Below are positions 1 to 64,000 of a stretch of 64,000 nucleotides of DNA, one piece after another. The translations under genes and the position numbers were made by a program. Source of the stretch: Parapedobacter tibetensis (lineage in GTDB: Bacteria; Bacteroidota; Bacteroidia; Sphingobacteriales; Sphingobacteriaceae); assembly GCF_024704835.1 (NCBI RefSeq), contig NZ_JAMXBE010000002.1, positions 372,001 to 436,000 of the forward strand, read 5' to 3'. How positions within the stretch are numbered: the first letter of the stretch is position 1; every line of letters begins with the position of its first letter. The notes beneath the pieces are model-generated. The model was not told the DNA's origin. It did no database searches and saw only the letters and a program-made list of their open reading frames with translations.

Positions 1-78
1 GTTCATTCAAAGATGTCCTTTCCCTCGGAAAATGCTTTTGAGATTATCTTGCGTAAGGAGTTGGGGTTGCCGGATTAA
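1..78 (+). CDS. C-terminal fragment of an unrecognised protein
   Basis: Frame 1 is open from the window edge to a TAA at 76-78 and gives 25 residues ending in LRKELGLPD. The gene begins outside the window. The tail is too short to assign to a family. Its reading frame and ordinary codon use suggest a real gene end rather than chance, but this cannot be proved from 25 codons. Confidence 0.5.
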   Translation, partial: VHSKMSFPSENAFEIILRKELGLPD

Positions 79-388
79 CAAGGCTTTCAAATCTGATGAA
101 TAATTTAAAAACCATGCGTCCGTTTGGGTGTCAAGATCAGGAAGCAAAATGGTCGACGATCTTCGACGCAGTGGTTTTTAATAGGAAAATGGAACCTGCA
201 CGTCGGATAAATCAAAATTAATAGCGTGTGCGGGTTAGCCAATTTTTTTTTACCTTGCAATTGCAAATAGCCAATTTAGTGACCAAAAAAAGTAAAGAAA
301 ATGGTCGACACTATCCGCTATAGAATTGGCGACATTCGCTTTCGGGCTTTGTTCGCGAAAATTTATTTATGTAAAGTACATTTTTCAA
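79..388. other. Intergenic region, 310 bp
   Basis: No convincing gene is seen between the partial gene and the DUF4488-like gene. A 12-bp direct repeat, AAAATGGTCGAC, occurs at 146-157 and 298-309. The first copy runs into a small inverted repeat, GTCGA/TCGAC, at 153-168. A T-rich stretch near 242-251 may belong to a promoter, but no exact TAnnTTTG element is present. Confidence 0.4.
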
Positions 389-868
389 ATGATGACAACA
401 AGTAAAATTCATACAACAACCTATTGGAATAAAGGTGTGTTGCTCGCATTGATGCTATTTGCATTGCCTTCCATGCAATCATTTAGTCAGGGAAACCGTG
501 CGGATTTGTTTGTGGGAGTGTGGGAACTGGTGGGTATGGCGAATGCGAACACCAATGGTGAGGTGCTGAAGGTTCCTGCCGGTAACTACAAGATTTTCGG
601 CGCGGATGGGAGCTATTTATTTATGCAGTGGACTCCCCAAGGCTCGCGTTATGTACAGGAGGGAACCTTCAATGTGCTTACTGACAGTACATACGCAGAG
701 CATATTAAACATGCGCTGAACAAAAATCTTGAAGGCAACCAATATGAAATCACTTACCGTTCTGCAGAAGACAGTACGATAACGATTGAGGGCAAGATAG
801 ATGGTTTCAGTTATCGGGAGTTGTGGCGGAAGGTAATGGCAGAAGTATTGCCCCCTGTTTCCCGTTAA
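389..868 (+). CDS. Secreted DUF4488-like protein
   Basis: The ATG at 389 (or the adjacent one at 392) is preferred to upstream non-ATG codons because the protein then starts with a short polar segment and a hydrophobic stretch (VLLALMLFALPSMQSFS) that ends near a probable signal-peptidase site before QGNRADLF. The mature part of about 120 residues resembles the DUF4488 lipocalin-like family of Bacteroidetes: GVWELV near its start, then a KIFGADGSYLF segment, YVQEGTF, a YAEHI segment, and a final ELWRKV. The function of that family is not known. The protein is probably periplasmic or surface-exposed. The neighbouring beta-lactamase-like gene has its own promoter, so the two need not be co-transcribed. 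Confidence 0.7.
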   Translation: MMTTSKIHTTTYWNKGVLLALMLFALPSMQSFSQGNRADLFVGVWELVGMANANTNGEVLKVPAGNYKIFGADGSYLFMQWTPQGSRYVQEGTFNVLTDSTYAEHIKHALNKNLEGNQYEITYRSAEDSTITIEGKIDGFSYRELWRKVMAEVLPPVSR

Positions 869-925
869 TTGCGTTGTCCTATAATAATTCAAATTCAGTG
901 GCGTTGTTTGTTTAAGGTAAATAAA

Positions 926-957
926 TTTGCTTGCTTTAACTTGGTGCCCTAACTTTG
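926..957 (+). promoter_or_regulatory. Bacteroidetes-type promoter for the serine hydrolase gene
   Basis: TTTG at 926-929 is followed after 20 bp by TAACTTTG at 950-957. This matches the Bacteroidetes sigma-factor consensus (TTTG, 19-21 bp, TAnnTTTG). Transcription would start near 964. The TTG codon at 955 that extends the next reading frame lies inside the -7 box, so it cannot be the start codon of a transcript from this promoter. Confidence 0.65.
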
Positions 958-981
958 GCGGCTCAATCATTCAACACCATT

Positions 982-2172
982 GTGCGATATTCATTAAGAC
1001 CGACTTCCATTTTAGTTATTACCGCCCTAATCATTGCATCATGCACCTCTTCCGAAAAGAAAAGACTGAGAACCGCACGTAAACAGCAGGAGAAAGACAG
1101 CCTGATGCTGGTATATGATGCCACGAAAGCGGACCAGCGCCTCGAAGCGTTTATGCAACGGCTGCATAGTCGCTCTGGCTTCAATGGCAATGTGCTCATC
1201 GCTAAAAAAGGCAAAATTCTTTATCAAAATACTTTTGGCTGGGCCGATTACCTGATGAAAGACAGTCTCAAGATTACCTCGCAATTTGAATTGGCCTCGG
1301 TATCCAAGCCACTCACAGCCACTGGGCTGCTCAAACTTTGGGAAGAAGGCAAAATTAAGCTGGAGCAGACCGTGGATGAGTTTTTTCCGGATTTCCCGTA
1401 TTCCGGCATCACGATCAAGCAACTGCTTTCCCACCGCTCGGGTCTTACCAACTACCTCTACTTTACAGATAAACTATGGCCGGATAAGCGCAAAGGAATG
1501 TCTAATATGGACGTGATGGAACTGTTGGCCATGCACAAACCAGAGAAATACGCCAATCCCAATGTGCGGTTCTTCTATAACAATACCAACTACATGATTT
1601 TAGCGGCCATCATCGAGAAGGTGAGCGGGCAAGATTTTGCCGTGTATATGCAAGAAAACGTATTCGGTCCCGCAGGCATGAAAAATACAGCAGTGTACTC
1701 CACTGCGGTATATGAAAAAATCCCAACGGGAGTCATCGGGCACGACAGGGTCTGGCGGCGCTCCGTGGTGCAGAATTTCCAAGATGGGCCAGTAGGTGAC
1801 AAAGGCATCTATAGTACGGTGCAGGATTTGTTTCTGTTTGATCGGGCGCTGCAAGAAGAACGCCTGCTTAAGGCGGAAACCTTGGATTCGGCTTATGCCG
1901 GCCACAGTACACCCACCAAGGAAATATTCAACTACGGCTACGGGTGGCGCACCTTCGACCCCGGTAACCATAAGGTGGTGTACCATACCGGTTGGTGGCA
2001 TGGCTTCCGTAACCTTTACATCCGTGACTTGAAGGAGGACATCACCATCGTATTGCTTACCAACCTTGCTAATGGTAGCCTACTCAACCTTGATGAAATG
2101 TATCAAATACTTGATATGCCAGTCATCCGGCAAGGGGCTTATTCCTCCCAAGGGGAGTTCATGGCCAACTAG
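982..2172 (+). CDS. Beta-lactamase-family serine hydrolase, lipoprotein
   Basis: This is a penicillin-binding/class C beta-lactamase-fold serine hydrolase of about 396 residues. The GTG at 982 is chosen because the in-frame TTG at 955 is part of the -7 promoter box, and because GTG gives a standard lipoprotein signal (MRYSLRP, a hydrophobic run, then IIASC with Cys21). The SxxK motif reads SVSK (about residues 106-109, nucleophile Ser106), the tyrosine motif reads YNN (about 199), and the third box reads HTG (about 335) inside YHTGWWHG. Such proteins are often D-aminopeptidases, esterases or PBP4-like carboxypeptidases rather than true lactamases, and the substrate is unknown. It probably sits on the periplasmic face of a membrane. 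Confidence 0.85.
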   Translation: MRYSLRPTSILVITALIIASCTSSEKKRLRTARKQQEKDSLMLVYDATKADQRLEAFMQRLHSRSGFNGNVLIAKKGKILYQNTFGWADYLMKDSLKITSQFELASVSKPLTATGLLKLWEEGKIKLEQTVDEFFPDFPYSGITIKQLLSHRSGLTNYLYFTDKLWPDKRKGMSNMDVMELLAMHKPEKYANPNVRFFYNNTNYMILAAIIEKVSGQDFAVYMQENVFGPAGMKNTAVYSTAVYEKIPTGVIGHDRVWRRSVVQNFQDGPVGDKGIYSTVQDLFLFDRALQEERLLKAETLDSAYAGHSTPTKEIFNYGYGWRTFDPGNHKVVYHTGWWHGFRNLYIRDLKEDITIVLLTNLANGSLLNLDEMYQILDMPVIRQGAYSSQGEFMAN

Positions 2173-2246
2173 TGTCATCCGTGTTCTATTTTTTTATATA
2201 CAACCGCTAAGTAATTTTTTTATCCTTAGTTTTGTCCTACTTGTTT

Positions 2247-2612
2247 ATGGAAAATAAAAAAACACTGATCATCGGCGCGACCACCAACCCTGCCCGCTAC
2301 GCTAGTTTGGCAGCCCATCGTTTGGTTCAATCCGGCCATGATATTGTCAACATCGGCATCCGAAAAGGAGAGGTGGCCGATGTGGCCATACAAGCTGCAG
2401 GCGATGTGTTGCCTGATATCCACACCATTACACTCTATATCGGGCCACAGTTGCAGCCCCAGTATTACGACTACATCCTCCAAACCAAACCCAAACGCAT
2501 CATTTTCAATCCCGGCACAGAAAACCCGGAACTGGCTGATTTGGCCAAGGCAAATGGAATCGAGACGCTCGATGCTTGCACGTTGGTACTTTTAGGGACT
2601 GGACAATATTAA
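2247..2612 (+). CDS. CoA-binding domain protein (YccU-like)
   Basis: This is a small Rossmann-fold protein of 121 residues. The ATG at 2247 gives MENKKTLIIGATTNPARY, with the GATTNPAR loop typical of the CoA-binding family, followed by a helix ending in HRL. Near the end come the conserved NPGTENPELADLAK segment and the DACTLVLL motif with the family cysteine. Members bind CoA or a related nucleotide and may act in protein CoAlation or as single-domain relatives of succinyl-CoA synthetase; no reaction is established. The sequence TAGTTTTG at 2227-2234 fits a -7 box, but no -33 TTTG is found at the right distance. Convergent with the thioredoxin gene, 11 bp apart. Confidence 0.8.
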   Translation: MENKKTLIIGATTNPARYASLAAHRLVQSGHDIVNIGIRKGEVADVAIQAAGDVLPDIHTITLYIGPQLQPQYYDYILQTKPKRIIFNPGTENPELADLAKANGIETLDACTLVLLGTGQY

Positions 2613-2623
2613 GCGAGTTGCTT

Positions 2624-3712
2624 CTAAAACAAGGTTTTTAATAGTTCTTCCAACGCTTCACCACGTAAATCCTTTGCAATAATCTTTCCTGAAGGATCGA
2701 TGAGTACATTGGTGGGGACTGATTTTACCCCATATTGTTGTGCCGCTTCATTTTTCCATCCTTTTAAATCAGAAACGTGATACCAGGTGAGGTCATCTGC
2801 CGCAATGGCCTTCATCCAAGCTTCTTTGTTGTTATCCAAAGAAACCCCAAGGATTTCAAAGCCCTTATCGTGGTATTTCTTATATGCGGCGACGACATTG
2901 GGATTTTCTTTCCTACAAGGAACGCACCAGCTTGCCCAGAAGTCGACCAACACATATTTTCCATGCAGTGACGAAAGCTTCATGGGATTCCCCTCAGTAT
3001 CGGGTTGGGTGAAGTCTTCGGCCATGACCCCAACGGCTGTTTTTTGAGATTCAGCGATTGCTTTTTCCAGTTCCTTTCCATAGTAAGAAGCCTTTGCATC
3101 CGCTCCCAACAGCGCGTGAAATTTGGCAGCCTTTGCCGGGTTTGGATAGCTCACATAACGATCCAGAATGATAAACGCGGCTAACGGAGAGTTGGGGTGC
3201 GCCGTCGCTAAATGATGCACAGCGGCCTCGGTTTGCTGGTCCAGTGCTTTAAAACCAGCCTCCACCGCGCTCCTGTCGCCGTTTTCACCGATGCTGTCCG
3301 ACAGCTTGTATAAGACGCCGGCCTGCTTGGTAATGGCATTCCAGTCTTTTGACCAAGCTTCCCATACAGGTTGTTCCTTTGAACCACGGATTTTGGCTGC
3401 TTTTAAGTTGCCCAAATGGCCGTTAATACGGATTTTTTCCTTAGGTGATACGATCACGGGAAGAAAATATTGGTCGTTGAATCGGGCAGCGATATAGATG
3501 GTTGAAGGAACGCGGCCCTTGAAGTGGAACTTGCCGTTTTGTGCCTGTACGGAATCCTTAACCAGGCTGTCGCCTAATTGATATTGAAAAATAACCTTGC
3601 CATTGGCCAGGCTGTCAATTTTCCCCTTGATGCTAAAGGGTTTGCTTTCTTGGGCGAGCAATACAATCGTACTGCTTAGGCCCAATAGTAATGTCAAGAT
3701 GCTTGTCTTCAT
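2624..3712 (-). CDS. TlpA-like thiol-disulfide oxidoreductase with DUF4369-type N-terminus
   Basis: This 362-residue exported protein is the last gene of the sigma/FecR-linked SusCD locus. Residues 1-20 form a signal peptide. Residues about 24-105 look like the DUF4369 beta-rich domain (IKGKIDSLANGKVIFQY), followed by a helical linker. Residues about 228-362 are a thioredoxin/TlpA domain with WASWCVPC (Cys263, Cys266) and the cis-proline region SVPTNVLID. It probably reduces or isomerises disulfides in the periplasm. Such genes often follow SusCD pairs in Sphingobacteriaceae, but the client protein is unknown. It starts 14 bp after the SusD stop, so co-transcription is likely. Confidence 0.88.
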   Translation of the reverse strand: MKTSILTLLLGLSSTIVLLAQESKPFSIKGKIDSLANGKVIFQYQLGDSLVKDSVQAQNGKFHFKGRVPSTIYIAARFNDQYFLPVIVSPKEKIRINGHLGNLKAAKIRGSKEQPVWEAWSKDWNAITKQAGVLYKLSDSIGENGDRSAVEAGFKALDQQTEAAVHHLATAHPNSPLAAFIILDRYVSYPNPAKAAKFHALLGADAKASYYGKELEKAIAESQKTAVGVMAEDFTQPDTEGNPMKLSSLHGKYVLVDFWASWCVPCRKENPNVVAAYKKYHDKGFEILGVSLDNNKEAWMKAIAADDLTWYHVSDLKGWKNEAAQQYGVKSVPTNVLIDPSGKIIAKDLRGEALEELLKTLF

Positions 3713-3726
3713 TTGCTATAATTTGA

Positions 3727-5331
3727 TTACCATCCCGGATTGTTGGGTTGGAGATTAGGGTTTTTATCCATTTCTGTTTGATAGATCGGAATGAGGTAAT
3801 GCTTGTCGGAAAATGGGCGCTCAATCACTACGGTTTCCGAGTAGGTTCTGTTTCCAGCTCCATCTTCTTCAATTCCGATCCCCCTTGTCGGGACACCTAG
3901 TTTTTCAGGGCCTTGTTCCCACCGTCTGATATCCCAGGTACGCGTACCTTCAAAGGCAAGTTCAATATTGCGCTCATGCCTGATTTTCTCCAAATTAAAA
4001 CCGGCTGCCGCAATCACTGGCATGGCTACGCTAGGCCTGCTTCGTATTTGATTGACATACCCACGGGCCTCTTCCACATGACCCAATTCATAGGCGGCTT
4101 CCGCAGCATTTAGCAATATTTCGGCATAACGCAAGATAATGTTGTTATTCCCCGGTCCGTACGAAGTAGTTGTATTGAACGGATCGAAAGCGGGATCGAT
4201 CATTTTCTTTAGGTAATATCCTGTGGCGGTAGGGTTGAAGCTGGGGTTATATGCAGAGCCCAATTTCAAATCCAATGTAATACCCTTCCAACTATTATCC
4301 CCGTCGAAAAAGATACTTGCATAGAAGCGCGGATCACGGTTGATGTACGGCTGTTGGGCATCATAACCGGATCCGGTTTCCTTCGGGAGTTTGCCATTCG
4401 TAAGCTCGTATTCATCGACGATGTTCTGGGTAGGCTGGTTGAGTCCGGCAGGACCTGGAGGCGTCAGTCCCCAGGGCAAGTTATAGTGGTGTACATGGTA
4501 CGCTTGAAAAGAAGCTTGGTACTGGTGGTCGAAGATGACCTCGCTGTTGTTGTCATTTGTCTCATAAAAAAGCTCCTGATAATTGGGGAACAGTGCATAG
4601 CCGGCCTGCCCAGCATGGTCGATAACCGCTTTGGCCGCGTCATAGGCCGCTTGCCAGTCACCCGATTTGCTGGCTGCGTAGAGCAATACACGCGATTTCA
4701 ATGACATTGCCGCACCACGGGTAACCCTTCCAGTGTTTCTGCTGTCATATTTCCAGGGTAAGTACTCGGCATTGATGAGACCGTCTAATTCCTCGGTAAG
4801 GAAAGCCACACCATCCAAATAGGGGGTGCGCTTTACGTTAAGGTCGTCATCAAGATTCTGTGGCACGGTGATGATGGGCACATCCCCGAAGTAGTTCATC
4901 AGGTAATGGTAAAACAACGCTCGTAAAAAACGGGCTTCATCACGTGTCCTGCCCTTGAAACCATCCGATGCCGGCAAGCGGTCCACATTCGCGATATAAA
5001 TATTGCAACGGCGGACAGCTTCATATAGGTCATCCCAGGTATTCATGATGCTGAAAGGCACACTGGATGCTACATAACTATCTTGATAGATGGAAACATT
5101 GTTGGTGCTGTACAGCTGGTCGCTGTATGCATCGCGCATGACTCCAGCAAACTCTGTGGGGATACTGGCGTAGGCACTGTTGAGAAACAGGCTGGCCAAG
5201 GTAGAGTCTTGCCAGATATCGGCATCACTGTATTGATCCAAAGGTTTGCTATCCAAAAAATTCTTTTTGCAGCTTGCAGTAAGCAGGATCAACAAAGCAA
5301 GCAGGATATAGTAAGCGTTATTAATCTTCAT
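3727..5331 (-). CDS. SusD/RagB-family nutrient-binding lipoprotein
   Basis: This is a 534-residue SusD homologue. The signal peptide ends in a lipobox, LLTASC with Cys21, followed by KKNFLDSKPLDQYSD, the usual SusD opening. A tetratricopeptide-like helical scaffold follows (ARFLRALFYHYLMNYFGDVPI around residue 130), and the C-terminus carries the family signature ILLNAAEAAYELG, RNIELAFEGTRTWDIRRW and a final NPNLQPNNPGW. It forms the surface lid of the SusC porin encoded just upstream (6 bp apart) and binds an oligosaccharide or other oligomer. No glycoside hydrolase lies in this locus, so the substrate cannot be named. Confidence 0.93.
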   Translation of the reverse strand: MKINNAYYILLALLILLTASCKKNFLDSKPLDQYSDADIWQDSTLASLFLNSAYASIPTEFAGVMRDAYSDQLYSTNNVSIYQDSYVASSVPFSIMNTWDDLYEAVRRCNIYIANVDRLPASDGFKGRTRDEARFLRALFYHYLMNYFGDVPIITVPQNLDDDLNVKRTPYLDGVAFLTEELDGLINAEYLPWKYDSRNTGRVTRGAAMSLKSRVLLYAASKSGDWQAAYDAAKAVIDHAGQAGYALFPNYQELFYETNDNNSEVIFDHQYQASFQAYHVHHYNLPWGLTPPGPAGLNQPTQNIVDEYELTNGKLPKETGSGYDAQQPYINRDPRFYASIFFDGDNSWKGITLDLKLGSAYNPSFNPTATGYYLKKMIDPAFDPFNTTTSYGPGNNNIILRYAEILLNAAEAAYELGHVEEARGYVNQIRSRPSVAMPVIAAAGFNLEKIRHERNIELAFEGTRTWDIRRWEQGPEKLGVPTRGIGIEEDGAGNRTYSETVVIERPFSDKHYLIPIYQTEMDKNPNLQPNNPGW

Positions 5332-5337
5332 GGTTGT

Positions 5338-8300
5338 TTAAAATGAAAGGTTGAGACCAACATTATATAATTTCTGGACGAGGTAGGTTGATGAGCCAAA
5401 ACTACTCATTACCGCTTCCGGGTCGGCATTCTTGATGTTGGTCAGTGTGAAAAGATTGGTGCCTGAAAGATAAATCCTCAATCCGTTTATTTTTGCTTTT
5501 TGCAGGATGTGGCTCGGTACATGGTATGCGATTTCCACATTTTTCAACCGCAAGTAAGAGGCATCCCTCACCCAGTAGTTGGATATTTGCTGGTTGTTGG
5601 TGTTCTCTTTGAACAGACGTGGATAACTGGCACTTGGATTGTCCGGTGTCCAGCGGTCGAGGTGGTCAGTTGTGGGTACACTGTTACCGGCAAAGGCCCA
5701 CTGGCTGATGCCGCCCATGTATTTTTCGATACCTCCGGCGCCCTGCAATAAGGCGTTGAGTTCAAAATTCTTGTAGTTGAGGCCAAGGTTTAACCCATAA
5801 ATGAAGGTTGGGTAGTTGCCTTTGCCGATGAGCACACGATCGTCTGCTGTGATTTCCCCATCACCATTGATATCCACATAACGGATATCACCCGGGGCCA
5901 CATTGTTGAGCAGCGGAGTAGGGCCTGCGTCAATTTCTTCCTGGCTTTGGTACAAGCCATCGGCCACATAGCCTATTGATGGGATGTTGATTTGTCCCAC
6001 GCGCACAGGCTGGCCAATGTTGCTCTGATAGGCCAGGGTTGCTGCTGGCTCGGGCATGTAGATTACTTTGTTTTTGTTGTAGGTAAAGTTTGGCCGGATG
6101 CTATATTGTACGTTGCCTACGGTATTTTGATGGGTGAGAGCGAGCTCGAAACCTTGATTGTCCACAATGGACAAGTTCTCACTGGGCAAGGTGCCACCAA
6201 TGGTAGCCGGTATGGAAAAGCTGCGGCTCGCAAGAATATCGCGGGTTCTTTTATAGAAATAATCGGCCTCCAAACCCAGGAGATTATCAAAAAATTGAGC
6301 TTCTAGACCAATATTCGTCAATGATGCTTTTTCCCAAGTAAAGGTGGTATTGGGAATAACACCTGGAACCAAGGCCTGCTGGTATTCTTCACCAAAGATG
6401 TAGTAGCTATTCAAGCCAGTACCCAAGGTATAATTATTTAGGTAGTCAAAGCGGCGCCCTACCCGATCATTGCCCATTTGCCCCCATGATCCACGGATTT
6501 TGAGGAAATCAATATGGCTATGGTCTTTTAAGAAATGCTCTTCGCTGAGCACCCATGCACCTGAGAGCGAAGGGAAGAAACCAAAACGCCCACCATCGGG
6601 GAAGACATCGGAGCCATCATATCTGAAACTAAAATCAAACAGGTATTTTTGGCGGAAGTTGTATCCAAATTGGCCAACCATACTCTGCCGGGCATCTTCA
6701 AAGGCACCACCCGAGGCCACGGCAGTCGTGGGATCTCCGGCAAAAAGCTGGTCAATCTGTGCCGAAGGGAAATTACTCCTGCCTCCGCGGAAATTATTCC
6801 CGGTGTTGCGGGTTTGAGTATAAAGTACCAATCCATTTACCTGATGGTTGCCAAAAGAACGATTGTACCGGAGGGAGGCCTCAGCCAACACGGTTTGCCC
6901 CTGCCTGAACGTCTCCGTCAACCAGGCCTTATTTTGTCCGGTTACCCTGGAAGAGTAGGTGCCATCCTCGTTCCGGATATAAGACGTATAGGGTTTGGCA
7001 AAATATTTGATATAGGTCGTATACTTATTGTATGAAAATGTTCCTTTGGCTGATAAGCCGGGCGCGAACGGGAAATCATACACGATGGTTCCAATGGATT
7101 CGATGCTGTTGAGGTCGGTATTGTTATATCCCCCCTCACGGGTAATGAGGTAAGGGCTTCCATTAACCAATGTGGTGAAGCCCGAAGGGATGGTGACGTA
7201 GTTGTAATACCCGTTGCTGAAACGGCTGGGAATAAGGGGGGAAATCTGACGGTAATAACCGCTGATGTTCGATCCGGCTATTTGATCCTTTGTCTTTTCG
7301 ATACGCCCATTAAGATTTAGCGAAACCCGTAAATTGGAAGTGATATCTGCGTCGAGATTGGTGCGTAGTGAATATTCTTTATAACCATTGGATGGAAATT
7401 GGCCCTGCTGGTCGAGGTATCCACCCGAGATGAAATACCTAGAGCGGTCGGAGCCACCATTCACCGAGAGGTTGTGTCGTTGCTGGTAGGTAATCGTTTT
7501 GTTCAATTCCTCGTACCAGTCGGTATTGGCATATCGATCGGGGTTGGAGCCGGTGCGGATTATCTCCAATTGCTCCGCAGTATAGCCCCGGCCCTGCGTA
7601 GGGTCAAAACGTGCTTCGTTTTGATATAGCTCATTTTCCAGTGTGGCATAGGTATAGCTATCCACCAAATCGGTCAATAAGGTAGGTTGTAGCAAACTGC
7701 TGTTGTGGCTGTATTGGAGTGATGTTTTACCTTGTTGACCCCTTTTGGTGGTAATGAGGATAACTCCATTGGCTGCCCGAGCACCATAAACGGCTGCGGT
7801 GGCCGCATCTTTCAATACCGAAATATTGGCAATATCATTGGGATTGAGGTGTGGTAGCCGTGCACTTTCAATTCGTTCGCCAGAGCCGGTATTCACGCCG
7901 GGTTCAACGGGAATGCCATCGACCACGACTAACGGAGAAGAATTACCAGTGGTGCTTACTCCCCGGATATAAAGCTGTGAATCGTCACGGCCAGGCTGGC
8001 CTGAACCCTGCACAGCCATTAGTCCCGGCAACCTTCCCACTAGTGCATTACTGACATTGGCGGTGGGGCTTTGCAATACTTCCTTGCTGGAAATGGTAGA
8101 TACCGAGCCGGTGATATGCTGTTTCTTTTGTGCGGAGTAACCCAATACAATCACTTCATCGAGTGTACCACTGGCGGCTTTCAACGATACACGTATGGAG
8201 TTGCTGGCATCCGGAACTATTTCCACAGGTTCGTACCCCATGTAATGGAAAGTCAAAACGGGGTCGGTCTGTTCATCGATGGTTAGGCCAAAATGTCCAT

Positions 8301-8778
8301 TTTCATCCGTTGCTGTACTATAACGGTTATTGCCTTTTAACATGACCGTGACCCCTGGCAGTGGATGGCCGGCTTCATCGGTCACATAGCCACTGATGCG
8401 ACGCTGATTAACGACGGTTCCCAAAGGCCTAAGTGTGATGGTTTCGTGGTCAATCAACTCATACTCATAGCCTGTGCCATCAAGGATTTGGTTTAGGACT
8501 TCAGCAACGGGTTTGTTGTTGACAGCAATACTTATTTTCTTCTGAAAAGGCCTGTCGTTGCTCCGATAAACAAATTTGTATGTGGTTTTTTGTTCAATGG
8601 CTTCCATCACTTTTGCAATGGAAGTATGTTGAAAATGCAGGTTTACCTTGGCGCTTTGGCTGTAAACGGAGGCTGTAGTAGTATAGCATCCAATGAGAAG
8701 TAAAGCGCATGATAGCTTTATCATTAAGAAGTGTTTGGTTAATGACCTAAGGTCAAGTTTTTGGAAATTTAATTGCAT
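5338..8778 (-). CDS. SusC/RagA-family TonB-dependent receptor with STN signalling domain
   Basis: The ATG at 8778 (MQLNFQKLDLRSL) is preferred over a longer frame without a better start, giving 1146 residues. A hydrophobic signal segment is followed by an STN (secretin/TonB short N-terminal) domain around residues 45-115 (NLHFQHTSIAKVMEAIEQ, then FVYRSNDRP). A carboxypeptidase-regulatory-like domain follows (RISGYVTDEAGHPLPGVTV), then the plug (VNVS/NALVGRLPGLM; IYIRG-type LYIRGVSTTG; VVVDGIPVE) and the 22-strand barrel ending in YNVGLNLSF. The STN domain is the part that signals to a FecR anti-sigma factor, which is encoded immediately upstream together with its sigma factor. The receptor imports an unknown substrate with its SusD partner. 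Confidence 0.93.
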   Translation of the reverse strand: MQLNFQKLDLRSLTKHFLMIKLSCALLLIGCYTTTASVYSQSAKVNLHFQHTSIAKVMEAIEQKTTYKFVYRSNDRPFQKKISIAVNNKPVAEVLNQILDGTGYEYELIDHETITLRPLGTVVNQRRISGYVTDEAGHPLPGVTVMLKGNNRYSTATDENGHFGLTIDEQTDPVLTFHYMGYEPVEIVPDASNSIRVSLKAASGTLDEVIVLGYSAQKKQHITGSVSTISSKEVLQSPTANVSNALVGRLPGLMAVQGSGQPGRDDSQLYIRGVSTTGNSSPLVVVDGIPVEPGVNTGSGERIESARLPHLNPNDIANISVLKDAATAAVYGARAANGVILITTKRGQQGKTSLQYSHNSSLLQPTLLTDLVDSYTYATLENELYQNEARFDPTQGRGYTAEQLEIIRTGSNPDRYANTDWYEELNKTITYQQRHNLSVNGGSDRSRYFISGGYLDQQGQFPSNGYKEYSLRTNLDADITSNLRVSLNLNGRIEKTKDQIAGSNISGYYRQISPLIPSRFSNGYYNYVTIPSGFTTLVNGSPYLITREGGYNNTDLNSIESIGTIVYDFPFAPGLSAKGTFSYNKYTTYIKYFAKPYTSYIRNEDGTYSSRVTGQNKAWLTETFRQGQTVLAEASLRYNRSFGNHQVNGLVLYTQTRNTGNNFRGGRSNFPSAQIDQLFAGDPTTAVASGGAFEDARQSMVGQFGYNFRQKYLFDFSFRYDGSDVFPDGGRFGFFPSLSGAWVLSEEHFLKDHSHIDFLKIRGSWGQMGNDRVGRRFDYLNNYTLGTGLNSYYIFGEEYQQALVPGVIPNTTFTWEKASLTNIGLEAQFFDNLLGLEADYFYKRTRDILASRSFSIPATIGGTLPSENLSIVDNQGFELALTHQNTVGNVQYSIRPNFTYNKNKVIYMPEPAATLAYQSNIGQPVRVGQINIPSIGYVADGLYQSQEEIDAGPTPLLNNVAPGDIRYVDINGDGEITADDRVLIGKGNYPTFIYGLNLGLNYKNFELNALLQGAGGIEKYMGGISQWAFAGNSVPTTDHLDRWTPDNPSASYPRLFKENTNNQQISNYWVRDASYLRLKNVEIAYHVPSHILQKAKINGLRIYLSGTNLFTLTNIKNADPEAVMSSFGSSTYLVQKLYNVGLNLSF

Positions 8779-8856
8779 ATTTACAAATGAATTTAAGACT
8801 GATGAAAGCAGCACCAACGCCAATTGAACACTGCTTTTGTTAACTAATTCAAGTAT

Positions 8857-8885
8857 GATGGGGTTTCTCTTTGAGAAATCCCATC
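8857..8885 (-). terminator. Strong hairpin between fecR and susC
   Basis: Two 13-base arms (GATGGGGTTTCTC and GAGAAATCCCATC) pair with one G-T wobble around a 3-base loop. The hairpin begins 6 bp beyond the FecR stop. No clear U-tract follows on the minus strand, so it may act as an attenuator, an mRNA stabiliser or a processing site that sets lower sigma/FecR than SusC levels. It could also be a weak terminator with a separate susC promoter downstream, although none with both consensus boxes is visible. Confidence 0.55.
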
Positions 8886-8891
8886 TTTCGT

Positions 8892-10010
8892 TTAATAGAT
8901 AATGATACTTGTTCCCTCCTTCCTGAAGTTAAACTGACTGAGACGTTGCAAAGTTGTTAGAATACGCTCAATGGGCACTTCCCCGAATGAGCCTACAAAG
9001 CGCTCATCTTTGAGTGCGGGTCTTTCAAACGTTATGGTTACGTCGTACCAACGTTCCAGTATCAACGCAATCTCTTCAAATGTTTCGTCGTGGAAAATCA
9101 AGCGGTTCCTTGTCCATTCAGCCTCAGCGGGCAAGGAGCTGGTTGCAACCGGTACAACTGATGTAAGCTCGGGTACGATCAGTGGAGGCGCTTCTTCAGC
9201 AGCTGTATAAGCTTGGTTAGGGAATATCAATTTTTGATTGGGCTTGAGTTCAATCCATTTGGTACGGTTGGTTTTGTCATCGACGTTGCCCTGGTGGTGG
9301 TTGACCGCCACCGAACCTTTCAATAAAACCGTCTCTGTCGTGAAATCGTTAGGATAGTCTTTTACATTAAAAACTGTTCCGGTGACTTTTACCGTGATAT
9401 GCGGTGTGTTTACAAGGAAAGGTCTTGTAGGTTGGTGAGCCACTTCAAAAAAAGCTTCACCCGATAGCTGGATGCTTCGCGTCTTTTGGTTGAAATCCGA
9501 TGCCACGATGAGGGTGCTACGTGCATTCAGCATCACTTTTGAACCATCTGGAAGCTGAATGTGTTTTCTCTCCCCGACTCCAGTGCTATATTGTTCCGTT
9601 TCTACAACAGATAAACTCGAATGCGGGTTATCCGATTGTGTTTCGTTTTTCCAAAATAACCATAAGGGCAATCCTATACTGCATAGTAAGGTGGCGGCAA
9701 TAATATATTGAACAAGCTTCTTGGTTTTGATCGGTTTCAACGGAGGACGGATGGTGCCTTTCTGGTCGCTACTGTGTTGGTTTAATACTTGTTTGAATTT
9801 GGTGAAATCTGCCCGGAAATCAACGTCTGTATGGTCGCCATTTAAGGCAAAATACAATTTCTTGGCTCGATCTACCACTGGTTTTTTTTCGGGGTGCATG
9901 GCCACCCATTCTTGCCAGAAACGAACGGCATCAGGATTGTTTCCTAAACAATATTGGCAGAATGTTTCATCCGCAACAAACTGTTCTACATCATATGTTA
10001 AATAATCCAT
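8892..10010 (-). CDS. FecR-family anti-sigma factor
   Basis: This 372-residue protein has the usual FecR order. A cytoplasmic N-terminal segment of about 95 residues carries the FWQEWVAMHPE region that binds the sigma factor. One membrane helix follows (about 99-118, LVQYIIAATLLCSIGLPLWLF). The periplasmic FecR domain follows (ERKHIQLPDGSKVMLNARSTL, GEAFFEVAH, PFLVNTPHITVKVTGTVFNV). The C-terminal DUF4974 domain (LIFHDETFEEIALILERWY, then FVGSFGEVPIERIL) would contact the STN domain of the SusC receptor. It is encoded between its sigma factor and its receptor, which supports a sigma/FecR/SusC trans-envelope switch. Confidence 0.93.
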   Translation of the reverse strand: MDYLTYDVEQFVADETFCQYCLGNNPDAVRFWQEWVAMHPEKKPVVDRAKKLYFALNGDHTDVDFRADFTKFKQVLNQHSSDQKGTIRPPLKPIKTKKLVQYIIAATLLCSIGLPLWLFWKNETQSDNPHSSLSVVETEQYSTGVGERKHIQLPDGSKVMLNARSTLIVASDFNQKTRSIQLSGEAFFEVAHQPTRPFLVNTPHITVKVTGTVFNVKDYPNDFTTETVLLKGSVAVNHHQGNVDDKTNRTKWIELKPNQKLIFPNQAYTAAEEAPPLIVPELTSVVPVATSSLPAEAEWTRNRLIFHDETFEEIALILERWYDVTITFERPALKDERFVGSFGEVPIERILTTLQRLSQFNFRKEGTSIIIY

Positions 10011-10088
10011 TTTGACCTAATGATTTCAGCTTAGATGCAGTTGATTTGGATATTTACTATGGAATTATAGAAAAAAAATTGATTTTTT

Positions 10089-10712
10089 CTATCGGTTTAG
10101 GAATAATGGGGTAAAAATGATGGCTAATAAGCTTAATAGATCTTCCAAGGGGAAATCTTTTTGGCTTCTTAGGTCCTGACGGATTGTTTTTAATGCATCT
10201 TGAATGATATTATAAGCCGTTCGTTTGGTAATATGGCATTTTTCAGACAATTCATCATAGCTTAAATCGTCATAGAAGCGTAGCTTCAATAATTCTTGCT
10301 GTCGAGCGCTTAATTTTGATATGGTTTTTTGTAGAAGACCTGATTGGAGCTTGAAATGCTGTTGTTTAGTGAGGTTTTCCTCGGGCGAGGCTTCTAATTG
10401 TCCAATATTTTCCTGATAGCGTCCTTCACGTTCCTCCCTTGATTTTTCCGAACGGAAGTGCTGTAAGATAATGTGTTTAAACATGGTGAAAACATAAGAA
10501 CGCGGATACTGCACGCTGGGAAGCGAACTGCGTTTATCCCACAGGTGGATGAAGGTCTCCGTGATGCAATCCGTTACAAACCCACGATCTTTACTGAATT
10601 GCACGCCATAATTTATCAACCCGACATAATACTGGTTATATAGTTGCATCAGCGCATCCTGTTCGCCTGCTTGCAGTGCTGCCCAAATATCCCTACCTTG
10701 CTTAGGTTCCAT
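10089..10712 (-). CDS. ECF RNA polymerase sigma factor (FecI-like)
   Basis: The ATG at 10712 (MEPKQGRDIWAALQAGEQDA) is chosen because upstream residues in the same frame are not sigma-like. The protein has 207 residues. Region 2 is visible as ALMQLYNQYYVGLINYG through FIHLWDKRSSLP and YVFTMFKHIILQHFR; region 4 as LSARQQELLKLRFYDDLSYDELSEKCHITKRTAYNIIQDAL, a helix-turn-helix for the -35 region. A hydrophobic tail (LSLLAIIFTPLFL) is common in Bacteroidetes members. It should activate the downstream SusCD genes when its FecR partner signals substrate. Confidence 0.92.
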   Translation of the reverse strand: MEPKQGRDIWAALQAGEQDALMQLYNQYYVGLINYGVQFSKDRGFVTDCITETFIHLWDKRSSLPSVQYPRSYVFTMFKHIILQHFRSEKSREEREGRYQENIGQLEASPEENLTKQQHFKLQSGLLQKTISKLSARQQELLKLRFYDDLSYDELSEKCHITKRTAYNIIQDALKTIRQDLRSQKDFPLEDLLSLLAIIFTPLFLNR

Positions 10713-10770
10713 TTTCAAAGCCCAAAGATACAAATAAATAGCTAAGCGACTCACAAAGGGGTATATAAGG

Positions 10771-10933
10771 CAGGGCAACCGCATCTAAAAAAGCACAAAG
10801 GTGTCATTGCGAGCAAGCGGGCCGTTCTTCCCCGCACTCCGCTTCGCGGTCGGCTCGCACAGCTCAACACAGCCTTCCCGAAGCAAGTTCGGGACAGGCA
10901 GCAATGACGAAAAAAGTTAAAAGCGAAATCCCT
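10771..10933. repeat. MITE/REP-like intergenic element flanked by 10-bp direct repeats
   Basis: A direct repeat GTATATAAGG lies at 10761-10770 and 10934-10943 and flanks 163 bp. Inside, the inverted pair GTCATTGC (10803-10810) and GCAATGAC (10901-10908) bounds 106 bp that contains a CCCGAA/TTCGGG hairpin (near 10877-10892) and a GC-rich stretch unlike its surroundings. Repeats with ends of the form GTCATTGCGAGC are known as dispersed non-coding elements in many bacteria. No transposase is present. The rest of the 458-bp gap 10713-11170 holds no gene that I can support. Confidence 0.55.
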
Positions 10934-11170
10934 GTATATAAGGGTGCACGACACGGTAATCCACGTGAACATTTATTTTGAAGTTTTGTTATTTCGTTAA
11001 GAAAGCTATATTGCGGCATGAAACCGACATGATTAACCGAAATCATAAAAGTCATGAAAATGATTCATTTCCAATCATGTGCGGTTCCATTAGGCCGATA
11101 AGAAACAAACTGCGAAGCATTCATTGATGCCTTTAAAAAGATAAAATGTAATATCAATAACTATTTACGA

Positions 11171-12262
11171 ATGAATCAGCAAACATATTCCGTCATTGTA
11201 GCCAGTGGCAGTTATATACCCACGCGACGTATATTGAATGAGGACTTTCTGAAGCATCACTTTTATGATAAGGATGGTGTCAGGTTACAAAAAATGAATG
11301 AAGAGATTATCAGGCAGTTCGGGCAAATCACGGGCATAAAAGAACGTAGGTATGTGACGGACGATCTTGTGGCTTCCGATATTGCTTTTTTTGCCGCAAA
11401 GGACGCCTTGGAATCTGCTGAAATCGATGGTGAAACATTGGATTATATTATTGTAGCGCACAATTTTGGCGACATCAGTGAAGAAAACCGACGGAGCGAA
11501 TTTGTGCCTGCCCTTGCTTCAAGGGTAAAGCACCACCTGGGGATCGATAATCCGAACGTGATTACTTATGATTTGCCCTTTGGCTGTGCAGGATGGTTAC
11601 AGGGGGTTATCCAGGCTGATTATTTTATCCGTTCGGGTGTTGCCAAACGCATCATGGTCGTGGGCACCGAAACATTGTCGCGTATCTGTGATCCACATGA
11701 TCGCGATAGCATGATCTATGCCGATGGGGCTGGAGCGGTCATTGTAGAAGCCGTTAAAAGTAATGAGCCTGTAGGTATATTGGCGCATAGCGTAAGGTCG
11801 TATGCCGGAGAGCTTGCCTACCTGCTACGCATGGAAAAGTCCTATAATCCCGATTATCAGAACGACACATTATTCCTTAAGATGAATGGCAGAAAATTGT
11901 ATGAAAATGCCCTGAAATTCGTTCCATTGGTCATCAAGGAGAGCCTCGACAAGGCCGGATTGACTATAATGGATATTGAAAAGGTATTGATACACCAGGC
12001 CAACGAAAAAATGGATGAAGCCATCCTGAGGAATTTGTTTGAACTGTATGGTCTTAACGAATCTCCCAAAAATATTATGCCCATGACCATATCATGGTTA
12101 GGTAATAGTTCCGTAGCTACATTACCCACTTTATATGACCTGATGCGCAAAGACCGTTTTGAACACCAGACGCTACAAGCGGGAAAGGATATTGTATTTG
12201 CATCCGTAGGTGCAGGGGTTAATATCAATGCGGTAGCGTATAGAATACCGATGATTATGTAG
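11171..12262 (+). CDS. 3-oxoacyl-ACP synthase III-like (KAS III/FabH-type) enzyme
   Basis: This 363-residue thiolase-fold protein is a KAS III-type condensing enzyme. The catalytic Cys139 lies in LPFGCAGW, His275 in LIHQANEKM, and Asn312 in WLGNSSVAT, so the Cys-His-Asn triad is complete. The N-terminal half carries ITGIKERRYV and the C-terminal half ends in GAGVNINAVAYR. FabH itself starts fatty-acid synthesis from acetyl-CoA and malonyl-ACP. Relatives of this length without a neighbouring fatty-acid cluster may act in secondary lipid or ketone synthesis. The gene stands alone, so the true acyl substrate is open. It is followed by a LacI-type regulator 92 bp downstream in the same direction. 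Confidence 0.85.
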   Translation: MNQQTYSVIVASGSYIPTRRILNEDFLKHHFYDKDGVRLQKMNEEIIRQFGQITGIKERRYVTDDLVASDIAFFAAKDALESAEIDGETLDYIIVAHNFGDISEENRRSEFVPALASRVKHHLGIDNPNVITYDLPFGCAGWLQGVIQADYFIRSGVAKRIMVVGTETLSRICDPHDRDSMIYADGAGAVIVEAVKSNEPVGILAHSVRSYAGELAYLLRMEKSYNPDYQNDTLFLKMNGRKLYENALKFVPLVIKESLDKAGLTIMDIEKVLIHQANEKMDEAILRNLFELYGLNESPKNIMPMTISWLGNSSVATLPTLYDLMRKDRFEHQTLQAGKDIVFASVGAGVNINAVAYRIPMIM

Positions 12263-12298
12263 GTAATAGCTTTTTTGCCTTTTCGCCTGGTTTAGATG

Positions 12299-12308
12299 GC
12301 AAATTTGC
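12299..12308. promoter_or_regulatory. Palindrome GCAAATTTGC upstream of the first lacI-type gene
   Basis: A perfect 10-bp palindrome lies 47 bp before the LacI-type start codon. It shares half-sites GCAAA/TTTGC with the four operators farther along but lacks their two central bases, so the spacing differs. It may be an autoregulatory operator for the LacI-type protein at 12355; this is inference from position and symmetry only. Confidence 0.35.
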
Positions 12309-12354
12309 TTTTTTGGATAAAATAGTGTTGTTTTGAGCCAAATGCGCTTACCGT

Positions 12355-13389
12355 ATGACACCGAAGAAGCCAAAATCCGAAAATAGCATTGTGGATATCG
12401 CCAAGGCATTGGGTGTATCCCCCGCCACGGTATCCAGGGCGCTCAATGACCATTCGCGCATCAGTGAAGCCACCCGCAATCGGGTGAAGGCAATGGCAGA
12501 GGAAATGGGTTACCGCCACAATAACATGGCTTCTTCATTACGAAATCGACGGTCGAACATCATTGGACTGATCGTGCCCCGGATATCCATGTATTTCCAT
12601 GCGTTTTTCATCACGTCCTTGCAGCGGCAGCTGCAAGCAGCGGGATACAACCTCATGATTTGTCAATCCAATGATTCTGTTGCGTTGGAAAAGGAGCTGG
12701 CCAACACGCTCTATTCCGCTCGGGTAGACGCCTTGGTGGTATCACTTGCACTTTATACGGAAGATATTGCCCATTTTGAAGGGTTTTTGAAACAAGGGAT
12801 ACCACTGGTGTTTTATGATCGCGTACCTACGGTAGAAGCCAATGCTTACATCATCCAAGGAGACGATTACCGAGGAGGACTGCTGGCCGGAAATCATTTG
12901 GTGCAGGCAGGAAGCCAACGGGTGGCCTATATTTGCGGCCCATTATCATGTAGCATTTACCAAGAACGTACACGTGGTTTCGTTGATGCGATGGCGAAGA
13001 ATGGCCTGCAATTGCGGGAGGACTGGGTGTGGCACCATGAGTTGACCGAGGAAAATGCATGGAACAGCTTGCGGACGTTGTTTGGCGGCAACACCGTGCC
13101 GGATGGCCTGTTTGCGGCAAATGACACCACAGCCATCGCCGCTGTGGAATTTGCGAGGGAACGCGGAATTCGGATTCCTGAAGATTTGAAAATCATCGGC
13201 TATTCCAACGACCCCAGGGCGTCCATCATTACACCACCCATCACTTCCATAGAACAATATCCTAATGAGATGGCCGATAAAGTGGCCGAAACACTGATTA
13301 ATGCGCTGCAACACCGTGCGAGCACTTCAACCGTTATAGGTGAACCCGTGGTATGTCCAGTGGATTTGGTGAGGCGGATGACGACCTGA
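12355..13389 (+). CDS. LacI-family transcriptional regulator (first)
   Basis: This is a 344-residue LacI/GalR-type regulator. The N-terminal helix-turn-helix reads IVDIAKALGVSPATVSRALNDH (split here as residues about 12-33), with a hinge region near residues 50-62 (NNMASSLRNRR). A periplasmic-binding-protein-like ligand domain follows (NIIGLIVPRI, then VFYDRVP, IQGDDYRGG and FAANDTTAIAA). The last residues, LVRRMTT, match the usual family C-terminus, so the end is not truncated. It is convergent with the second regulator, and their coding ends overlap by 56 bp. The ligand is unknown. Confidence 0.92.
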   Translation: MTPKKPKSENSIVDIAKALGVSPATVSRALNDHSRISEATRNRVKAMAEEMGYRHNNMASSLRNRRSNIIGLIVPRISMYFHAFFITSLQRQLQAAGYNLMICQSNDSVALEKELANTLYSARVDALVVSLALYTEDIAHFEGFLKQGIPLVFYDRVPTVEANAYIIQGDDYRGGLLAGNHLVQAGSQRVAYICGPLSCSIYQERTRGFVDAMAKNGLQLREDWVWHHELTEENAWNSLRTLFGGNTVPDGLFAANDTTAIAAVEFARERGIRIPEDLKIIGYSNDPRASIITPPITSIEQYPNEMADKVAETLINALQHRASTSTVIGEPVVCPVDLVRRMTT

Positions 13390-14392
13390 TAACGAGCTCC
13401 GGTTTCAATACCTCGTATCGATACCCTTCTGCTTGTTCGCTGTTGCTGAAATGATCAAGGAGGATTTTTGCGGAGAGCATGCCCACCTCATACACGGGTT
13501 GCCATACCGAGGAAAGGGAAGGATTGAAGAAACAGGAATAGGATTCATCATCAAAACCTACCATGGAAATATCCTGAGGAATTCGTAACCCTCTTTCTCT
13601 AATAATATGCATGGCCCCGATAGCCACGGCATCATTTACGGAGAAAATGCCATCTAGTGTCTCATTTTGGTCTAGAAGCTGTGTTAGTGCGTCGATGCCG
13701 CATTCGGAAGAAAACCCGCTGCTGTATACAATGAGCGAATCATTGATGGATAGGCCATTATCTTGCAGTGCATCCAAGTACCCGTCCAAACGTTGTTTGA
13801 ACGTAGGGATGGCGATGGGGCCGGCAATGTGGGCAACGTGTCTGCAACCAGCCTTAACCAAATAGTCTACAGCCTGATATGCACCATGATAGCTGTCCAC
13901 CAATACTTTGTCTGCCTGGAAACCAGGGCAGTCGCGATCAAAAATGACCAAAGGGATACCAGCGCTTTTGAGCTTTTCGAAGTGGTCAAATGTTTTCGTA
14001 TTGAACGTTGGGGAAATCAAGAATCCATCTACACGGAGCAATGTCATCTCATGTATAAGTTTTTTTTCCTCTTCAAACGACTCGTTGGATTGGCAAATAA
14101 GTAATTTATATCCGGCGGAAGCCACCATATCCTGTACCCCATTAATAATCGTGGCGAAGAAATAACCGGTGATTTCAGGTACGACAATACCTATGATTCC
14201 AGTCTTTTTGTTCAATAGGCTCAAGGCGAGCAGGTTGGGTTGGTAGTTAAATTTCTTGGCCAATTCATGTACATTACGTTTGGTTTCGGCACTGATGGAA
14301 GGGTGGTCATGGAGTGCTCGGGATACCGTGGAGGGCGACACATTGAGCGCCTTGGCAATGTCGATGATGGTGGTTGGTTTATGCTTTTGCAT
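13334..14392 (-). CDS. LacI-family transcriptional regulator (second), candidate inositol-regulon regulator
   Basis: This 352-residue LacI-type protein has the helix-turn-helix IIDIAKALNVSPSTVSR near residues 8-25, a hinge NLLALSLLNKK, and a ligand domain (IIGIVVPEITGYFF, then VIFDRDCPG, FSVNDAVAIGAM, ISMVGFDDES). The core family end ELVIRSS is followed by about 14 extra residues, and this extension creates the 56-bp overlap with the convergent neighbour. The gene is divergent from the glycerophosphodiesterase operon, and the first of the four shared operators lies in the intergenic region between them. This makes it the best candidate to bind those operators. The effector may be inositol or an intermediate, but that is inference. 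Confidence 0.9.
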   Translation of the reverse strand: MQKHKPTTIIDIAKALNVSPSTVSRALHDHPSISAETKRNVHELAKKFNYQPNLLALSLLNKKTGIIGIVVPEITGYFFATIINGVQDMVASAGYKLLICQSNESFEEEKKLIHEMTLLRVDGFLISPTFNTKTFDHFEKLKSAGIPLVIFDRDCPGFQADKVLVDSYHGAYQAVDYLVKAGCRHVAHIAGPIAIPTFKQRLDGYLDALQDNGLSINDSLIVYSSGFSSECGIDALTQLLDQNETLDGIFSVNDAVAIGAMHIIRERGLRIPQDISMVGFDDESYSCFFNPSLSSVWQPVYEVGMLSAKILLDHFSNSEQAEGYRYEVLKPELVIRSSSASPNPLDIPRVHL

Positions 14393-14889
14393 GATTGTTT
14401 ATAATTGGAGCGTGCCGATTGCTAAGGTTGCCAGCTAAACGTAACCATCCCAGCTGTTTAGTTCAATGTGATGGCTACATTTCTGTAGGTATGTGCCCGA
14501 TATCAACCTGTCTAAGTTCGCAAAGTTCTATCAGATAACCAAATACTATAAACTAGTGGAATGTAAAGCCCTTTTACGCAAACCTTTGCATTAGCTATTT
14601 CCCCTGGCCTCTTGCTTAATCCCTCAAATTATCCGTGCTTTGTTAAGACTGTTATAAACGTGTAAACCAATAAATAAAGCTTGTAAAGCAGGGCATAAAC
14701 GAGGAATCGCTACGTGTTCAGTGCATGAATTTACTTACAGAGATTGTTTTCTTAACACTATGCTAACCTTTGTACAATGTTGTCTTTTTAACATTGCGCT
14801 ATGAAGATTGTATCAAGCAATAGCCAAAATGTCCACATAAGAGACCGTTGGTAAGTAAACAAGTACAGCAAGCAGTAAAAGCCTGACTA
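14393..14889. other. Divergent intergenic region, 497 bp
   Basis: The region between the second LacI-type gene and the GDPD gene holds one operator-like palindrome (14576-14591) and a separate 7-bp-arm hairpin, CAATGTT/AACATTG, at 14775-14796 with a T-rich loop, 94 bp before the GDPD start. No promoter with both consensus boxes was found, and only very short open frames (17 codons or fewer) are present. The long distance from operator to GDPD start (about 300 bp) leaves room for a leader RNA. Confidence 0.5.
14576..14591. promoter_or_regulatory. LacI-type operator, site A
   Basis: The sequence ACGCAAACCTTTGCAT has arms GCAAA and TTTGC around a CC centre. The identical 16 bp occur before the iol operon (site C), and extended or variant copies stand before susC2 (site B) and GH88 (site D). 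Here the site lies between the divergent LacI-type gene and the GDPD/TonB-receptor operon and could control either or both. Confidence 0.65.
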
Positions 14890-15723
14890 ATGAAGTATCC
14901 CATTACCCTCGTATGTGCTTTCCTCTCCGCGTTAATCATCGGATGTGGAAGCCAAAACAAAAAGGATAACCAAAAGTTACCCAGAAAACCACAGGAACAT
15001 CCCATAGCGATGGTTGTGCACCGAGGGGCTAATCATTTAGCTCCCGAAAACACGTATCCGGCTGCACAGAAATGCATTGAAATGGGGTTGGATTATGTAG
15101 AGATTGATGTGCGGCAAAGTAAAGACAGTGTATTTTATATCATCCATGACGCCACGGTAGACCGTACCACGGATGGAACGGGCAAGATCGCGGACCTGAC
15201 CTCCCATGAAATAGACGAACTGGATGCCGGTGGTTGGTTTGACGAGGCATTCCAGGGTGAAAAGATACCCCAATTGGTGGCATACCTCGATTGGATTAAG
15301 GGAAAGGCGAAGGTATACCTGGATGTGAAGGCTGCCGATTTGGGCAAACTGGTGACGATGATACAGGAAAAGCAAATGAATGATGATGTGTTCTTTTGGT
15401 TTGGAGATACCTTGATGACCAACGAATTTCGGGAAATTAGTCCTGATCTACCGCTGAAGATCAATGCAGATAATACGGAGCAAGCACAGGAAGCCATCCG
15501 TAAATACCAACCGCAAATCATCGAGATGCGTGCTTCTCCGGCAATGGATGAATTGATCGATTGGTGCCAACAACGGGGAATCAAAGCGATGGTATATGTG
15601 CCCGATACGGCTGATTACCGGAAGGTTATCCATTCCAAAGCGGATATGGTAAACCTGGATGACCCTGTCTTATACCTGCAGCTGTTGGGTGAAGGCAGCC
15701 CACAGAATACATCGTCACGATAG
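14890..15723 (+). CDS. Glycerophosphodiester phosphodiesterase-family lipoprotein
   Basis: This 277-residue protein has a lipoprotein signal (MKYPITLVCAFLSALIIGCG, Cys19) and a GDPD TIM-barrel. Its metal and catalytic motifs are VVHRGA (His44), PENT (Glu53), EIDVRQSKD (Glu71, Asp73) and YIIHDATVDRTTDG (His86). The family hydrolyses glycerophosphodiesters such as glycerophosphoinositol to glycerol 3-phosphate and an alcohol, or related phosphodiesters. It is probably anchored to a membrane facing the periplasm or the surface. It lies 42 bp before a TonB-dependent receptor and is downstream of operator site A. In this inositol context an inositol phosphodiester substrate is plausible but not shown. 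Confidence 0.9.
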   Translation: MKYPITLVCAFLSALIIGCGSQNKKDNQKLPRKPQEHPIAMVVHRGANHLAPENTYPAAQKCIEMGLDYVEIDVRQSKDSVFYIIHDATVDRTTDGTGKIADLTSHEIDELDAGGWFDEAFQGEKIPQLVAYLDWIKGKAKVYLDVKAADLGKLVTMIQEKQMNDDVFFWFGDTLMTNEFREISPDLPLKINADNTEQAQEAIRKYQPQIIEMRASPAMDELIDWCQQRGIKAMVYVPDTADYRKVIHSKADMVNLDDPVLYLQLLGEGSPQNTSSR

Positions 15724-15765
15724 CACAAACTATCCGTATCATGACATTTAATTAAAACGAACATC

Positions 15766-18700
15766 ATGAAGTACATCGCAACACTTTTAGGCCTCCTGGC
15801 CACATTGTACGTCCCCAAATTGTATGCACAGGGAACTGATGCAAGCATTGAGGTAACCGTGGCTGACCAAGCCAATTCGTCGCTCGCTGCGGCCACAGTC
15901 TCCTTGGTCAACAAATCAACGGGATTCAAATCCGCCGGAGCAACAGGCCTGGAGGGACGTTATCGGTTTAACCAATTGCCTTTGGGAGGACCCTATGAAA
16001 TTACTGTGCAGCTGCTTGGATATGAATCGAAAACAACGGTAGTGGGAATGCTCAACCAAGGCAGCTACCTGCGGGTCAATATCCAATTGGCAGAAGAAGG
16101 GCAAGTGCTGGAAACGGTGGATGTGACCTATGATAATTTTAAAAGCCGCGACCGCCGTTTGGGGCAAGCTACCGCGGTCAATGCGCAGGAAATACAACGT
16201 TTGCCCAGTACCAACCGTAATTATACCGATTTGACCCAATTATCGCCCATGGTAGGTAGCGGACTCAATATCGGGGGTATCAGCAGCCGTAACGATGCAC
16301 TTACGCTTGATGGTGTGACGGCTCGGGAAGTGGCTTTTGGTGGGCCTGCCGAGATGCCTTATACCCTATCCATGGAAGCGTTGAGGGAATTTGAAATCGT
16401 GACCAATTCTTACGATGTAACAGAGGGCCGATCGCTTGGCGGCGGTATCAAAGCAGTCACCAAATCAGGCACCAATGAGTTCCATGGGAGCGTATTCAAT
16501 TTCTTCTGGGACGATCGGCTGGCTGCCCGGACAGATCTGATGGGCCGCAGTGTGATCAATGACACCAAGCAGCAACGGGGTTTTACATTGGGCGGGCCTA
16601 TCGTGCGTGATAAACTGCATTTTTTTGTGGCATATGACGGCGAACGTTTGGAACAGGCTTATGACATGTGGTCTAAAAGCACCCGCCCAGGAATCGTACA
16701 GAGCAATGAGGGACACCTTGCTACCCAGGAAAATCTCGACCGGGCGGTAAGTATCCTGCAGGCAAAATATGAACTTGCTGACGGCCCCCAATATGGATTC
16801 TTTTCCCGAAAAAACAAATTGGATACTTATTTTGCCAAGGTCGACTGGCAGATAAACGATGACCATAAGCTCACCGCTCGCTATAATCAGTCGGACTATA
16901 TCCGCCCAAACAACACCAACAGCGACATCGGCCGTTATGGCTTGCATGGAGCGGGGTATGACTTTTTGGTCAAAGAGAAAAACGCTTTGCTGTCATTGCG
17001 GTCGCAGCTCCGGAGCAACCTATCCAATGAGTTGAAGGTAGGTTACTATTTCAATACCCGTCAGAATTCCATTAACACGGCTGAGCATCCACAACTGTGG
17101 ATGACCATGGAATCGGAGATCGATGGGGAAATTTACAACGCCACATTGGTAGGGCGGTACAATAGATGGACACCCGAGGTGCAGGAAAGCAGCATCTACT
17201 CCATCATCAACGATGTATATTGGACCAAAGGCAAGTATGATTTTACATTTGGTACGCAAAACACATTCACCAAAACCGGGGGTATCTATACCCACGATAT
17301 GCACGGGCGCTTTGATTTCAGTGGCATTGATGCACTTGATGCGCTGCAACCCAGCCGGTATAGGCGTAAATTTACCAACCCCGGGCAGGAGATGCGCGAT
17401 CCATTGACGACCAATCTGGCCGAACTTTCCATTTATGGACAGGTAAGCACTTACCTATTGCCCACGTTGGAAGTCGCCGCCGGTTTACGGTATGATGTAT
17501 CCATATTCTCCACGGCAGCTGATTACAATGAAACCCTGTTTACGGAACTGGGTTATCGTAATAACGTAAAACCTATTGATTTCAAAAACATTCAGCCGCG
17601 ATTCAACTTCAATTGGGATATCAATGGCGACGGGCGCCACTTGGTAAATGGCGGCTTTGGTATCTTCGTTGGCCAAATGGTCAACCGACCCTACATCTAT
17701 GCGTTGATTGACAATGGTATTCGTTTTACGGGAATAGATATCTCCGGTAGAGATGGCTATATTTTGGATCCCTCGACCGGCAATCCCCTGATTCGGGACG
17801 GTCAGCAGGTGCCAATGCCGGTTCCTGACTACGCCAGCTATAACAGGGACTATAACACCATTCCAGGTGCGGGATATACGAATAGTGAGCTGTTTGGTGG
17901 CGGGCAACAGGCCCAAGTCGTTCGGTTTGTTGATGAAGATCTGGTATTGCCCTCTTCCTTCAAGGCCAATCTCAGCTATCACCACTACCTTACGGATAAA
18001 CTGCGGGTAGGGGTAACGGGTTATTATTTGAATACCCGCAATATGCTGGCTATGGATAATGCCAACTTAAGCAGGGAAGTGGCTTTTCAATTGGAAGGAG
18101 AAGGAGGCCGTGAAGTGTATGCCCCTATCGAAAACGTAGGAGCTTCTGGAGCCAGTTTCAATTCCGCTAAAATATCGCAGCAATTCTCCGAAGCATTGCG
18201 GTATACTAATGGGTATAAAAATCGCTCAATGGGCTTTATACTTGATGCTTCCCTTAGCCTACCTAAGGAAGGAAGTGTATCGGTAAGCTATACACGGGCA
18301 CAAGCCAAGGGTGCCGAACGCTACCGCAATGAAGATGATCAGCGTTTTGTGGGGGCCTCTTACTTCGATGATTATGCTTTTATCAATAACGGCTACGCAC
18401 CCAATGATTTCAGGCAGAAAATACTGGTTAACTTAACCAGTCCGAAGGTGGGTGGATTTACATTTGGTGCGTTTCTGAACATGGTGGAGGCGGGGCGTTT
18501 TTCAGCTATCATCAGTCCAATCGATGTGATGGGTACCAATATCCGGGAACTTAATGGCTATACGGCTTATATCTTTGATCCCAATGACCCGCAAACATTG
18601 ACATACCAAGGGCAGCAATTTGTGGACGATCTTAACTACGTGTTGGAAAATGCGGGCCCCGCTGCGCAAAAATACCTGAAGGATAATATGGGCGAATATG

Positions 18701-18999
18701 CCCAGCCGAACGGTGGGCTGATGGGATGGCGAACTTCATTGAATGCACGGATTACCAATGAAATCAACATTTACAAAGACCACAAGCTCGTCATCAATAT
18801 CGACGCTTTCAATGTGCTGAACCTGATTAACGCCGAATGGGGCGGTTATTGGAACTATCCATTCCAAGAATTGTATCGAGTAACTGGTTTTGACGCCGGA
18901 CGAAGGAGCTATGAATATCAGGTAAACCGTAATTATGGCGAAAGAAGGCAGGAAGGAAACGGTTTCGTATTGATGTTTGGGGCAAAATATACCTTCTAG
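15766..18999 (+). CDS. TonB-dependent receptor, Oar-like with carboxypeptidase-regulatory domain
   Basis: This 1077-residue outer-membrane protein has a signal peptide (residues 1-22, ending YAQG), then a CarboxypepD_reg-like beta-sandwich (about 25-115, ASIEVTVADQ to NIQLAEEGQ). The plug region carries NRNYTDLTQLSPMV, LTLDGVTAREVAF and GGIKAVTKSGTNEFHGSVF, the Oar/Omp85-unrelated type of TonB receptor rather than SusC. The barrel ends in VLMFGAKYTF. There is no SusD partner. It shares an operon with the GDPD lipoprotein, which suggests that it imports the product or substrate of that enzyme. A strong terminator follows 40 bp downstream. Confidence 0.88.
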   Translation: MKYIATLLGLLATLYVPKLYAQGTDASIEVTVADQANSSLAAATVSLVNKSTGFKSAGATGLEGRYRFNQLPLGGPYEITVQLLGYESKTTVVGMLNQGSYLRVNIQLAEEGQVLETVDVTYDNFKSRDRRLGQATAVNAQEIQRLPSTNRNYTDLTQLSPMVGSGLNIGGISSRNDALTLDGVTAREVAFGGPAEMPYTLSMEALREFEIVTNSYDVTEGRSLGGGIKAVTKSGTNEFHGSVFNFFWDDRLAARTDLMGRSVINDTKQQRGFTLGGPIVRDKLHFFVAYDGERLEQAYDMWSKSTRPGIVQSNEGHLATQENLDRAVSILQAKYELADGPQYGFFSRKNKLDTYFAKVDWQINDDHKLTARYNQSDYIRPNNTNSDIGRYGLHGAGYDFLVKEKNALLSLRSQLRSNLSNELKVGYYFNTRQNSINTAEHPQLWMTMESEIDGEIYNATLVGRYNRWTPEVQESSIYSIINDVYWTKGKYDFTFGTQNTFTKTGGIYTHDMHGRFDFSGIDALDALQPSRYRRKFTNPGQEMRDPLTTNLAELSIYGQVSTYLLPTLEVAAGLRYDVSIFSTAADYNETLFTELGYRNNVKPIDFKNIQPRFNFNWDINGDGRHLVNGGFGIFVGQMVNRPYIYALIDNGIRFTGIDISGRDGYILDPSTGNPLIRDGQQVPMPVPDYASYNRDYNTIPGAGYTNSELFGGGQQAQVVRFVDEDLVLPSSFKANLSYHHYLTDKLRVGVTGYYLNTRNMLAMDNANLSREVAFQLEGEGGREVYAPIENVGASGASFNSAKISQQFSEALRYTNGYKNRSMGFILDASLSLPKEGSVSVSYTRAQAKGAERYRNEDDQRFVGASYFDDYAFINNGYAPNDFRQKILVNLTSPKVGGFTFGAFLNMVEAGRFSAIISPIDVMGTNIRELNGYTAYIFDPNDPQTLTYQGQQFVDDLNYVLENAGPAAQKYLKDNMGEYAQPNGGLMGWRTSLNARITNEINIYKDHKLVINIDAFNVLNLINAEWGGYWNYPFQELYRVTGFDAGRRSYEYQVNRNYGERRQEGNGFVLMFGAKYTF

Positions 19000-19039
19000 G
19001 TTGAAGCTAGGTTGAAGCGTTATATAATGGATCGCTATA

Positions 19040-19090
19040 AAACTGGCGTCGATGTCCAAACCATGGATATCGGCGCCAGTTTGTATTTAT
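19040..19090 (+). terminator. Rho-independent terminator after the GDPD/TonB-receptor operon
   Basis: An almost complete stem of about 18 pairs is formed by arms beginning AAACTGGCGTCGATG and ending ATCGGCGCCAGTTT, with two G-T wobbles and a short loop near 19059-19063. A T-rich tail (TTTGTATTTAT) follows. It sits 40 bp after the receptor stop codon and just before operator site B, so it separates two transcription units. Confidence 0.85.
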
Positions 19091-19128
19091 CTGGCGCTAA
19101 GGATCGGCGAAATTAGTGATATGCTTAC

Positions 19129-19144
19129 GCGCAAACCTTTGCGC
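19129..19144. promoter_or_regulatory. LacI-type operator, site B (most symmetric copy)
   Basis: GCGCAAACCTTTGCGC has perfect 7-bp arms (GCGCAAA/TTTGCGC) around CC, making it the most complete of the four related sites. It lies 276 bp before the second susC start and directly after the upstream terminator, where a promoter for susC2-susD2-lyase is expected. Confidence 0.7.
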
Positions 19145-19167
19145 AATATATTTTGGTTTATGACCTA

Positions 19168-19194
19168 AATTGTTATTGATTTGTGATAACAATT
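19168..19194. promoter_or_regulatory. 27-bp inverted repeat near the susC2 promoter
   Basis: Arms AATTGTTAT and ATAACAATT are perfect reverse complements around a 9-base centre. The symmetry and the spacing of the arms look like a dimeric regulator site and differ from the LacI-type operators nearby. It could also fold in RNA as a weak AT-rich hairpin. It begins 24 bp downstream of operator site B. Confidence 0.5.
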
Positions 19195-19419
19195 ATAAAC
19201 AACAAAACTAGGTATAAAATATTTGCATACGTAACGTAATACGTCACGGGATAGTGGTCGGGAACTAGCAACCGCTGATTCATTCTTCGATAAAAGAATG
19301 TACTAACATGGCCAGATGGATAAAATCATACGGTGAATTATAAAAAATGTCTGTTTCACATTTTTAAGCCAACAAGCTATATAAATGCAACAATCAACAT
19401 AATTAAAATAAGATGAGCT

Positions 19420-22400
19420 ATGGGAAAAATTACTTCAAAAATTCTTGATCATTCCAATAATGGGAGTGCTTACTGGAAAATACCACGCCATTCCAGGTTG
19501 CTTTTTATCGTACTTATGAGTGCCTTTATGGTACAAAACGGATGGGGGCAATCAAACAATGTGGTAAGCGGTACCGTGTTGTCAGCCGGAACAAACGAAC
19601 CGATCGCCGGAGTGACGATTGTCGAAAAAGGGACAACTAATAAGACGCAAACCAATGTCGAGGGGGCTTACAGCCTACTTATACAAGAAGCGAACGCGGT
19701 TCTTGTCTTTTCATTTGTTGGGTTTGAGACCCAAGAGATCCGGGTGAATGGTTCAAAGCAAGTCAATGTGTCGCTACAAGAAGCTTCAACTGAGCTGGAT
19801 GAAATTGTGGTGATCGGCTATGGGCAAACTAAAAGAAGCGACCTCACTGGATCGGTGGCTTCCATGAATGCCGAGGCCATCCAGCAGACCAATAAGACCA
19901 ATGCCTTTCAGGCCATGCAAGGTCAGGTTGCAGGGGTAAACATCCAAGTGGCTGACAATAAGCCAGGCTCTGGGTTTAATATCCGGATAAGGGGGGCTAA
20001 CACCATTAATTCGGGCGAGACCATATCGAATGCCGGGTATAGTGCCGGCCAGAATCCCTTATTTGTGGTAGACGGCATATTTGTGAACGATATTTCTTTC
20101 TTGAATCCCTCGGATATCCAACGGATGGATATCTTGAAAGACGCTTCCGCAACCGCCATTTATGGCTCTAGGGGAACAAATGGTGTTGTCATCATTGAGA
20201 CAAAACGGGGGAGTAAAGGGAGGACGGTTGTTTCTTATGAGAATTATTTTGGGGCGAAACAGGCCTATAACCTGCCGAGGATGCTGCAAGGTGAAGAGTT
20301 TGTGCAGTTCTTTAAGGATGCCGTCGTTGGCAACCAGTTCGCCTCTGGTAACCTGGCATATCGCCCGGAGGATGTCGTGCTGAGTGACTTTATGAGGCCG
20401 AATGAAATTGCCAACATCAACAGCGGCAATTACGTGAACTGGATCGACTTGGTTGATCGCAGTGGATTCCAAACCAACCACACCTTAAATGTCGGTGGTG
20501 GCGGAGAAAATGCCACATATGGTGTGGGTTTAGCATATACGAAAGATGAAGGAACATTTGATGGAGAGCGTTATGAGCGTTTTACCCTACGCGGCAATGT
20601 CAGCTCAAACCTCCTGCCCAAAGTAACCCTAGATTACAACAACTATATGTCGTTTTCCATCAGGAATGAAGGCAGTCTGGAGGGGCTCCGGAGCGCTTAC
20701 CGGCTTCGTCCAACGGGCTCACCGTATGACGGAAACGGCGATCCCCTGTTTTTCCCGCTTGAAGGGGAAACCTTCATCACCAACCCCCTGTTTGAAGCAG
20801 ACAACTGGACGTTGGAAAACCGGGCATTGAACTATATTGGCAATCTTTCCCTCGCTTACAACCCGATAAGGGGCCTTCGCCTGTCGACAAACTTTTCACC
20901 CAATATCGAGTTCAGGAGATTCGGCGAATACCGGGCAAGGTATAGTAAATCGACCAGTGGAAATATTGCCAATACGCGTGCCGATGTTGTCAATGGCAAC
21001 CGCATTTCCTGGACATGGGATAACATCGCCAATTATGAGACAACTATCGACGAAGACCATTCCCTGAATGCCACGTTTGTGTATTCCTTGTTTTTCGATC
21101 GCGCAGAAAACTACCAGATGCAGCGCCGGAATTTCACGACGGACGAATATTTGTTTTACAACATCGGTGCGGGGTCTGTGTTCAATAGTGCCACCAGCGG
21201 CCTGGTGAAACAGACCTTGGAATCGTATACCGGGCGCTTGAATTATGGCTACAGAAACAAGTATTTACTGACGCTGACCGGCCGTTATGACGGATCATCT
21301 ATCTTGGCTCCCGGCAACAAATGGGCTTTTTTCCCATCTGCGGCCTTTGCCTGGCGGGTGATTAACGAACCCTTCCTACAAAACCAGCGGGTGCTGAGCG
21401 ATCTGAAACTCCGCTTGAGCTACGGCGAAACGGGAAATAACGGCACAGGTGGCGGACTGGCTCCTTTGGGTTCTTTATCATTGGTGGCCCCCGGATTCAC
21501 CAATATTGGCGGAGAAGTTGTGCAAACGGCCTTTATCACGAACCTTCCCAACCCGGACTTGACTTGGGAAAAGACAAAAGAATGGAACCTTGGCTTGGAC
21601 TTTGGCTGGTGGAGCAATCGGCTGACGGGTACCATTGATGTCTATAATAGAGATAATACCGGTATCATTTTTTATCGTCGTATTCCCGCCGCTACCGGTT
21701 ATTTGGGCGTGTTCGAGAATATTGGCGAAGCACGGAATCGAGGGGTGGAAGTACTGTTGAATTCAACGAACATCAATATCGGGAACTTCAAATGGACAAC
21801 TTCATTGAACTTTGCCGCCAATAGGAATAAAATCACTAGGTTAAATGGAGACGTGGACGACCTTATCTTTGGGGTGCAAGGCGGCACATTCATCCACCGC
21901 GTAGGTGAATCCATCGGCTCCATTTATACCTTCGCATTTGATGGTATCTGGCAACTCGACGAGGTGGAACAGGCCAGGAGTTATGGACAGCAACCTGGGC
22001 AAGTGAAAGTGAAAGACATTGATGGCAATGGGGTTATCAATGCAGATGATCGGGTCATTATCGGGAATAACATGCCGGATTGGACCGGAGGTATTACCAA
22101 TACCTTTAATTATCGGAATTTCGATTTTTCATTCTTTGTATACGCAAGCCAAGGGGGGATTTCCCCAAGCTATTTCCATATCTCCCATTCAGGTGGTTTT
22201 GACGCCACACCGGCGAGGTTCAATAGCCTCAAGACCAATTATTGGACACCAGAAAACCCTTCTAATGAGTGGTATCAGCCAAGCAATAACGGGCCTTACA
22301 CCGAACCGCTAACGTATCACGACGTATCCTATGTGAAAGTCGGGTACATCACACTGGGCTATAATTTTGGGCAAGACCTGCTCAATAAAACCAAGCTGAA

Positions 22401-22545
22401 AGGAGTCAGGCTATACCTGACGGCCCAGAATCCCTTCGTGTTTACCAATTACGACGGCTGGGATCCGGAAACAGCCGGAAGGAACAGTTACGGTTCCGCC
22501 CATTTAACAAGGATATGGATGGGTGGAGTAAATATTAACTTTTAA
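19420..22545 (+). CDS. SusC/RagA-family TonB-dependent receptor without STN domain
   Basis: This 1041-residue protein starts with a charged segment and a membrane stretch (RLLFIVLMSAFMVQNGWGQ, residues about 26-44). A CarboxypepD_reg domain follows (VVSGTVLSAGTNEPIAGVTI), then the SusC plug (DEIVVIGYGQTKRSDLTGSV, NIRIRGANTINSGE, LFVVDGIFVND, ATAIYGSRGTNGVVII). The barrel ends in WMGGVNINF. Unlike the receptor at 5338-8778 it has no STN domain and no sigma/FecR genes beside it, so control by the LacI-type operator in front of it is more likely. It is paired with the SusD at 22558. Confidence 0.93.
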   Translation: MGKITSKILDHSNNGSAYWKIPRHSRLLFIVLMSAFMVQNGWGQSNNVVSGTVLSAGTNEPIAGVTIVEKGTTNKTQTNVEGAYSLLIQEANAVLVFSFVGFETQEIRVNGSKQVNVSLQEASTELDEIVVIGYGQTKRSDLTGSVASMNAEAIQQTNKTNAFQAMQGQVAGVNIQVADNKPGSGFNIRIRGANTINSGETISNAGYSAGQNPLFVVDGIFVNDISFLNPSDIQRMDILKDASATAIYGSRGTNGVVIIETKRGSKGRTVVSYENYFGAKQAYNLPRMLQGEEFVQFFKDAVVGNQFASGNLAYRPEDVVLSDFMRPNEIANINSGNYVNWIDLVDRSGFQTNHTLNVGGGGENATYGVGLAYTKDEGTFDGERYERFTLRGNVSSNLLPKVTLDYNNYMSFSIRNEGSLEGLRSAYRLRPTGSPYDGNGDPLFFPLEGETFITNPLFEADNWTLENRALNYIGNLSLAYNPIRGLRLSTNFSPNIEFRRFGEYRARYSKSTSGNIANTRADVVNGNRISWTWDNIANYETTIDEDHSLNATFVYSLFFDRAENYQMQRRNFTTDEYLFYNIGAGSVFNSATSGLVKQTLESYTGRLNYGYRNKYLLTLTGRYDGSSILAPGNKWAFFPSAAFAWRVINEPFLQNQRVLSDLKLRLSYGETGNNGTGGGLAPLGSLSLVAPGFTNIGGEVVQTAFITNLPNPDLTWEKTKEWNLGLDFGWWSNRLTGTIDVYNRDNTGIIFYRRIPAATGYLGVFENIGEARNRGVEVLLNSTNINIGNFKWTTSLNFAANRNKITRLNGDVDDLIFGVQGGTFIHRVGESIGSIYTFAFDGIWQLDEVEQARSYGQQPGQVKVKDIDGNGVINADDRVIIGNNMPDWTGGITNTFNYRNFDFSFFVYASQGGISPSYFHISHSGGFDATPARFNSLKTNYWTPENPSNEWYQPSNNGPYTEPLTYHDVSYVKVGYITLGYNFGQDLLNKTKLKGVRLYLTAQNPFVFTNYDGWDPETAGRNSYGSAHLTRIWMGGVNINF

Positions 22546-22557
22546 AATGCTGAAATC

Positions 22558-24147
22558 ATGAAAAGATATATCGCAATATTATTTCTAGGAGTGCTATTAT
22601 CGGGTTGTGAGGGTTTTCTTGATGAGTTAAACCGCACGGCATTGAGCGATGCCATCAGTTTCAATGATCCGGCATCATTTGACCAATTTGTGGCCAATGT
22701 GTATGATAAGATGCGTACCGCCACTACAAACTACGACTTGGACCACGTGGGTACCGATATCTTTACCAGAGGTTCGATTATTGCAGGAATTGATGAATTG
22801 AACGATTATGTCAATATGAGACCGTTCAACGGGGCTTTCGAAGCCAATTGGCAAAACTGGTATTTTGTGATTTCAGCTGCCAACACGGCGATTGACCGTG
22901 CAGAGGTGATCTCAGGACTTTCTCCAGATGTAAAAGACAAGGGGATTGGGGAGGTTAAGTTCCTCAGGGCCTATGCCTATTTCAACTTGGTCGAACAATT
23001 TGGTGGTGTACCGCTGGTGTTAAACGAAGTGCGGGCAGTCCAGACCCAATTCACCAGAGCAAGTGAGGAGGCAACATACAGCCAAATTTTGGCAGACTTA
23101 ACTGCGGCGCTTTCTTCGGTGGATGAGACTCCTTCCGCTTTTGGCAGGGTTTCAAAAAGTGCGGTACGGCACCTGCAGGCCAAGGTGCTCTTGACCCGGG
23201 CCTATAAAGATTTCGGAACAGCCAATGATTTCACCGAGGCCGCAGCGTTGGCCGAACAAGTGATTAGCAGGCACCCGTTGGCCGATAATATCGCCTCGTT
23301 ATTCTCACGCGGGAACCTGCGTGATGCAGAGGTGGTATTTTCTTTGTTGTACGGTACCAATCCGGTGTCGAGGGGAGTCGGCAATAACCGCCATCTGCTC
23401 TTCAAGTTTTCCTACGATGTCTATCCGGGGATGACCCGCTCTACCTTATATCATCGTGGACTCGGCCCCGCACCGACCCCGTTTTTCTTTTCCCTATTTG
23501 AAGCTGGTGATGAGCGCGAAGCAGCAACTATCAGAAGGCTGCTGATCGCCGAGGTAAATAGTGACGATGGGGTCATCAGAGCTGGCGATACCGCCATATT
23601 CTTCCCCAAGGAAGCCTGGCCTGCACAAACCATCAGCAGTAAGCCCTACGCTGTGGTAAACCCGGGCAATTATTTTATTCCCAACGGCACAACACAGGTA
23701 CAATACCCCATGTTTCGTAAATTTGATGACCCGGGGGTACCGTATACCAATCCGGAAATTAATCCGGATGGCGAGCGCGATGCCGTGATTATGCGGGGAG
23801 GTGAGGCGCGTCTTATCGCGGCTGAGGCCTATCTGAATGCGGGGAACAGGGCAAAGGCAGCCGAGCATGTGAATGCATTGCGCGGACGGGCAGGGCTAAC
23901 CCGGATGCTGGATGAAAGCGAGATTACCGTGGATGTCATCCTCGACGAGAGTGCCAAGGAATTGGCTGGAGAGGTGAGCCGGTGGATGGACTTGAAAAGG
24001 ACGGGCAAACTGATTGAACGGGCATTGGCGCATAATCCTCATGTTGCGTTAAACCAAGCGTTGAGACAGTTTCATCTGTTACGGCCGATCCCCAACAATG
24101 AGGTAGACCTAAGCGGGGGAAGCATCGTCCAAAACCCGGATTATTGA
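22558..24147 (+). CDS. SusD/RagB-family nutrient-binding lipoprotein
   Basis: This 529-residue protein has a short lipoprotein signal (LLSGC, Cys17) followed by EGFLDELNRTALSD. SusD features are EVKFLRAYAYFNLVEQFGGVPLV near residue 130, a lipid-anchored helical core, RGGEARLIAAEAYLNAGN near 418, and the end IVQNPDY. It starts 12 bp after susC2 and should form its lid. The ligand is probably the substrate of the following lyase-like protein and of the inositol regulon. Confidence 0.93.
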   Translation: MKRYIAILFLGVLLSGCEGFLDELNRTALSDAISFNDPASFDQFVANVYDKMRTATTNYDLDHVGTDIFTRGSIIAGIDELNDYVNMRPFNGAFEANWQNWYFVISAANTAIDRAEVISGLSPDVKDKGIGEVKFLRAYAYFNLVEQFGGVPLVLNEVRAVQTQFTRASEEATYSQILADLTAALSSVDETPSAFGRVSKSAVRHLQAKVLLTRAYKDFGTANDFTEAAALAEQVISRHPLADNIASLFSRGNLRDAEVVFSLLYGTNPVSRGVGNNRHLLFKFSYDVYPGMTRSTLYHRGLGPAPTPFFFSLFEAGDEREAATIRRLLIAEVNSDDGVIRAGDTAIFFPKEAWPAQTISSKPYAVVNPGNYFIPNGTTQVQYPMFRKFDDPGVPYTNPEINPDGERDAVIMRGGEARLIAAEAYLNAGNRAKAAEHVNALRGRAGLTRMLDESEITVDVILDESAKELAGEVSRWMDLKRTGKLIERALAHNPHVALNQALRQFHLLRPIPNNEVDLSGGSIVQNPDY

Positions 24148-24205
24148 GAAACAGGAACGGCAAATGGCTATGGTAATGGGTGCAGGCGAATAACGATTTT
24201 GTGTT

Positions 24206-25993
24206 ATGAAGAAAATAGGTAGAAACACGTTCATCAGACAGTTAGGCCTAGGGGCGTCGTTAGGTTATGTAGCCTTGAACAGGCCGGCCTTCGCGGTAGA
24301 GAAGGTATTCAACCCGCTTTCCACCCACGGACAGCTGATGCAGCGTTTGGTCAAAGCGAACGATGAGCACGTGGGGCAGCTGCTCGAACTCGGAGACAAA
24401 GCGAACCGGCATGGGGGCAGGAGCCTAGGGTATAATTTCGCTAAAATGGCAGCGGCTTACTGCCATCCGGAGTCGGTATACCACCAGCGGCAAGACGTGG
24501 TCGATAAGCTGGAGGAAATAATCGCCCGGCTATTTGCAGTGTTGCGGCCCGATGGTACAATCAACGCGGGCAACCTGGAGTCGCCGCCAGATACGGCCTT
24601 CATCATGGAACCGCTTTGCTCAGGTGCCTACATCCTCAGCCAAAGTAAATCTGTAGCATTAGTAGGTGTGAAGGCTTCAATTAAGGAGTTTATACGTAAC
24701 GTAGGAGAAGCGTTGCGGCTTGGAGGTGTTCATACACCGAACCATCGGTGGGAAATCTGTTCGGCACTGGCGTGGATAAATGCACTTTATCCAAACCAAG
24801 GTTTTGTGGACCGCATTGATGACTGGTTGGGGGAAGGTATTTTTATCGATGAGGATGGTCATTATCCTGAACGTAGCATGAACTACGCCGATGTGGAAAA
24901 CCGGGCGTTCCTGACCATAGGGCGGTTACTTGGCCGGCCGGAATTGTATCAGCCGGTAATCCAAAATCTGGAAGCTACCTATTATTACATGGAGCCCAAC
25001 GGAGACCTGGTTACCGTTGATTCCAGAAGGCAAGACCAGTATTCCTCCCGCAGCATCGTTATGCAGTACCTCCACTATCGGTATCTCGCTATCGTTCAAC
25101 ATCACAGTGTGTTTTCCGCTATTGCTGACCTGATAGAACAGCTGCCCGATTTTGAAGAACAGCTTGTCAATGAATCGTTGTTCCATTTTATGGCTAATCC
25201 CGCTTTAGCCAAAGAACTTCCCCCGCCCACATATCCGGACACCGTTTACGAAAAGGTGTTCGTCACGAGCAGTCTGGCGCGGATCAGGCGGAATGAGACA
25301 AGCGCCACCATTTTCGGCGGCGTAGACTGGCCGTTGATCATTGCTTCGGGGCGTTCCGTGAGCCCCAATTTTTTCATGTACCGAAAGGGTAAGGCCATCC
25401 TAAAACATATGCGTATGTCTTCGCGTTTCTTTAGTATGGGGCATTTCAGGAGCGAAGGGCTTAGGCTGGTTGACGGAAAATACGTACTTCACAAGAAACA
25501 GGAAGCTTACTATTTCCAGCCCCTGCCTGCGGATGAACGTAATCCGGAAGGCGACTATGCGCTGACGCCGAGTACTGACAACCGCTTCTGGAGCAAGATG
25601 GCATTCGATAAACGACCGGTAAGCAATGTGAAAACCTTGGAAAGCACCGTGCAGATTTTGGAAGAAGGTGGCAATGTTACGTTGGATATCACCGTGGAGG
25701 GGCAGGAACAAGTAGCAGTAACCATCGAATTGTGCTTTGAGAAATTTGGAAAATTAACAGGCGTGGAGAAGGTATATGGAAGCGAGCACGATTATTTCCT
25801 TAATGAAGGCTATGGACAATATGACCATGAGGGGGATCGGATTACCTTCGGGCCAGGAGAAAAGCAGCATGAGTGGATCCGTGGACTGGATGGCGAGCAA
25901 TACGGTGTCCATTTCGGTGGGTTGCCGGCCGAAGGTCAACGCGTATTTATCACTGGATATACGCCATTCAGCTATTCGATTACGTTTTCATAG
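24206..25993 (+). CDS. PL8/heparinase-like putative polysaccharide lyase
   Basis: This 595-residue exported protein has an N-terminal targeting segment (RNTFIRQLGLGASLG to AFA, about residues 6-30) with only one Arg of a possible Tat motif. Residues about 35-330 look like an alpha/alpha toroid, and the rest is beta-sandwich-like (ATIFGGVDWPLIIASG to ITGYTPFSYSITFS), the layout of PL8/PL12-type lyases. Candidate active residues are Asn179-His180 in HTPNHRWEI, Tyr220 in DEDGHYPE, Tyr227, and Arg274-Arg275 in VDSRRQDQYSSRS; order and spacing mimic the Asn/His/Tyr/Arg set of PL8. It should cleave a uronate 4-O-glycoside by beta-elimination, which fits the GH88 gene in the same regulon. I cannot place it in a named PL family. 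It shares an operon with susC2-susD2. Confidence 0.65.
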   Translation: MKKIGRNTFIRQLGLGASLGYVALNRPAFAVEKVFNPLSTHGQLMQRLVKANDEHVGQLLELGDKANRHGGRSLGYNFAKMAAAYCHPESVYHQRQDVVDKLEEIIARLFAVLRPDGTINAGNLESPPDTAFIMEPLCSGAYILSQSKSVALVGVKASIKEFIRNVGEALRLGGVHTPNHRWEICSALAWINALYPNQGFVDRIDDWLGEGIFIDEDGHYPERSMNYADVENRAFLTIGRLLGRPELYQPVIQNLEATYYYMEPNGDLVTVDSRRQDQYSSRSIVMQYLHYRYLAIVQHHSVFSAIADLIEQLPDFEEQLVNESLFHFMANPALAKELPPPTYPDTVYEKVFVTSSLARIRRNETSATIFGGVDWPLIIASGRSVSPNFFMYRKGKAILKHMRMSSRFFSMGHFRSEGLRLVDGKYVLHKKQEAYYFQPLPADERNPEGDYALTPSTDNRFWSKMAFDKRPVSNVKTLESTVQILEEGGNVTLDITVEGQEQVAVTIELCFEKFGKLTGVEKVYGSEHDYFLNEGYGQYDHEGDRITFGPGEKQHEWIRGLDGEQYGVHFGGLPAEGQRVFITGYTPFSYSITFS

Positions 25994-26031
25994 CAAAAAC
26001 AATGAAGCGAGCCGGATTCAGGATTAAAACC

Positions 26032-26047
26032 ACGCAAACCTTTGCAT
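26032..26047. promoter_or_regulatory. LacI-type operator, site C (iol operon)
   Basis: ACGCAAACCTTTGCAT is identical over 16 bp to site A. It lies 77 bp before the iolJ-like start codon. A further half-site, GCGCAAA, occurs at 26078-26084. The TTTG within the operator could serve as a -33 box, but no TAnnTTTG stands 19-21 bp downstream; TATTATTG at 26071-26078 is one mismatch off and 26 bp away. Confidence 0.7.
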
Positions 26048-26052
26048 ATAAA

Positions 26053-26112
26053 TATAACGGTAGTCGCTTGTATTATTGCGCAAATTGTCGTTTTATTTGT
26101 AATACCGTTATA
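26053..26112. promoter_or_regulatory. Inverted repeat in the iol leader
   Basis: Perfect 10-bp arms TATAACGGTA (26053-26062) and TACCGTTATA (26103-26112) enclose 40 bp. A competing pair, GTATTA (26070-26075) and TAATAC (26100-26105), shares part of the second arm. The right arm ends 11 bp before the first iol start codon. The structure could be a regulator site in DNA or a switching leader fold in RNA. Confidence 0.45.
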
Positions 26113-26123
26113 GACTGAGTCAT

Positions 26124-27074
26124 ATGCTTGTTAGTCCGAGGATTTTGTTCAACCATTGTTACGGCCAGTATGGCATCGCGGCCATCAACGTGTTCACGTT
26201 GGAGCAGGTACTGGGTGTATTCCGTGCGGCGAGTAATGCCAATGCACCGTTTATCATACAAACCACACCAGTGGCGCGCGACTATGCCACGCCTGAACTG
26301 CTCATTGGCATGATTCATACAGCCGCCACCTTATATCCCGATACGGTGTTTGCCATCCATTTGGACCACGGGGTCGAGGCGCACATCGGCCATGCCCTCG
26401 AAAGTGGACATTATACCTCGGTGATGATTGATGCCTCGCATGACCCCCTGCAGACCAATATCGACCGCACAAGACGTGTAGTGCAACAGGCCCATGAAAA
26501 GGGTATTTGGGTAGAAGCTGAATTGGGGGTGCTCAGCGGGGTGGAAGATGGATTGTCTGTAGAAGCGGAAATGGCCCGATATACACAACCAGCGGAAGCG
26601 GCTTTTTTTGTTAAAGAAACGCAGTGTGATAGCTTAGCCATTGCGATAGGGACAAGCCATGGGGCTTACAAATTCTCGGGCGGTAAAGGACTGCAATTTG
26701 ATGCGCTCAAAAAAATTCAAACCGTATTGCCAGGTTACCCGTTGGTGTTGCATGGTGCGTCCGCTGTGGATCCGCTTGAAGTGGACCGGGTTGTCAAAGC
26801 AGGAGGGCAGATGGAGAAGGATGCGAAAGGTGTGTCTGATGACGAAGTCAGGCGAGCCATCCAGCTCGGGATATGTAAAATCAATATTGCCACGGATTTA
26901 CGTGTGCTATGGGCTCGTGTACATCGTGAGTTTTTTCGTGATTATCCAAATCAATTTGATCCGATCGCACCGGGCAAAGTTTATATCAATGAATTGGAAA
27001 AACTATGCACACGGAAATTTGAAGCCTATGGAGCAGTCGGAAAGGCTGCGGAACTGATCCACGCTATCCATTGA
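26124..27074 (+). CDS. iolJ: Class II aldolase, IolJ-like (2-deoxy-5-keto-gluconate-6-phosphate aldolase)
   Basis: This 316-residue class II (zinc) ketose-bisphosphate aldolase carries the metal ligands HLDHG (His82), His179 in GTSHGAYKF and His210 in VLHGASAV. The phosphate-binding KINIATDLR (about 252-260), the DASHDPL loop and the EAELGVLSG strand are also present. Fructose-bisphosphate aldolases share these motifs, so sequence alone does not settle the substrate. Its place as first gene of a complete inositol operon argues for IolJ, which splits 2-deoxy-5-keto-gluconate 6-phosphate into dihydroxyacetone phosphate and malonate semialdehyde. It begins 77 bp after operator site C and lies 18 bp before iolB. 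Confidence 0.85.
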   Translation: MLVSPRILFNHCYGQYGIAAINVFTLEQVLGVFRAASNANAPFIIQTTPVARDYATPELLIGMIHTAATLYPDTVFAIHLDHGVEAHIGHALESGHYTSVMIDASHDPLQTNIDRTRRVVQQAHEKGIWVEAELGVLSGVEDGLSVEAEMARYTQPAEAAFFVKETQCDSLAIAIGTSHGAYKFSGGKGLQFDALKKIQTVLPGYPLVLHGASAVDPLEVDRVVKAGGQMEKDAKGVSDDEVRRAIQLGICKINIATDLRVLWARVHREFFRDYPNQFDPIAPGKVYINELEKLCTRKFEAYGAVGKAAELIHAIH

Positions 27075-27092
27075 AACAACGGAAATATAAAA

Positions 27093-27980
27093 ATGCCTAT
27101 CATGATAAACGATGAAAAATATCCTTTACTAGCGAAGTCAAATCCACATGCCACCACCTACCAACATGTAAGCAAGGAAGATGGTGGCTGGCAATACCTC
27201 AATTTTGCAGCGAGGACGATGAAGCGGGGCGAGGTTTGGGAAAGCCATACAGGTGATCATGAATACGCCATTATCCTGCTATCGGGCAACTATCGAGTGA
27301 ACACAGACAAGGGCAGTTGGCAGACCATCAATGGCCGCAAAGATGTCTTTTCTGGAATTGCCCATTCCTTGTATTTGCCGCGCCATACCCATTTTGAGTT
27401 GGTGGCGGAGAGCGACGTTTTGGACATTGCTTACGGGTGGTGCGAGACCGACCAAGACTTTGCCCCTGTGTTCAAAACACCGGAGGAGGTGCAGATAGAG
27501 ATTCGTGGGGGCGACAACGCTACCAGGCAAATCAACGATTTGTTGGGGCCAGGCTTCCCCTGCCATCGACTGGTGGCCGTGGAAGTATACACCCCATCGG
27601 GCAATTGGAGTTCATTCCCCGCCCATAAGCACGATGAACGCATCGTGGCTGAGAATGGCGAATTGGTAGAGGCCAGGCTGGAAGAAACCTATTTCTATAA
27701 AATCAGCAAACCCCATGGGTATGCCATACAACAGGTGTATACAAGTGATGGCAGCCTTAACGAAATAGCCGTGGCCCGCCATAATGATGTGGTGCTGGTG
27801 CCTAAAGGTTATCACCCTGTGGTAGCAGGGCATGGCTACGATGTGTATTACCTCAACTTCTTGACAGGTTCAGATCAATCGCTCGCCAATACCCCCGACC
27901 CAGACCATGCCTGGATATTTGGAACATGGAAAGGGACGGATGAACGGATTCCGATGGTTACGGCAAAAATGAATGGATGA
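27093..27980 (+). CDS. iolB: 5-deoxy-glucuronate isomerase
   Basis: This 295-residue two-cupin protein matches IolB. Family motifs are GNWSSFPAHKHDE (metal-binding histidines), LEETYFYKISKPHGYAIQ and VPKGYHPVVAGHGYDVYYLNFL. It converts 5-deoxy-glucuronate to 5-dehydro-2-deoxy-gluconate in the cytoplasm. The stop codon overlaps the iolC start by four bases (ATGA), so translation is probably coupled. An alternative start at Met4 (27102) cannot be ruled out. Confidence 0.93.
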   Translation: MPIMINDEKYPLLAKSNPHATTYQHVSKEDGGWQYLNFAARTMKRGEVWESHTGDHEYAIILLSGNYRVNTDKGSWQTINGRKDVFSGIAHSLYLPRHTHFELVAESDVLDIAYGWCETDQDFAPVFKTPEEVQIEIRGGDNATRQINDLLGPGFPCHRLVAVEVYTPSGNWSSFPAHKHDERIVAENGELVEARLEETYFYKISKPHGYAIQQVYTSDGSLNEIAVARHNDVVLVPKGYHPVVAGHGYDVYYLNFLTGSDQSLANTPDPDHAWIFGTWKGTDERIPMVTAKMNG

Positions 27981-28999
27981 TGGAAGCTTCAGCAAAAAAA
28001 TACGACGTAGTCACTGTTGGCCGTTCGTCAATAGACCTCTATTCACAGGATATTGGCGCCGATTTTGTGGACATCAAAGGGTTTGATGCGTTTGTGGGCG
28101 GCTCACCGCTCAACATCGCCACAGGCTGCAGCCGACTGGGACTCCGGGCTGCATTATTGACCGGTGTGGGAGATGATAAAGTGGGTGATTTCATCCTGAA
28201 TTTCCTGACTAAGGAAAATGTGGAAACTGCTTTTATTCCCCGCATACCAAGTGCGAGGAGCAGTGCCGTGGTTTTGGGCATACAACCACCGGATACCTTT
28301 CCTTTGGTTTTTTACCGTAACAATGCGGCAGATTCCCAGATTACCATTGATCATGTGGATGCCATCGATATGGACAAGGTGAGGCTCATCGAGCTATCGG
28401 GCACCGCATTGAACATGGAGCCGAGCCGGAGTGCTGTATTCCATGCCGTAGAAAAAGCCAATGCACATGGGGTGACCACCTTGCTCGATATTGATTTCCG
28501 TGCAGACCAGTGGACCGATTTACGTTCGTTTGGCATCACCATACGGGCATTGTTGCCGCAGATTAAAATAGCCATTGGCACCGAAGAGGAAATATTGGCG
28601 GCAATGTTGCAAGATGCTTCCCAAGTGACCATTGAACAACAGCAAATTTCAGCACCAACCATAAAGGGCGACATCGATAAGGCCATCCAGCATATTTTAT
28701 CGCTCGGTGTGGAGGTATTGGTGGTAAAGCGGGGAGCTACAGGTGCCACGGTATTTGATAACCGAGGCGAAAAAGAGGATGTGCCTGGATTTCCGGTCAT
28801 CCCACTAAACATTCTCGGGGCAGGAGATGCGTTTGCTTCAGGATTTATCTATGGCTATTTAAATGGCTGGGATTTATACAAGTCGTGCCGGATGGGTAAC
28901 GCAAGTGGAGCGCAGGTAGTGCTGCAACCGGGGTGTGCCAATTTTATGCCATCTTTGCAGGAATCTCTGACCTTTATTGAACAACATGGCGGGTTTTGA
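27977..28999 (+). CDS. iolC: 5-dehydro-2-deoxygluconokinase
   Basis: This 340-residue PfkB/ribokinase-family kinase has the N-terminal substrate site VVTVGRSSIDLYSQ and the GG motif FVGGSPLNIATG (about 40-50). The C-terminal anion hole and base lie in LGAGDAFASGF (281-290, Asp284). It phosphorylates 5-dehydro-2-deoxy-gluconate for the aldolase encoded two genes upstream. Two start codons abut (27977 and 27980); the first overlaps the iolB stop. The gene ends just before a repeat element that separates it from iolD. Confidence 0.93.
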   Translation: MMEASAKKYDVVTVGRSSIDLYSQDIGADFVDIKGFDAFVGGSPLNIATGCSRLGLRAALLTGVGDDKVGDFILNFLTKENVETAFIPRIPSARSSAVVLGIQPPDTFPLVFYRNNAADSQITIDHVDAIDMDKVRLIELSGTALNMEPSRSAVFHAVEKANAHGVTTLLDIDFRADQWTDLRSFGITIRALLPQIKIAIGTEEEILAAMLQDASQVTIEQQQISAPTIKGDIDKAIQHILSLGVEVLVVKRGATGATVFDNRGEKEDVPGFPVIPLNILGAGDAFASGFIYGYLNGWDLYKSCRMGNASGAQVVLQPGCANFMPSLQESLTFIEQHGGF

Positions 29000-29005
29000 A
29001 TTTAT

Positions 29006-29089
29006 TAAAGAGGCTGTCCGAAAAGTGTTTCTATCTGTCAGGACACGCCGCAATGTCACACTGAGCGGAGTCGAAGCTCACCCTCTTTA
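29006..29089. repeat. Dispersed-repeat-like palindromic element inside the iol operon
   Basis: The 105-bp gap between iolC and iolD holds an 84-bp segment bounded by the inverted pair TAAAGAGG (29006-29013) and CCTCTTTA (29082-29089). It contains GAGGCTGTCCGAAAAG and TGTCACACTGAGCGGAG, which resemble the AGGCTGTC.../CTGAGCGGAGTCGAAG family of dispersed intergenic repeats I know from Bacteroidota genomes. No coding capacity is seen. Its RNA could fold and affect the iolC/iolD ratio. Confidence 0.6.
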
Positions 29090-29104
29090 TAAACTGACAA
29101 CGAA

Positions 29105-30970
29105 ATGGAAACAATTAAATTGACGACTGCCCAAGCGGTGATTCGGTTTCTTGACCAGCAATATGTGGAGCGGGACGATGTACAGCATAAATTCTTTGCT
29201 GGTTGCTTTGGCATTTTTGGCCATGGCAATGTAGGTGGTATTGGGCAAGCGCTGTTTGAATACCCCGATTTCAGGTATTTCCAATCGCGCAATGAGCAAG
29301 CCATGGTGCATACTGCTGCGGCTTATAGTAAGATGAAAAACAGGCTATCCACATTTGCCTGTACCTCATCCATCGGTCCCGGGGCTACCAACATGCTTAC
29401 CGCTGCTGCCGGTGCCACCATCAACAGGTTGCCCATTTTGTTGTTACCCGGTGATATTTTCTCAGGCAGGCACATAGATCCTGTACTGCAGCAACTTGAA
29501 TTTTCGGGTTCATCGGATATATCGGTCAACGATTGCTTCCGACCAATATCCCGATATTGGGATCGTATAAGCCGCCCGGAACAACTGATCGCTTCAATGA
29601 TGCACACGATGCGTGTGCTCACCTCACCTGCGGAGACCGGCACGGCCACCCTTTGCTTGCCGCAAGATGTGCAAGCAGAAGCATATAATTTTCCCAAGGA
29701 AATGTTCGAGAAACGGATCTGGTATATTCCCCGTCCACTACCCGACGCGGTATTGCTGCAACGTGCGGTTACGCGGATGCGGGCTGCTAAACGGCCGTTG
29801 ATTATTGCGGGTGGCGGGGTGATTTATAGTGAGGCCACGGAGGCCTTGCGGGCATTTGTGCATGCTACAGGAATACCCGTAGCAGAAACATTTGCCGGAA
29901 AGGGATCCTTACCCTACAACGATCCTCATCAACTGGGTGCGGTGGGTGCCACGGGCACAGAGGGGGCCAATGCAATAAGTGGCGAAGCCGATTTGGTGAT
30001 TGGTGTTGGTACGCGGTATAGTGATTTCACCACCGCCTCAAAAACCGCTTTCCAAGGCCATGACGTTTCGTTCATCAACATCAACATCGCCGAGTTTGAC
30101 GCCCATAAACAAGCGGGGTTAGCCCTCACCGGAGATGCTAGGGCGACATTGCAGGCACTTGCCGATCTATTGGTGGGGTATCATGTGGACACCGATTACG
30201 AGGAAAAGGTGGCGAATTTCAATCGGAGCTGGGATGACAAGGTATCCATTGCCTATCAGCCGGAAAACGACCAGCAGCTTTCCCAAGCCGAAGTCATTGG
30301 GCTGGTCAACACCTTTGCCGAGCCGAAGGACGTGGTGGTCTGCGCGGCAGGAAGCTTGCCAGGTGATCTACATAAGTTGTGGCGAACTTCAGACCCGAAA
30401 GGATTCCACCTCGAATATGGTTATTCCTGCATGGGTTACGAAATCGCAGGGGGGCTGGGGGCCAAGATGGCCGACCCCGATAGGGAAATATACGTGATGG
30501 TGGGCGACGGGAGCTACCTCATGATGTCATCGGAAATTGTGACTTCCATACAGGAAGGGTATAAGCTGATCATCATCCTCATCAATAATAATGGGTATGC
30601 CAGTATCGGAGGGCTCTCCAAATCATTGGGTACGGAAGGTTTTGGTACACGCTATCGGTATCGGGATGAAGGTACAGGACAGCTTGATGGCAAGGAACTC
30701 CCTGTGGATCTTGCCCGGAATGCGGCGAGTTTAGGTGCGGCGGTCATCAGAACCACCAATGAAGTTTCCTTTGGCGAAGCATTGATGCAAGCAAAGACCA
30801 ATGATAGCACTACAGTTATCTATGTGGAAACCACCCCCGAACGAAAAATGGCTGGATATGGGCATGCATGGTGGGAAGTACCCATTGCGGCAGTCTCGGA
30901 AAAAACCGCTGTACAAAAAGCCCATCAGCAATCGATGAACTCTAAAAAGAAACAACGCCACCACTTGTAA
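29105..30970 (+). CDS. iolD: 3D-(3,5/4)-trihydroxycyclohexane-1,2-dione acylhydrolase
   Basis: This 621-residue thiamine-diphosphate enzyme opens the ring of the diketo-inositol intermediate to give 5-deoxy-glucuronate. The N-terminal Pyr-binding domain has the conserved Glu region RNEQAMVHTAAAYS and SSIGPGATNMLTAA. The central domain (RPLIIAGGGVIYSEA) and the C-terminal ThDP site follow: GDGSYLMMSSEIVTSIQEG through NNNGYASI, the metal-binding GDG...NN motif. Length and motif order match IolD rather than acetolactate synthase. It lies after the repeat element and 28 bp before the transporter gene. Confidence 0.94.
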   Translation: METIKLTTAQAVIRFLDQQYVERDDVQHKFFAGCFGIFGHGNVGGIGQALFEYPDFRYFQSRNEQAMVHTAAAYSKMKNRLSTFACTSSIGPGATNMLTAAAGATINRLPILLLPGDIFSGRHIDPVLQQLEFSGSSDISVNDCFRPISRYWDRISRPEQLIASMMHTMRVLTSPAETGTATLCLPQDVQAEAYNFPKEMFEKRIWYIPRPLPDAVLLQRAVTRMRAAKRPLIIAGGGVIYSEATEALRAFVHATGIPVAETFAGKGSLPYNDPHQLGAVGATGTEGANAISGEADLVIGVGTRYSDFTTASKTAFQGHDVSFININIAEFDAHKQAGLALTGDARATLQALADLLVGYHVDTDYEEKVANFNRSWDDKVSIAYQPENDQQLSQAEVIGLVNTFAEPKDVVVCAAGSLPGDLHKLWRTSDPKGFHLEYGYSCMGYEIAGGLGAKMADPDREIYVMVGDGSYLMMSSEIVTSIQEGYKLIIILINNNGYASIGGLSKSLGTEGFGTRYRYRDEGTGQLDGKELPVDLARNAASLGAAVIRTTNEVSFGEALMQAKTNDSTTVIYVETTPERKMAGYGHAWWEVPIAAVSEKTAVQKAHQQSMNSKKKQRHHL

Positions 30971-30998
30971 TCCACATTTATTTTATAATAGCTCCGAT

Positions 30999-32597
30999 AT
31001 GTTCCAGCTTTCATCAATGACCCTAACCGTGCTTAGCTTTGTGGGCTTCACCCTGCTGGTAGGCCTATATGCTTGGTATCGTACCCGAAAGGAAAACTTG
31101 CGTTCGCAGGATGGTTATTTTTTGGGCGGAAGGAGTTTGACAGGCGTAGTGATTGCCGGCTCCATGATTATGACGAATATTTCTACTGAGCATTTGGTGG
31201 GGATGAACGGCTCCGCTTATAAAAATGGCTTTATCATTGTCGCGTGGGAAGTCACATCGGCATTGGCATTGATTGTAGCCGCCATCTATTTTGTGCCCAA
31301 ATACCTGAAGATGGGTTTGACCACGATTCCTCAATACTTGGAAAAGCGGTTTGATGCAAGTACCCGTTCATTGGTGGCCCTGTTTCTGCTTGTATCGTTT
31401 GCAGTGACCTTGCTGCCCATTGTGTTATACACGGGAGCCATCAACTTAGAGAGCTTTTTCAATGTGTCTGAGGTGCTTGGGGTAGATCGGGAACAAGGGA
31501 TATGGATTACTGTGGTCGTAGTTGGTGGCCTTGGCTCCATCTATGCGATTTTCGGTGGGTTGAAGGCGGTATCCATCTCAGATGTTGTCAATGGATACGG
31601 GTTATTGATTGGTGGCTTGCTGATACCCTTGCTTGCCCTCATCAGCATTGGCGGGGGTAATCCTGCCACGGGGCTGTCGCGGGTTTTTGAAAACAGCCCC
31701 GAGAAATTCAATGTCATCGGTGCTTCCGATTCGGTATTGCCATTTAGTACGCTGTTTACAGGCCTGGTCATCAATCAGCTCTATTTTTGGTGTATGAACC
31801 AAACCATCATCCAGCGGGCATTGGGTGCTCGCGATTTGAAAGCGGCACAGCAAGGATTACTATACACAGGCCTGCTGAAGTTATTGGTGCCTTTCATTAT
31901 TGTATTGCCCGGGGTGATTTGTTTTTATTATTTCGGTACCGCCTATTACGATAACCAGGATCTGGTCTATCCCGAATTGGTGAAAAAAGTCCTTCCTGTA
32001 TCCTTGTTGGGCTTTTTTGCGGCGGTCGTCATGGGGGCGGTTTTAAGTACGTTCAACAGTGTATTGAACAGTGCCTCCACGATATTCAGTATCGATATTT
32101 ATAAACGGTTGATAGATAAATCAGCAGGGGATGCCAAATTGGTGCGTATGGGTAAGCTAACAGCTACGTTGCTGGCCATTACCTCCATCGTGGCGGCACC
32201 CATGGTGGCCAATGCGCCCGATGGGTTATACCAATTGTTGCAGGAGCTGAATGGAATTTTTTTCATCCCCATCGCATCCATCATGATCGCCGGTTTCTTT
32301 TTCAAGCAGGTATCTGCCACAGGGGCGAAGGTTGCCCTGATCACGGGCCTGTTATTCTACGTCCTTTGTACGTTTGTATTTAAGGTAGGCATCCATTTCG
32401 TGCACATTTGGGGTATCGAGTTTTTGTTGAACATGGCAGTGATGCTTACCGTATCGCGGTTTTATCCAGCTAAGGCCTACGTGGCGACGGAATCCGGGAA
32501 TTTCGTACCCATGGAAGGGTGGCGGTATGCCAAACCTTTTGCCCTCGTACTGGTCATCGTCACCGTGGCCATATACATTTTATTAGGAAACATTTAA
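30999..32597 (+). CDS. Sodium:solute symporter (SSS family), probable inositol transporter
   Basis: This 532-residue inner-membrane protein belongs to the SSS/SLC5 family. About 13-14 hydrophobic helices are visible. The N-terminal ones carry YFLGGRSLTGVVIAGSMIMTNISTEHLVG, and a family sodium-site region, LSTFNSVLNSASTIFSIDIYKR, lies near residues 350-370. It uses sodium to import its substrate. Its position between iolD and mmsA, 12 bp from the latter, makes myo-inositol the most likely cargo, though a glycosylated or other sugar-like form remains possible. Confidence 0.88.
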   Translation: MFQLSSMTLTVLSFVGFTLLVGLYAWYRTRKENLRSQDGYFLGGRSLTGVVIAGSMIMTNISTEHLVGMNGSAYKNGFIIVAWEVTSALALIVAAIYFVPKYLKMGLTTIPQYLEKRFDASTRSLVALFLLVSFAVTLLPIVLYTGAINLESFFNVSEVLGVDREQGIWITVVVVGGLGSIYAIFGGLKAVSISDVVNGYGLLIGGLLIPLLALISIGGGNPATGLSRVFENSPEKFNVIGASDSVLPFSTLFTGLVINQLYFWCMNQTIIQRALGARDLKAAQQGLLYTGLLKLLVPFIIVLPGVICFYYFGTAYYDNQDLVYPELVKKVLPVSLLGFFAAVVMGAVLSTFNSVLNSASTIFSIDIYKRLIDKSAGDAKLVRMGKLTATLLAITSIVAAPMVANAPDGLYQLLQELNGIFFIPIASIMIAGFFFKQVSATGAKVALITGLLFYVLCTFVFKVGIHFVHIWGIEFLLNMAVMLTVSRFYPAKAYVATESGNFVPMEGWRYAKPFALVLVIVTVAIYILLGNI

Positions 32598-32609
32598 CCA
32601 TGATACCAT

Positions 32610-34085
32610 ATGGAATTATTAAAAAATTATATCAACGGAAAGTGGCAGCCAAGTAAAGAGGAAGGGATGCTTGACGTGGTGAATCCAGCCACGCAGGATT
32701 CGATAGGCAGGGTTCCTTATGGAAAGGACACTGCGCAAGATGTTGCAGACGCTGTCTCGGCTGCCTCTCAGGCGCATCGTGATTGGGCGACAACACCGGT
32801 GATGCAGCGTGTGCAACCCCTATATAAGCTCAAGCAATTGTTGGAAGATCATCTAGACGACCTTGCCCGTACGGTCACATCAGAATGCGGCAAGACTATG
32901 GCGGAGTCATTGGGTGAGTTGCAGCGGGCCATTGAAAACGTGGAGACGGCCTGTGCCACTCCATTGTTGATGCAAAGCGAATTTTCGGAAAACATTGCCC
33001 GGGGTGTCGATGAATTTGTCATCCGTCAACCATTGGGTGTATGTGCCTGCATTTCGCCCTTCAATTTTCCGGGCATGATTCCGTTTTGGTTTCTTCCGTA
33101 TGCCATCGCTTGTGGCAATACGTTCATCATCAAACCATCGGAAAAGGTACCGCTGACGATGCAAAAAGTAATGGGGTTGATAGACCAGATTGGCTTGCTA
33201 CCGGGTGTGGTCAATTTGGTCCACGGGGGTAAGGATTCCGTTGATGCGCTGTTGGATCATCCTGATGTAAAGGCCATCAGCTTTGTGGGATCTACCAACG
33301 TGGCGAAATATATTTATGCGAGGGGAGCCCAACAAGGCAAGCGGGTACAAGCCCAAGGGGGTGCAAAGAACCCTGTGGTGATCCTTCCTGATGCCGATTT
33401 GGAAACATCGTCGAAGATTATTACCGACAGTGTGTATGGCTGTGCAGGGCAGCGTTGCTTGGCCGCCTCGACTATTATTGCGGTGGATGACCGCCAAGGA
33501 AAAGTAAAAGAAGCACTGTATGAAGCGGCGAAAAGCAGGAAAACCGGTTACGGTCTCGCAGAAGGTGTGGAAATGGGACCGGTGATTTCCCGTGAAAGTA
33601 AAGCGCGGATAGCGCAGCTCATAGACCAAGGAGTACACGAAGGAGCAAAATTGCTGTTAGACGGCCGGGATGCTACCATTGATGGATTTGGAAATGGAAA
33701 TTTCATCAAACCAACGATTTTGGAAGACGTGCCATTGGGCGGTGAAATCGTTCGGACAGAAATATTCGGACCCGTGATGAGCCTGATTAACCTACAAACC
33801 GTTGATGAGGCGCTTGACTTCATCAACCGCAATCGTTACGGCAATATGGCCTGCTTGTTTACCAGTAGCGGAGCCAGTGCGCGGAAATTTCGGAGCGAGG
33901 CCAATGCCGGTAATATCGGCATCAACATCGGTGTGGCGGCACCGATGGCGCAGTTTCCGTTCAGTGGCTGGAACGATAGTTTTTTCGGCGATCTGCATGG
34001 CCAAGGCAGGCATGCCATTGAATTTTTCACGCAGACAAAGGTGGTCATCGAACGTTGGCCGAAGGAATGGTCACGGAAATTCTAA
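32610..34085 (+). CDS. mmsA: Methylmalonate/malonate-semialdehyde dehydrogenase (CoA-acylating)
   Basis: This 491-residue aldehyde dehydrogenase is the IolA/MmsA type. It has YINGKWQPS at the start, SPFNFPGMIPFW (Asn152 of the oxyanion hole), GGAKNPVVILPDADL and the nucleophile Cys283 in AGQRCLAAS, and no general-base Glu of hydrolytic ALDHs at the usual place. It converts malonate semialdehyde, the last iol product, to acetyl-CoA and CO2 with NAD and CoA. It starts 12 bp after the transporter and ends 3 bp before iolE, within one operon. Confidence 0.93.
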   Translation: MELLKNYINGKWQPSKEEGMLDVVNPATQDSIGRVPYGKDTAQDVADAVSAASQAHRDWATTPVMQRVQPLYKLKQLLEDHLDDLARTVTSECGKTMAESLGELQRAIENVETACATPLLMQSEFSENIARGVDEFVIRQPLGVCACISPFNFPGMIPFWFLPYAIACGNTFIIKPSEKVPLTMQKVMGLIDQIGLLPGVVNLVHGGKDSVDALLDHPDVKAISFVGSTNVAKYIYARGAQQGKRVQAQGGAKNPVVILPDADLETSSKIITDSVYGCAGQRCLAASTIIAVDDRQGKVKEALYEAAKSRKTGYGLAEGVEMGPVISRESKARIAQLIDQGVHEGAKLLLDGRDATIDGFGNGNFIKPTILEDVPLGGEIVRTEIFGPVMSLINLQTVDEALDFINRNRYGNMACLFTSSGASARKFRSEANAGNIGINIGVAAPMAQFPFSGWNDSFFGDLHGQGRHAIEFFTQTKVVIERWPKEWSRKF

Positions 34086-34088
34086 CTA

Positions 34089-34994
34089 ATGAATAAGATT
34101 AAAATAGCCAATGCGCCATGCTCCTGGGGGGCTTTGGAATTTGATTTAGCGGCAGCTACACCGGGCCATCTACAGGTGTTGCAAGAAATTGCCGAAACAG
34201 GTTATGTAGGAACCGAATTAGGCGATTGGGGTTTTATGCCCACCGACCCCGATGAGTTAAGGCAAGTGATTGAGCGATTCCACTTGGAACTTATCGGAGC
34301 CTTCGTGCCCGTGGCATTAGCCGAGCGGCAATGGCATGAGCAAGGTGTGGATAATGCGTTGCGCGTAGCAAATCTGATGGCACAGGCCGGTTATCCCGAT
34401 GCCTATATCGTCCTAGCGGATGATAACGGTACGGTACCGGAACGCACCATGCATGCTGGTCGGGTTACGCCGGAAATGGGTCTTGAAGAGCAACGTTGGA
34501 AAACATTTGCCAAAGGAGCCATGCAGGTGGCGCAGGCCGTGAAAGATGAGCATGGCATGCGTACCGTATTCCACCACCATTGTGGGGGGTATGTAGAAAC
34601 CCCAGATGAACTTGCCATGTTAATGACACTGACAGATCCACAATTGCTCGGCCTGTGCTTTGATACGGGGCATTATGCCTTTGGTGGTGGCAACTCGCTA
34701 GCGGCAGTGAAAAAATATAGGGACCGTATCTGGCATGTGCATTTTAAGGATTATGACCCCCATATGGGGCAATTATCGAAAACAAACCAATGGGATTATT
34801 TCGAATCCGTGAAGCAAGGAGTTTTTTGTGAGTTGGGTAAGGGAAATGTAGCGTTCGACACTGTGTTACATGAGTTGACCGAATCGGGTTATCAAGGATG
34901 GGTGGTCGTGGAGCAGGATGTATTACCCGGGATGGGTACACCAAAAGAATGTGCCCGCAATAACCGGATATATTTGGAACAATTGGGATTATAA
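34089..34994 (+). CDS. iolE: 2-keto-myo-inositol (inosose) dehydratase
   Basis: This 301-residue xylose-isomerase-like TIM-barrel protein is IolE. Characteristic pieces are the N-terminal APCSWGALEF, GYVGTELGDWGF, the metal/substrate cluster FHHHCGGYVETPDE (His162-164, Glu170), LCFDTGHYAFGG and WHVHFKDYDP. It removes water from 2-keto-myo-inositol to give the diketone substrate of IolD. The 3-bp spacing from mmsA suggests coupled expression. Confidence 0.93.
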   Translation: MNKIKIANAPCSWGALEFDLAAATPGHLQVLQEIAETGYVGTELGDWGFMPTDPDELRQVIERFHLELIGAFVPVALAERQWHEQGVDNALRVANLMAQAGYPDAYIVLADDNGTVPERTMHAGRVTPEMGLEEQRWKTFAKGAMQVAQAVKDEHGMRTVFHHHCGGYVETPDELAMLMTLTDPQLLGLCFDTGHYAFGGGNSLAAVKKYRDRIWHVHFKDYDPHMGQLSKTNQWDYFESVKQGVFCELGKGNVAFDTVLHELTESGYQGWVVVEQDVLPGMGTPKECARNNRIYLEQLGL

Positions 34995-35048
34995 GGTCGG
35001 GTGCTGCTTAGCGACTCGGCGTCTTAGCCAGAAAAAATAAAACGACTT

Positions 35049-36041
35049 ATGCAACTAAAAATCGGGCTTATTGGCCTTGGAAGGATAGGAAAGATTCATT
35101 ACAACAACATTAGGCAGCAGATACCAGAAGCTGAGGTCGTAGCGGTTTCGGATGTCAGCAACGATTATTCTCAATGCGATGTGGCGGGCATAGATGCTGA
35201 TGAACTGATTGCCCATTCTGGTATCGATGCCGTAGTCATCTGTTCGCCCACGGATACCCATGCATCCTACATAGAACAGTGTGCACGAGCAGGCAAGCAT
35301 GTGTTTTGTGAGAAACCACTGGATTTATCCCTGGCGCGTATCAAAGAAACCCTTAAGGTAGTACAGGAATGCGGCATTAAGTTGATGCTGGGCTTCAACA
35401 GGCGATTTGATCCCAATTTCCTAAAAATTAAAGCACTAGTAACTGATGGGAAAATAGGGGAGCCACAGTTGGTGAAAATTACCAGTCGCGATCCCGCACC
35501 ACCATCATTAGACTACCTGAAAAGCTCAGGAGGTCTATTTTTGGATATGACCATTCATGATTTCGATATGGCCCGGTATATCATGGGTAAGGAAGTGAAG
35601 CAAGTATATGCGGCTGCAGCGGTGTTGACCGGAGGGGCTGTTGCCGAAGCCGGTGACATCGATACAGCGATCATTACCCTCAAATTTGGAGACGGCTCGA
35701 TGGCCGTAATTGACAATAGCCGCAAGGCCGTATACGGATATGATCAGCGATTGGAGGTGTTTGGGTCTGAGGGGATGGCTAATGTAGACAACAATAAACC
35801 GGACAACCATGTGTTTTATCACGCTGGAGGTGTGCAGTCATCGTTACCCCTGCATTTTTTCATGGAACGATATACGGCATCGTATCTCATGGAAATGCGC
35901 CTGTTTGTGCAGGCTATACTGGAGGGAAAGGAGATCCCAGTAGATGGGATGGATGGTTTGAAGGCGGTAATGATTGCAAATGCTGCTACGAAATCCTATA
36001 AAGAAAATCGACCGGTCTTCATTGAAGAAATTGAAGTTTAG
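35049..36041 (+). CDS. iolG: myo-Inositol 2-dehydrogenase
   Basis: This 330-residue Gfo/Idh/MocA-family oxidoreductase carries the NAD-binding GLGRIG (9-14), the CSPTDTHASY loop and the EKP motif (Glu88-Lys89-Pro90, in VFCEKPLDLS). It also has the DMTIHDFDMARY segment with the catalytic-region histidine. It oxidises myo-inositol to 2-keto-myo-inositol, the first step of the pathway. Related enzymes use scyllo-inositol or other polyols, so the exact inositol isomer is open. It is the last gene of the operon, and a separate promoter with operator site D follows. Confidence 0.92.
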   Translation: MQLKIGLIGLGRIGKIHYNNIRQQIPEAEVVAVSDVSNDYSQCDVAGIDADELIAHSGIDAVVICSPTDTHASYIEQCARAGKHVFCEKPLDLSLARIKETLKVVQECGIKLMLGFNRRFDPNFLKIKALVTDGKIGEPQLVKITSRDPAPPSLDYLKSSGGLFLDMTIHDFDMARYIMGKEVKQVYAAAAVLTGGAVAEAGDIDTAIITLKFGDGSMAVIDNSRKAVYGYDQRLEVFGSEGMANVDNNKPDNHVFYHAGGVQSSLPLHFFMERYTASYLMEMRLFVQAILEGKEIPVDGMDGLKAVMIANAATKSYKENRPVFIEEIEV

Positions 36042-36095
36042 ACATAATTAAACCTTAGAAATGTTCTGATAGCGTAACTGCAGAAAACTTAAATG

Positions 36096-36116
36096 GCGTA
36101 AACGTTTGCGCAAACG
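36096..36116. promoter_or_regulatory. LacI-type operator, site D (GH88), compound palindrome
   Basis: GCGTAAACGTTTGCGC (36096-36111) is the CG-centred variant of sites A-C. A second perfect palindrome, CGTTTGCGCAAACG (36103-36116), overlaps it. The TTTG at 36105-36108 is the -33 element of the following promoter, so a bound repressor would cover the polymerase site. Confidence 0.75.
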
Positions 36117-36136
36117 ACGGAAAAGTTGTATTTTTG
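36105..36136 (+). promoter_or_regulatory. Bacteroidetes-type promoter of the GH88 gene
   Basis: TTTG at 36105-36108 and TATTTTTG at 36129-36136 are exactly 20 bp apart, matching the family consensus. Transcription should start near 36143, about 48 bp before the GH88 start codon. Operator site D overlaps the -33 box. Confidence 0.75.
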
Positions 36137-36190
36137 GAAGGTTAACAATATTAGTCAATTACATACCTTATTATATAGCCTTTTCGAACT

Positions 36191-37453
36191 ATGATGATCG
36201 TAAAATCACTTTTGAAGCCTTCTATATTTGCGCTAACCAGCATTGCGATGTTTAGCTTAGCTTGTCAAGATCAATCAAAAGAACAACGTGATGACCTTAA
36301 ACTAAGCGCCAAGTTTATCGACAAACAACTTGATGATGCGGTATCCCAAATAAAAATATTGGCTAAAAATGTGCCTGAGGACAGTTTGCCTCGTACATTT
36401 CAAGGTGATGCGAGCATAAGTTCAAATACCGCATGGTGGACTTCCGGTTTTTATCCCGGATCCTTGCTATACTTGTATGAGCATTCGGGCGATGAAGGAT
36501 TGCTAACCCTGGCGAAAAGTAAATTGACCATCCTCGAGAAGGAGAAACATAACAAAGGAACCCATGATCTGGGCTTTATGCTCTATTGCAGCTTCGGCAA
36601 TACGCTTAGGATCACAGGAGACACCGCAACCTATAAAGACATACTGCTCACTGGTGCTGAATCGCTCATCAGCCGGTATAATCCCACTGTTAAAGCCATC
36701 CGTTCTTGGGAAGGCTGGACGTATCCGGTCATCATTGACAACATGATGAACCTCGAATTTCTTACCCAAGCCACCAAACTCGGTGGCGACCCGAAATATT
36801 ACGACATTGCGGTAACCCATGCTAACACGACCATCAAAAACCACTACCGCCCGGATTACAGCAGTTACCATGTCGTTGACTATAATCCGGAGGATGGCAG
36901 CATTGTGGGCAAGAAAACAGCGCAAGGTGCTTTTGATGAATCTGCTTGGGCGCGTGGGCAAGCGTGGGGCTTATACGGCTATGTGATGATGTACCGCGAA
37001 ACGGGAGATCAGACCTATTTGGATTTTGCGAAAAATATCGCCGCATTCATCCTCAACCACCCGAACATGCCTGAGGATTTGGTGCCTTATTGGGATTTCA
37101 ATGCACCGGATTTGCCTGACGATAGCCCCTACGCAGCGGACTATAAGACGAATCGAGACGTATCCACGGCTTCCATATTGGCGTCGGCATTGGTTGAGCT
37201 AAGCACCCTCACCGATGGAGAGGAAAGCGCCAACTATTTAGCCAAGGCTGAGAAAATGCTGCAAAGCCTTTCAGCAGCACCTTATAAAGCGGACTTAGGC
37301 ACCAATGGTGGATTTATTCTTCAACGCAGTGTAGGCTCCATTCCACACAACAGTGAAATCGATGTGCCGCTTACCTATGCCGACTATTATTATATCGAAG
37401 CGCTGATGCGGTATAAGCTGTTGTTAGCAGGAGAACCCCTACATCGTCAATAA
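36191..37453 (+). CDS. GH88 unsaturated glucuronyl hydrolase-like lipoprotein
   Basis: This 420-residue protein has a lipoprotein signal (FSLAC, Cys25) and an alpha/alpha-barrel of glycoside hydrolase family 88. The two catalytic-type aspartates are visible in THDLGFM (Asp126) and VIIDNMMNLE (Asp183), with WWTSGFYPG and AWARGQAWGLYG as further family segments. GH88 enzymes hydrate the 4,5-double bond of unsaturated uronic acids made by polysaccharide lyases and so release the sugar or alcohol they are linked to. Under the same operator type as the lyase-like gene at 24206, it may free inositol or a sugar from a delta-4,5-glucuronide. It is probably periplasmic or surface-anchored. Confidence 0.9.
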   Translation: MMIVKSLLKPSIFALTSIAMFSLACQDQSKEQRDDLKLSAKFIDKQLDDAVSQIKILAKNVPEDSLPRTFQGDASISSNTAWWTSGFYPGSLLYLYEHSGDEGLLTLAKSKLTILEKEKHNKGTHDLGFMLYCSFGNTLRITGDTATYKDILLTGAESLISRYNPTVKAIRSWEGWTYPVIIDNMMNLEFLTQATKLGGDPKYYDIAVTHANTTIKNHYRPDYSSYHVVDYNPEDGSIVGKKTAQGAFDESAWARGQAWGLYGYVMMYRETGDQTYLDFAKNIAAFILNHPNMPEDLVPYWDFNAPDLPDDSPYAADYKTNRDVSTASILASALVELSTLTDGEESANYLAKAEKMLQSLSAAPYKADLGTNGGFILQRSVGSIPHNSEIDVPLTYADYYYIEALMRYKLLLAGEPLHRQ

Positions 37454-37493
37454 TCGCTGATACTGATCTTATATCTCGTTGTTGCGCTTTCCA

Positions 37494-38588
37494 TTATCGG
37501 GCTTCACCAAAGTACTTCTTACGGAGTTCTGCTATTAAACCACGCTCATGAGCCCCTAATAGCGCAATGGTCAGTCGCCTAGTTAAGGGACTTCCTTGCA
37601 TTAAGCCAAAACCATATTTATCCGGTTTGAAGAGCGGTCCTACCATCGTTACACGCCGCTTCGGATACGTATGTTCGTAATATTCAAGCACGGGGGCATC
37701 ACCAATAATAGCTGCTATTTTCCCTCCCTGCAAAGCATCAACGGCATCGTCAATATTGTTATATGGATAGGTTTGCAGTCCTGTTTCCTGCGCATATTCT
37801 TCGGAAACACTACCGGTAAAAACACCAACAGTCTTTCCAGAAAGGTCGGCAACACCATTGATCTGATTGGTTAACGACGTGGTTGTCATAACACTGGTAA
37901 TGGATGAGGTGACGTAAGCAAGCACAGCCACACCACAAACTAGCCACAAAGCCGAAAAAATCCGACCCATCCAACCAAATAGGTTCTTTCTACTTGCTTT
38001 TCCCGAGGTTGTAATCGACATTACTTGGTAAAAACTTTCCGCAATCCCTTCACGCCAATTCCGAGGAAAATCCTTGTCGAACTTACGATCAAAAATGGCG
38101 AGGAGCAGCGTAGCGACTAAAATGACGAAGACCAGCCAGGCATATGTATGTAAATGGCCCGCGCTATTTAATCCAGAAATAATATCTGAAAATCCGGCTT
38201 TTCGATTTTGATCAACCATCACTCTGAGGCCAGCATCATACCAAGGTTGTGTGAAGTCGATACGCGTGGCTCGATCTTGCGTAATCGTAAGGTTTGTAAT
38301 TGCAACATCAAACAGCCCCTTTTCTGTACCCTGAACCAATTCGCGAAAAGTAGGCACTACCTCATAGCTGCATGAAAGCTGGAGATCATTCGCCAACGAT
38401 TCCCAAAGCTCCATTGACATACCGGTTAACCCACTTTCATTTTCTATCACAAAGGGAGGGCTCACGTAAACACCCACTTTAATGTGCGATGCCGTATCTA
38501 CATCCTGAGCATATAAATCTGCGGTATACTGAGTGAGTAATAAAGTTAATAAGCATATTAACCAATACTTAAGCGTTCTATATCTCAT
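37494..38588 (-). CDS. Prokaryotic ionotropic-glutamate-receptor-like channel protein
   Basis: This 364-residue protein has the split-domain order of GluR0-type channels. It has a signal peptide (1-27) and binding half S1 (about 36-140, with RATRIDFTQPWYDAG, where Arg109 or Arg106 would hold the ligand carboxylate). Then come M1 (149-166), a re-entrant pore segment (about 182-200), M2 (about 208-233) and binding half S2 (about 245-360, with Asp298 in IIGDAPVLEYY). The pore reads SITTSGKAS instead of the TVGYG of potassium-selective members, so ion selectivity is unclear. It would gate an ion flow on binding an amino acid or similar ligand in the periplasm. An SBP-fused transporter component is a less likely reading. 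Confidence 0.8.
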   Translation of the reverse strand: MRYRTLKYWLICLLTLLLTQYTADLYAQDVDTASHIKVGVYVSPPFVIENESGLTGMSMELWESLANDLQLSCSYEVVPTFRELVQGTEKGLFDVAITNLTITQDRATRIDFTQPWYDAGLRVMVDQNRKAGFSDIISGLNSAGHLHTYAWLVFVILVATLLLAIFDRKFDKDFPRNWREGIAESFYQVMSITTSGKASRKNLFGWMGRIFSALWLVCGVAVLAYVTSSITSVMTTTSLTNQINGVADLSGKTVGVFTGSVSEEYAQETGLQTYPYNNIDDAVDALQGGKIAAIIGDAPVLEYYEHTYPKRRVTMVGPLFKPDKYGFGLMQGSPLTRRLTIALLGAHERGLIAELRKKYFGEAR

Positions 38589-38631
38589 AAATTCATGATT
38601 TATTCAATGCCGTTTTTTCTTGTGTTTTTAT

Positions 38632-39249
38632 TTATTGCCTCTTTGCAATCCAAAGGGTATCATATTGTCTAAAAAATTTAAAGTTGGTCGATTTTAGAAT
38701 AAACTTCTTTATAACGTGAGTGGGACCGAGTTCATCTCGCTTTTCGTAAAAATCGTGAAAAGCAATAAACCCACCGGAAACAATTTTGGGAGAATAAAGA
38801 TCGAAATCTGTTTTACATCCTTCTATAGAATGATCGCCATCAATAAATAGAAAATCTATTCTGTTGAAATCTTTATGGAATTGTGTAGAATAACCTTTTT
38901 TTACTACAATCTTTTTATGAACGCCAAATCGTTTCATGGTATTGTTAAAATTCACTAGCAAATCTTCCACCCCTTTATTGTCGGTATATTCTTTTTGGCT
39001 CCCAACGTCAAGTCCAGCATCTGCATTAAATGGATCAATGGCGTATATTTTGCCCGATTTAAGTCCTTTTGATATACAATAGGTGCTTTTACCTTTCCAG
39101 CTTCCGATTTCTACAACGACGGCATTTCGAGGAAGTTTGTGCGCTATATGATAAAGGCCTAGGGCCTCATTATCACTTAACCACCCTTCTATTTTGTGAT
39201 ATTCATGAATCTTTCTTAAAATCAATTTTTCTCTAAGCTTCTCAAACAT
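38632..39249 (-). CDS. Class I SAM-dependent methyltransferase
   Basis: This 205-residue protein has motif I VVEIGSWKGKSTYCIS (about 45-60), an acidic end of strand 2 (YAIDPFNADAG) and IDFLFIDGDHSIEGCKTDFD near 130-150, as in the Methyltransf_24 group. Such enzymes often modify sugars or are encoded with glycosyltransferases, but here the neighbours are a channel gene and an export operon. The substrate is unknown. Base composition is more AT-rich than in the inositol region. Confidence 0.75.
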   Translation of the reverse strand: MFEKLREKLILRKIHEYHKIEGWLSDNEALGLYHIAHKLPRNAVVVEIGSWKGKSTYCISKGLKSGKIYAIDPFNADAGLDVGSQKEYTDNKGVEDLLVNFNNTMKRFGVHKKIVVKKGYSTQFHKDFNRIDFLFIDGDHSIEGCKTDFDLYSPKIVSGGFIAFHDFYEKRDELGPTHVIKKFILKSTNFKFFRQYDTLWIAKRQ

Positions 39250-39349
39250 AATTTACAACAGTAATAGGAATCATGAGCTAATCTGTTTGAATCAGGTCTC
39301 AGCTAATAGCGATGATTTTTCTATATTTTCTCTAATTTAAATATTATTT

Positions 39350-40513
39350 TTAATTTGATTGACCATGAAGCTTACGAACGCTCCAAAAACAAAGTAAGCT
39401 GTAAAAAGCAAACAGTACTATTAAATGGAGTAAAGGCGTAAGATTATCTTGAAGAGCACCACCACCTTGCACGATATTGACATATACTTTTAAAAAAGGA
39501 GTGGTAGGCAGCAGATTGGATATGCCCTGTACCAATAGTGGTAGTGATTCAAAGGGCCACACATAGCCGGTGATCAGAAAAATAGGATACGTGGAAAAAG
39601 CCATGACTTGCAGGCATATTAATTGTGACTTAAAACACAAACCTATTACCTGCGCAAGTGGTATTAATGTCAAAATAAAGATAAACATCAATAAAGCAAG
39701 CTCCCAGCCATTGCCCCTCATTGGTAAATTGAGTAAAGAAAAATTAATATTGAGAAAAAAGAAGCTGTAGGCCCCATACAATAAAAGGTAAAATAAACCT
39801 TTGCCCCATATCGCATTTGAAATTCCAAATTTAGTCCATGACGCTATTGTCGAATGTTGTCTTTCAGCCGCTGTACTTTCTGAAAGCCCTATCAACAAGG
39901 TTTGCTGCAGTATAAGCGCCAATAAACCGGGTAGCAGGAAAGCGCCATAGCTAGTGCGTTCGTTAAAAAGCGGGCGGTAATCTAAGTTTATAGGCATTAC
40001 CTGCTGCATGGCAATTTCAGTCGTCAAGCCTTTTGATTTTTCAAAATATTGCAGCCTTACACCCGCGCCGACAGTCAGGCATATTTGTTGTACATTCAAT
40101 AAGAGGTCGCTGGAAGGGAGAAACCTCGCTGCGTTCACCGCCATCACAACATTCGCTTGCTTAAGGGATAATAAGTTATTTTCCGTCTTAGCAGGAATAT
40201 AAAGGTAACCTTGGCAATTACCTTGATATAGCTGTTCTTTCGCATCGCCTAGGTTAGCAAACTGAACAATGTCTACTACCGGCGAATTATTAATGTTCTG
40301 TGCTAACAATCTCGAAAGGGACGTATTATCATCATCCACAAGTCCTAACTTTACGTTTTCCTCTTCTTTGTTTATATAAATACTTCCATAAAAGAAAGCG
40401 TATAGTAATGGGGCGATCAGTAGCGTAAGTAGTAGACTATGATCTTTTGGAACCATTGCCACTTCTCTTAAAAATATACGCAGTATATGTGGTCTACTTT
40501 TTCCCATACTCAT
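39350..40513 (-). CDS. ABC-2-type transporter permease
   Basis: This 387-residue inner-membrane protein has one N-terminal helix (about 24-44, LLLTLLIAPLLYAFFYGSI), an extracytoplasmic domain of about 130 residues, and five C-terminal helices, the YhhJ/ABC2_membrane_3 layout. Its start overlaps the preceding permease gene by 4 bp, so the two are likely a heterodimeric pair. No ATP-binding subunit or fused nucleotide-binding domain is encoded in the operon, so the energy source must come from elsewhere or the system works differently. Confidence 0.82.
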   Translation of the reverse strand: MSMGKSRPHILRIFLREVAMVPKDHSLLLTLLIAPLLYAFFYGSIYINKEEENVKLGLVDDDNTSLSRLLAQNINNSPVVDIVQFANLGDAKEQLYQGNCQGYLYIPAKTENNLLSLKQANVVMAVNAARFLPSSDLLLNVQQICLTVGAGVRLQYFEKSKGLTTEIAMQQVMPINLDYRPLFNERTSYGAFLLPGLLALILQQTLLIGLSESTAAERQHSTIASWTKFGISNAIWGKGLFYLLLYGAYSFFFLNINFSLLNLPMRGNGWELALLMFIFILTLIPLAQVIGLCFKSQLICLQVMAFSTYPIFLITGYVWPFESLPLLVQGISNLLPTTPFLKVYVNIVQGGGALQDNLTPLLHLIVLFAFYSLLCFWSVRKLHGQSN

Positions 40514-41682
40514 TCTCGTTCGCTAACCTGAGAAGCTGTTTTAAATTGTTTACTAAATAAAATGATGGCTGTCGGAAATAGCACGATGCAGAATAATACT
40601 AGTTTTCCTATTTCATTTTCACTATAATGTAGCGGCAAATTCATATAGTATGCTTTGAAAAAAGCATCCAAAAACGATGTATAAGGCATGATGGTAGCAT
40701 AGTATTGATCGTACCAAGGCATTGCCCATCTGGGAAAAGTAAATCCACTAAAAACAAATGCAGGGCTGGTATAAAAAAGAGCGGTATCACCGGCGAGCAT
40801 TACGTCTTTAAATAAGGAAGAAATAAACATTCCAACGCCGATGCAAGCCAATGTTAGTAAAGAATATAATATAAAGAACTTACCGGTCGCAGCGGCAACC
40901 CCGATACCAAAATAAGGAAAAATGACAAAGGCAATAAGTACGAAGTTAAACCATGCGACCACCAAGTGTGCAATTGTTTTTCCTAAAATGACGAGCGAAG
41001 CGGATCCGTTGGATAGCTGATACAATTCATCCATCGAATTGGTTTTCCATTCATAATTAAGCGCTAACATGCAGCTGATAATAATAATCATTTGTATCCC
41101 AACCGTTATAAGGCCAGGTACTAAATATTTTTGATAATTATAATCTGCGTTATACAGCTGATAGCTGATCAGGTTAACAGGATTGGCTATGGCCATCGCA
41201 CTACTACTGGGTATACCTTCCTTTTGTAGCTTTTGTAAGGTTACCCCCGCACTACCCATGATAACAACTTCAGCAACGGCTTTGTAGATCAATTTTGCCG
41301 GAACCAGCGACGCAGCATTGGTATACAGAGTAACATTTGCGACACGTTTACTGTAAATATCATTTTGCATATTTACAGGAAAATGTATCGCTCCCATAAT
41401 CTCCCCATTTTGAATCCACCTCTTTAAGTCAGCCTCATTATTTACATGCTCGGTAATCTTCAGGGTTTCACCTTGTTCTAACAAGTAGATAAGTTGTCGA
41501 CTGATAGCACTATTATCCTCATCCCAAATCGCAAAAGGCAGTTCCTTTGCGTCCTGTTTTTGGTAAATAAGCGCATAAAAAAAGAACAGTATACTTGGAA
41601 CAATGAGCAATACGATGTAAAATACCGGTAGCGCTACTATCCGTTTCCACTCACGTATGATGATGTCACCCAAGCGATTCAT
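40510..41682 (-). CDS. ABC-2-type transporter permease
   Basis: This 390-residue paralogue of the downstream permease has the same layout: an N-terminal helix (VFYIVLLIVPSILFFFYALI, about 20-39), a periplasmic domain to about residue 175, then helices from LITVGIQMIIIISCMLAL onward and the end FKTASQVSERE. It overlaps both its neighbours by 4 bp. Together with the HlyD and TolC genes it forms a tripartite export system of unknown cargo. Confidence 0.82.
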   Translation of the reverse strand: MNRLGDIIIREWKRIVALPVFYIVLLIVPSILFFFYALIYQKQDAKELPFAIWDEDNSAISRQLIYLLEQGETLKITEHVNNEADLKRWIQNGEIMGAIHFPVNMQNDIYSKRVANVTLYTNAASLVPAKLIYKAVAEVVIMGSAGVTLQKLQKEGIPSSSAMAIANPVNLISYQLYNADYNYQKYLVPGLITVGIQMIIIISCMLALNYEWKTNSMDELYQLSNGSASLVILGKTIAHLVVAWFNFVLIAFVIFPYFGIGVAAATGKFFILYSLLTLACIGVGMFISSLFKDVMLAGDTALFYTSPAFVFSGFTFPRWAMPWYDQYYATIMPYTSFLDAFFKAYYMNLPLHYSENEIGKLVLFCIVLFPTAIILFSKQFKTASQVSERE

Positions 41683-42674
41683 TCAGGCAAATCTAATGAG
41701 GCAGTCATTCCGGATCGCAATCCCTTTATTGCAGAGAGATTCGTTGGTTTAAACTCGACGGTAAATGTCCGAAGTTCAAATGAACCTTTATCTTTACTGG
41801 GAACCCAATTAGCAAAAGTCAATGTTGGAGCGATGGAAGATACGGCTACATCAAAAACCTCCGGTTGACAGCCCGGGACCTTTATTTTCGCCTTCGTTCC
41901 TACCTGCAATAAACCACCTAGGTCCTGACGGATGTTAAACCGAATGATGGACGAATTTTTCTTTTCCAGTGTCATCATCGGGTAGCCAATTGAAACCACT
42001 TCGCCCTCATGGATAACGAGCGATGAGATGATGCCATCAGCAGGGGCATAGATTTTTGTGTTGTTACCTAATGATTTCGTAAGGTCATATGCCTGTTCAG
42101 CCTGCCTGACGATGGCATCGGCAGTCTTTAGTAATTCTGGGCGCGCCCCATTTTGTAGCAGCTGTAAATTAAGCTTAGCTGTTTCCATTTCTTTTTTGGA
42201 AGCCTGATGTTTAAAATAGAACAAGTCCTTTTCCTGCCCGGATATCACATCTGCATTGTATAGGTTTTCCATGCGCTGGTACGTGGTGCTGAATAATTTA
42301 TATTGATCCTGACTTATCTGATATAAGTTATTTGCAGCAGATAGCAGCTCGGGGCTTGCCCCGTTTTTGAGTAACTGCAGTTGCCCGGTTGCGGCATCAA
42401 TGGCCGCTTGTGCCTGTGCTTGCAAGGCCCGAATTTCGTTTGAACTTATAATAGCCAATAATTGTCCTGCTTTTACTTCTTCACCTAATCCAACGAATAA
42501 TGAATCCAATCTACCAGGAAAAGAAGAAGCGATATCCACGCTTGTAGCATCTACCATACCGATAACCTGATTTTTATCTTCTTCTCCATTGTTCCGGAGA
42601 AAAAAAATAAAAGCGATCACCACAACTAGTAAAGGTATCAATACAGCCCAGTATGTTTTTAATAGCGTCTTCAT
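41679..42674 (-). CDS. HlyD-family membrane-fusion protein
   Basis: This 331-residue periplasmic adaptor has one N-terminal membrane helix (WAVLIPLLVVVIAFIFFL, 9-26), then a lipoyl half-motif (SSFPGRLDSLFVGLGEEVKAGQLLAII). A coiled-coil hairpin (about 80-190, with the repeated NGASPELL/NGARPELL segments) and the second lipoyl half with a beta-barrel (IYAPADGIISSLVIHEGEVV) follow. It links the permeases to the TolC channel. The 4-bp overlap with the permease gene supports one operon. Confidence 0.9.
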   Translation of the reverse strand: MKTLLKTYWAVLIPLLVVVIAFIFFLRNNGEEDKNQVIGMVDATSVDIASSFPGRLDSLFVGLGEEVKAGQLLAIISSNEIRALQAQAQAAIDAATGQLQLLKNGASPELLSAANNLYQISQDQYKLFSTTYQRMENLYNADVISGQEKDLFYFKHQASKKEMETAKLNLQLLQNGARPELLKTADAIVRQAEQAYDLTKSLGNNTKIYAPADGIISSLVIHEGEVVSIGYPMMTLEKKNSSIIRFNIRQDLGGLLQVGTKAKIKVPGCQPEVFDVAVSSIAPTLTFANWVPSKDKGSFELRTFTVEFKPTNLSAIKGLRSGMTASLDLPE

Positions 42675-42716
42675 TGAAATATTGTTTTAATGAGCACTAA
42701 TCATTGTTAAAGCCAT

Positions 42717-44150
42717 TTATTGAATGTATTTAGCAATTTCCATAGGATTTCCCAAAATATTGTAATATTCGGCCAATGCTAAATAATATCCCATTAGCGC
42801 GGTAGCATAAGCTTTTTCAATTTCCACTTCCACGAGCAACGCATCATTAACATCCTTAGGGGATGAAAGCTGGTTTTCCATCCGTTTTTGAATAAGCTGA
42901 GTCGTTGTTATTGCCTCCATTTTGGCTGATTCTAATGATTTTAGATCATTTTGCAAAGCATCAGCTTTATTTTTAGCCACCATCAGCTGAACCTGTAGCG
43001 ATTGACTGGCATTTTTCTGCGCCAGATCTGCTTCCAATATGAGTTCTTTGGCAGCCTGTGTCCGCTTGCGGGTCTGTCCGTTAAATAAAGTCCATTGCAT
43101 TTCCAGTCCTACAAACCAATCGGGAATAGTGACCGGTAAATCCCGTTGATACAGGTTATAATTACCAACCGCAAAAATATTGGGAAGGCTGAACGACTTG
43201 CTGATTTTTTCGGATGTTTTGGCATAGGTGCTTTTGCTACGGGCTAACTGATAAATAGGGTTCCTTTCCCAGAACGCTCCCTCAGGAACGATCATATCAG
43301 CACCGCTATACTGTAAGGTGTCCAAGACGTTTATTTCCGCATCAAGCGCTTGTCCCATCAATTTATTAAGTTCCGGAATAGCATTCTTCTTTTCTAAAAG
43401 CAAACCGTTATAGTGCGCCTTAGCTTGTGTTAAAACAACATTGGTCCAACTCCGTTGATAAGGTGGTAATACATCGTTTTTAACCATTTCATCCGCATAG
43501 ATTTTATTCTTATTGAGCGCTTCTACAATGGCTTCCTGTTTGGTTAACATCGAGTTGAGGTATAAAATCCGAATGTACTGGGAAGCAATTAAAAAGTTCA
43601 CTTCCTTTTGGGCGACGTCCACATTAATCCGTTGAGTGGACACCGCGGCTGCTGCGATATTTTTGGCAGCATCCAATTTATTCCCTAACCAAAGGGGTTG
43701 CCTTACTCCTAGTCCGGCCATGAAATAGGCGCGCTGGCTTAACTGTGGGTTATAATCCGGATATAAGTCTCCAATAATAGTTGAAGAGGTTCTATAAATT
43801 CTATCCTGTACAGGCTGTGATAGGTCGTTCCCTGTTATTTCTTTAAAAACTTCATTGGCAGCATGGACACTTTGTCGGGACGAGCCCTCGACAATTCCAT
43901 TTCTAGCTTCTTGTAAATTAATAGTCAAAGGGCTGCTTAAGTAGGTATAACTGGAAAGTAAATCCACTTTCGGGAGATAGCTGTTTTTCTCGGCCTGCAG
44001 GTTATACTCGCCAGCTCTAAGGGATGTTTGTGCTTGCTGAACCGTCAAGTTGTTTGCAGCCGCCATACGAAAGCAGTCTTCGAGTTTGATAACCTGGGCG
44101 GTGGAGGGCGTATAGCAAAAGATAAAAAATAAGAAGTATATATTTCTCAT
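42717..44150 (-). CDS. TolC-family outer-membrane factor
   Basis: This 477-residue protein has a signal peptide (to about residue 18) and the two OEP repeats of TolC-type channels: KLEDCFRMAAANNLTVQQAQTSL near the start and long amphipathic helices with QAAKELILEADLAQKNASQSLQVQLMVAKNKAD-like composition near residues 365-400. It gives the outer-membrane exit of the HlyD/ABC-2 system. It starts 10 bp after the porin gene, which argues that porin and exporter share a transcript. Confidence 0.9.
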   Translation of the reverse strand: MRNIYFLFFIFCYTPSTAQVIKLEDCFRMAAANNLTVQQAQTSLRAGEYNLQAEKNSYLPKVDLLSSYTYLSSPLTINLQEARNGIVEGSSRQSVHAANEVFKEITGNDLSQPVQDRIYRTSSTIIGDLYPDYNPQLSQRAYFMAGLGVRQPLWLGNKLDAAKNIAAAAVSTQRINVDVAQKEVNFLIASQYIRILYLNSMLTKQEAIVEALNKNKIYADEMVKNDVLPPYQRSWTNVVLTQAKAHYNGLLLEKKNAIPELNKLMGQALDAEINVLDTLQYSGADMIVPEGAFWERNPIYQLARSKSTYAKTSEKISKSFSLPNIFAVGNYNLYQRDLPVTIPDWFVGLEMQWTLFNGQTRKRTQAAKELILEADLAQKNASQSLQVQLMVAKNKADALQNDLKSLESAKMEAITTTQLIQKRMENQLSSPKDVNDALLVEVEIEKAYATALMGYYLALAEYYNILGNPMEIAKYIQ

Positions 44151-44160
44151 ATTTTATGAT

Positions 44161-45354
44161 CTACAAGATAACCAGCGGCGAGGCTATGCCAATCATAATT
44201 CTAGCAGAACTGCCATTTGATGCAGCAAGGGATTGTTTAGCATAATCGCTGTAACGGAAGTACCTTCCAACATAGGAGCTGAAAAATTTCAGGTTATAGT
44301 TCTTTATCGGGTAAAATTCAACAGAAGGAATGATCCCCCAGGCAGTTCTCATCTGATTTGACGTACTCATTTCATCCGGGATATCTTTCCAGGAGGCCGT
44401 ATTCACCATGCCGATGGTTGAGACCTTCCATTGGTCGTTTATGGAATAAACGATCCTCAGCCAGTGTTCGAGGTAGGATACGTTTTGGGCGGCGTGTGGT
44501 AACATATCTTCTGGGATAAGCGTGCTGATGATACCGCTGCGGTCAAGGTCTTCGCGGCTCCATTTAAAATCGTATTGAAACAGCCAGTCATCGGACCTGA
44601 ACTGGTTTCCCAATGCCGTATAATACATATTTACCGGATCCTCATTTTTACTGGCCTCCTGAAAAACACTGAAACTCCAGATGGTCTGTAGTTTACCCTC
44701 AGCAAAAGAACCGTTCCAGGTGCCCACGTAGGCGGCCGGGAATTTTGCTTCTCGAAGGTCTGGTACGTCTTTATATAATTCGGTAAAGGTTTTCGTGCGT
44801 GAATTAAGGATCTGTGCCGAAAGTGTGTGCTGGGTTGAAACCTTCCAGTTAAACTGTACACCCGTAAGAAAATTGTCGGCATCATCGACAATGTCATTAT
44901 ACTGATAAACATCGATCGGGTTCATGTCGAATTCATAGCCCCCCCAATTTGCAGACATCTTTCCGATGGCGATGCTGGTTCTGTCCGATATATTATACCC
45001 AATAAAAGCCATATCGGTTGATCGGGACATGTTGTCTACCGATTGGACTTCCGGATCACGGGTATACCTATCGCGGAACCGGAAAAAAACTTTATCGCCA
45101 AAGACCATTCCCTTTATTTCCAGGCGGAACTGGTTCACGGCAAACCTGCTATTGGTATAGCTGCCATCCGTAAAATTGTTGTTCAGACCGATCTGGCTAT
45201 TGGCAATTATATCCACATTGTTCAATAAATCAGCTTTATCCGTTTTGATGAGCGGCACATTATGGTTAACCGTTGTATCAGTCTGCTTATGCTGCTGCGC
45301 AGATACGCCTACGGTTAAAAAAAGGATGGACAGCAATAGTAAAAACACACGCAT
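44161..45354 (-). CDS. Phosphate-selective-porin (OprP/OprO)-like outer-membrane porin
   Basis: This 397-residue protein has a signal peptide (to SAQ, residue 19) and alternating beta-strand patterns throughout, for example FAVNQFRLEIKGMVFGDKVFFRFRDR near 70-95. The region resembles Bacteroidetes porins annotated OprO/OprP. It has no TonB plug, so it should be a passive channel. Its position between asparaginase and TolC suggests entry of amino acids or asparagine-rich peptides, or a role with the exporter. The start codon lies only 25 bp beyond the terminator hairpin of the upstream gene, so expression depends on read-through. Confidence 0.7.
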   Translation of the reverse strand: MRVFLLLLSILFLTVGVSAQQHKQTDTTVNHNVPLIKTDKADLLNNVDIIANSQIGLNNNFTDGSYTNSRFAVNQFRLEIKGMVFGDKVFFRFRDRYTRDPEVQSVDNMSRSTDMAFIGYNISDRTSIAIGKMSANWGGYEFDMNPIDVYQYNDIVDDADNFLTGVQFNWKVSTQHTLSAQILNSRTKTFTELYKDVPDLREAKFPAAYVGTWNGSFAEGKLQTIWSFSVFQEASKNEDPVNMYYTALGNQFRSDDWLFQYDFKWSREDLDRSGIISTLIPEDMLPHAAQNVSYLEHWLRIVYSINDQWKVSTIGMVNTASWKDIPDEMSTSNQMRTAWGIIPSVEFYPIKNYNLKFFSSYVGRYFRYSDYAKQSLAASNGSSARIMIGIASPLVIL

Positions 45355-45370
45355 ATCTATAAATTTAAGT

Positions 45371-45398
45371 AAAATAAAAGGGCCGATCTGTTCGGCCC
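45371..45398 (-). terminator. Rho-independent terminator after asparaginase, directly before the porin
   Basis: On the minus strand the arms GGGCCGA and TCGGCCC form a 7-bp GC-rich stem with a 5-base loop (45380-45398), followed by TTTTATTTT (45379-45371). It begins 12 bp after the asparaginase stop and ends 16 bp before the porin start codon. No room remains for a promoter between stem and porin, so it may act as an attenuator within one long operon. Confidence 0.85.
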
Positions 45399-45410
45399 AT
45401 AGGATAGATG

Positions 45411-46466
45411 TTAATATTCAAAAAAATACTGCTGCAGCTGCTTGCTGTCACTTGTTTTGGTAAGGCCCAGCATCAGCAGTATCCTTGCTTTTTGCGGGTT
45501 GAGATCATCCGACACAATTGTTCCTAGTTTTGCATCATCGGTTTCATCCAGTAACGTTACCCTGCCGGAGGGGACCCTCGATGATCTTACCACAACGATG
45601 CCTTTCTTAATGGCCTCTTCAACGGCTGCCGTGTTTGCTTTATTCAGGTTTCCATTACCCAGTCCACCGGTAACGACTCCTTTTACCCCGGAAGCTATAT
45701 AGGCATTTATTGCCGTTGCTGGAGCGTCAGCGTACAATTCTGCGACAGCTACCTGGGGCAGGGAGGTCAGTCCCGTGATGTCAAAAGGGGTTTCTCTGTT
45801 CGACTTGCGTGTCTCCTGTTCATACATAAAGACTTTGCCATCGTACACCTGTCCGATGGGACCGTTATTGGGTGCCGAGAATCCGTTCAGATGGGTGGTA
45901 TTTGTTTTTACCACATCCCTTCCTGTAAATATACTTTCGCTGAATACCAGTAGGGTGCCAGCGTGCGCAGCTTCTTTGGATGCTGCGACGATTACCGCAT
46001 CATAAAGGTTTTTTGGCCCATCGGCACTCATGCCCGTAGCCGGTCTCATCGATCCGGTAATGACAACCGGTTTATCATAGCGTAACGTAAGGGATAAAAA
46101 GTAGGCCGTTTCCTCCTGTGTATCCGTACCATGGGTAATCACGATGCCATCCGCTTCATTGTTCTTGAATATTTCGTTGATCCTTTTATTTAATTTCATC
46201 CATATGTCAACCGTCATGTCCTGGCTTCCCACATTGGAGATCTGCTCCCCGGTAATGGTTGCTGCCTTGTCGAGGCCGGGTACTGCGGCAATCAGATCCT
46301 GGATGGGCAGGGCCCCCGCAGTGTAAGATGCACGGTCGGCCGAAGCGCCCTTACCTGCAATGGTTCCACCGGTGGCAAGAATTTTGATCCTTGCTAAATT
46401 TTGGCCATAGGAAGAAAGGGCCAACAGGAGATAAACTAATAAAGTGCATGTAGTTTTCATGTTCAA
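45411..46466 (-). CDS. ansB: Periplasmic type II L-asparaginase
   Basis: This 351-residue enzyme hydrolyses asparagine to aspartate and ammonia. A signal peptide (to about residue 22, ending SSYGQ) indicates export. The two catalytic threonine boxes are ATGGTIAGKG (about 31-40) and ITHGTDTQEET (about 110-120), followed by TGSMRPATGMSADGP. The product is the substrate of the decarboxylase and antiporter upstream in the same operon (32 bp from the decarboxylase stop). The alternative start Met3 makes little difference. Confidence 0.92.
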   Translation of the reverse strand: MNMKTTCTLLVYLLLALSSYGQNLARIKILATGGTIAGKGASADRASYTAGALPIQDLIAAVPGLDKAATITGEQISNVGSQDMTVDIWMKLNKRINEIFKNNEADGIVITHGTDTQEETAYFLSLTLRYDKPVVITGSMRPATGMSADGPKNLYDAVIVAASKEAAHAGTLLVFSESIFTGRDVVKTNTTHLNGFSAPNNGPIGQVYDGKVFMYEQETRKSNRETPFDITGLTSLPQVAVAELYADAPATAINAYIASGVKGVVTGGLGNGNLNKANTAAVEEAIKKGIVVVRSSRVPSGRVTLLDETDDAKLGTIVSDDLNPQKARILLMLGLTKTSDSKQLQQYFFEY

Positions 46467-46498
46467 TGATTTTAAGTATTAGTGGATAATTAAAAGGT

Positions 46499-48145
46499 CT
46501 ATTTCAATGAATTTTCCCAGCTGGTTACATATTCCATTAAAATTTTACGGATATTTTTACCCAAGATGAGGTAATTCTCTGTAGGAAGGTTAGCCAACGA
46601 TACCCTTATGCTCCATTCCGGGCCTGCAAATCCCCCGCCATTCAAGAGTACAATCGATGTTTCTTCAGCCAGGCGAAACAGGACGTCGATGGGTTCAAAG
46701 TTTTCTTTTAACCAGCTTACAAATTCATCACCATAAAAATGTTTAGCGGCAACTTCTACGTCGATTTCAGAGTAATAACCAGCCCGCGTTGGATCTTCAA
46801 TCATCTCAACACCCATCCCTTCCCATAATAAACTTAAGCGCTTCTTAATGATTGATTGCGTTAGGGATTTATACACATGCTCGCTGTCCAGCAAGCAAAA
46901 AGCAGCAAATAGCATCATTTGGAACTGTTGCGGCAGCGATAATCCCGCTGTATGATTTAAAGCCACCTGCCTACTATCGGCAACCATCCGATCGATAAAC
47001 TTAACGCTCTCCGGTTTAAGTGTTAACGTACCGTAGCGTTCGGCCAATTCCTTTTTATGCTGCGGGGGGAGATCAGCTATTTTTTTATCAAACACATTAT
47101 TTTCATGTATGGCGATCGTACCCAATCGCCAGCCTGTACAGCCAAAATACTTGGAAAATGAATAGACATTAATGGTATTATAAGGAACAACCGCCATCAG
47201 CGATCGGAAATCATTGATAAACGTACCATAAACGTCATCCGTGATGATCATCAACCCAGGGTTATGATCTTTAACAATCGCGGCGATATAATCCAGTATT
47301 TCCCTGCCCATGGTAGAAGAAGGGGGATTACTTGGATTCACTACAAAGGCAATCTTCACTGCCGGATCTTTCAATTTATCCAGTTCTTCTTTTGGGTACT
47401 GCCAGGTATGAAATCCGTTCTTACCGGTGGCATTTGCTTGCACATACACCACATCAAAATTGTATCTTTCCAGATGCGGAATTTCAATATACGGCGTAAA
47501 GGTTGGTGTTAATAAAGCAATTTTATCGCCTTGCGCTACCAGGCGGTTTTGCATAAGCGAATCGAAAATATAGCACATGGCAGCCGTACCACCTTCCACA
47601 GCAAAAATGTCAAATTTCCCGTCCTTTACTTGCCCCCCGCACATTTCCTGAACTAGATAATCGTGTACAATCACTTCGAAATGAGCCAACATCCGATCTG
47701 GAACCGGGTAATTGAACCCGATTACCGCTTCCACCCACTCGCGTATCCAGGCATCCGCATCAAAACCATGCTTGTCTATTCCATACTGATACGTCTTGCT
47801 TAAAAGACTAGCCCCTGGCGTGTGTTGATTATCTTCTATAAAGGCCTCAAAGCGTTTAGCTATCCCGTTTTTATCTTGCACAATTCCAGCAAGAATGCCT
47901 CCTTCCTCATGATTTTTACGACATTCTGCCAAAGCAAATTGACCAAACAGAAAAAATGCCTCCCTTGGCGCAGTGGCTATCCAGTTTGGATTTCCTCGCC
48001 CCGCATTGAGCATGATGGCTGTAGATTTTAAGGCATGTTCTTCCGCCAAACGAATCAGCTCATTCTTTATTTCAAAAGGGCTTAGGCTCTCAAGGGTTTT
48101 TTCAACCTCTCGGCTTGTTTGAATTTTTGAAATGTTAACGGTCAT
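46499..48145 (-). CDS. asdA: Bifunctional aspartate aminotransferase/L-aspartate 4-decarboxylase
   Basis: This 548-residue fold-type I PLP enzyme is longer than usual aminotransferases and matches the AsdA type. It has the N-terminal ELIRLAEEH and NAGRGNPNW, the PLP-binding region NVYSFSKYFGCTGWRLG with the Schiff-base lysine, VNPSNPPSS and a C-terminal SIRVSLANL. It releases CO2 from aspartate to make alanine and consumes a cytoplasmic proton. With AspT it generates a proton-motive force. It lies 39 bp after aspT. Confidence 0.92.
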   Translation of the reverse strand: MTVNISKIQTSREVEKTLESLSPFEIKNELIRLAEEHALKSTAIMLNAGRGNPNWIATAPREAFFLFGQFALAECRKNHEEGGILAGIVQDKNGIAKRFEAFIEDNQHTPGASLLSKTYQYGIDKHGFDADAWIREWVEAVIGFNYPVPDRMLAHFEVIVHDYLVQEMCGGQVKDGKFDIFAVEGGTAAMCYIFDSLMQNRLVAQGDKIALLTPTFTPYIEIPHLERYNFDVVYVQANATGKNGFHTWQYPKEELDKLKDPAVKIAFVVNPSNPPSSTMGREILDYIAAIVKDHNPGLMIITDDVYGTFINDFRSLMAVVPYNTINVYSFSKYFGCTGWRLGTIAIHENNVFDKKIADLPPQHKKELAERYGTLTLKPESVKFIDRMVADSRQVALNHTAGLSLPQQFQMMLFAAFCLLDSEHVYKSLTQSIIKKRLSLLWEGMGVEMIEDPTRAGYYSEIDVEVAAKHFYGDEFVSWLKENFEPIDVLFRLAEETSIVLLNGGGFAGPEWSIRVSLANLPTENYLILGKNIRKILMEYVTSWENSLK

Positions 48146-48184
48146 AATTTTATTTATTAAGTTTCCAAAAGACTAGCGGTATAA

Positions 48185-49879
48185 TCAACTCATTAAAATA
48201 ATAATCAGCACACCCCAAATGATAAGCAGCGTATTACCTACCGCGTAGGTTACTGTGTAGCCAAGCGCGGGCGTTTTACTTTTTACCGCATCCTGAATGG
48301 CGCCAAGGGCTGCAGTGGTTGTGCGAGAGCCTGCCGCACAACCGAGCGTAATTATTGGGTGGAATTTAAAAACATATCGACCGAGGTAAAGCGCGAATAT
48401 GAGTGGCAAAGCAGTGGCTGCCGCACCAGCAACAAATAATCCCCAGCCAGCCTCTTTGAAACCCTCAATAAAGCTTGGTCCCGCGGCTATGCCGACCACC
48501 GCAATGAACATGTTTAAACCAACATTACTCATTACCCAAAGTGCTGGCTCTGGTATACGTCCAAATGTGGGATGCTGCCCCCTAAGCCAGCCGAAAAATA
48601 ATCCTGCTATTAAAACTCCACCACTTGTGCTAAGACCTATCGGGATACCGCTTACTTTTATAGACAGGGCGCCTATTAGTCCACCCAAAACAATACCTAG
48701 CCCTACGAAGATCATATCGGTAGTATTGGTTGGCCTATCAGCATATCCTATATGTAAAATCGCCTTTTCCACATCTCTCTTCGTGCCAATAAGCTCAATC
48801 ATATCGCCTTTGTTGAGTTGCGTGTTAGGTAAAATAGGAAATTCAATTCCCGACCTTTTTAAAGTCCGGATCACCACGCCATGCATGAAGTCCATCATAC
48901 GTAGCTCAACCAATGTTTTGTTAACGATTTCTTTTTTAACAATCATCACACGCAACACCTCAACGGGAAAATTCAATAATTCAGCGTCTAATACCTCTGT
49001 TTCATTTACGGCATTATAACTCATCATATACTCCCTTCTGCCTCCAAGCGCGATGACGTCGTTTTCATGAATAATGGTATCCGGAGTGGCATCTATAATT
49101 TCGCTTCCTTTACGGATTCGCTGTACAAACAAGCGTCTTTCATTTCGTTGCAGCTCAGCTTCGATGGCCGCTACCGTTTTATTGCAGGCGTATGAATGTG
49201 CAGCTATTTTGTAAGCATTGTAAATTACCCGATCATAGGCCGATGCGATTCCAGGATCATTACCAATAGCATCCCCTCCCAACTTAATTTCCAGTTCTTT
49301 GGCTTTTTCCACCAAGTTGCCTCCCAATATCTTGGGGCCGATAGATGACAGGATCCAAGCGGACCCAGCTGTACCAAAAATGTAAGTGACCGCATAAGCA
49401 ACCGGGATTTTATTGATCATAGAAGTTTTTTGTTCTGCAGAAAGGTCTAGTTGGTTTATGGTATCAGAAGCTACTCCAATTACCGCAGAAATTGTTTGGG
49501 AGCCGGCCAGCATGCCCGCGGTCAAGCCCATATCATATCCCATCAATGTACCGATCAGATAAGGAAAAAGGAGACTACATACGCATACGATTGCTGCATA
49601 CAACATTTGTGGCAAACCGTCTTTTTTTAGACCTGCAAAAAATTGGGGCCCTACGCTGTATCCAACAGCAAATAAGAACATGAGAAAGAATACAGATTTA
49701 ACATTTGGTGAAATCTGTATGCCTAGCTGGCCGATTAAAACACCAACCAATAATACACTGGTTACCGTTCCTAGAGAGAAATTTTTTATTTTTAATCTGC
49801 CAATAAAATAACCGATAGATAGGGTTAGAAAAATGGCTAGCTCCGGATATTGGCGGAGAATCGTAACGATCCAATTCAT
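48185..49879 (-). CDS. aspT: Aspartate:alanine antiporter AspT-like
   Basis: This 564-residue membrane protein has the AspT/YbjL layout: five or so helices at the N-terminus ([36 protein letters not shown]), two central TrkA-C-like cytoplasmic domains (about 200-370, ending at [13 protein letters not shown]), and further helices to the end. The signature [15 protein letters not shown] lies near residue 525. It exchanges external aspartate for internal alanine. It is first in an operon with asdA and ansB and has a possible -7 box 127 bp upstream. Confidence 0.92.
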
Positions 49880-49922
49880 AAAAGTACAGTTATGTTTCGC
49901 AGATAGATGTTAAGAGTCCTTA

Positions 49923-49970
49923 TAAGTAGATAGACAGATAAGTAGACAGATAGATAAGTAGATAGATATA
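49923..49970. repeat. GATA-rich tetranucleotide tract in the aspT leader
   Basis: About 48 bp consist of imperfect repeats of AGTAGATAGACAGATA and GATAGATA. It lies in the probable untranslated leader of aspT. Simple tracts of this kind can vary in length by slippage. It is not a CRISPR, since unit lengths vary and there are no spacers. Confidence 0.7.
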
Positions 49971-49975
49971 TGTGG

Positions 49976-50049
49976 CGTAGCGTTAGCTACGATATTTTTC
50001 TATCACAAACTTAGTAATATAATTTCATTATTTGTCATGATTTTGTCAT
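49976..50049 (-). promoter_or_regulatory. aspT leader hairpin, -7 box and upstream direct repeat
   Basis: A small hairpin CGTAGC-GTTA-GCTACG occupies 49976-49991. On the minus strand TAAGTTTG (50013-50006) fits the -7 consensus; no TTTG stands at -33. Instead ATGACAAA occurs twice (50049-50042 and 50038-50031), 11 bp apart, which is a typical spacing for an activator. Transcription would start near 49999, giving a leader of about 120 nt. Confidence 0.4.
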
Positions 50050-50116
50050 TTAGGCAAATAAGTAAAGATAATTATGGCCTTGTTAACTTATTGAAACACG
50101 CCCAATATGGTGTGAT

Positions 50117-50635
50117 TTACTTGTTAAAATAGGTCGTATCACCTTCCATGGTAATAAAATATACTGGAATCTGATGATCTGAAACGTTATACGTACCATC
50201 TGCAAATACATTACCTCCAAAACCGCAATCGTACGCGTTGTCTAAGGTCTTGATTGTTATAGCATCTCCAAGAAAATCAATCTGCCATTTACAGCCATTA
50301 TCACTTCCATCTTCTTTTTTATAATAAATGGCCTGATTGTTCTTTATGGTTAAGGTGTCAAATAACTGCCCTGAATTATAAGAAGGAGGGCCAACATTTA
50401 AGTCAATATTGAACAATACCGTGGTATCATCTTTGGGGTAAATCATCATATTGCCTGTTGGTTCTTTTTCAGGATCTTCACCATAAGAATAGGTGCCTGC
50501 TAACTCCGTTGTTTTACTCAAAGTAGCGCTTTGTTCTATATGTTGAACACTGTCCTGACTATTGTTCTCACTTTTTTGTGGACTTGTACAGCTCGCCAAA
50601 TAAATGACGATAAGAAAAGGGAAAATATTTTTCAT
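50117..50635 (-). CDS. Small lipoprotein of unknown function
   Basis: This 172-residue protein has a lipoprotein signal (MKNIFPFLIVIYLASC, Cys16), a polar linker and a predicted beta-rich domain (TGNMMIYPKDDTTVLFNID, LTIKNNQAIYYKKEDG). The mature part contains only two cysteines (near NGCKWQ and YDCGFGG), which may form a disulfide. I do not recognise the family. It is separated from aspT by its own intergenic region and is divergent from the glycosyltransferase island. Confidence 0.7.
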   Translation of the reverse strand: MKNIFPFLIVIYLASCTSPQKSENNSQDSVQHIEQSATLSKTTELAGTYSYGEDPEKEPTGNMMIYPKDDTTVLFNIDLNVGPPSYNSGQLFDTLTIKNNQAIYYKKEDGSDNGCKWQIDFLGDAITIKTLDNAYDCGFGGNVFADGTYNVSDHQIPVYFITMEGDTTYFNK

Positions 50636-50852
50636 AGTGTTGGTAATTAGTATTATACTTGGATGAAGCTTTATTGGCTATCTGAACATAACCTTACAGC
50701 AAGGTAAGCTATTCTATTTGTTATTTCAAAATTAATTCTAAATTTAAGACCGTATTATGTTTAAGTTAACATTGCATTCAGGATTAAGATTAATGAAATA
50801 TGTGTATTGCACGCAATCTAAATTGTAACTTATCATCTTTTACTTCTAGATT

Positions 50853-51668
50853 ATGAAAGACAAACTCTGCGTTATTATACCAATTCATAAAAGCACGTTG
50901 TCTCCTACTGAAAAAATCTCATTGGAAGCCTGTAGCAATCTGTTAAATCGTCTCAATTGTTATTTGGTATACCCTGAACACATAACGCCGATGGAACACT
51001 TAACGATGTTTCCTGGGTTAATTCCTATGCCTCTTTCTTCTTTATATTTTAAAAGCGTTCAAGATTACAATCGACTAAAAGTCGATATTAACTTTTATAA
51101 AAAATTCGATGGATTTCAATATTTACTTACGTACGAATTGGATGCCTACATATTCAGTAATGAGTTTGAAAGCATCAATGTTTTTGACTACGATTACACT
51201 GGGGCACCATTTTTTGAAGGTTACGCAGATGCCACAACAGAATCGTTGTTTATTCAAGGTGGGAATTCCGGCTTTTCTATGAGAAACATTCAGGCGTGTA
51301 TTCAGGGGCTAACAGTTCTTTCAAAATATAGGAAGAAATGGAAGCTTCAATTCTTTTTTATTCGCAAACTGCCATTCTTTAAAAGCATATTAAAAAAGGT
51401 TAACTGGAGATATTATGAGCTTTTTATAAATGATCATTTTATTGGATATATGAGAGGTGGGTATTTTAATGAAGATGTATTACTTTCGCGATTATTACCA
51501 ATAATATATCCCAGTTTCAAGGTAGCTAATCCCCTGCAAGCAATGAGGTTCAGTTTCGAAGTTAACCCCGAAAAGCTGCTTGAGATGAACAATAACGACT
51601 TACCTTTAGGTTGTCATGCATGGCCGCGATATACAAAGTTTTGGAGTAAGTATATTAACAGCATGTAG
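50853..51668 (+). CDS. DUF5672-type putative glycosyltransferase
   Basis: This 271-residue soluble protein matches the DUF5672 group found in polysaccharide clusters. It has VIIPIHKSTLSPTEKISLEACSNLL at the start, then LLTYELDAYIFS (ELDAY 95-99) and YDYTGAPFF near 113-120. The acidic ELD/DYD motifs suggest metal-dependent nucleotide-sugar binding, and the context is an island of glycosyltransferases. The sugar is unknown. The gene begins the plus-strand half of the island, 27 bp before the next gene. Confidence 0.7.
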   Translation: MKDKLCVIIPIHKSTLSPTEKISLEACSNLLNRLNCYLVYPEHITPMEHLTMFPGLIPMPLSSLYFKSVQDYNRLKVDINFYKKFDGFQYLLTYELDAYIFSNEFESINVFDYDYTGAPFFEGYADATTESLFIQGGNSGFSMRNIQACIQGLTVLSKYRKKWKLQFFFIRKLPFFKSILKKVNWRYYELFINDHFIGYMRGGYFNEDVLLSRLLPIIYPSFKVANPLQAMRFSFEVNPEKLLEMNNNDLPLGCHAWPRYTKFWSKYINSM

Positions 51669-51694
51669 ATAGATTATTCTATAAAACATAGAAG

Positions 51695-52645
51695 ATGGTC
51701 AACTATAAAGTAAAGTCTCCGATCCTGCTTTTAATCTTTAACAGGCCTATTTATACGGGAAAAGTATTTGAACAGATAAGCCGTGCAAAACCAAGGAAAC
51801 TATATATTGCAGCGGACGGCCCGAGGGCTAAGGTGGAAGGAGAGATTGAAAAATGTCAAAAAGCTAGATCCATTATTGACAAAATTAATTGGGAATGTAC
51901 GGTTAGCACGTTATTTCGAACTGAAAATTTAGGATGTAAAATAGGGGTTTCAACTGCGATAGATTGGTTCTTTGAAAATGAGGAGGAGGGGATAATCTTA
52001 GAAGATGATTGTTTGCCCAACCAATCGTTCTTTAGGTTTTGTGATGTAATGCTTGAGCATTATAGGTATGATCAAAGAGTCGGATCTATAACGGGTTCTA
52101 ATCACCATAACAAGGAGAGCTGGGGAACCGCTAGTTATTATTTTTCCCAACGAAGCGATATTTGGGGCTGGGCAAGTTGGCGGAGGACCTGGGAGAAATA
52201 CGATGTGAGTTTATCCAATTATAGCGTACAAGAGGCAGCTACCCTACTCAAAAAAATGTTTGCAGATGAGCTTCTGCTTAGCGAATGGTTAACGATTTTT
52301 GAGCAAGTAAAACGTGGAGCTATTGATACTTGGGATTATCAATTTCATTTTTTAAATTTTGTTGAATACGCATTATGTGTAGTGCCAAACCATAACTTAA
52401 TTTCTAACATTGGTTTCGGTGAGGATGCAACGCATACATTTGACGTAGGCAGTACCTTTGCGAATGCAGTTACGACAGATCTGGAAACAATTACACATCC
52501 AACATCATTTATTCCGGAAAAGGAAGCCGACAGGCAGGTGTTTGAAAAGGAGTTTAAATTGAGCGAAAAAAGGATGAATATTAAGAAAGACGAGCTATTA
52601 CGCAGACGAGTTAAAAGATGGTTTAAAAAATTGTTTAAAAAATAG
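51695..52645 (+). CDS. Nucleotide-diphospho-sugar transferase-like protein
   Basis: This 316-residue protein resembles GT-A-fold sugar transferases of Bacteroidetes. It opens with SPILLLIFNRPIYTGKVFEQI, has IAADGPRAK (about 38-46), and an acidic metal-site motif IILEDDCLPNQSFF (EDD 103-105). The aromatic-rich SDIWGWASWRRTWEKYD segment follows. The very basic C-terminus (RRRVKRWFKKLFKK) suggests peripheral membrane attachment. Acceptor and donor are unknown. Confidence 0.75.
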   Translation: MVNYKVKSPILLLIFNRPIYTGKVFEQISRAKPRKLYIAADGPRAKVEGEIEKCQKARSIIDKINWECTVSTLFRTENLGCKIGVSTAIDWFFENEEEGIILEDDCLPNQSFFRFCDVMLEHYRYDQRVGSITGSNHHNKESWGTASYYFSQRSDIWGWASWRRTWEKYDVSLSNYSVQEAATLLKKMFADELLLSEWLTIFEQVKRGAIDTWDYQFHFLNFVEYALCVVPNHNLISNIGFGEDATHTFDVGSTFANAVTTDLETITHPTSFIPEKEADRQVFEKEFKLSEKRMNIKKDELLRRRVKRWFKKLFKK

Positions 52646-52682
52646 AGGTGATTGTTTTATTGTACTATTCAAACCATTAAGT

Positions 52683-53699
52683 ATGCCTGAAGTAGTTGCA
52701 CCTATTGATTATACGATTGTAATCTGTGCTTATAATCCAGACAGTCGTTTATTGAGAAGATGCTTAGATGCGGTCGTTAACCTCAACCTACATAACCTTA
52801 CTGCAGAAGTAATATTGGTGGATAACAATAGCAACATACCGCTAAAAACACTGGATTATGTAGCCTTGTACTGTAAATTAATAAACAATATGCGTGTTAT
52901 TGAGGTTAAAGAACAAGGTGTAAAATATGCGCGAATTGCAGGTATAAAAATGTCTCGAGGTCAACATATTATTTATTTTGATTACGATAATGAACCAGCA
53001 GGGAACTACCTTCAGGTATTAAAAGATTTAAACCGAGATTACCCGCAGGTAGCTGCTTGGGGCCCGGGAGAAATTACTGTTGACTTTATCGATGGAATTA
53101 GCCCATCCTTGGAAGAATATGCCCGTGTAGCATTTCAAGAGAGGCACGAAAAAGAGATCGCTTACGATGCAGTCGACGAATGGCAATCATCTTACCCATA
53201 CGGCACCGGTTTATGTACAGCTAGTTTTATACTTAAAGAATATGTGTCGCTTGCTGAAAAGGGAGTTTTCACCCTTCTTGGTAGGAAAGGTGAGGAAATC
53301 AGTAGTGGTGAAGATACACAGATGATTCTACTCTGTATCAGACAAGGTTATTCAGTAGGCGTTTCGCCATCTTTGGCCTTAAAACATATTATTCCCGAAA
53401 AAAGAGCTAATCGATCATACTTAATTCGATTGGCGTTTGGCACCAGCTTTTGTTATAAATTGTGCTTAACACAGGTGTTTCCATATAAGAAGGAATCCAT
53501 TTTGCAGCAACGATTAGCCTTGCGAAAAATAATAATGCAAATTTTAAAAAGGATAAGGCAGGTTAAGAAACCAGGAAACGAAAATCAATTTTTCGCGCTA
53601 GCGCAGTTTATTGGACTACATGCGGGCGTATATTTAGTTTTGCAGAAAAGTATTCCGTGGCCTTTGAATAAAATCATCAAAATGTTAAAGTTAACGTAA
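52683..53699 (+). CDS. Family 2 glycosyltransferase
   Basis: This 338-residue GT2 protein has YTIVICAYNPDSRLLRRCLDAV at the start and a DYD metal motif (100-102, IIYFDYDNEP). A probable acceptor-side segment, GTGLCTASFILKEYV, and the region SSGEDTQMILLCIRQGY (catalytic acidic ED motif) follow. It is a distant member of the same type as the following three paralogues. It lies 10 bp before the next gene. Confidence 0.82.
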   Translation: MPEVVAPIDYTIVICAYNPDSRLLRRCLDAVVNLNLHNLTAEVILVDNNSNIPLKTLDYVALYCKLINNMRVIEVKEQGVKYARIAGIKMSRGQHIIYFDYDNEPAGNYLQVLKDLNRDYPQVAAWGPGEITVDFIDGISPSLEEYARVAFQERHEKEIAYDAVDEWQSSYPYGTGLCTASFILKEYVSLAEKGVFTLLGRKGEEISSGEDTQMILLCIRQGYSVGVSPSLALKHIIPEKRANRSYLIRLAFGTSFCYKLCLTQVFPYKKESILQQRLALRKIIMQILKRIRQVKKPGNENQFFALAQFIGLHAGVYLVLQKSIPWPLNKIIKMLKLT

Positions 53700-53709
53700 G
53701 GGACCGATC

Positions 53710-54714
53710 ATGAAGGATTATCAAAACGCCCAAAATAATGTTACTTATGGTATGTCTGTTGTCATTTGCTGTTACAATAGTGGCGAGCGATTACCTAACA
53801 CGCTGGAGCATCTTTTACACCAGAAAGTTCCTTCTGATTATTTATGGGAAGTGGTTGTTGTTAACAATGCTTCTACAGATCATACGTTATCCGTAGCGAA
53901 AGGTTACCAAACCCAATTTAATGCAAAACAAGTATCGTTAAAAATAATCAACGAAGACAAAGCCGGGCAGTTTTTTGCGCGAATAAAGGGAGTCTCCGAA
54001 TCTATTTATGAATATATAATTTTTTGTGATGACGATAATCGGCTGGAGGAACACTATGTTCACAATTCGATTCGGATGATTGAAAAATGTATACACTTTG
54101 GCGCCGGCGGCGGACAGAGTTTGCCCGTTACTAACGCCGTAGATTATCCCGATTGGTTTGAAGCGTATAAAGATAAATATGCGCTAGGGATACCCGCTAA
54201 AACTTCGATGGAAGTGACAAATAGAGGGTTTGTACTAGGCGCTGGATTGGTGACAAGGAAGTCGCTATATCTCAAGATGTTCTCGAATGAATATCCCTCA
54301 CTTCTCAACGGTAGGAATGGCAATATATTAACTACGGGAGATGATTTTGAATATTGTAAACGATTGCTATTGACTGGCTATAAATTGTATTATGATGAAC
54401 GATTAATTTTACATCATTTTATACCGAAAGAGCGTTTAACGATAGCTTACCGAGAACGGTTATTGGAGGGGATCGAACAGGCGGGGTTAGTGCTTGATAA
54501 ATATGATGCAGCTTTGAGGGTAAAAGACAAGGTAAGGAATAAAAGTAGGATGCGATTATTTTTGCTTTCGCCTATTCGAATATCCATGATAAAGCTTGGC
54601 TTATCTACGCGAGAACTAGCATTGGAAAAGTTGATTGCTTTTTACGTTTCACCTTTTAAGGCTAAGGATCCGGTAACTGCTGTTATAAAAAAAATCTTTC
54701 TTGCCAACAGATGA
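53710..54714 (+). CDS. Family 2 glycosyltransferase (paralogue group)
   Basis: This 334-residue GT2 protein has SVVICCYNSGERLPNTLEHLL, then VVVNNASTDHTL, the metal motif CDDDN (106-110), and a GAGLVTRKSLY acceptor loop. The acidic TTGDDFEYCKRLLLTGYKLYYDE follows, then HHFIPKERLTIAYR. The genes at 56214 and 57180 carry the same series of motifs (DDDN, WGAGL, TEDTEFC, HFIPKEKLT), so the three are paralogues, probably adding related residues to one glycan. Confidence 0.85.
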   Translation: MKDYQNAQNNVTYGMSVVICCYNSGERLPNTLEHLLHQKVPSDYLWEVVVVNNASTDHTLSVAKGYQTQFNAKQVSLKIINEDKAGQFFARIKGVSESIYEYIIFCDDDNRLEEHYVHNSIRMIEKCIHFGAGGGQSLPVTNAVDYPDWFEAYKDKYALGIPAKTSMEVTNRGFVLGAGLVTRKSLYLKMFSNEYPSLLNGRNGNILTTGDDFEYCKRLLLTGYKLYYDERLILHHFIPKERLTIAYRERLLEGIEQAGLVLDKYDAALRVKDKVRNKSRMRLFLLSPIRISMIKLGLSTRELALEKLIAFYVSPFKAKDPVTAVIKKIFLANR

Positions 54715-54751
54715 GATAAACTTCAAAGCGCATCAATACAAACAATAACAT

Positions 54752-55414
54752 ATGATCGGGCAACTAAAAAAAAGCAAACAACATTCAGTATTTAAAATTT
54801 TTTCATTTTACAATCATTTAGTCAATGCGGAGGTACCTTTATATCAGCAGAAAGTTTTCAATAGCTTTGGTTACAGCATCAACCAGCTTTATAATAATAA
54901 ATTCAATCATGGTGATTTTTTAAACCATGTTTGTAGGACGGTTACGGATACTGATTATCTAATTATTTTTGATATAGATTGTATACCTGTACATAGGGAG
55001 TGGCTCCACATGTTGCTGAAAGATCTTATAAAGCCGAGCACAATTGTTGGCGCTGCTCAAACGGCTAATCACCTTGATGAAGGAAAGAACCTGTATGTTT
55101 CACCGTTCTTTTTCGCAATTTCTACAACATACCTAAAGAAGCTCCATTATCCGGATATGCGAATGACCGACCTGATGGATGCAGGACAAAATTTGACGAA
55201 CGAAATACGGAAGAATGATGGTAATATAAGGTATTGGTGGCCCACTGATATTGAGGAAGAAATGTGGGATTTGTATGATGAGCAACACCCAAAATTCGGA
55301 TTAGGAACTACGTACAATAATGCGATATACCATGCTTTTTATTCTAGAGATGATCTTTCTTCTAGGTTTATAAGAAAATGTCAGTATATATTAAGACATC
55401 AAACTGCCGAATAA
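54752..55414 (+). CDS. Small GT-A-like glycosyltransferase of uncertain family
   Basis: This 220-residue protein has a DID motif in YLIIFDIDCIPVHREW (74-76), like the metal site of GT-A enzymes, and a glycan-cluster context. Other segments (NAEVPLYQQKVFNSFGY and GAAQTANHLDEGKNLYVSPFFF) are not ones I can assign to a known family. It ends the plus-strand half of the island and is convergent with the next gene, 56 bp apart. Confidence 0.6.
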   Translation: MIGQLKKSKQHSVFKIFSFYNHLVNAEVPLYQQKVFNSFGYSINQLYNNKFNHGDFLNHVCRTVTDTDYLIIFDIDCIPVHREWLHMLLKDLIKPSTIVGAAQTANHLDEGKNLYVSPFFFAISTTYLKKLHYPDMRMTDLMDAGQNLTNEIRKNDGNIRYWWPTDIEEEMWDLYDEQHPKFGLGTTYNNAIYHAFYSRDDLSSRFIRKCQYILRHQTAE

Positions 55415-55470
55415 AATAAGAGCGGATCGTTATTTATAGTATATTCAGTTGAACGATATGGGATATAGTA

Positions 55471-56199
55471 TTAAAAGGTGTCAGCATTTCCTTTCCAATA
55501 GGCTTTAAATTTCCGAAAACGATAACGGAGATAGATCTTCCAACCTAGATATTTCCTAATAAGCGATGATTTGTCTTTCTTTAATTTATAATCTGTTGTA
55601 TAAGAAGAGTAGCCCTGCAATGCATAATAGGCAATATCAATGGGCACATATTCTTTTTTCAATGATGGGTCACCCCAACATTGCATGTTTAGCACATAAT
55701 CAGCCAAAACCGGGTATATTGGTTGATATTGGTATTTTTTAAATACGATAGCGGGATATAAAATTGATTGATGGCAGATAATATCCTTAGTCAGGAAATA
55801 TGGCGTATAAAAGCCTCCAAGTTTTTTATGATCGGTCACACAATTCCCATGGTAAATACTATCTTCCTTTTGCAAGTAAGGTATTAGCTGATTAAAAGAG
55901 GCCAATAGTTGATCATCTGCTCCCATAAAATATACCCAACGTCCCTCAATATAACGGAGCGCCTTGTTCATGGCATCATAAATCCCTAAATCTGGCTCCG
56001 AGATCAGGACGTCGATATCCCGTTGATATGTTTTAAGAATTTCTAATGTATTATCGGTGCTTTTTCCATCGATTATTATTAATTGCTTCGAGTCTAGGTT
56101 CAATGCTAAAATACTTTTAAGACACCTTTCAATGTATTTCGATGCATTATACGTTACGATGATAATACTAATAAGCGGTTTTACATAGGAGTTGGTCAT
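55471..56199 (-). CDS. Family 2 glycosyltransferase (WcaA-like)
   Basis: This 242-residue GT2 enzyme has ISIIIVTYNASKYIERCLKSI, DGKSTDNTLEIL, the characteristic ISEPDLGIYDAMNKAL (67-81) and the metal motif MGADDQ (92-97). It is shorter than the others and lacks a long C-terminal domain. The start lies 14 bp downstream of the preceding minus-strand gene, so it is likely co-transcribed. Confidence 0.85.
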   Translation of the reverse strand: MTNSYVKPLISIIIVTYNASKYIERCLKSILALNLDSKQLIIIDGKSTDNTLEILKTYQRDIDVLISEPDLGIYDAMNKALRYIEGRWVYFMGADDQLLASFNQLIPYLQKEDSIYHGNCVTDHKKLGGFYTPYFLTKDIICHQSILYPAIVFKKYQYQPIYPVLADYVLNMQCWGDPSLKKEYVPIDIAYYALQGYSSYTTDYKLKKDKSSLIRKYLGWKIYLRYRFRKFKAYWKGNADTF

Positions 56200-56213
56200 A
56201 AAAGCAGTTTAAT

Positions 56214-57179
56214 CTAGTTATATAAAAATCTGCACCTAGAATGATATATCTCGTGAATGATATGTAACTCCTGATCTTTGAAGGATAAAGGTAGAAGAAG
56301 ACATTTAAGAATAATTAATTGTCTTCTTCTACCTTTTTTATTTAACGATAGCAGATATCTCAACGGTGAAATAATGAATAGCCTAAACCTATTTAATAAA
56401 GAAGATTGATAGACCTTTAAAAAAATGTAATACTTCTCAAGCACAGGAAATGAAACATCCCTATTATACATGAGTCGCTTTAAATAGTCATTATTTAATC
56501 TATTGGATGGTAAATAGTGATATAGTAAAAGTTGATCCGAATAATAGAGCGTGTATCCGATGAGTTGCAATCTTAAGCAATATTCAGTGTCTTCAGCTAT
56601 AAGTTTAGCGTCCAAGTGACGATCTATTAATAAACTTGGGTAATGAGCATATAGGTCATTATAAAGTTTGGTTCTGGAACACAATCCCGCCCCCCACAAG
56701 TGTTTCGCTTGTACGATGCCGTTAAAAGGGTTTTGCTGCCCGATAGCGTAGTGCTCTTTTACTCGATCAAACCAAGAAGGAAGAGGGGATTGTCCTTCAA
56801 TCGCTGGCAATGACAGCCCTCCTAATGCTCCGATCTGCTCATCGCTTTCCATTATTTCGAAAGCTATTGCGAGGTAATCGGGCTGAAGAAAATTATCGTC
56901 ATCACAGATAACGAAGTAACAATATTTCGCGGCTTGTATACCTTTTTGAAGTGCGTAGTATTTGCCCTTGGTTTGCTCAATTAATATACACAAAGGGACT
57001 TCAGCTTTCCACTCTTCTTTTACGAGCTGACCAATGTTATCGGTGCTTGCGTTATCTACAAAAATCAATTCCCATTTTAAGTTCGAAGGAACCACTTGAT
57101 TATTGAGAAAAGATAGTGTCTCTTTTAGGTAAGAACCGCCATTATGGCTGCAAATAATAACCGAAATACCTTTTTCCAT
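56214..57179 (-). CDS. Family 2 glycosyltransferase (paralogue group)
   Basis: This 321-residue GT2 protein is a paralogue of the genes at 53710 and 57180. It has SVIICSHNGGSYLKETLSFL, VDNASTDNIGQL, CDDDN (92-96), LWGAGLCSRTKLYND, a DTEYCLRLQLIGY acidic motif and HYLPSNRLNNDYLKRL. It abuts the preceding gene with no gap (57179/57180). Confidence 0.85.
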   Translation of the reverse strand: MEKGISVIICSHNGGSYLKETLSFLNNQVVPSNLKWELIFVDNASTDNIGQLVKEEWKAEVPLCILIEQTKGKYYALQKGIQAAKYCYFVICDDDNFLQPDYLAIAFEIMESDEQIGALGGLSLPAIEGQSPLPSWFDRVKEHYAIGQQNPFNGIVQAKHLWGAGLCSRTKLYNDLYAHYPSLLIDRHLDAKLIAEDTEYCLRLQLIGYTLYYSDQLLLYHYLPSNRLNNDYLKRLMYNRDVSFPVLEKYYIFLKVYQSSLLNRFRLFIISPLRYLLSLNKKGRRRQLIILKCLLLPLSFKDQELHIIHEIYHSRCRFLYN

Positions 57180-58220
57180 TCAGTGACGTAATCTCGAAAG
57201 ATGAGGACTAGAAGCCTTTCTTAATATCTTATCTATTAAAAAATCTTGCCTATTCCCACCTGTCTTTTTTAACCAATTAAGCAGCAGTCTCTGTCTATCA
57301 ATGTTCTTTTTTTTCTTATAAACGCGTAATTTTAAGTAGCAACCCAATTTAATAAAGAAATAATGTGTTATTTTTAAATAATGATGTTTATTATTCCATC
57401 TTGTTATTTTAATTGCAAGCTGATACTGTGATAATATGTGCCGTGAGTCAATAAAATTCGCGTATAAGGATGTTTTGTATGCGATTGTTAGTTTTTCCTT
57501 CGGTATAAAATGAGACAATTTCATGCTTTCATCATAATACAGTCTGTAATTTGCTAAAGTTAATCGATAGCAAAATTCAGTATCTTCAGTTGTCATCACT
57601 TGGCTAAACGTTGATTTTAATAATAATGAAGGCCAATTGCTATATATTTCACGATATAACAAGGTTCTCGATGCAAGACCTGCTCCCCATAGATGCCCGT
57701 TTGGTGATACATATCCCGTTTGCTTGCATTGAGGCCCTACAGCATAGCCTTCGCAAACTTTAGAAAACCAATTTGGAAACCCTTCGGCAGCGTCTGTAAC
57801 ACCTGTTGCATAACCCCCAACTGCGCCGATAGATGGATTGTTTTTTAAAATATTAAAGGTAGATAAAAGATAGTCTTCATGTAGCCAGTTGTCATCGTCA
57901 CATATTACAAAAAACTCATAATTAGCATGTGATATTCCTTGCTGCAGGGCATAGTATTTACCAGCTGATGTTTCTACAATTGTTGTAAGTTTAATATTTG
58001 GAGGTGCCTTTTTTGCCCAATATGTCTTTGCTATTTTTAAAGAATTATCTGTAGAACTATTATCAATTAATAGAATTTCCCACGAAAATAAACGGTCTGT
58101 TTTTTGTTTCATTAAGTGGTCTAAAGTACTTTTAAGTTTTAGGGCGCCATTAAAAGTGCATATAATAACAGATATACCCTCAGAAAGTTTAACCAGATGA
58201 TTAGCAATTAAAGAGCTCAT
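57180..58220 (-). CDS. Family 2 glycosyltransferase (paralogue group)
   Basis: This 346-residue GT2 protein carries SVIICTFNGALKLKSTLDHL, LIDNSSTDNSLKIAK, CDDDN (107-111), HLWGAGLASRTLLYREI, TTEDTEFCYRLTLANYRLYYDE and HFIPKEKLTIAYK. It is closest in motif pattern to the gene at 53710, although that gene lies on the other strand of the island. It lies 31 bp downstream of the last gene of the minus-strand half. Confidence 0.85.
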   Translation of the reverse strand: MSSLIANHLVKLSEGISVIICTFNGALKLKSTLDHLMKQKTDRLFSWEILLIDNSSTDNSLKIAKTYWAKKAPPNIKLTTIVETSAGKYYALQQGISHANYEFFVICDDDNWLHEDYLLSTFNILKNNPSIGAVGGYATGVTDAAEGFPNWFSKVCEGYAVGPQCKQTGYVSPNGHLWGAGLASRTLLYREIYSNWPSLLLKSTFSQVMTTEDTEFCYRLTLANYRLYYDESMKLSHFIPKEKLTIAYKTSLYANFIDSRHILSQYQLAIKITRWNNKHHYLKITHYFFIKLGCYLKLRVYKKKKNIDRQRLLLNWLKKTGGNRQDFLIDKILRKASSPHLSRLRH

Positions 58221-58251
58221 AAACTGATGGAAATGAATAGACTAGTCTCTG

Positions 58252-59070
58252 CTATTTAATATATTGCGCTTCTTTATAACCGTTTGTTGAATAGAACGTT
58301 TTTTCATTGAAGGTCTTGTCAAAAAGTATCGTGTTGTTTATAAAGTTAGTTCTTGAATAAATTTCATGATCAAGGTGGTAGCATATTGCTGCGCCCTTTA
58401 TTTTTTTCTTCCTAATACCCGCATTTATTAAACGTTGTGAAAATTCACTGTCTTCCAGGCCCCAGCCGATGAAATCATTGTTATAGCCATTTATTTTAAT
58501 ATAATCTGCTTTCCAGTACGCCATGTTGCATCCACGGGATCTTGATAAAAATGTAGTGCTTGAAGAAAATAATTTAGCTGAAAAGAGGGATCTTAGCGTA
58601 TTGATTCGGTTTTTGATGCCCGCGGTAAAGAAATTGATATTAATAGAAGCCCCTTTTAGGATTTCTGCTGTTTTATCGGCACCTATTAAAACTCTCCCCC
58701 CTTGAATAAATATGCCGGGATTACAGAACCTTAAATGGTCTTCAACGAAAAAACTATTTAAAATAATATCGCCATCTATTTCAATAATGTAATCAGCGGT
58801 AATCTTTTTAACGGCCTTGTTTAATATCAAGGATTTTCGGAATCCTAGATCTTCCTGTCGAACATGCATTATTGGAATGTCACGCTGTTTTCTGAAGGCG
58901 GTTATTAGCGCAAACGTTTCTGGATCTTTTCCATCTTCCGCTATTACAATCTCATTTGGTTTTACCGATTGCCGGAAAATGCTTCTAAACACCTGGTCTA
59001 AATAGTTGCTGTTATTATAAGTTGAAATTAACAGCGCAACGCTGATATCAGATTTTTTAATGTTTCTCAT
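58252..59070 (-). CDS. Family 2 glycosyltransferase with galactosyltransferase-like C-terminal region
   Basis: This 272-residue protein has SVALLISTYNNSNYLDQVF, IVIAEDGKDPETFALI, the metal motif IDGDI (98-102) and a C-terminal FIGWGLEDSEFSQRL, which is the pattern of the Glyco_transf_7C galactosyltransferase half found in bacterial chondroitin-like synthases and LPS enzymes. It differs from the paralogue group. It is the first gene of the minus-strand half and is divergent from the Crp-type gene. Confidence 0.85.
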   Translation of the reverse strand: MRNIKKSDISVALLISTYNNSNYLDQVFRSIFRQSVKPNEIVIAEDGKDPETFALITAFRKQRDIPIMHVRQEDLGFRKSLILNKAVKKITADYIIEIDGDIILNSFFVEDHLRFCNPGIFIQGGRVLIGADKTAEILKGASININFFTAGIKNRINTLRSLFSAKLFSSSTTFLSRSRGCNMAYWKADYIKINGYNNDFIGWGLEDSEFSQRLINAGIRKKKIKGAAICYHLDHEIYSRTNFINNTILFDKTFNEKTFYSTNGYKEAQYIK

Positions 59071-59313
59071 ACTTTATTCAAAATAAAAATAGAGAAAAGT
59101 TAACTTTGCTTTATTTATGAAAGTCCATTTTTATGAAAAGCAATATGAGCTTCTTTTAATACGCCTTTTTCAAGATAGAATTTATGAAAGTAAATAAAAT
59201 ATGGCATAATGGCAAATAACTTTGTAAGTTACTTAGATTACGGGAGGCTTATATGTCGGGTATTCTTGCTTTAAAACCAATTCTTAACCCCTAATTCATA
59301 TATTTATGTTATT

Positions 59314-59913
59314 ATGACAGAGAAGACCGAAAATTACATTACAGCTTTTAAATCCTATCTTGATTCCTACGCTCCTATTTCTGAAACATCCTGGTTAAAG
59401 GTTGTTTCAATCAGTCAGTTTAAAACATTAAAAAAAGGGGAAGTCCTGCTTCAGGAAGGCACGACAGCTAAAAACATATACTATATCTGTAAAGGTGCAT
59501 TACGCGCTTACTTTTCAGACATGGATGGGAATAGTTACAATAAGAATCTTTTTATGGAAGGCAATATAGCCGCATCAACAGCGTCCCTGCTGGAGCAAAC
59601 TCCTTCAAAGTTTACCCTGGAGGCTTTGGAAGACTGTATTTTACTTTATGCCCCTTATAAAAAATACCGCGAGCTCATATTTGAAAACGAAGATCTGAAA
59701 CGGTATTATATAGCCTATTTGGAAAAAATATGGGTGATAGAAAAAGAACAAAGGGAAATCTCACTAGTCATGGAAAATGCGACAGTGCGTTATCAAAAAC
59801 TATTGCAAAAACACCCGGATATAGACCGAAGGATAACTAAACTTCATATAGCGTCACATTTGGGCATTACCCCCACACAATTGAGCCGAATAAGAAAAAA
59901 TCTAAAAAAATAA
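59314..59913 (+). CDS. Crp/Fnr-family transcriptional regulator
   Basis: This 199-residue protein has a cyclic-nucleotide-binding-type beta-roll (about 25-115, KKGEVLLQEGTTAKNIYYICKGALRAYF) and a C-terminal helix-turn-helix (LHIASHLGITPTQLSRIRKNL). The cNMP-contact residues of true Crp are not visible, so the ligand is unknown. Bacteroidetes often carry such regulators next to the oxidoreductase gene they control, and here a nitroreductase follows 85 bp downstream. TAACTTTG at 59217-59224 could be a -7 box, but no -33 TTTG is present. Confidence 0.88.
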   Translation: MTEKTENYITAFKSYLDSYAPISETSWLKVVSISQFKTLKKGEVLLQEGTTAKNIYYICKGALRAYFSDMDGNSYNKNLFMEGNIAASTASLLEQTPSKFTLEALEDCILLYAPYKKYRELIFENEDLKRYYIAYLEKIWVIEKEQREISLVMENATVRYQKLLQKHPDIDRRITKLHIASHLGITPTQLSRIRKNLKK

Positions 59914-59998
59914 GCAACATCAACATATGTACATGTTTTAGGAAATTACAGCCTGTAATTTAGCCCCTGTTAAAAATCAATTTTAAAACAGGGAAAAT

Positions 59999-60628
59999 AT
60001 GTATTTATTAGAAAATTTAAAATGGCGTTATGCCACAAAAAAGTTTGACCCCACACGTAAAGTGTCCGGGGAAGATTTGGGAAAAATTAAGGAAGCGATC
60101 CAGTTATCGGCTTCTTCTTATGGTTTTCAATTGTATAAAGTATTGATTATCGAAAACAAAAAAATAAGAGAAGCGCTAAAAAAAGCTTCTTGGAACCAGA
60201 GTCAAATTACGGATGCCTCACACCTTATGGTGTTCTGTAATTTTTCAACCGTAGCATATGAACACATTGAAAGTTTTTCATATTTAAAAGCAAAAACCCA
60301 TGGATTTTCTCCAGAAAAGGTAAAAAATTACGCTACCGGATTGATGGAAGCACTCAACGGAAAATCGGAAATCGAGTTAGCACAATGGACGGCAAAACAA
60401 ACCTATTTGGCTTTGGGAAATTTATTGGCCGCCTGTGCTGAACTGAAAATAGACGCTTGCCCCATGGAAGGTTTTCAGCCGGAAGCGTATAACGAGATCT
60501 TAGGGCTTACTTCATTAGGATTAAACGCCGCTGTGATCGCCCCGATTGGTTACCGATCGGCTGAAGACGCAACGCAATGGTTGCCAAAAGTGAGAAAGCC
60601 AATGGAAACACTTTTTGAGGAAATCTGA
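59999..60628 (+). CDS. NAD(P)H-dependent nitroreductase-family oxidoreductase
   Basis: This 209-residue FMN-dependent flavoprotein resembles NfsB/MhqN-type reductases. It has LKWRYATKKFDPTRKVS at the start, IQLSASSYGFQLYKVLII, ITDASHLMVFC near 75-85, LALGNLLAACAELKIDACPMEGFQPEAYNEILGL near 140-175, and a final IAPIGYRSAEDATQWLPKVRKP. It may detoxify nitro-compounds or quinones. It is probably regulated by the Crp-type protein upstream, although no site was seen. Confidence 0.88.
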   Translation: MYLLENLKWRYATKKFDPTRKVSGEDLGKIKEAIQLSASSYGFQLYKVLIIENKKIREALKKASWNQSQITDASHLMVFCNFSTVAYEHIESFSYLKAKTHGFSPEKVKNYATGLMEALNGKSEIELAQWTAKQTYLALGNLLAACAELKIDACPMEGFQPEAYNEILGLTSLGLNAAVIAPIGYRSAEDATQWLPKVRKPMETLFEEI

Positions 60629-60629
60629 T

Positions 60630-61079
60630 ATGAGCCAACTAAGTTTATCCGTATTAGCTTTTGTCGGGGGAATATTCCTGGCAGCACAAGGAACGTATAA
60701 TGCACAGCTGGGTGTCCAGCTGAAAAATCCGCTTTTGGCATCGGCTTTGGCATTTTTTTTCAGTACGGTTTTCGCGCTGGTTATTGTCTTATTTACGATG
60801 AAAGACCTCCCCAGCCGTGAAACGATCAGGCAGATTCCCATTTATTTATGGTTTACCGGAGGCTTGTTTTGTGTGCTGGGTATCAGCTTGTATTACTACA
60901 CCATTCCAAAGCTTGGAGTTTCCACAATGATTTCAATCGGGTTATGCGGCCAACTTGTTTTTGCTGTAATCGCAGGGCATTTTGGATGGTTTAACTTTCC
61001 GTCAGATCCCATTAACCTAAAAAGGGTCATAGGACTTATATCAATGATCACCGGAGTTTTATTAATCAATTTAAAATGA
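60630..61079 (+). CDS. DMT-type small transporter (DUF606/YdcZ)
   Basis: The ATG at 60630 is preferred because it gives a hydrophobic start (MSQLSLSVLAFVGGIFLAAQ) for a 149-residue, five-helix membrane protein of the DUF606/YdcZ group. GTYNAQLG and SLYYYTIPKLGVSTMISIGLCGQLVFAVI are family-like. The start lies 1 bp after the nitroreductase stop, so translation is probably coupled. Cargo is unknown. Confidence 0.82.
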   Translation: MSQLSLSVLAFVGGIFLAAQGTYNAQLGVQLKNPLLASALAFFFSTVFALVIVLFTMKDLPSRETIRQIPIYLWFTGGLFCVLGISLYYYTIPKLGVSTMISIGLCGQLVFAVIAGHFGWFNFPSDPINLKRVIGLISMITGVLLINLK

Positions 61080-61798
61080 ACAATCAAGATAATATAGACA
61101 ATCTAGTTTCTTTTTGGAGAGCCGCAGCCACTCCGTTTCAAGCCTATTTCAAAACGCCGGATTTTCATTATTGCCGACTGGATCATTCCGATTGGCCAAA
61201 CAGGTTGTGGTTTGATCAGGAACCCAAGCAGGATTCCATTGAAGCGGCGTTTCACTTTATTTCCAAAAGCGAAATCCCACTTACCATACCCTATTGGGAT
61301 GTTTATCAAAGCGATTCTTATCATGAATTAGAAAAGAAAGGTTTTAAAATAGCATCTGAACAAGTGGGCATGGCGCTTAAATTAAACCAATTGTTTCCCT
61401 TGAAAAACAACATAACGATCAAATCTGTGTCCACTCCCGTAGAAGAAAAAATATGGGCAGGTATTTATCCTGAATCTTTTGGTTATCGCATTAGTAGAGA
61501 CATCCTTGCCAACACCCGTAAAGAAATAACATATTATTTAATTTACGGTGAAACCGAACCGATAGGGACGGCCATGGCATACAGTAACAATACAGTCTAT
61601 GGAATCCATGGAGTTGGCGTTATTCCAAGAATGAGAAGAAAAGGCTTTGCCGAAGAAATCATGAAAATGCTCTTAAATCAGTCATTTAATTTGGGATACG
61701 ATTATGCGTGTCTGCAAGCGTCAGCCATGGGTAAAGGATTGTATGAAAAACTAGGCTTTGAAGAGCAGTTCGCCATGAAGAATTATATTTTGCCGTAA
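61076..61798 (+). CDS. GNAT-family N-acetyltransferase
   Basis: This 240-residue protein has a C-terminal GNAT domain. The pyrophosphate loop reads GVIPRMRRKGFAEEIMKMLL (about 180-200, pattern R-x-x-G-x-G/A), preceded by YGIHGVG and followed by ACLQASAMGKGLYEKLGFEE. The N-terminal half (about 1-110) is unassigned. It overlaps the YdcZ-type gene by 4 bp (ATGA), completing a Crp-nitroreductase-YdcZ-GNAT group. The substrate is unknown. Confidence 0.85.
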   Translation: MNNQDNIDNLVSFWRAAATPFQAYFKTPDFHYCRLDHSDWPNRLWFDQEPKQDSIEAAFHFISKSEIPLTIPYWDVYQSDSYHELEKKGFKIASEQVGMALKLNQLFPLKNNITIKSVSTPVEEKIWAGIYPESFGYRISRDILANTRKEITYYLIYGETEPIGTAMAYSNNTVYGIHGVGVIPRMRRKGFAEEIMKMLLNQSFNLGYDYACLQASAMGKGLYEKLGFEEQFAMKNYILP

Positions 61799-61864
61799 AC
61801 TGATAGCAATTTCACCGATTATTTGGACATGGTCGCCATGCATGATCGTGTGTCGGCGACTAGA

Positions 61865-64000
61865 CTAATTATTATGCAGCGTATCATAATCATCCATTGT
61901 GGTGCCGCTGCTAAAATGACGGATATTGTATGTAAACGATAGCATGAGGTACCGTTGTAGTACATTGGATTGGGAATCTTCGATATAAGCTTCATTAATG
62001 TTGCGCCGGATATTATTGTTCTGCCCCAATAGGTCATAAACATTCAGGCTGATTTCAGCCCATTCGCTTTTTAGCAATTTTTTCCCGATGGACATGTTTA
62101 CGAGCAAGATACTATTGTCATAGCCTTCGGAAAGCCCGGTGTTAAGCTGATGGTTGATATCCAGCCGATATACGAGGCCTTGCCAAAGGATCCAGTTATA
62201 ATTGATGCGCGTACTTTGGTTGAAATAATTGTTGCTCAATGCCGGACGGAGCGAATTTCTAACGGTATTATAGGCTGAGCGAGTCCAGATATTGAAGTCA
62301 ATACGGTCACTTATGTTGCTGCTTAGCGATAAGCCACCGCTATAATGCATCGAGTTTACCGCGTTTACTTCTTCATTAATCATCCCCGGGCTATGGCTAT
62401 AACGGATACCACCATGGATATTGAAATTAGAAGGGATAAAGCGAACGGGTATGCCGTAATTGAAATACGACCGCAGGTCCCAATATCCATCGAGGTTTAC
62501 CGGCCGGGTTAGCTGTGAACCACGTTCTAGAACAATGCCTTCGGCAACTTCCGTGGGCTCCTCGGCGATCGTGGTACTGCTGACTACATTGTTCGCAGTG
62601 AATGACGATTGGATATGGGCAAAGAAACTCTGCGCTGATTGCGGACTGTAACTTCGGTACCGCAGCCGCAACCTATTGCTGTATGATTGGTCGAGGTTCG
62701 GATTTCCTGTGCGGAGATGCAAGGGGTTGGAGTTATCAATGACTCCCTGTAAATCGCCAATAGACGGCGTATTGGTTCGGGCATCGTAATCGAATTCTAA
62801 ATTCTTGGAGTCCGTGAATTCATAGTCTACCCGGACTGATGGCAATAGGCTTTTGAATGTTCGCTCCAAGATAAACGGGCTAGGAAATTCCTGATCGTTT
62901 TTCAACTGGGTATGCTGAAATTCCGCCTCCACTTGTACACGGAGTTTCTCCAGTCGGTATTGGTAGCCCATTTCAGCTTCCTGCGACAGGTACGTGCTGT
63001 TGAACGTATTGCTCAATGCGGTATCGAGATGCCTTGAAGTGCCCTCACCGCCTAAATCATCGATGTTATAGGTTAGCTTGTCTGAATCATTGTTATTGTT
63101 GCCGATTTCATATTCAAGCTCGATGATTCCGTTTCTACCGATTGGTTCGGTATAGGAGAGGTCCGTTTCCCAAGAAAAGCCCTTGCGGGCCCGCGTCGTA
63201 TGCTGGTTGATTATTTCTTCACGTTCCTCGGGATCGTAAAACACATTATTCGCTTGCCTATCGGCATCGTCATCATTTCTGTAGTTGCCTGTATGGAGCC
63301 CTACCGTAAGGCTTCGACCTTTTTTCCCCAATCGCCGGCTGTAAAACAACCGGTTGTCAAAATCAATATCAGTATTATGGGCTACTAAACCATTTTCTGT
63401 TTGATTGACAGGGCCATTTGCTGACACTGTATTCCCACTAAAATACGTGTTTTCCCTGTCTGCTTGTGTCGAAAAATTTGGCCGTATTAAGATTCGGTTG
63501 TTACTGTCAATATTGTATTCGAAACGCATATTGAATTGATGCTCCACATTCCTACGTGTATTATTACTCGATTCAGTATAGACCTGTCCATCGTCATCAG
63601 GCAGCACATACTCCCTGATCAACGAAGCTTCGCCTACGTTTTTCCGGTGGTTGAAGAGGTAGCTGGCATTGACTTCAATCTTCTCCCCCCAATCATCACT
63701 GAAATTCATCCCGATGCGGTTGGTATTGATGATGCCGTTTTGTGGGTGCGTTTCGCCTTGGCTGTTGGGATCGGCAGAATAGTCCATCGCGTTGATGTTG
63801 TTAGTCAAGCCGGTTATCGTGATCCGTTGATCTTCATTGAAAGCGTTAACACCAGCCCCTACCGAATACCGATCGGCACTGCCATACCCGGCTGACGACT
63901 TTCCGAATACACCTTTCCTGCTATTGGGCTTGGTAATGATGTTGATGGTCTTTTCCCGTTCACCATCGTCAAATCCGCTCAGTTCAGCTTTATCACTCAT
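61865..64000 (-). CDS. Outer-membrane beta-barrel protein (TonB-receptor-like), N-terminus outside window
   Basis: The frame is open to the window edge and gives at least 711 residues with no signal peptide, so the start lies beyond 64000. The first visible part (AELSGFDDGEREKTINIITK) is the end of a plug domain, followed by a barrel (SAGYGSADRYSVGAGVNAF, LELEYEIGNN, INLRYRSYSPQSAQSFFAHI-type strands) ending in YNIRHFSSG and a short polar tail. It belongs to the outer-membrane beta-barrel family 3 of Bacteroidetes. Cargo is unknown. Confidence 0.85.
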   Translation of the reverse strand: MSDKAELSGFDDGEREKTINIITKPNSRKGVFGKSSAGYGSADRYSVGAGVNAFNEDQRITITGLTNNINAMDYSADPNSQGETHPQNGIINTNRIGMNFSDDWGEKIEVNASYLFNHRKNVGEASLIREYVLPDDDGQVYTESSNNTRRNVEHQFNMRFEYNIDSNNRILIRPNFSTQADRENTYFSGNTVSANGPVNQTENGLVAHNTDIDFDNRLFYSRRLGKKGRSLTVGLHTGNYRNDDDADRQANNVFYDPEEREEIINQHTTRARKGFSWETDLSYTEPIGRNGIIELEYEIGNNNNDSDKLTYNIDDLGGEGTSRHLDTALSNTFNSTYLSQEAEMGYQYRLEKLRVQVEAEFQHTQLKNDQEFPSPFILERTFKSLLPSVRVDYEFTDSKNLEFDYDARTNTPSIGDLQGVIDNSNPLHLRTGNPNLDQSYSNRLRLRYRSYSPQSAQSFFAHIQSSFTANNVVSSTTIAEEPTEVAEGIVLERGSQLTRPVNLDGYWDLRSYFNYGIPVRFIPSNFNIHGGIRYSHSPGMINEEVNAVNSMHYSGGLSLSSNISDRIDFNIWTRSAYNTVRNSLRPALSNNYFNQSTRINYNWILWQGLVYRLDINHQLNTGLSEGYDNSILLVNMSIGKKLLKSEWAEISLNVYDLLGQNNNIRRNINEAYIEDSQSNVLQRYLMLSFTYNIRHFSSGTTMDDYDTLHNN

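Follow-up and report, generated by a model that had tools for sequence, protein, structure and literature searches.

Two predicted LacI-family circuits around a candidate inositol-scavenging locus in Parapedobacter tibetensis

The window analysed, a 64,000-nucleotide stretch of the Parapedobacter tibetensis genome, contains four LacI-type operators of two kinds, and these point to two interleaved LacI-family circuits with a single purpose, the scavenging of inositol from uronate-/phosphate-bearing inositol glycans, a reading to which we assign a probability of roughly 0.6. One regulator (LacI2) would bind an oriented, CC-centred operator before the phosphodiesterase and receptor genes, the SusCD and lyase genes and the iol operon, while the other (LacI1) would bind a symmetric, CG-centred operator over the -33 element of the gene for an unsaturated glucuronyl hydrolase (GH88), resulting in steric repression.

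The exact 12-mer GCAAACCTTTGC is present in three copies in the 5,982,706-base (5.98-Mb) genome, all on the + strand and all inside one 11.5-kb stretch, whereas the reversed-pattern control gave two genome copies. The three copies are operator A (14578..14589), operator C with its extended form GCGCAAACCTTTGCGC (19129..19144), and operator D (26034..26045), which precedes the iol operon. The GCGNAAANNTTTGCGC pattern was found with zero mismatches at two places genome-wide, both in the window. Allowing one mismatch in the 12-mer gave 47 genome places (three exact, 44 with one mismatch) compared with 61 for the reversed control, so weaker sites are not in excess. As CC is not self-complementary, the three CC sites are asymmetric and have an orientation; the site before GH88, GCGTAAACGTTTGCGC (36096..36111, no strand assigned), is of a different kind, with a symmetric centre. 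The first-pass annotation had proposed one operator before four units. The four sequences were all recovered as intergenic upon re-reading of the window, domain searches upheld the gene order in which each site precedes a different unit (GDPD and TonB-type receptor; SusCD and lyase; iol operon; GH88), and the genome-wide search placed 3/3 copies of GCAAACCTTTGC here, in line with the claimed confinement of exact sites to these units. Its regulon interpretation stands with regard to LacI-type operators, the inositol-scavenging theme and this confinement, but the single shared operator does not, since the GH88 site is centred on CG, lies on the -33 element and is likely that of LacI1.

All genes described here are on the + strand unless indicated otherwise. 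Operator A is followed by genes for a glycerophosphodiester phosphodiesterase (GDPD, 14890..15723; PF03009, 6e-27) with a lipobox-like signal, and a TonB-receptor-like outer-membrane protein (15766..18999; outer-membrane barrel PF25183, 8e-36, and PF13620), which is not a SusC and matched no NCBIfam family. Operator C is followed by susC2 (19420..22545; TIGR04056, 8e-246), susD2 (22558..24147; PF07980, 5e-23, and PF14322, 3e-22, above cut-off) and the lyase-like gene P0001 (24206..25993), and inserts in congeners contain phosphodiesterases or phosphatases together with SusCD. The iol operon encodes an IolJ-like class II aldolase (26124..27074; PF01116), IolB (27093..27980; PF04962, KduI/IolB), an IolC-like kinase (27977..28999; PF00294 PfkB, 1e-46, and operon place), an IolD-like protein (29105..30970; TPP enzyme domains and operon place), a sodium/solute symporter (30999..32597; PRK10484, 1e-210; PF00474), an IolA-like dehydrogenase (32610..34085; PF00171, 7e-134, and operon place), an IolE-like protein (34089..34994; PF01261) and an IolG-like inositol dehydrogenase (35049..36041; GFO_IDH_MocA domains). 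IolG, IolE, IolD, IolB, IolC, IolJ and IolA are all represented by matching Pfam domains, in line with the complete inositol catabolism claimed earlier, and tblastn searches identified all seven genes in four congeners and in G219, a genome from another genus (with IolJ partial in G008).

The two kinds of site also differ in their position in the promoter. A -33-like TTG starts 10–11 or 21–22 nt downstream of the linked CC sites in 24/24 cases (in the window 22 nt for operators A and D, and 10 nt from the 12-mer of operator C) and in none of the 16 unlinked 12-mer copies, which are all those found outside iol/lyase loci, and half of which (8/16) are also intergenic. In 2000 shuffles, scanned over all start registers, the TTG was in phase in at most 11/24. 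The 24 sites are related to one another, and the test was made after the 10/21 register had been noticed; the CG-centred site of Cognataquiflexum (L070) was left out and read separately. The same phase was seen in 9/9 representative sites, and this in-phase TTG downstream of linked CC sites is a new observation. Against the Bacteroides consensus, on which the -33 and -7 assignments are based, the -7 elements of CC promoters scored on average 4.4 of 6 vs 2.7 for shuffled sequences, although the Belliella iol promoters scored only 3–4 of 6. The possibility that the CC site itself is the -33 element was rejected, as the -7 score in that register was 2.4 of 6 compared with 4.4. Using consensus promoter elements, the upstream, helix-phased location of the CC sites suggests an activator-like position, and hence activation or RNA-polymerase contact over plain steric repression. 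The CG sites have TAnnTTTG exactly (7/10) or with one mismatch (3/10) in the register placing the operator on the -33 element. Before GH88, the TTTG of the operator doubles as -33, and TATTTTTG begins 23 nt after the start of that TTG, giving a perfect -7 element compared with the weak ones of the CC promoters; judged by this predicted promoter, the GH88 site is in a repressor position. When 395 genomes of the class were scanned for the operator followed by N10-11 and TTG, 23 matches turned up in 22 genomes (vs 9 for the reversed pattern); 20/23 were inside predicted genes and one was operator C of the window. None of the remaining 22 matches at this spacing has iol, susC2 or a lyase relative within ~1.5 kb, so the scan added no lineage to those in which the arrangement had been seen.

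Both regulators, LacI1 (12355..13389) and LacI2 (13334..14392, - strand), contain an N-terminal LacI helix-turn-helix (PF00356) and a periplasmic-binding-like core (PF13377, Peripla_BP_3) above cut-off. The CC site, LacI2 and IolB are jointly present in 5/9 genomes of the genus and jointly absent from 4/9, supporting the earlier suggestion that LacI2 is the likely regulator of site A. The G219 locus consists of just LacI2, a single site from which it is divergent, and iol, without LacI1 and GH88, and in Belliella and Cyclobacterium the same 12-mer is found before iolJ and/or susC2, again with LacI2 relatives (58–61%). With regard to LacI1, 29 genomes contain a relative, of which the loci of 15 and wider stretches of eight were read. 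It adjoins GH88 in 6/7 of the other-genus loci read, and two congeners lacking both LacI2 and iol (G004 and G005) retain it along with a CG site ahead of GH88. The GH88 site is CG-centred in 5/5 genomes. This linkage is not complete: G001 has LacI1 with no adjoining GH88, and three of the LacI1 loci from other genera have their CG site ahead of a 280-aa gene rather than GH88. Nor is the regulator defined by the centre of the site by itself, as susC2 in the iol-SusCD-lyase locus of Cognataquiflexum is preceded by a CG-centred site with an in-phase TTG at 11. Based on gene linkage, the three CC sites likely belong to LacI2, and the CG-centred GH88 site most likely to LacI1.

The lyase label given earlier to P0001 is supported only by a predicted fold, and no known sequence family was matched. 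The AlphaFold2 model built from a 38-sequence alignment (pLDDT 87.9, vs 38 for single-sequence AlphaFold2) is a helical toroid with a beta-sandwich, and its top PDB fold matches in Foldseek are polysaccharide lyases; this fold is also common to some glycoside hydrolases (GH127, at lower Foldseek ranks). None of 14 family members gave a credible Pfam match and the PDB sequence matches included no lyase, and as judged by these two sources P0001 falls outside the known PL sequence families. In a PDB-sequence profile search with A2 only THR6 matched (E 1.5e-4), and a viral fold search gave weak matches, several named ODV-E66. We consider P0001 a putative uronate-directed polysaccharide lyase, which would act by beta-elimination at a 4-linked uronate. 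From 549 relatives found in genome contigs, the best 80 were examined (65 with at least 18 kb): 43 have MIOX (inositol oxygenase), iol or PI-PLC genes nearby and 37 lack any such gene in the flank retrieved, counts which are based on BLAST to examples and therefore underestimate families such as DUF4861. Frequent neighbours of lyase relatives were MIOX, PI-PLC-C1, iol, GH92 and GH88/GH105, and the association with inositol genes extends over Bacteroidota, Balneolaceae and a Devosia. Four congeners have GH88 without a lyase relative. GH88 itself (36191..37453; PF07470, 36.7 bits, cut-off 26.6) matches PDB 3wiw over residues 43–409 of 420 (phmmer E 2.2e-102), and its D126 and D183 correspond in alignment to Asp 115 and Asp 175 of streptococcal UGL, which we take to be the catalytic residues.

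In the proposed mechanism, LacI2 would be located ~50 or 61 bp before the predicted transcription start, on one helix face, where it most likely contacts RNA polymerase at weak core promoters, either as an activator or in GalR/CcpA-like phase-dependent control, and would probably answer to an inositol-pathway ligand. We find it distinctly unlikely that a single LacI protein represses all four units via one operator family, with the CC or CG centre being irrelevant. The half-sites are nearly identical, the LacI genes adjoin each other, GH88 suits the same pathway, and Cognataquiflexum has a CG site where Belliella has CC, so that one protein may accept both centres; however, within the genus centre and promoter position differ consistently, and each regulator occurs with its own site and genes where the other set is missing (LacI1 in two genomes, LacI2 in one locus). 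It is quite possible, if a little below even odds, that both proteins are ordinary repressors induced by inositol-pathway ligands, with LacI2 repressing from upstream through contact with RNA polymerase or DNA looping, as GalR does from about -60. Most LacI-family members are repressors, and three sites in 11.5 kb would permit loops. In the case of lev, CcpA bound upstream represses by blocking a different activator (PMC3463425). This is at odds with the contrast between weak -7 elements at CC promoters and the perfect one at GH88, and with the single linked site of G219, which leaves no second operator for looping.

With regard to the substrate, glycosylinositol phosphorylceramides (GIPC) are the main plant sphingolipids, and the two circuits would serve the use of inositol-lipid glycans, perhaps plant GIPC: a phosphodiesterase would free the head group, the lyase would cut beside 4-linked glucuronate, GH88 would take off the uronate left unsaturated, and the freed inositol would be burnt by the iol enzymes. 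The neighbours of the lyase relatives would fit Man-GlcA-Ins-P-ceramide heads. They fit less well with a different inositol glycan or lipid (phosphatidylinositol, GPI-type glycans or bacterial inositol sphingolipids) as substrate, where GH88 and the lyase would serve a separate glycosaminoglycan-like uronate, an option which we hold tentatively at slightly less than an even chance. It is favoured by 3wiw, the closest solved GH88 relative, being presumably a heparin-specific enzyme of Pedobacter heparinus, and by the congeners which have phosphodiesterase inserts without a lyase relative. Furthermore, some Bacteroidetes synthesize inositol lipids themselves (PMC9246714). We think it unlikely that the locus combines a LacI-family dedicated activator, using an asymmetric directional operator one or two turns of the helix before the -33 element in Bacteroidota, with an unclassified lyase family cutting the GIPC glucuronate-inositol core.

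Among the titles listed in open-licence literature, none concerned a bacterial locus for GIPC degradation, the family of P0001 or, in Bacteroidota, iol regulation by a LacI-type protein. The two proposed circuits provide a testable promoter rule, in which LacI2 would go with an oriented site that precedes -33 by 10 or 21 bp, and LacI1 with a site on -33, and the lyase-like family, lacking a Pfam model and tied to inositol genes, is a candidate for bacterial inositol-sphingolipid breakdown. When compared with known systems, P0001 shares its predicted fold and an invariant Asn-His and Tyr with GAGase, exoHep, PL33, PL17, hyaluronate/chondroitin lyases and HepC, but has only 8–12% identity in structural alignments and is linked to inositol genes, while GH88, despite its strong sequence match to 3wiw, stands beside an iol operon. 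The iol operons of Bacillus and enterics encode the same catabolic enzyme set with a DeoR- or RpiR-type IolR, whereas here there is LacI2, plus SusCD cassettes and phosphodiesterases. In E. coli, GalR acts from about -60 and the PurR box resembles the half-sites seen here, but the operators described here differ in their CC centre, fixed orientation and regulon. CcpA/cre of Bacillus subtilis (LacI/GalR family) likewise has an even palindromic operator with a position-dependent effect, where sites upstream of -35 generally activate and promoter-overlapping sites repress, depending on the helix face (PMC3463425), and here too, with promoter elements taken from consensus, the CC operator lies upstream of the core promoter and in phase with the helix. 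However, CcpA acts globally through a single kind of site, whereas here two local proteins would act, with an oriented CC site and Bacteroidota -33/-7 promoters.

The first-pass annotation had seen a LacI-type operator before four transcription units, as a candidate inositol-scavenging regulon, and the four sites were indeed found at 14578-14589 (site A), 19129-19144 (C), 26034-26045 (D) and 36096-36111, all intergenic and each ahead of a different unit. The whole-genome search which it proposed as a check found the 12-mer GCAAACCTTTGC exactly three times in 5,982,706 bases, each time within this locus and on the + strand, which also encodes the unit that follows; the observation holds, and is stronger than was claimed. 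There was no excess of weaker sites in the genome (47 places with at most one mismatch, three of them exact, versus 61 for a reversed-pattern control). The description as an even palindrome holds for the symmetric CG centre of the fourth site, whereas the CC centre of the other three is not palindromic, making them oriented. A second, imperfect operator-like sequence (GCTAACCTTTGT) is located at 14762-14773, between site A and the GDPD gene.

Five of the nine genomes of the genus contain the 12-mer, and the same five contain IolB (searched in eight congeners, the ninth genome being that of the window) and a relative of LacI2 (13334-14392, - strand; 73-100% identity, E<=1e-90), with neither found at the thresholds used in the four genomes lacking the 12-mer. 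In the window and four congeners a single locus holds the sites together with LacI1 (12355-13389, + strand), LacI2, a variable insert, the iolJBCD-symporter-A-E-G operon (26124-36041) and GH88 (36191-37453), and tblastn searches of the four congeners confirmed all eleven locus genes (IolJ partial in G008, GH88 cut by the end of the stretch in G003); congener G007 has one extra 12-mer copy about 0.59 Mb away, within a predicted gene. In G219, from another genus, the locus is pared down to LacI2, one linked site and the iol operon, with LacI1, SusCD and GH88 not found within the 55 kb read and a second, intragenic 12-mer copy 0.5 Mb distant. The 12-mer also precedes both iolJ and susC2 in four Belliella species, and susC2 in Cyclobacterium, each of the five having a LacI2 relative at 58-61% identity. 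This co-occurrence of 12-mer, LacI2 and iol across genomes indicates that the CC site tracks LacI2, although a CC centre is no strict rule, since the susC2 site of Cognataquiflexum is CG-centred (GCAAACGTTTGC).

The GH88 site is CG-centred in all five iol-bearing genomes of the genus, and two congeners (G004, G005) that lack both LacI2 and iol retain LacI1, a CG site and GH88 together, while congener G001 has LacI1 with GH88 not beside it. In other genera GH88 directly adjoins LacI1 in six of the seven loci read; in three genomes (G022, G067, G076) the CG site precedes the following 280-aa gene or its equivalent, not GH88, and in two loci (L176, L177) a AAAACGTTTT palindrome is found upstream of LacI1. 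Since LacI1-GH88 occurs without LacI2, and LacI1 is spread more widely (29 versus 7 of 301 family genomes, E<=1e-90), the LacI2-iol block seems to have been inserted between an older LacI1-GH88 pair. When four LacI1 and four LacI2 sequences were aligned, their hinge regions differed (MASSLRN in LacI1, LALSLLN in LacI2), a difference that may go with a different central step. All four sites are real, but the proposed single operator probably gives way to two regulators with different promoter logic, CC tracking LacI2 and CG most likely going with LacI1. In the congeners rplC-rplD come after GH88 (L014/L034, L066, L178-L180), or in G001 after a short ORF following LacI1; the contents of the LacI1-to-rplC stretch vary among congeners, and it is perhaps an insertion hot spot.

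The earlier assignment of complete inositol catabolism was borne out by matching Pfam domains for the symporter and for each of the seven iol enzymes, and the identity of GH88 is clear. The window's own inserts are GDPD with a receptor, and SusCD with P0001 (24206-25993), a putative uronate-directed polysaccharide lyase. Congener inserts, scanned on example genes from each, are unlike these yet share a theme of phosphodiesterases or phosphatases with SusCD: GDPD_2 proteins (one of two above the cut-off), GDPD-GDPD_2 and GDPD_2-alkaline phosphatase fusions, an Exo_endo_phos protein, a metallophosphatase-PA14 protein and SusCD. No Pfam family matches P0001 at E<=0.001, and none was credible in the 13 first relatives. 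Its AlphaFold2 model (38 sequences, pLDDT 87.9) combines a helical toroid with a beta-sandwich, and in the PDB fold search polysaccharide lyases fill the top 37 places (TM by query 0.41-0.56, identity 8-12%), including GAGases, exoheparinase, PL17 alginate lyases, PL33, hyaluronate, chondroitin and xanthan lyases and HepC, with GH127 arabinofuranosidases next at a TM of about 0.3. N179-H180, Y227 and Y436 do not vary among the aligned sequences and, compared by residue kind, correspond to those that such lyases employ. P0001 was found in 1/201 family genomes and 14/395 sampled phylum genomes (own counted), and from this sparse occurrence it looks recently acquired.

Among the 80 closest P0001 relatives (best 80 of 549, as for all counts here), 43 have MIOX (32), iol (9) or PI-PLC-C1 (5) genes in the fetched flank, three loci being counted twice and the 19 Flavobacterium relatives inflating the neighbour counts. 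The proportion is 41/65 for loci of at least 18 kb and 21/37 for groups formed by ourselves from record titles. No such gene was found in the fetched flank of the other 37, among them every Spirosoma (six) and Acidobacteria (four) locus; 14 of the 80 stretches are shorter than 15 kb. As background, MIOX exceeds its cut-off in 21/247 phylum genomes, so that at about 4 Mb per genome roughly 0.03 chance copies are estimated for 1.56 Mb. Other neighbours found by BLAST were GH92 alpha-mannosidases (29), DUF4861 (18) and GH88/GH105 (9), with families checked by Pfam on examples. Judged by gene neighbourhood, P0001 points to inositol. Its closest relative in the phylum sample lies in a LacI-MIOX-SusCD-lyase-symporter-GH28-GH92 cluster (L053 of genome G332, 5559-19998), likely an inositol-glycan locus. 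Two Balneolaceae loci (L059, L135) have co-directional SusCD, lyase relative, PI-PLC-C1, ABC importer and iolG/B/C-like genes, an alternative uptake design with the same inositol theme, and a lyase relative near iolG/B/E/D-like genes in the alphaproteobacterium Devosia sediminis (L142) suggests transfer between phyla.

We hypothesise that the locus digests heads of the glycosylinositol phosphorylceramide (GIPC) type, in which the outer sugar is 4-linked to GlcA. Such digestion would jointly involve a phosphodiesterase, mannosidases, a lyase at the 4-linked uronate, GH88 and inositol catabolism; mannosidases are present in loci of lyase relatives, not in the window. Passages of two papers give the plant head order as Man- or GlcNAc-GlcA-inositol-P-ceramide (PMC11496612, PMC9113257). 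GPI-type glycans, phosphatidylinositol or bacterial inositol lipids are possible substrates instead of GIPC, in line with four congeners having GH88 with no lyase relative found. The parts worth following are the inositol-linked lyase family and the LacI-family operator that lies upstream of the promoter in one orientation and in fixed phase.

Bacteroidota promoters are described, in passages of PMC7366714 and PMC2483708, as having TTTG around -33 and TAnnTTTG around -7; the former did not emerge from a global study of Flavobacterium johnsoniae. Our alignment covered 24 linked CC sites: three from the window, eleven from four congeners (3+3+3+2), eight from Belliella and one each from G219 and Cyclobacterium. 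In all 24 a TTG begins 10-11 or 21-22 nt past the operator, spacings one helical turn apart. This register was spotted ahead of its test, in which every start register of that form was tried on the shuffles; the best of 2000 Markov shuffles reached 11/24, and nine representative sites gave 9/9 versus at most 6. The -7-like octamer after the TTG matches on average 4.4 of six fixed positions (shuffles 2.7, largest 3.3), the weak point being the Belliella iol promoters with 3-4. Together, TTG spacing and octamer would place the CC operator centre near -50 or -61, as estimated from the Bacteroidota consensus and a predicted start. The operator itself as -33 element was rejected for CC sites (-7 score 2.4 in that register, versus 4.4). 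At CG sites, conversely, the TTTG within the operator serves as the -33 element, followed by TAnnTTTG, exact in 7/10 and with one mismatch in 3/10, at a spacing identical in nine and one base shorter in one. One regulator with one operator for all units would be in line with the CG site of Cognataquiflexum, which counts against two circuits and has the phased TTG, at 11, so that operator position may say more than its centre; a phased TTG in none of the 16 12-mer copies found outside regulon loci (eight intergenic, eight inside predicted genes) favours the two-circuit model. Four intergenic copies in Parabacteroides sp. PF5-6 (L158-L160), preceded by GG and near SusCD and other genes, have no phased TTG and are perhaps another LacI protein's site.

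For LacI2, the combination of a phased operator upstream and a weak core promoter suggests an activator, although repression from the upstream site is possible instead. For CcpA, a LacI/GalR member as are LacI1 and LacI2, passages of PMC3463425 state that sites upstream of -35 generally activate and promoter-overlapping sites repress, depending on the helix face.
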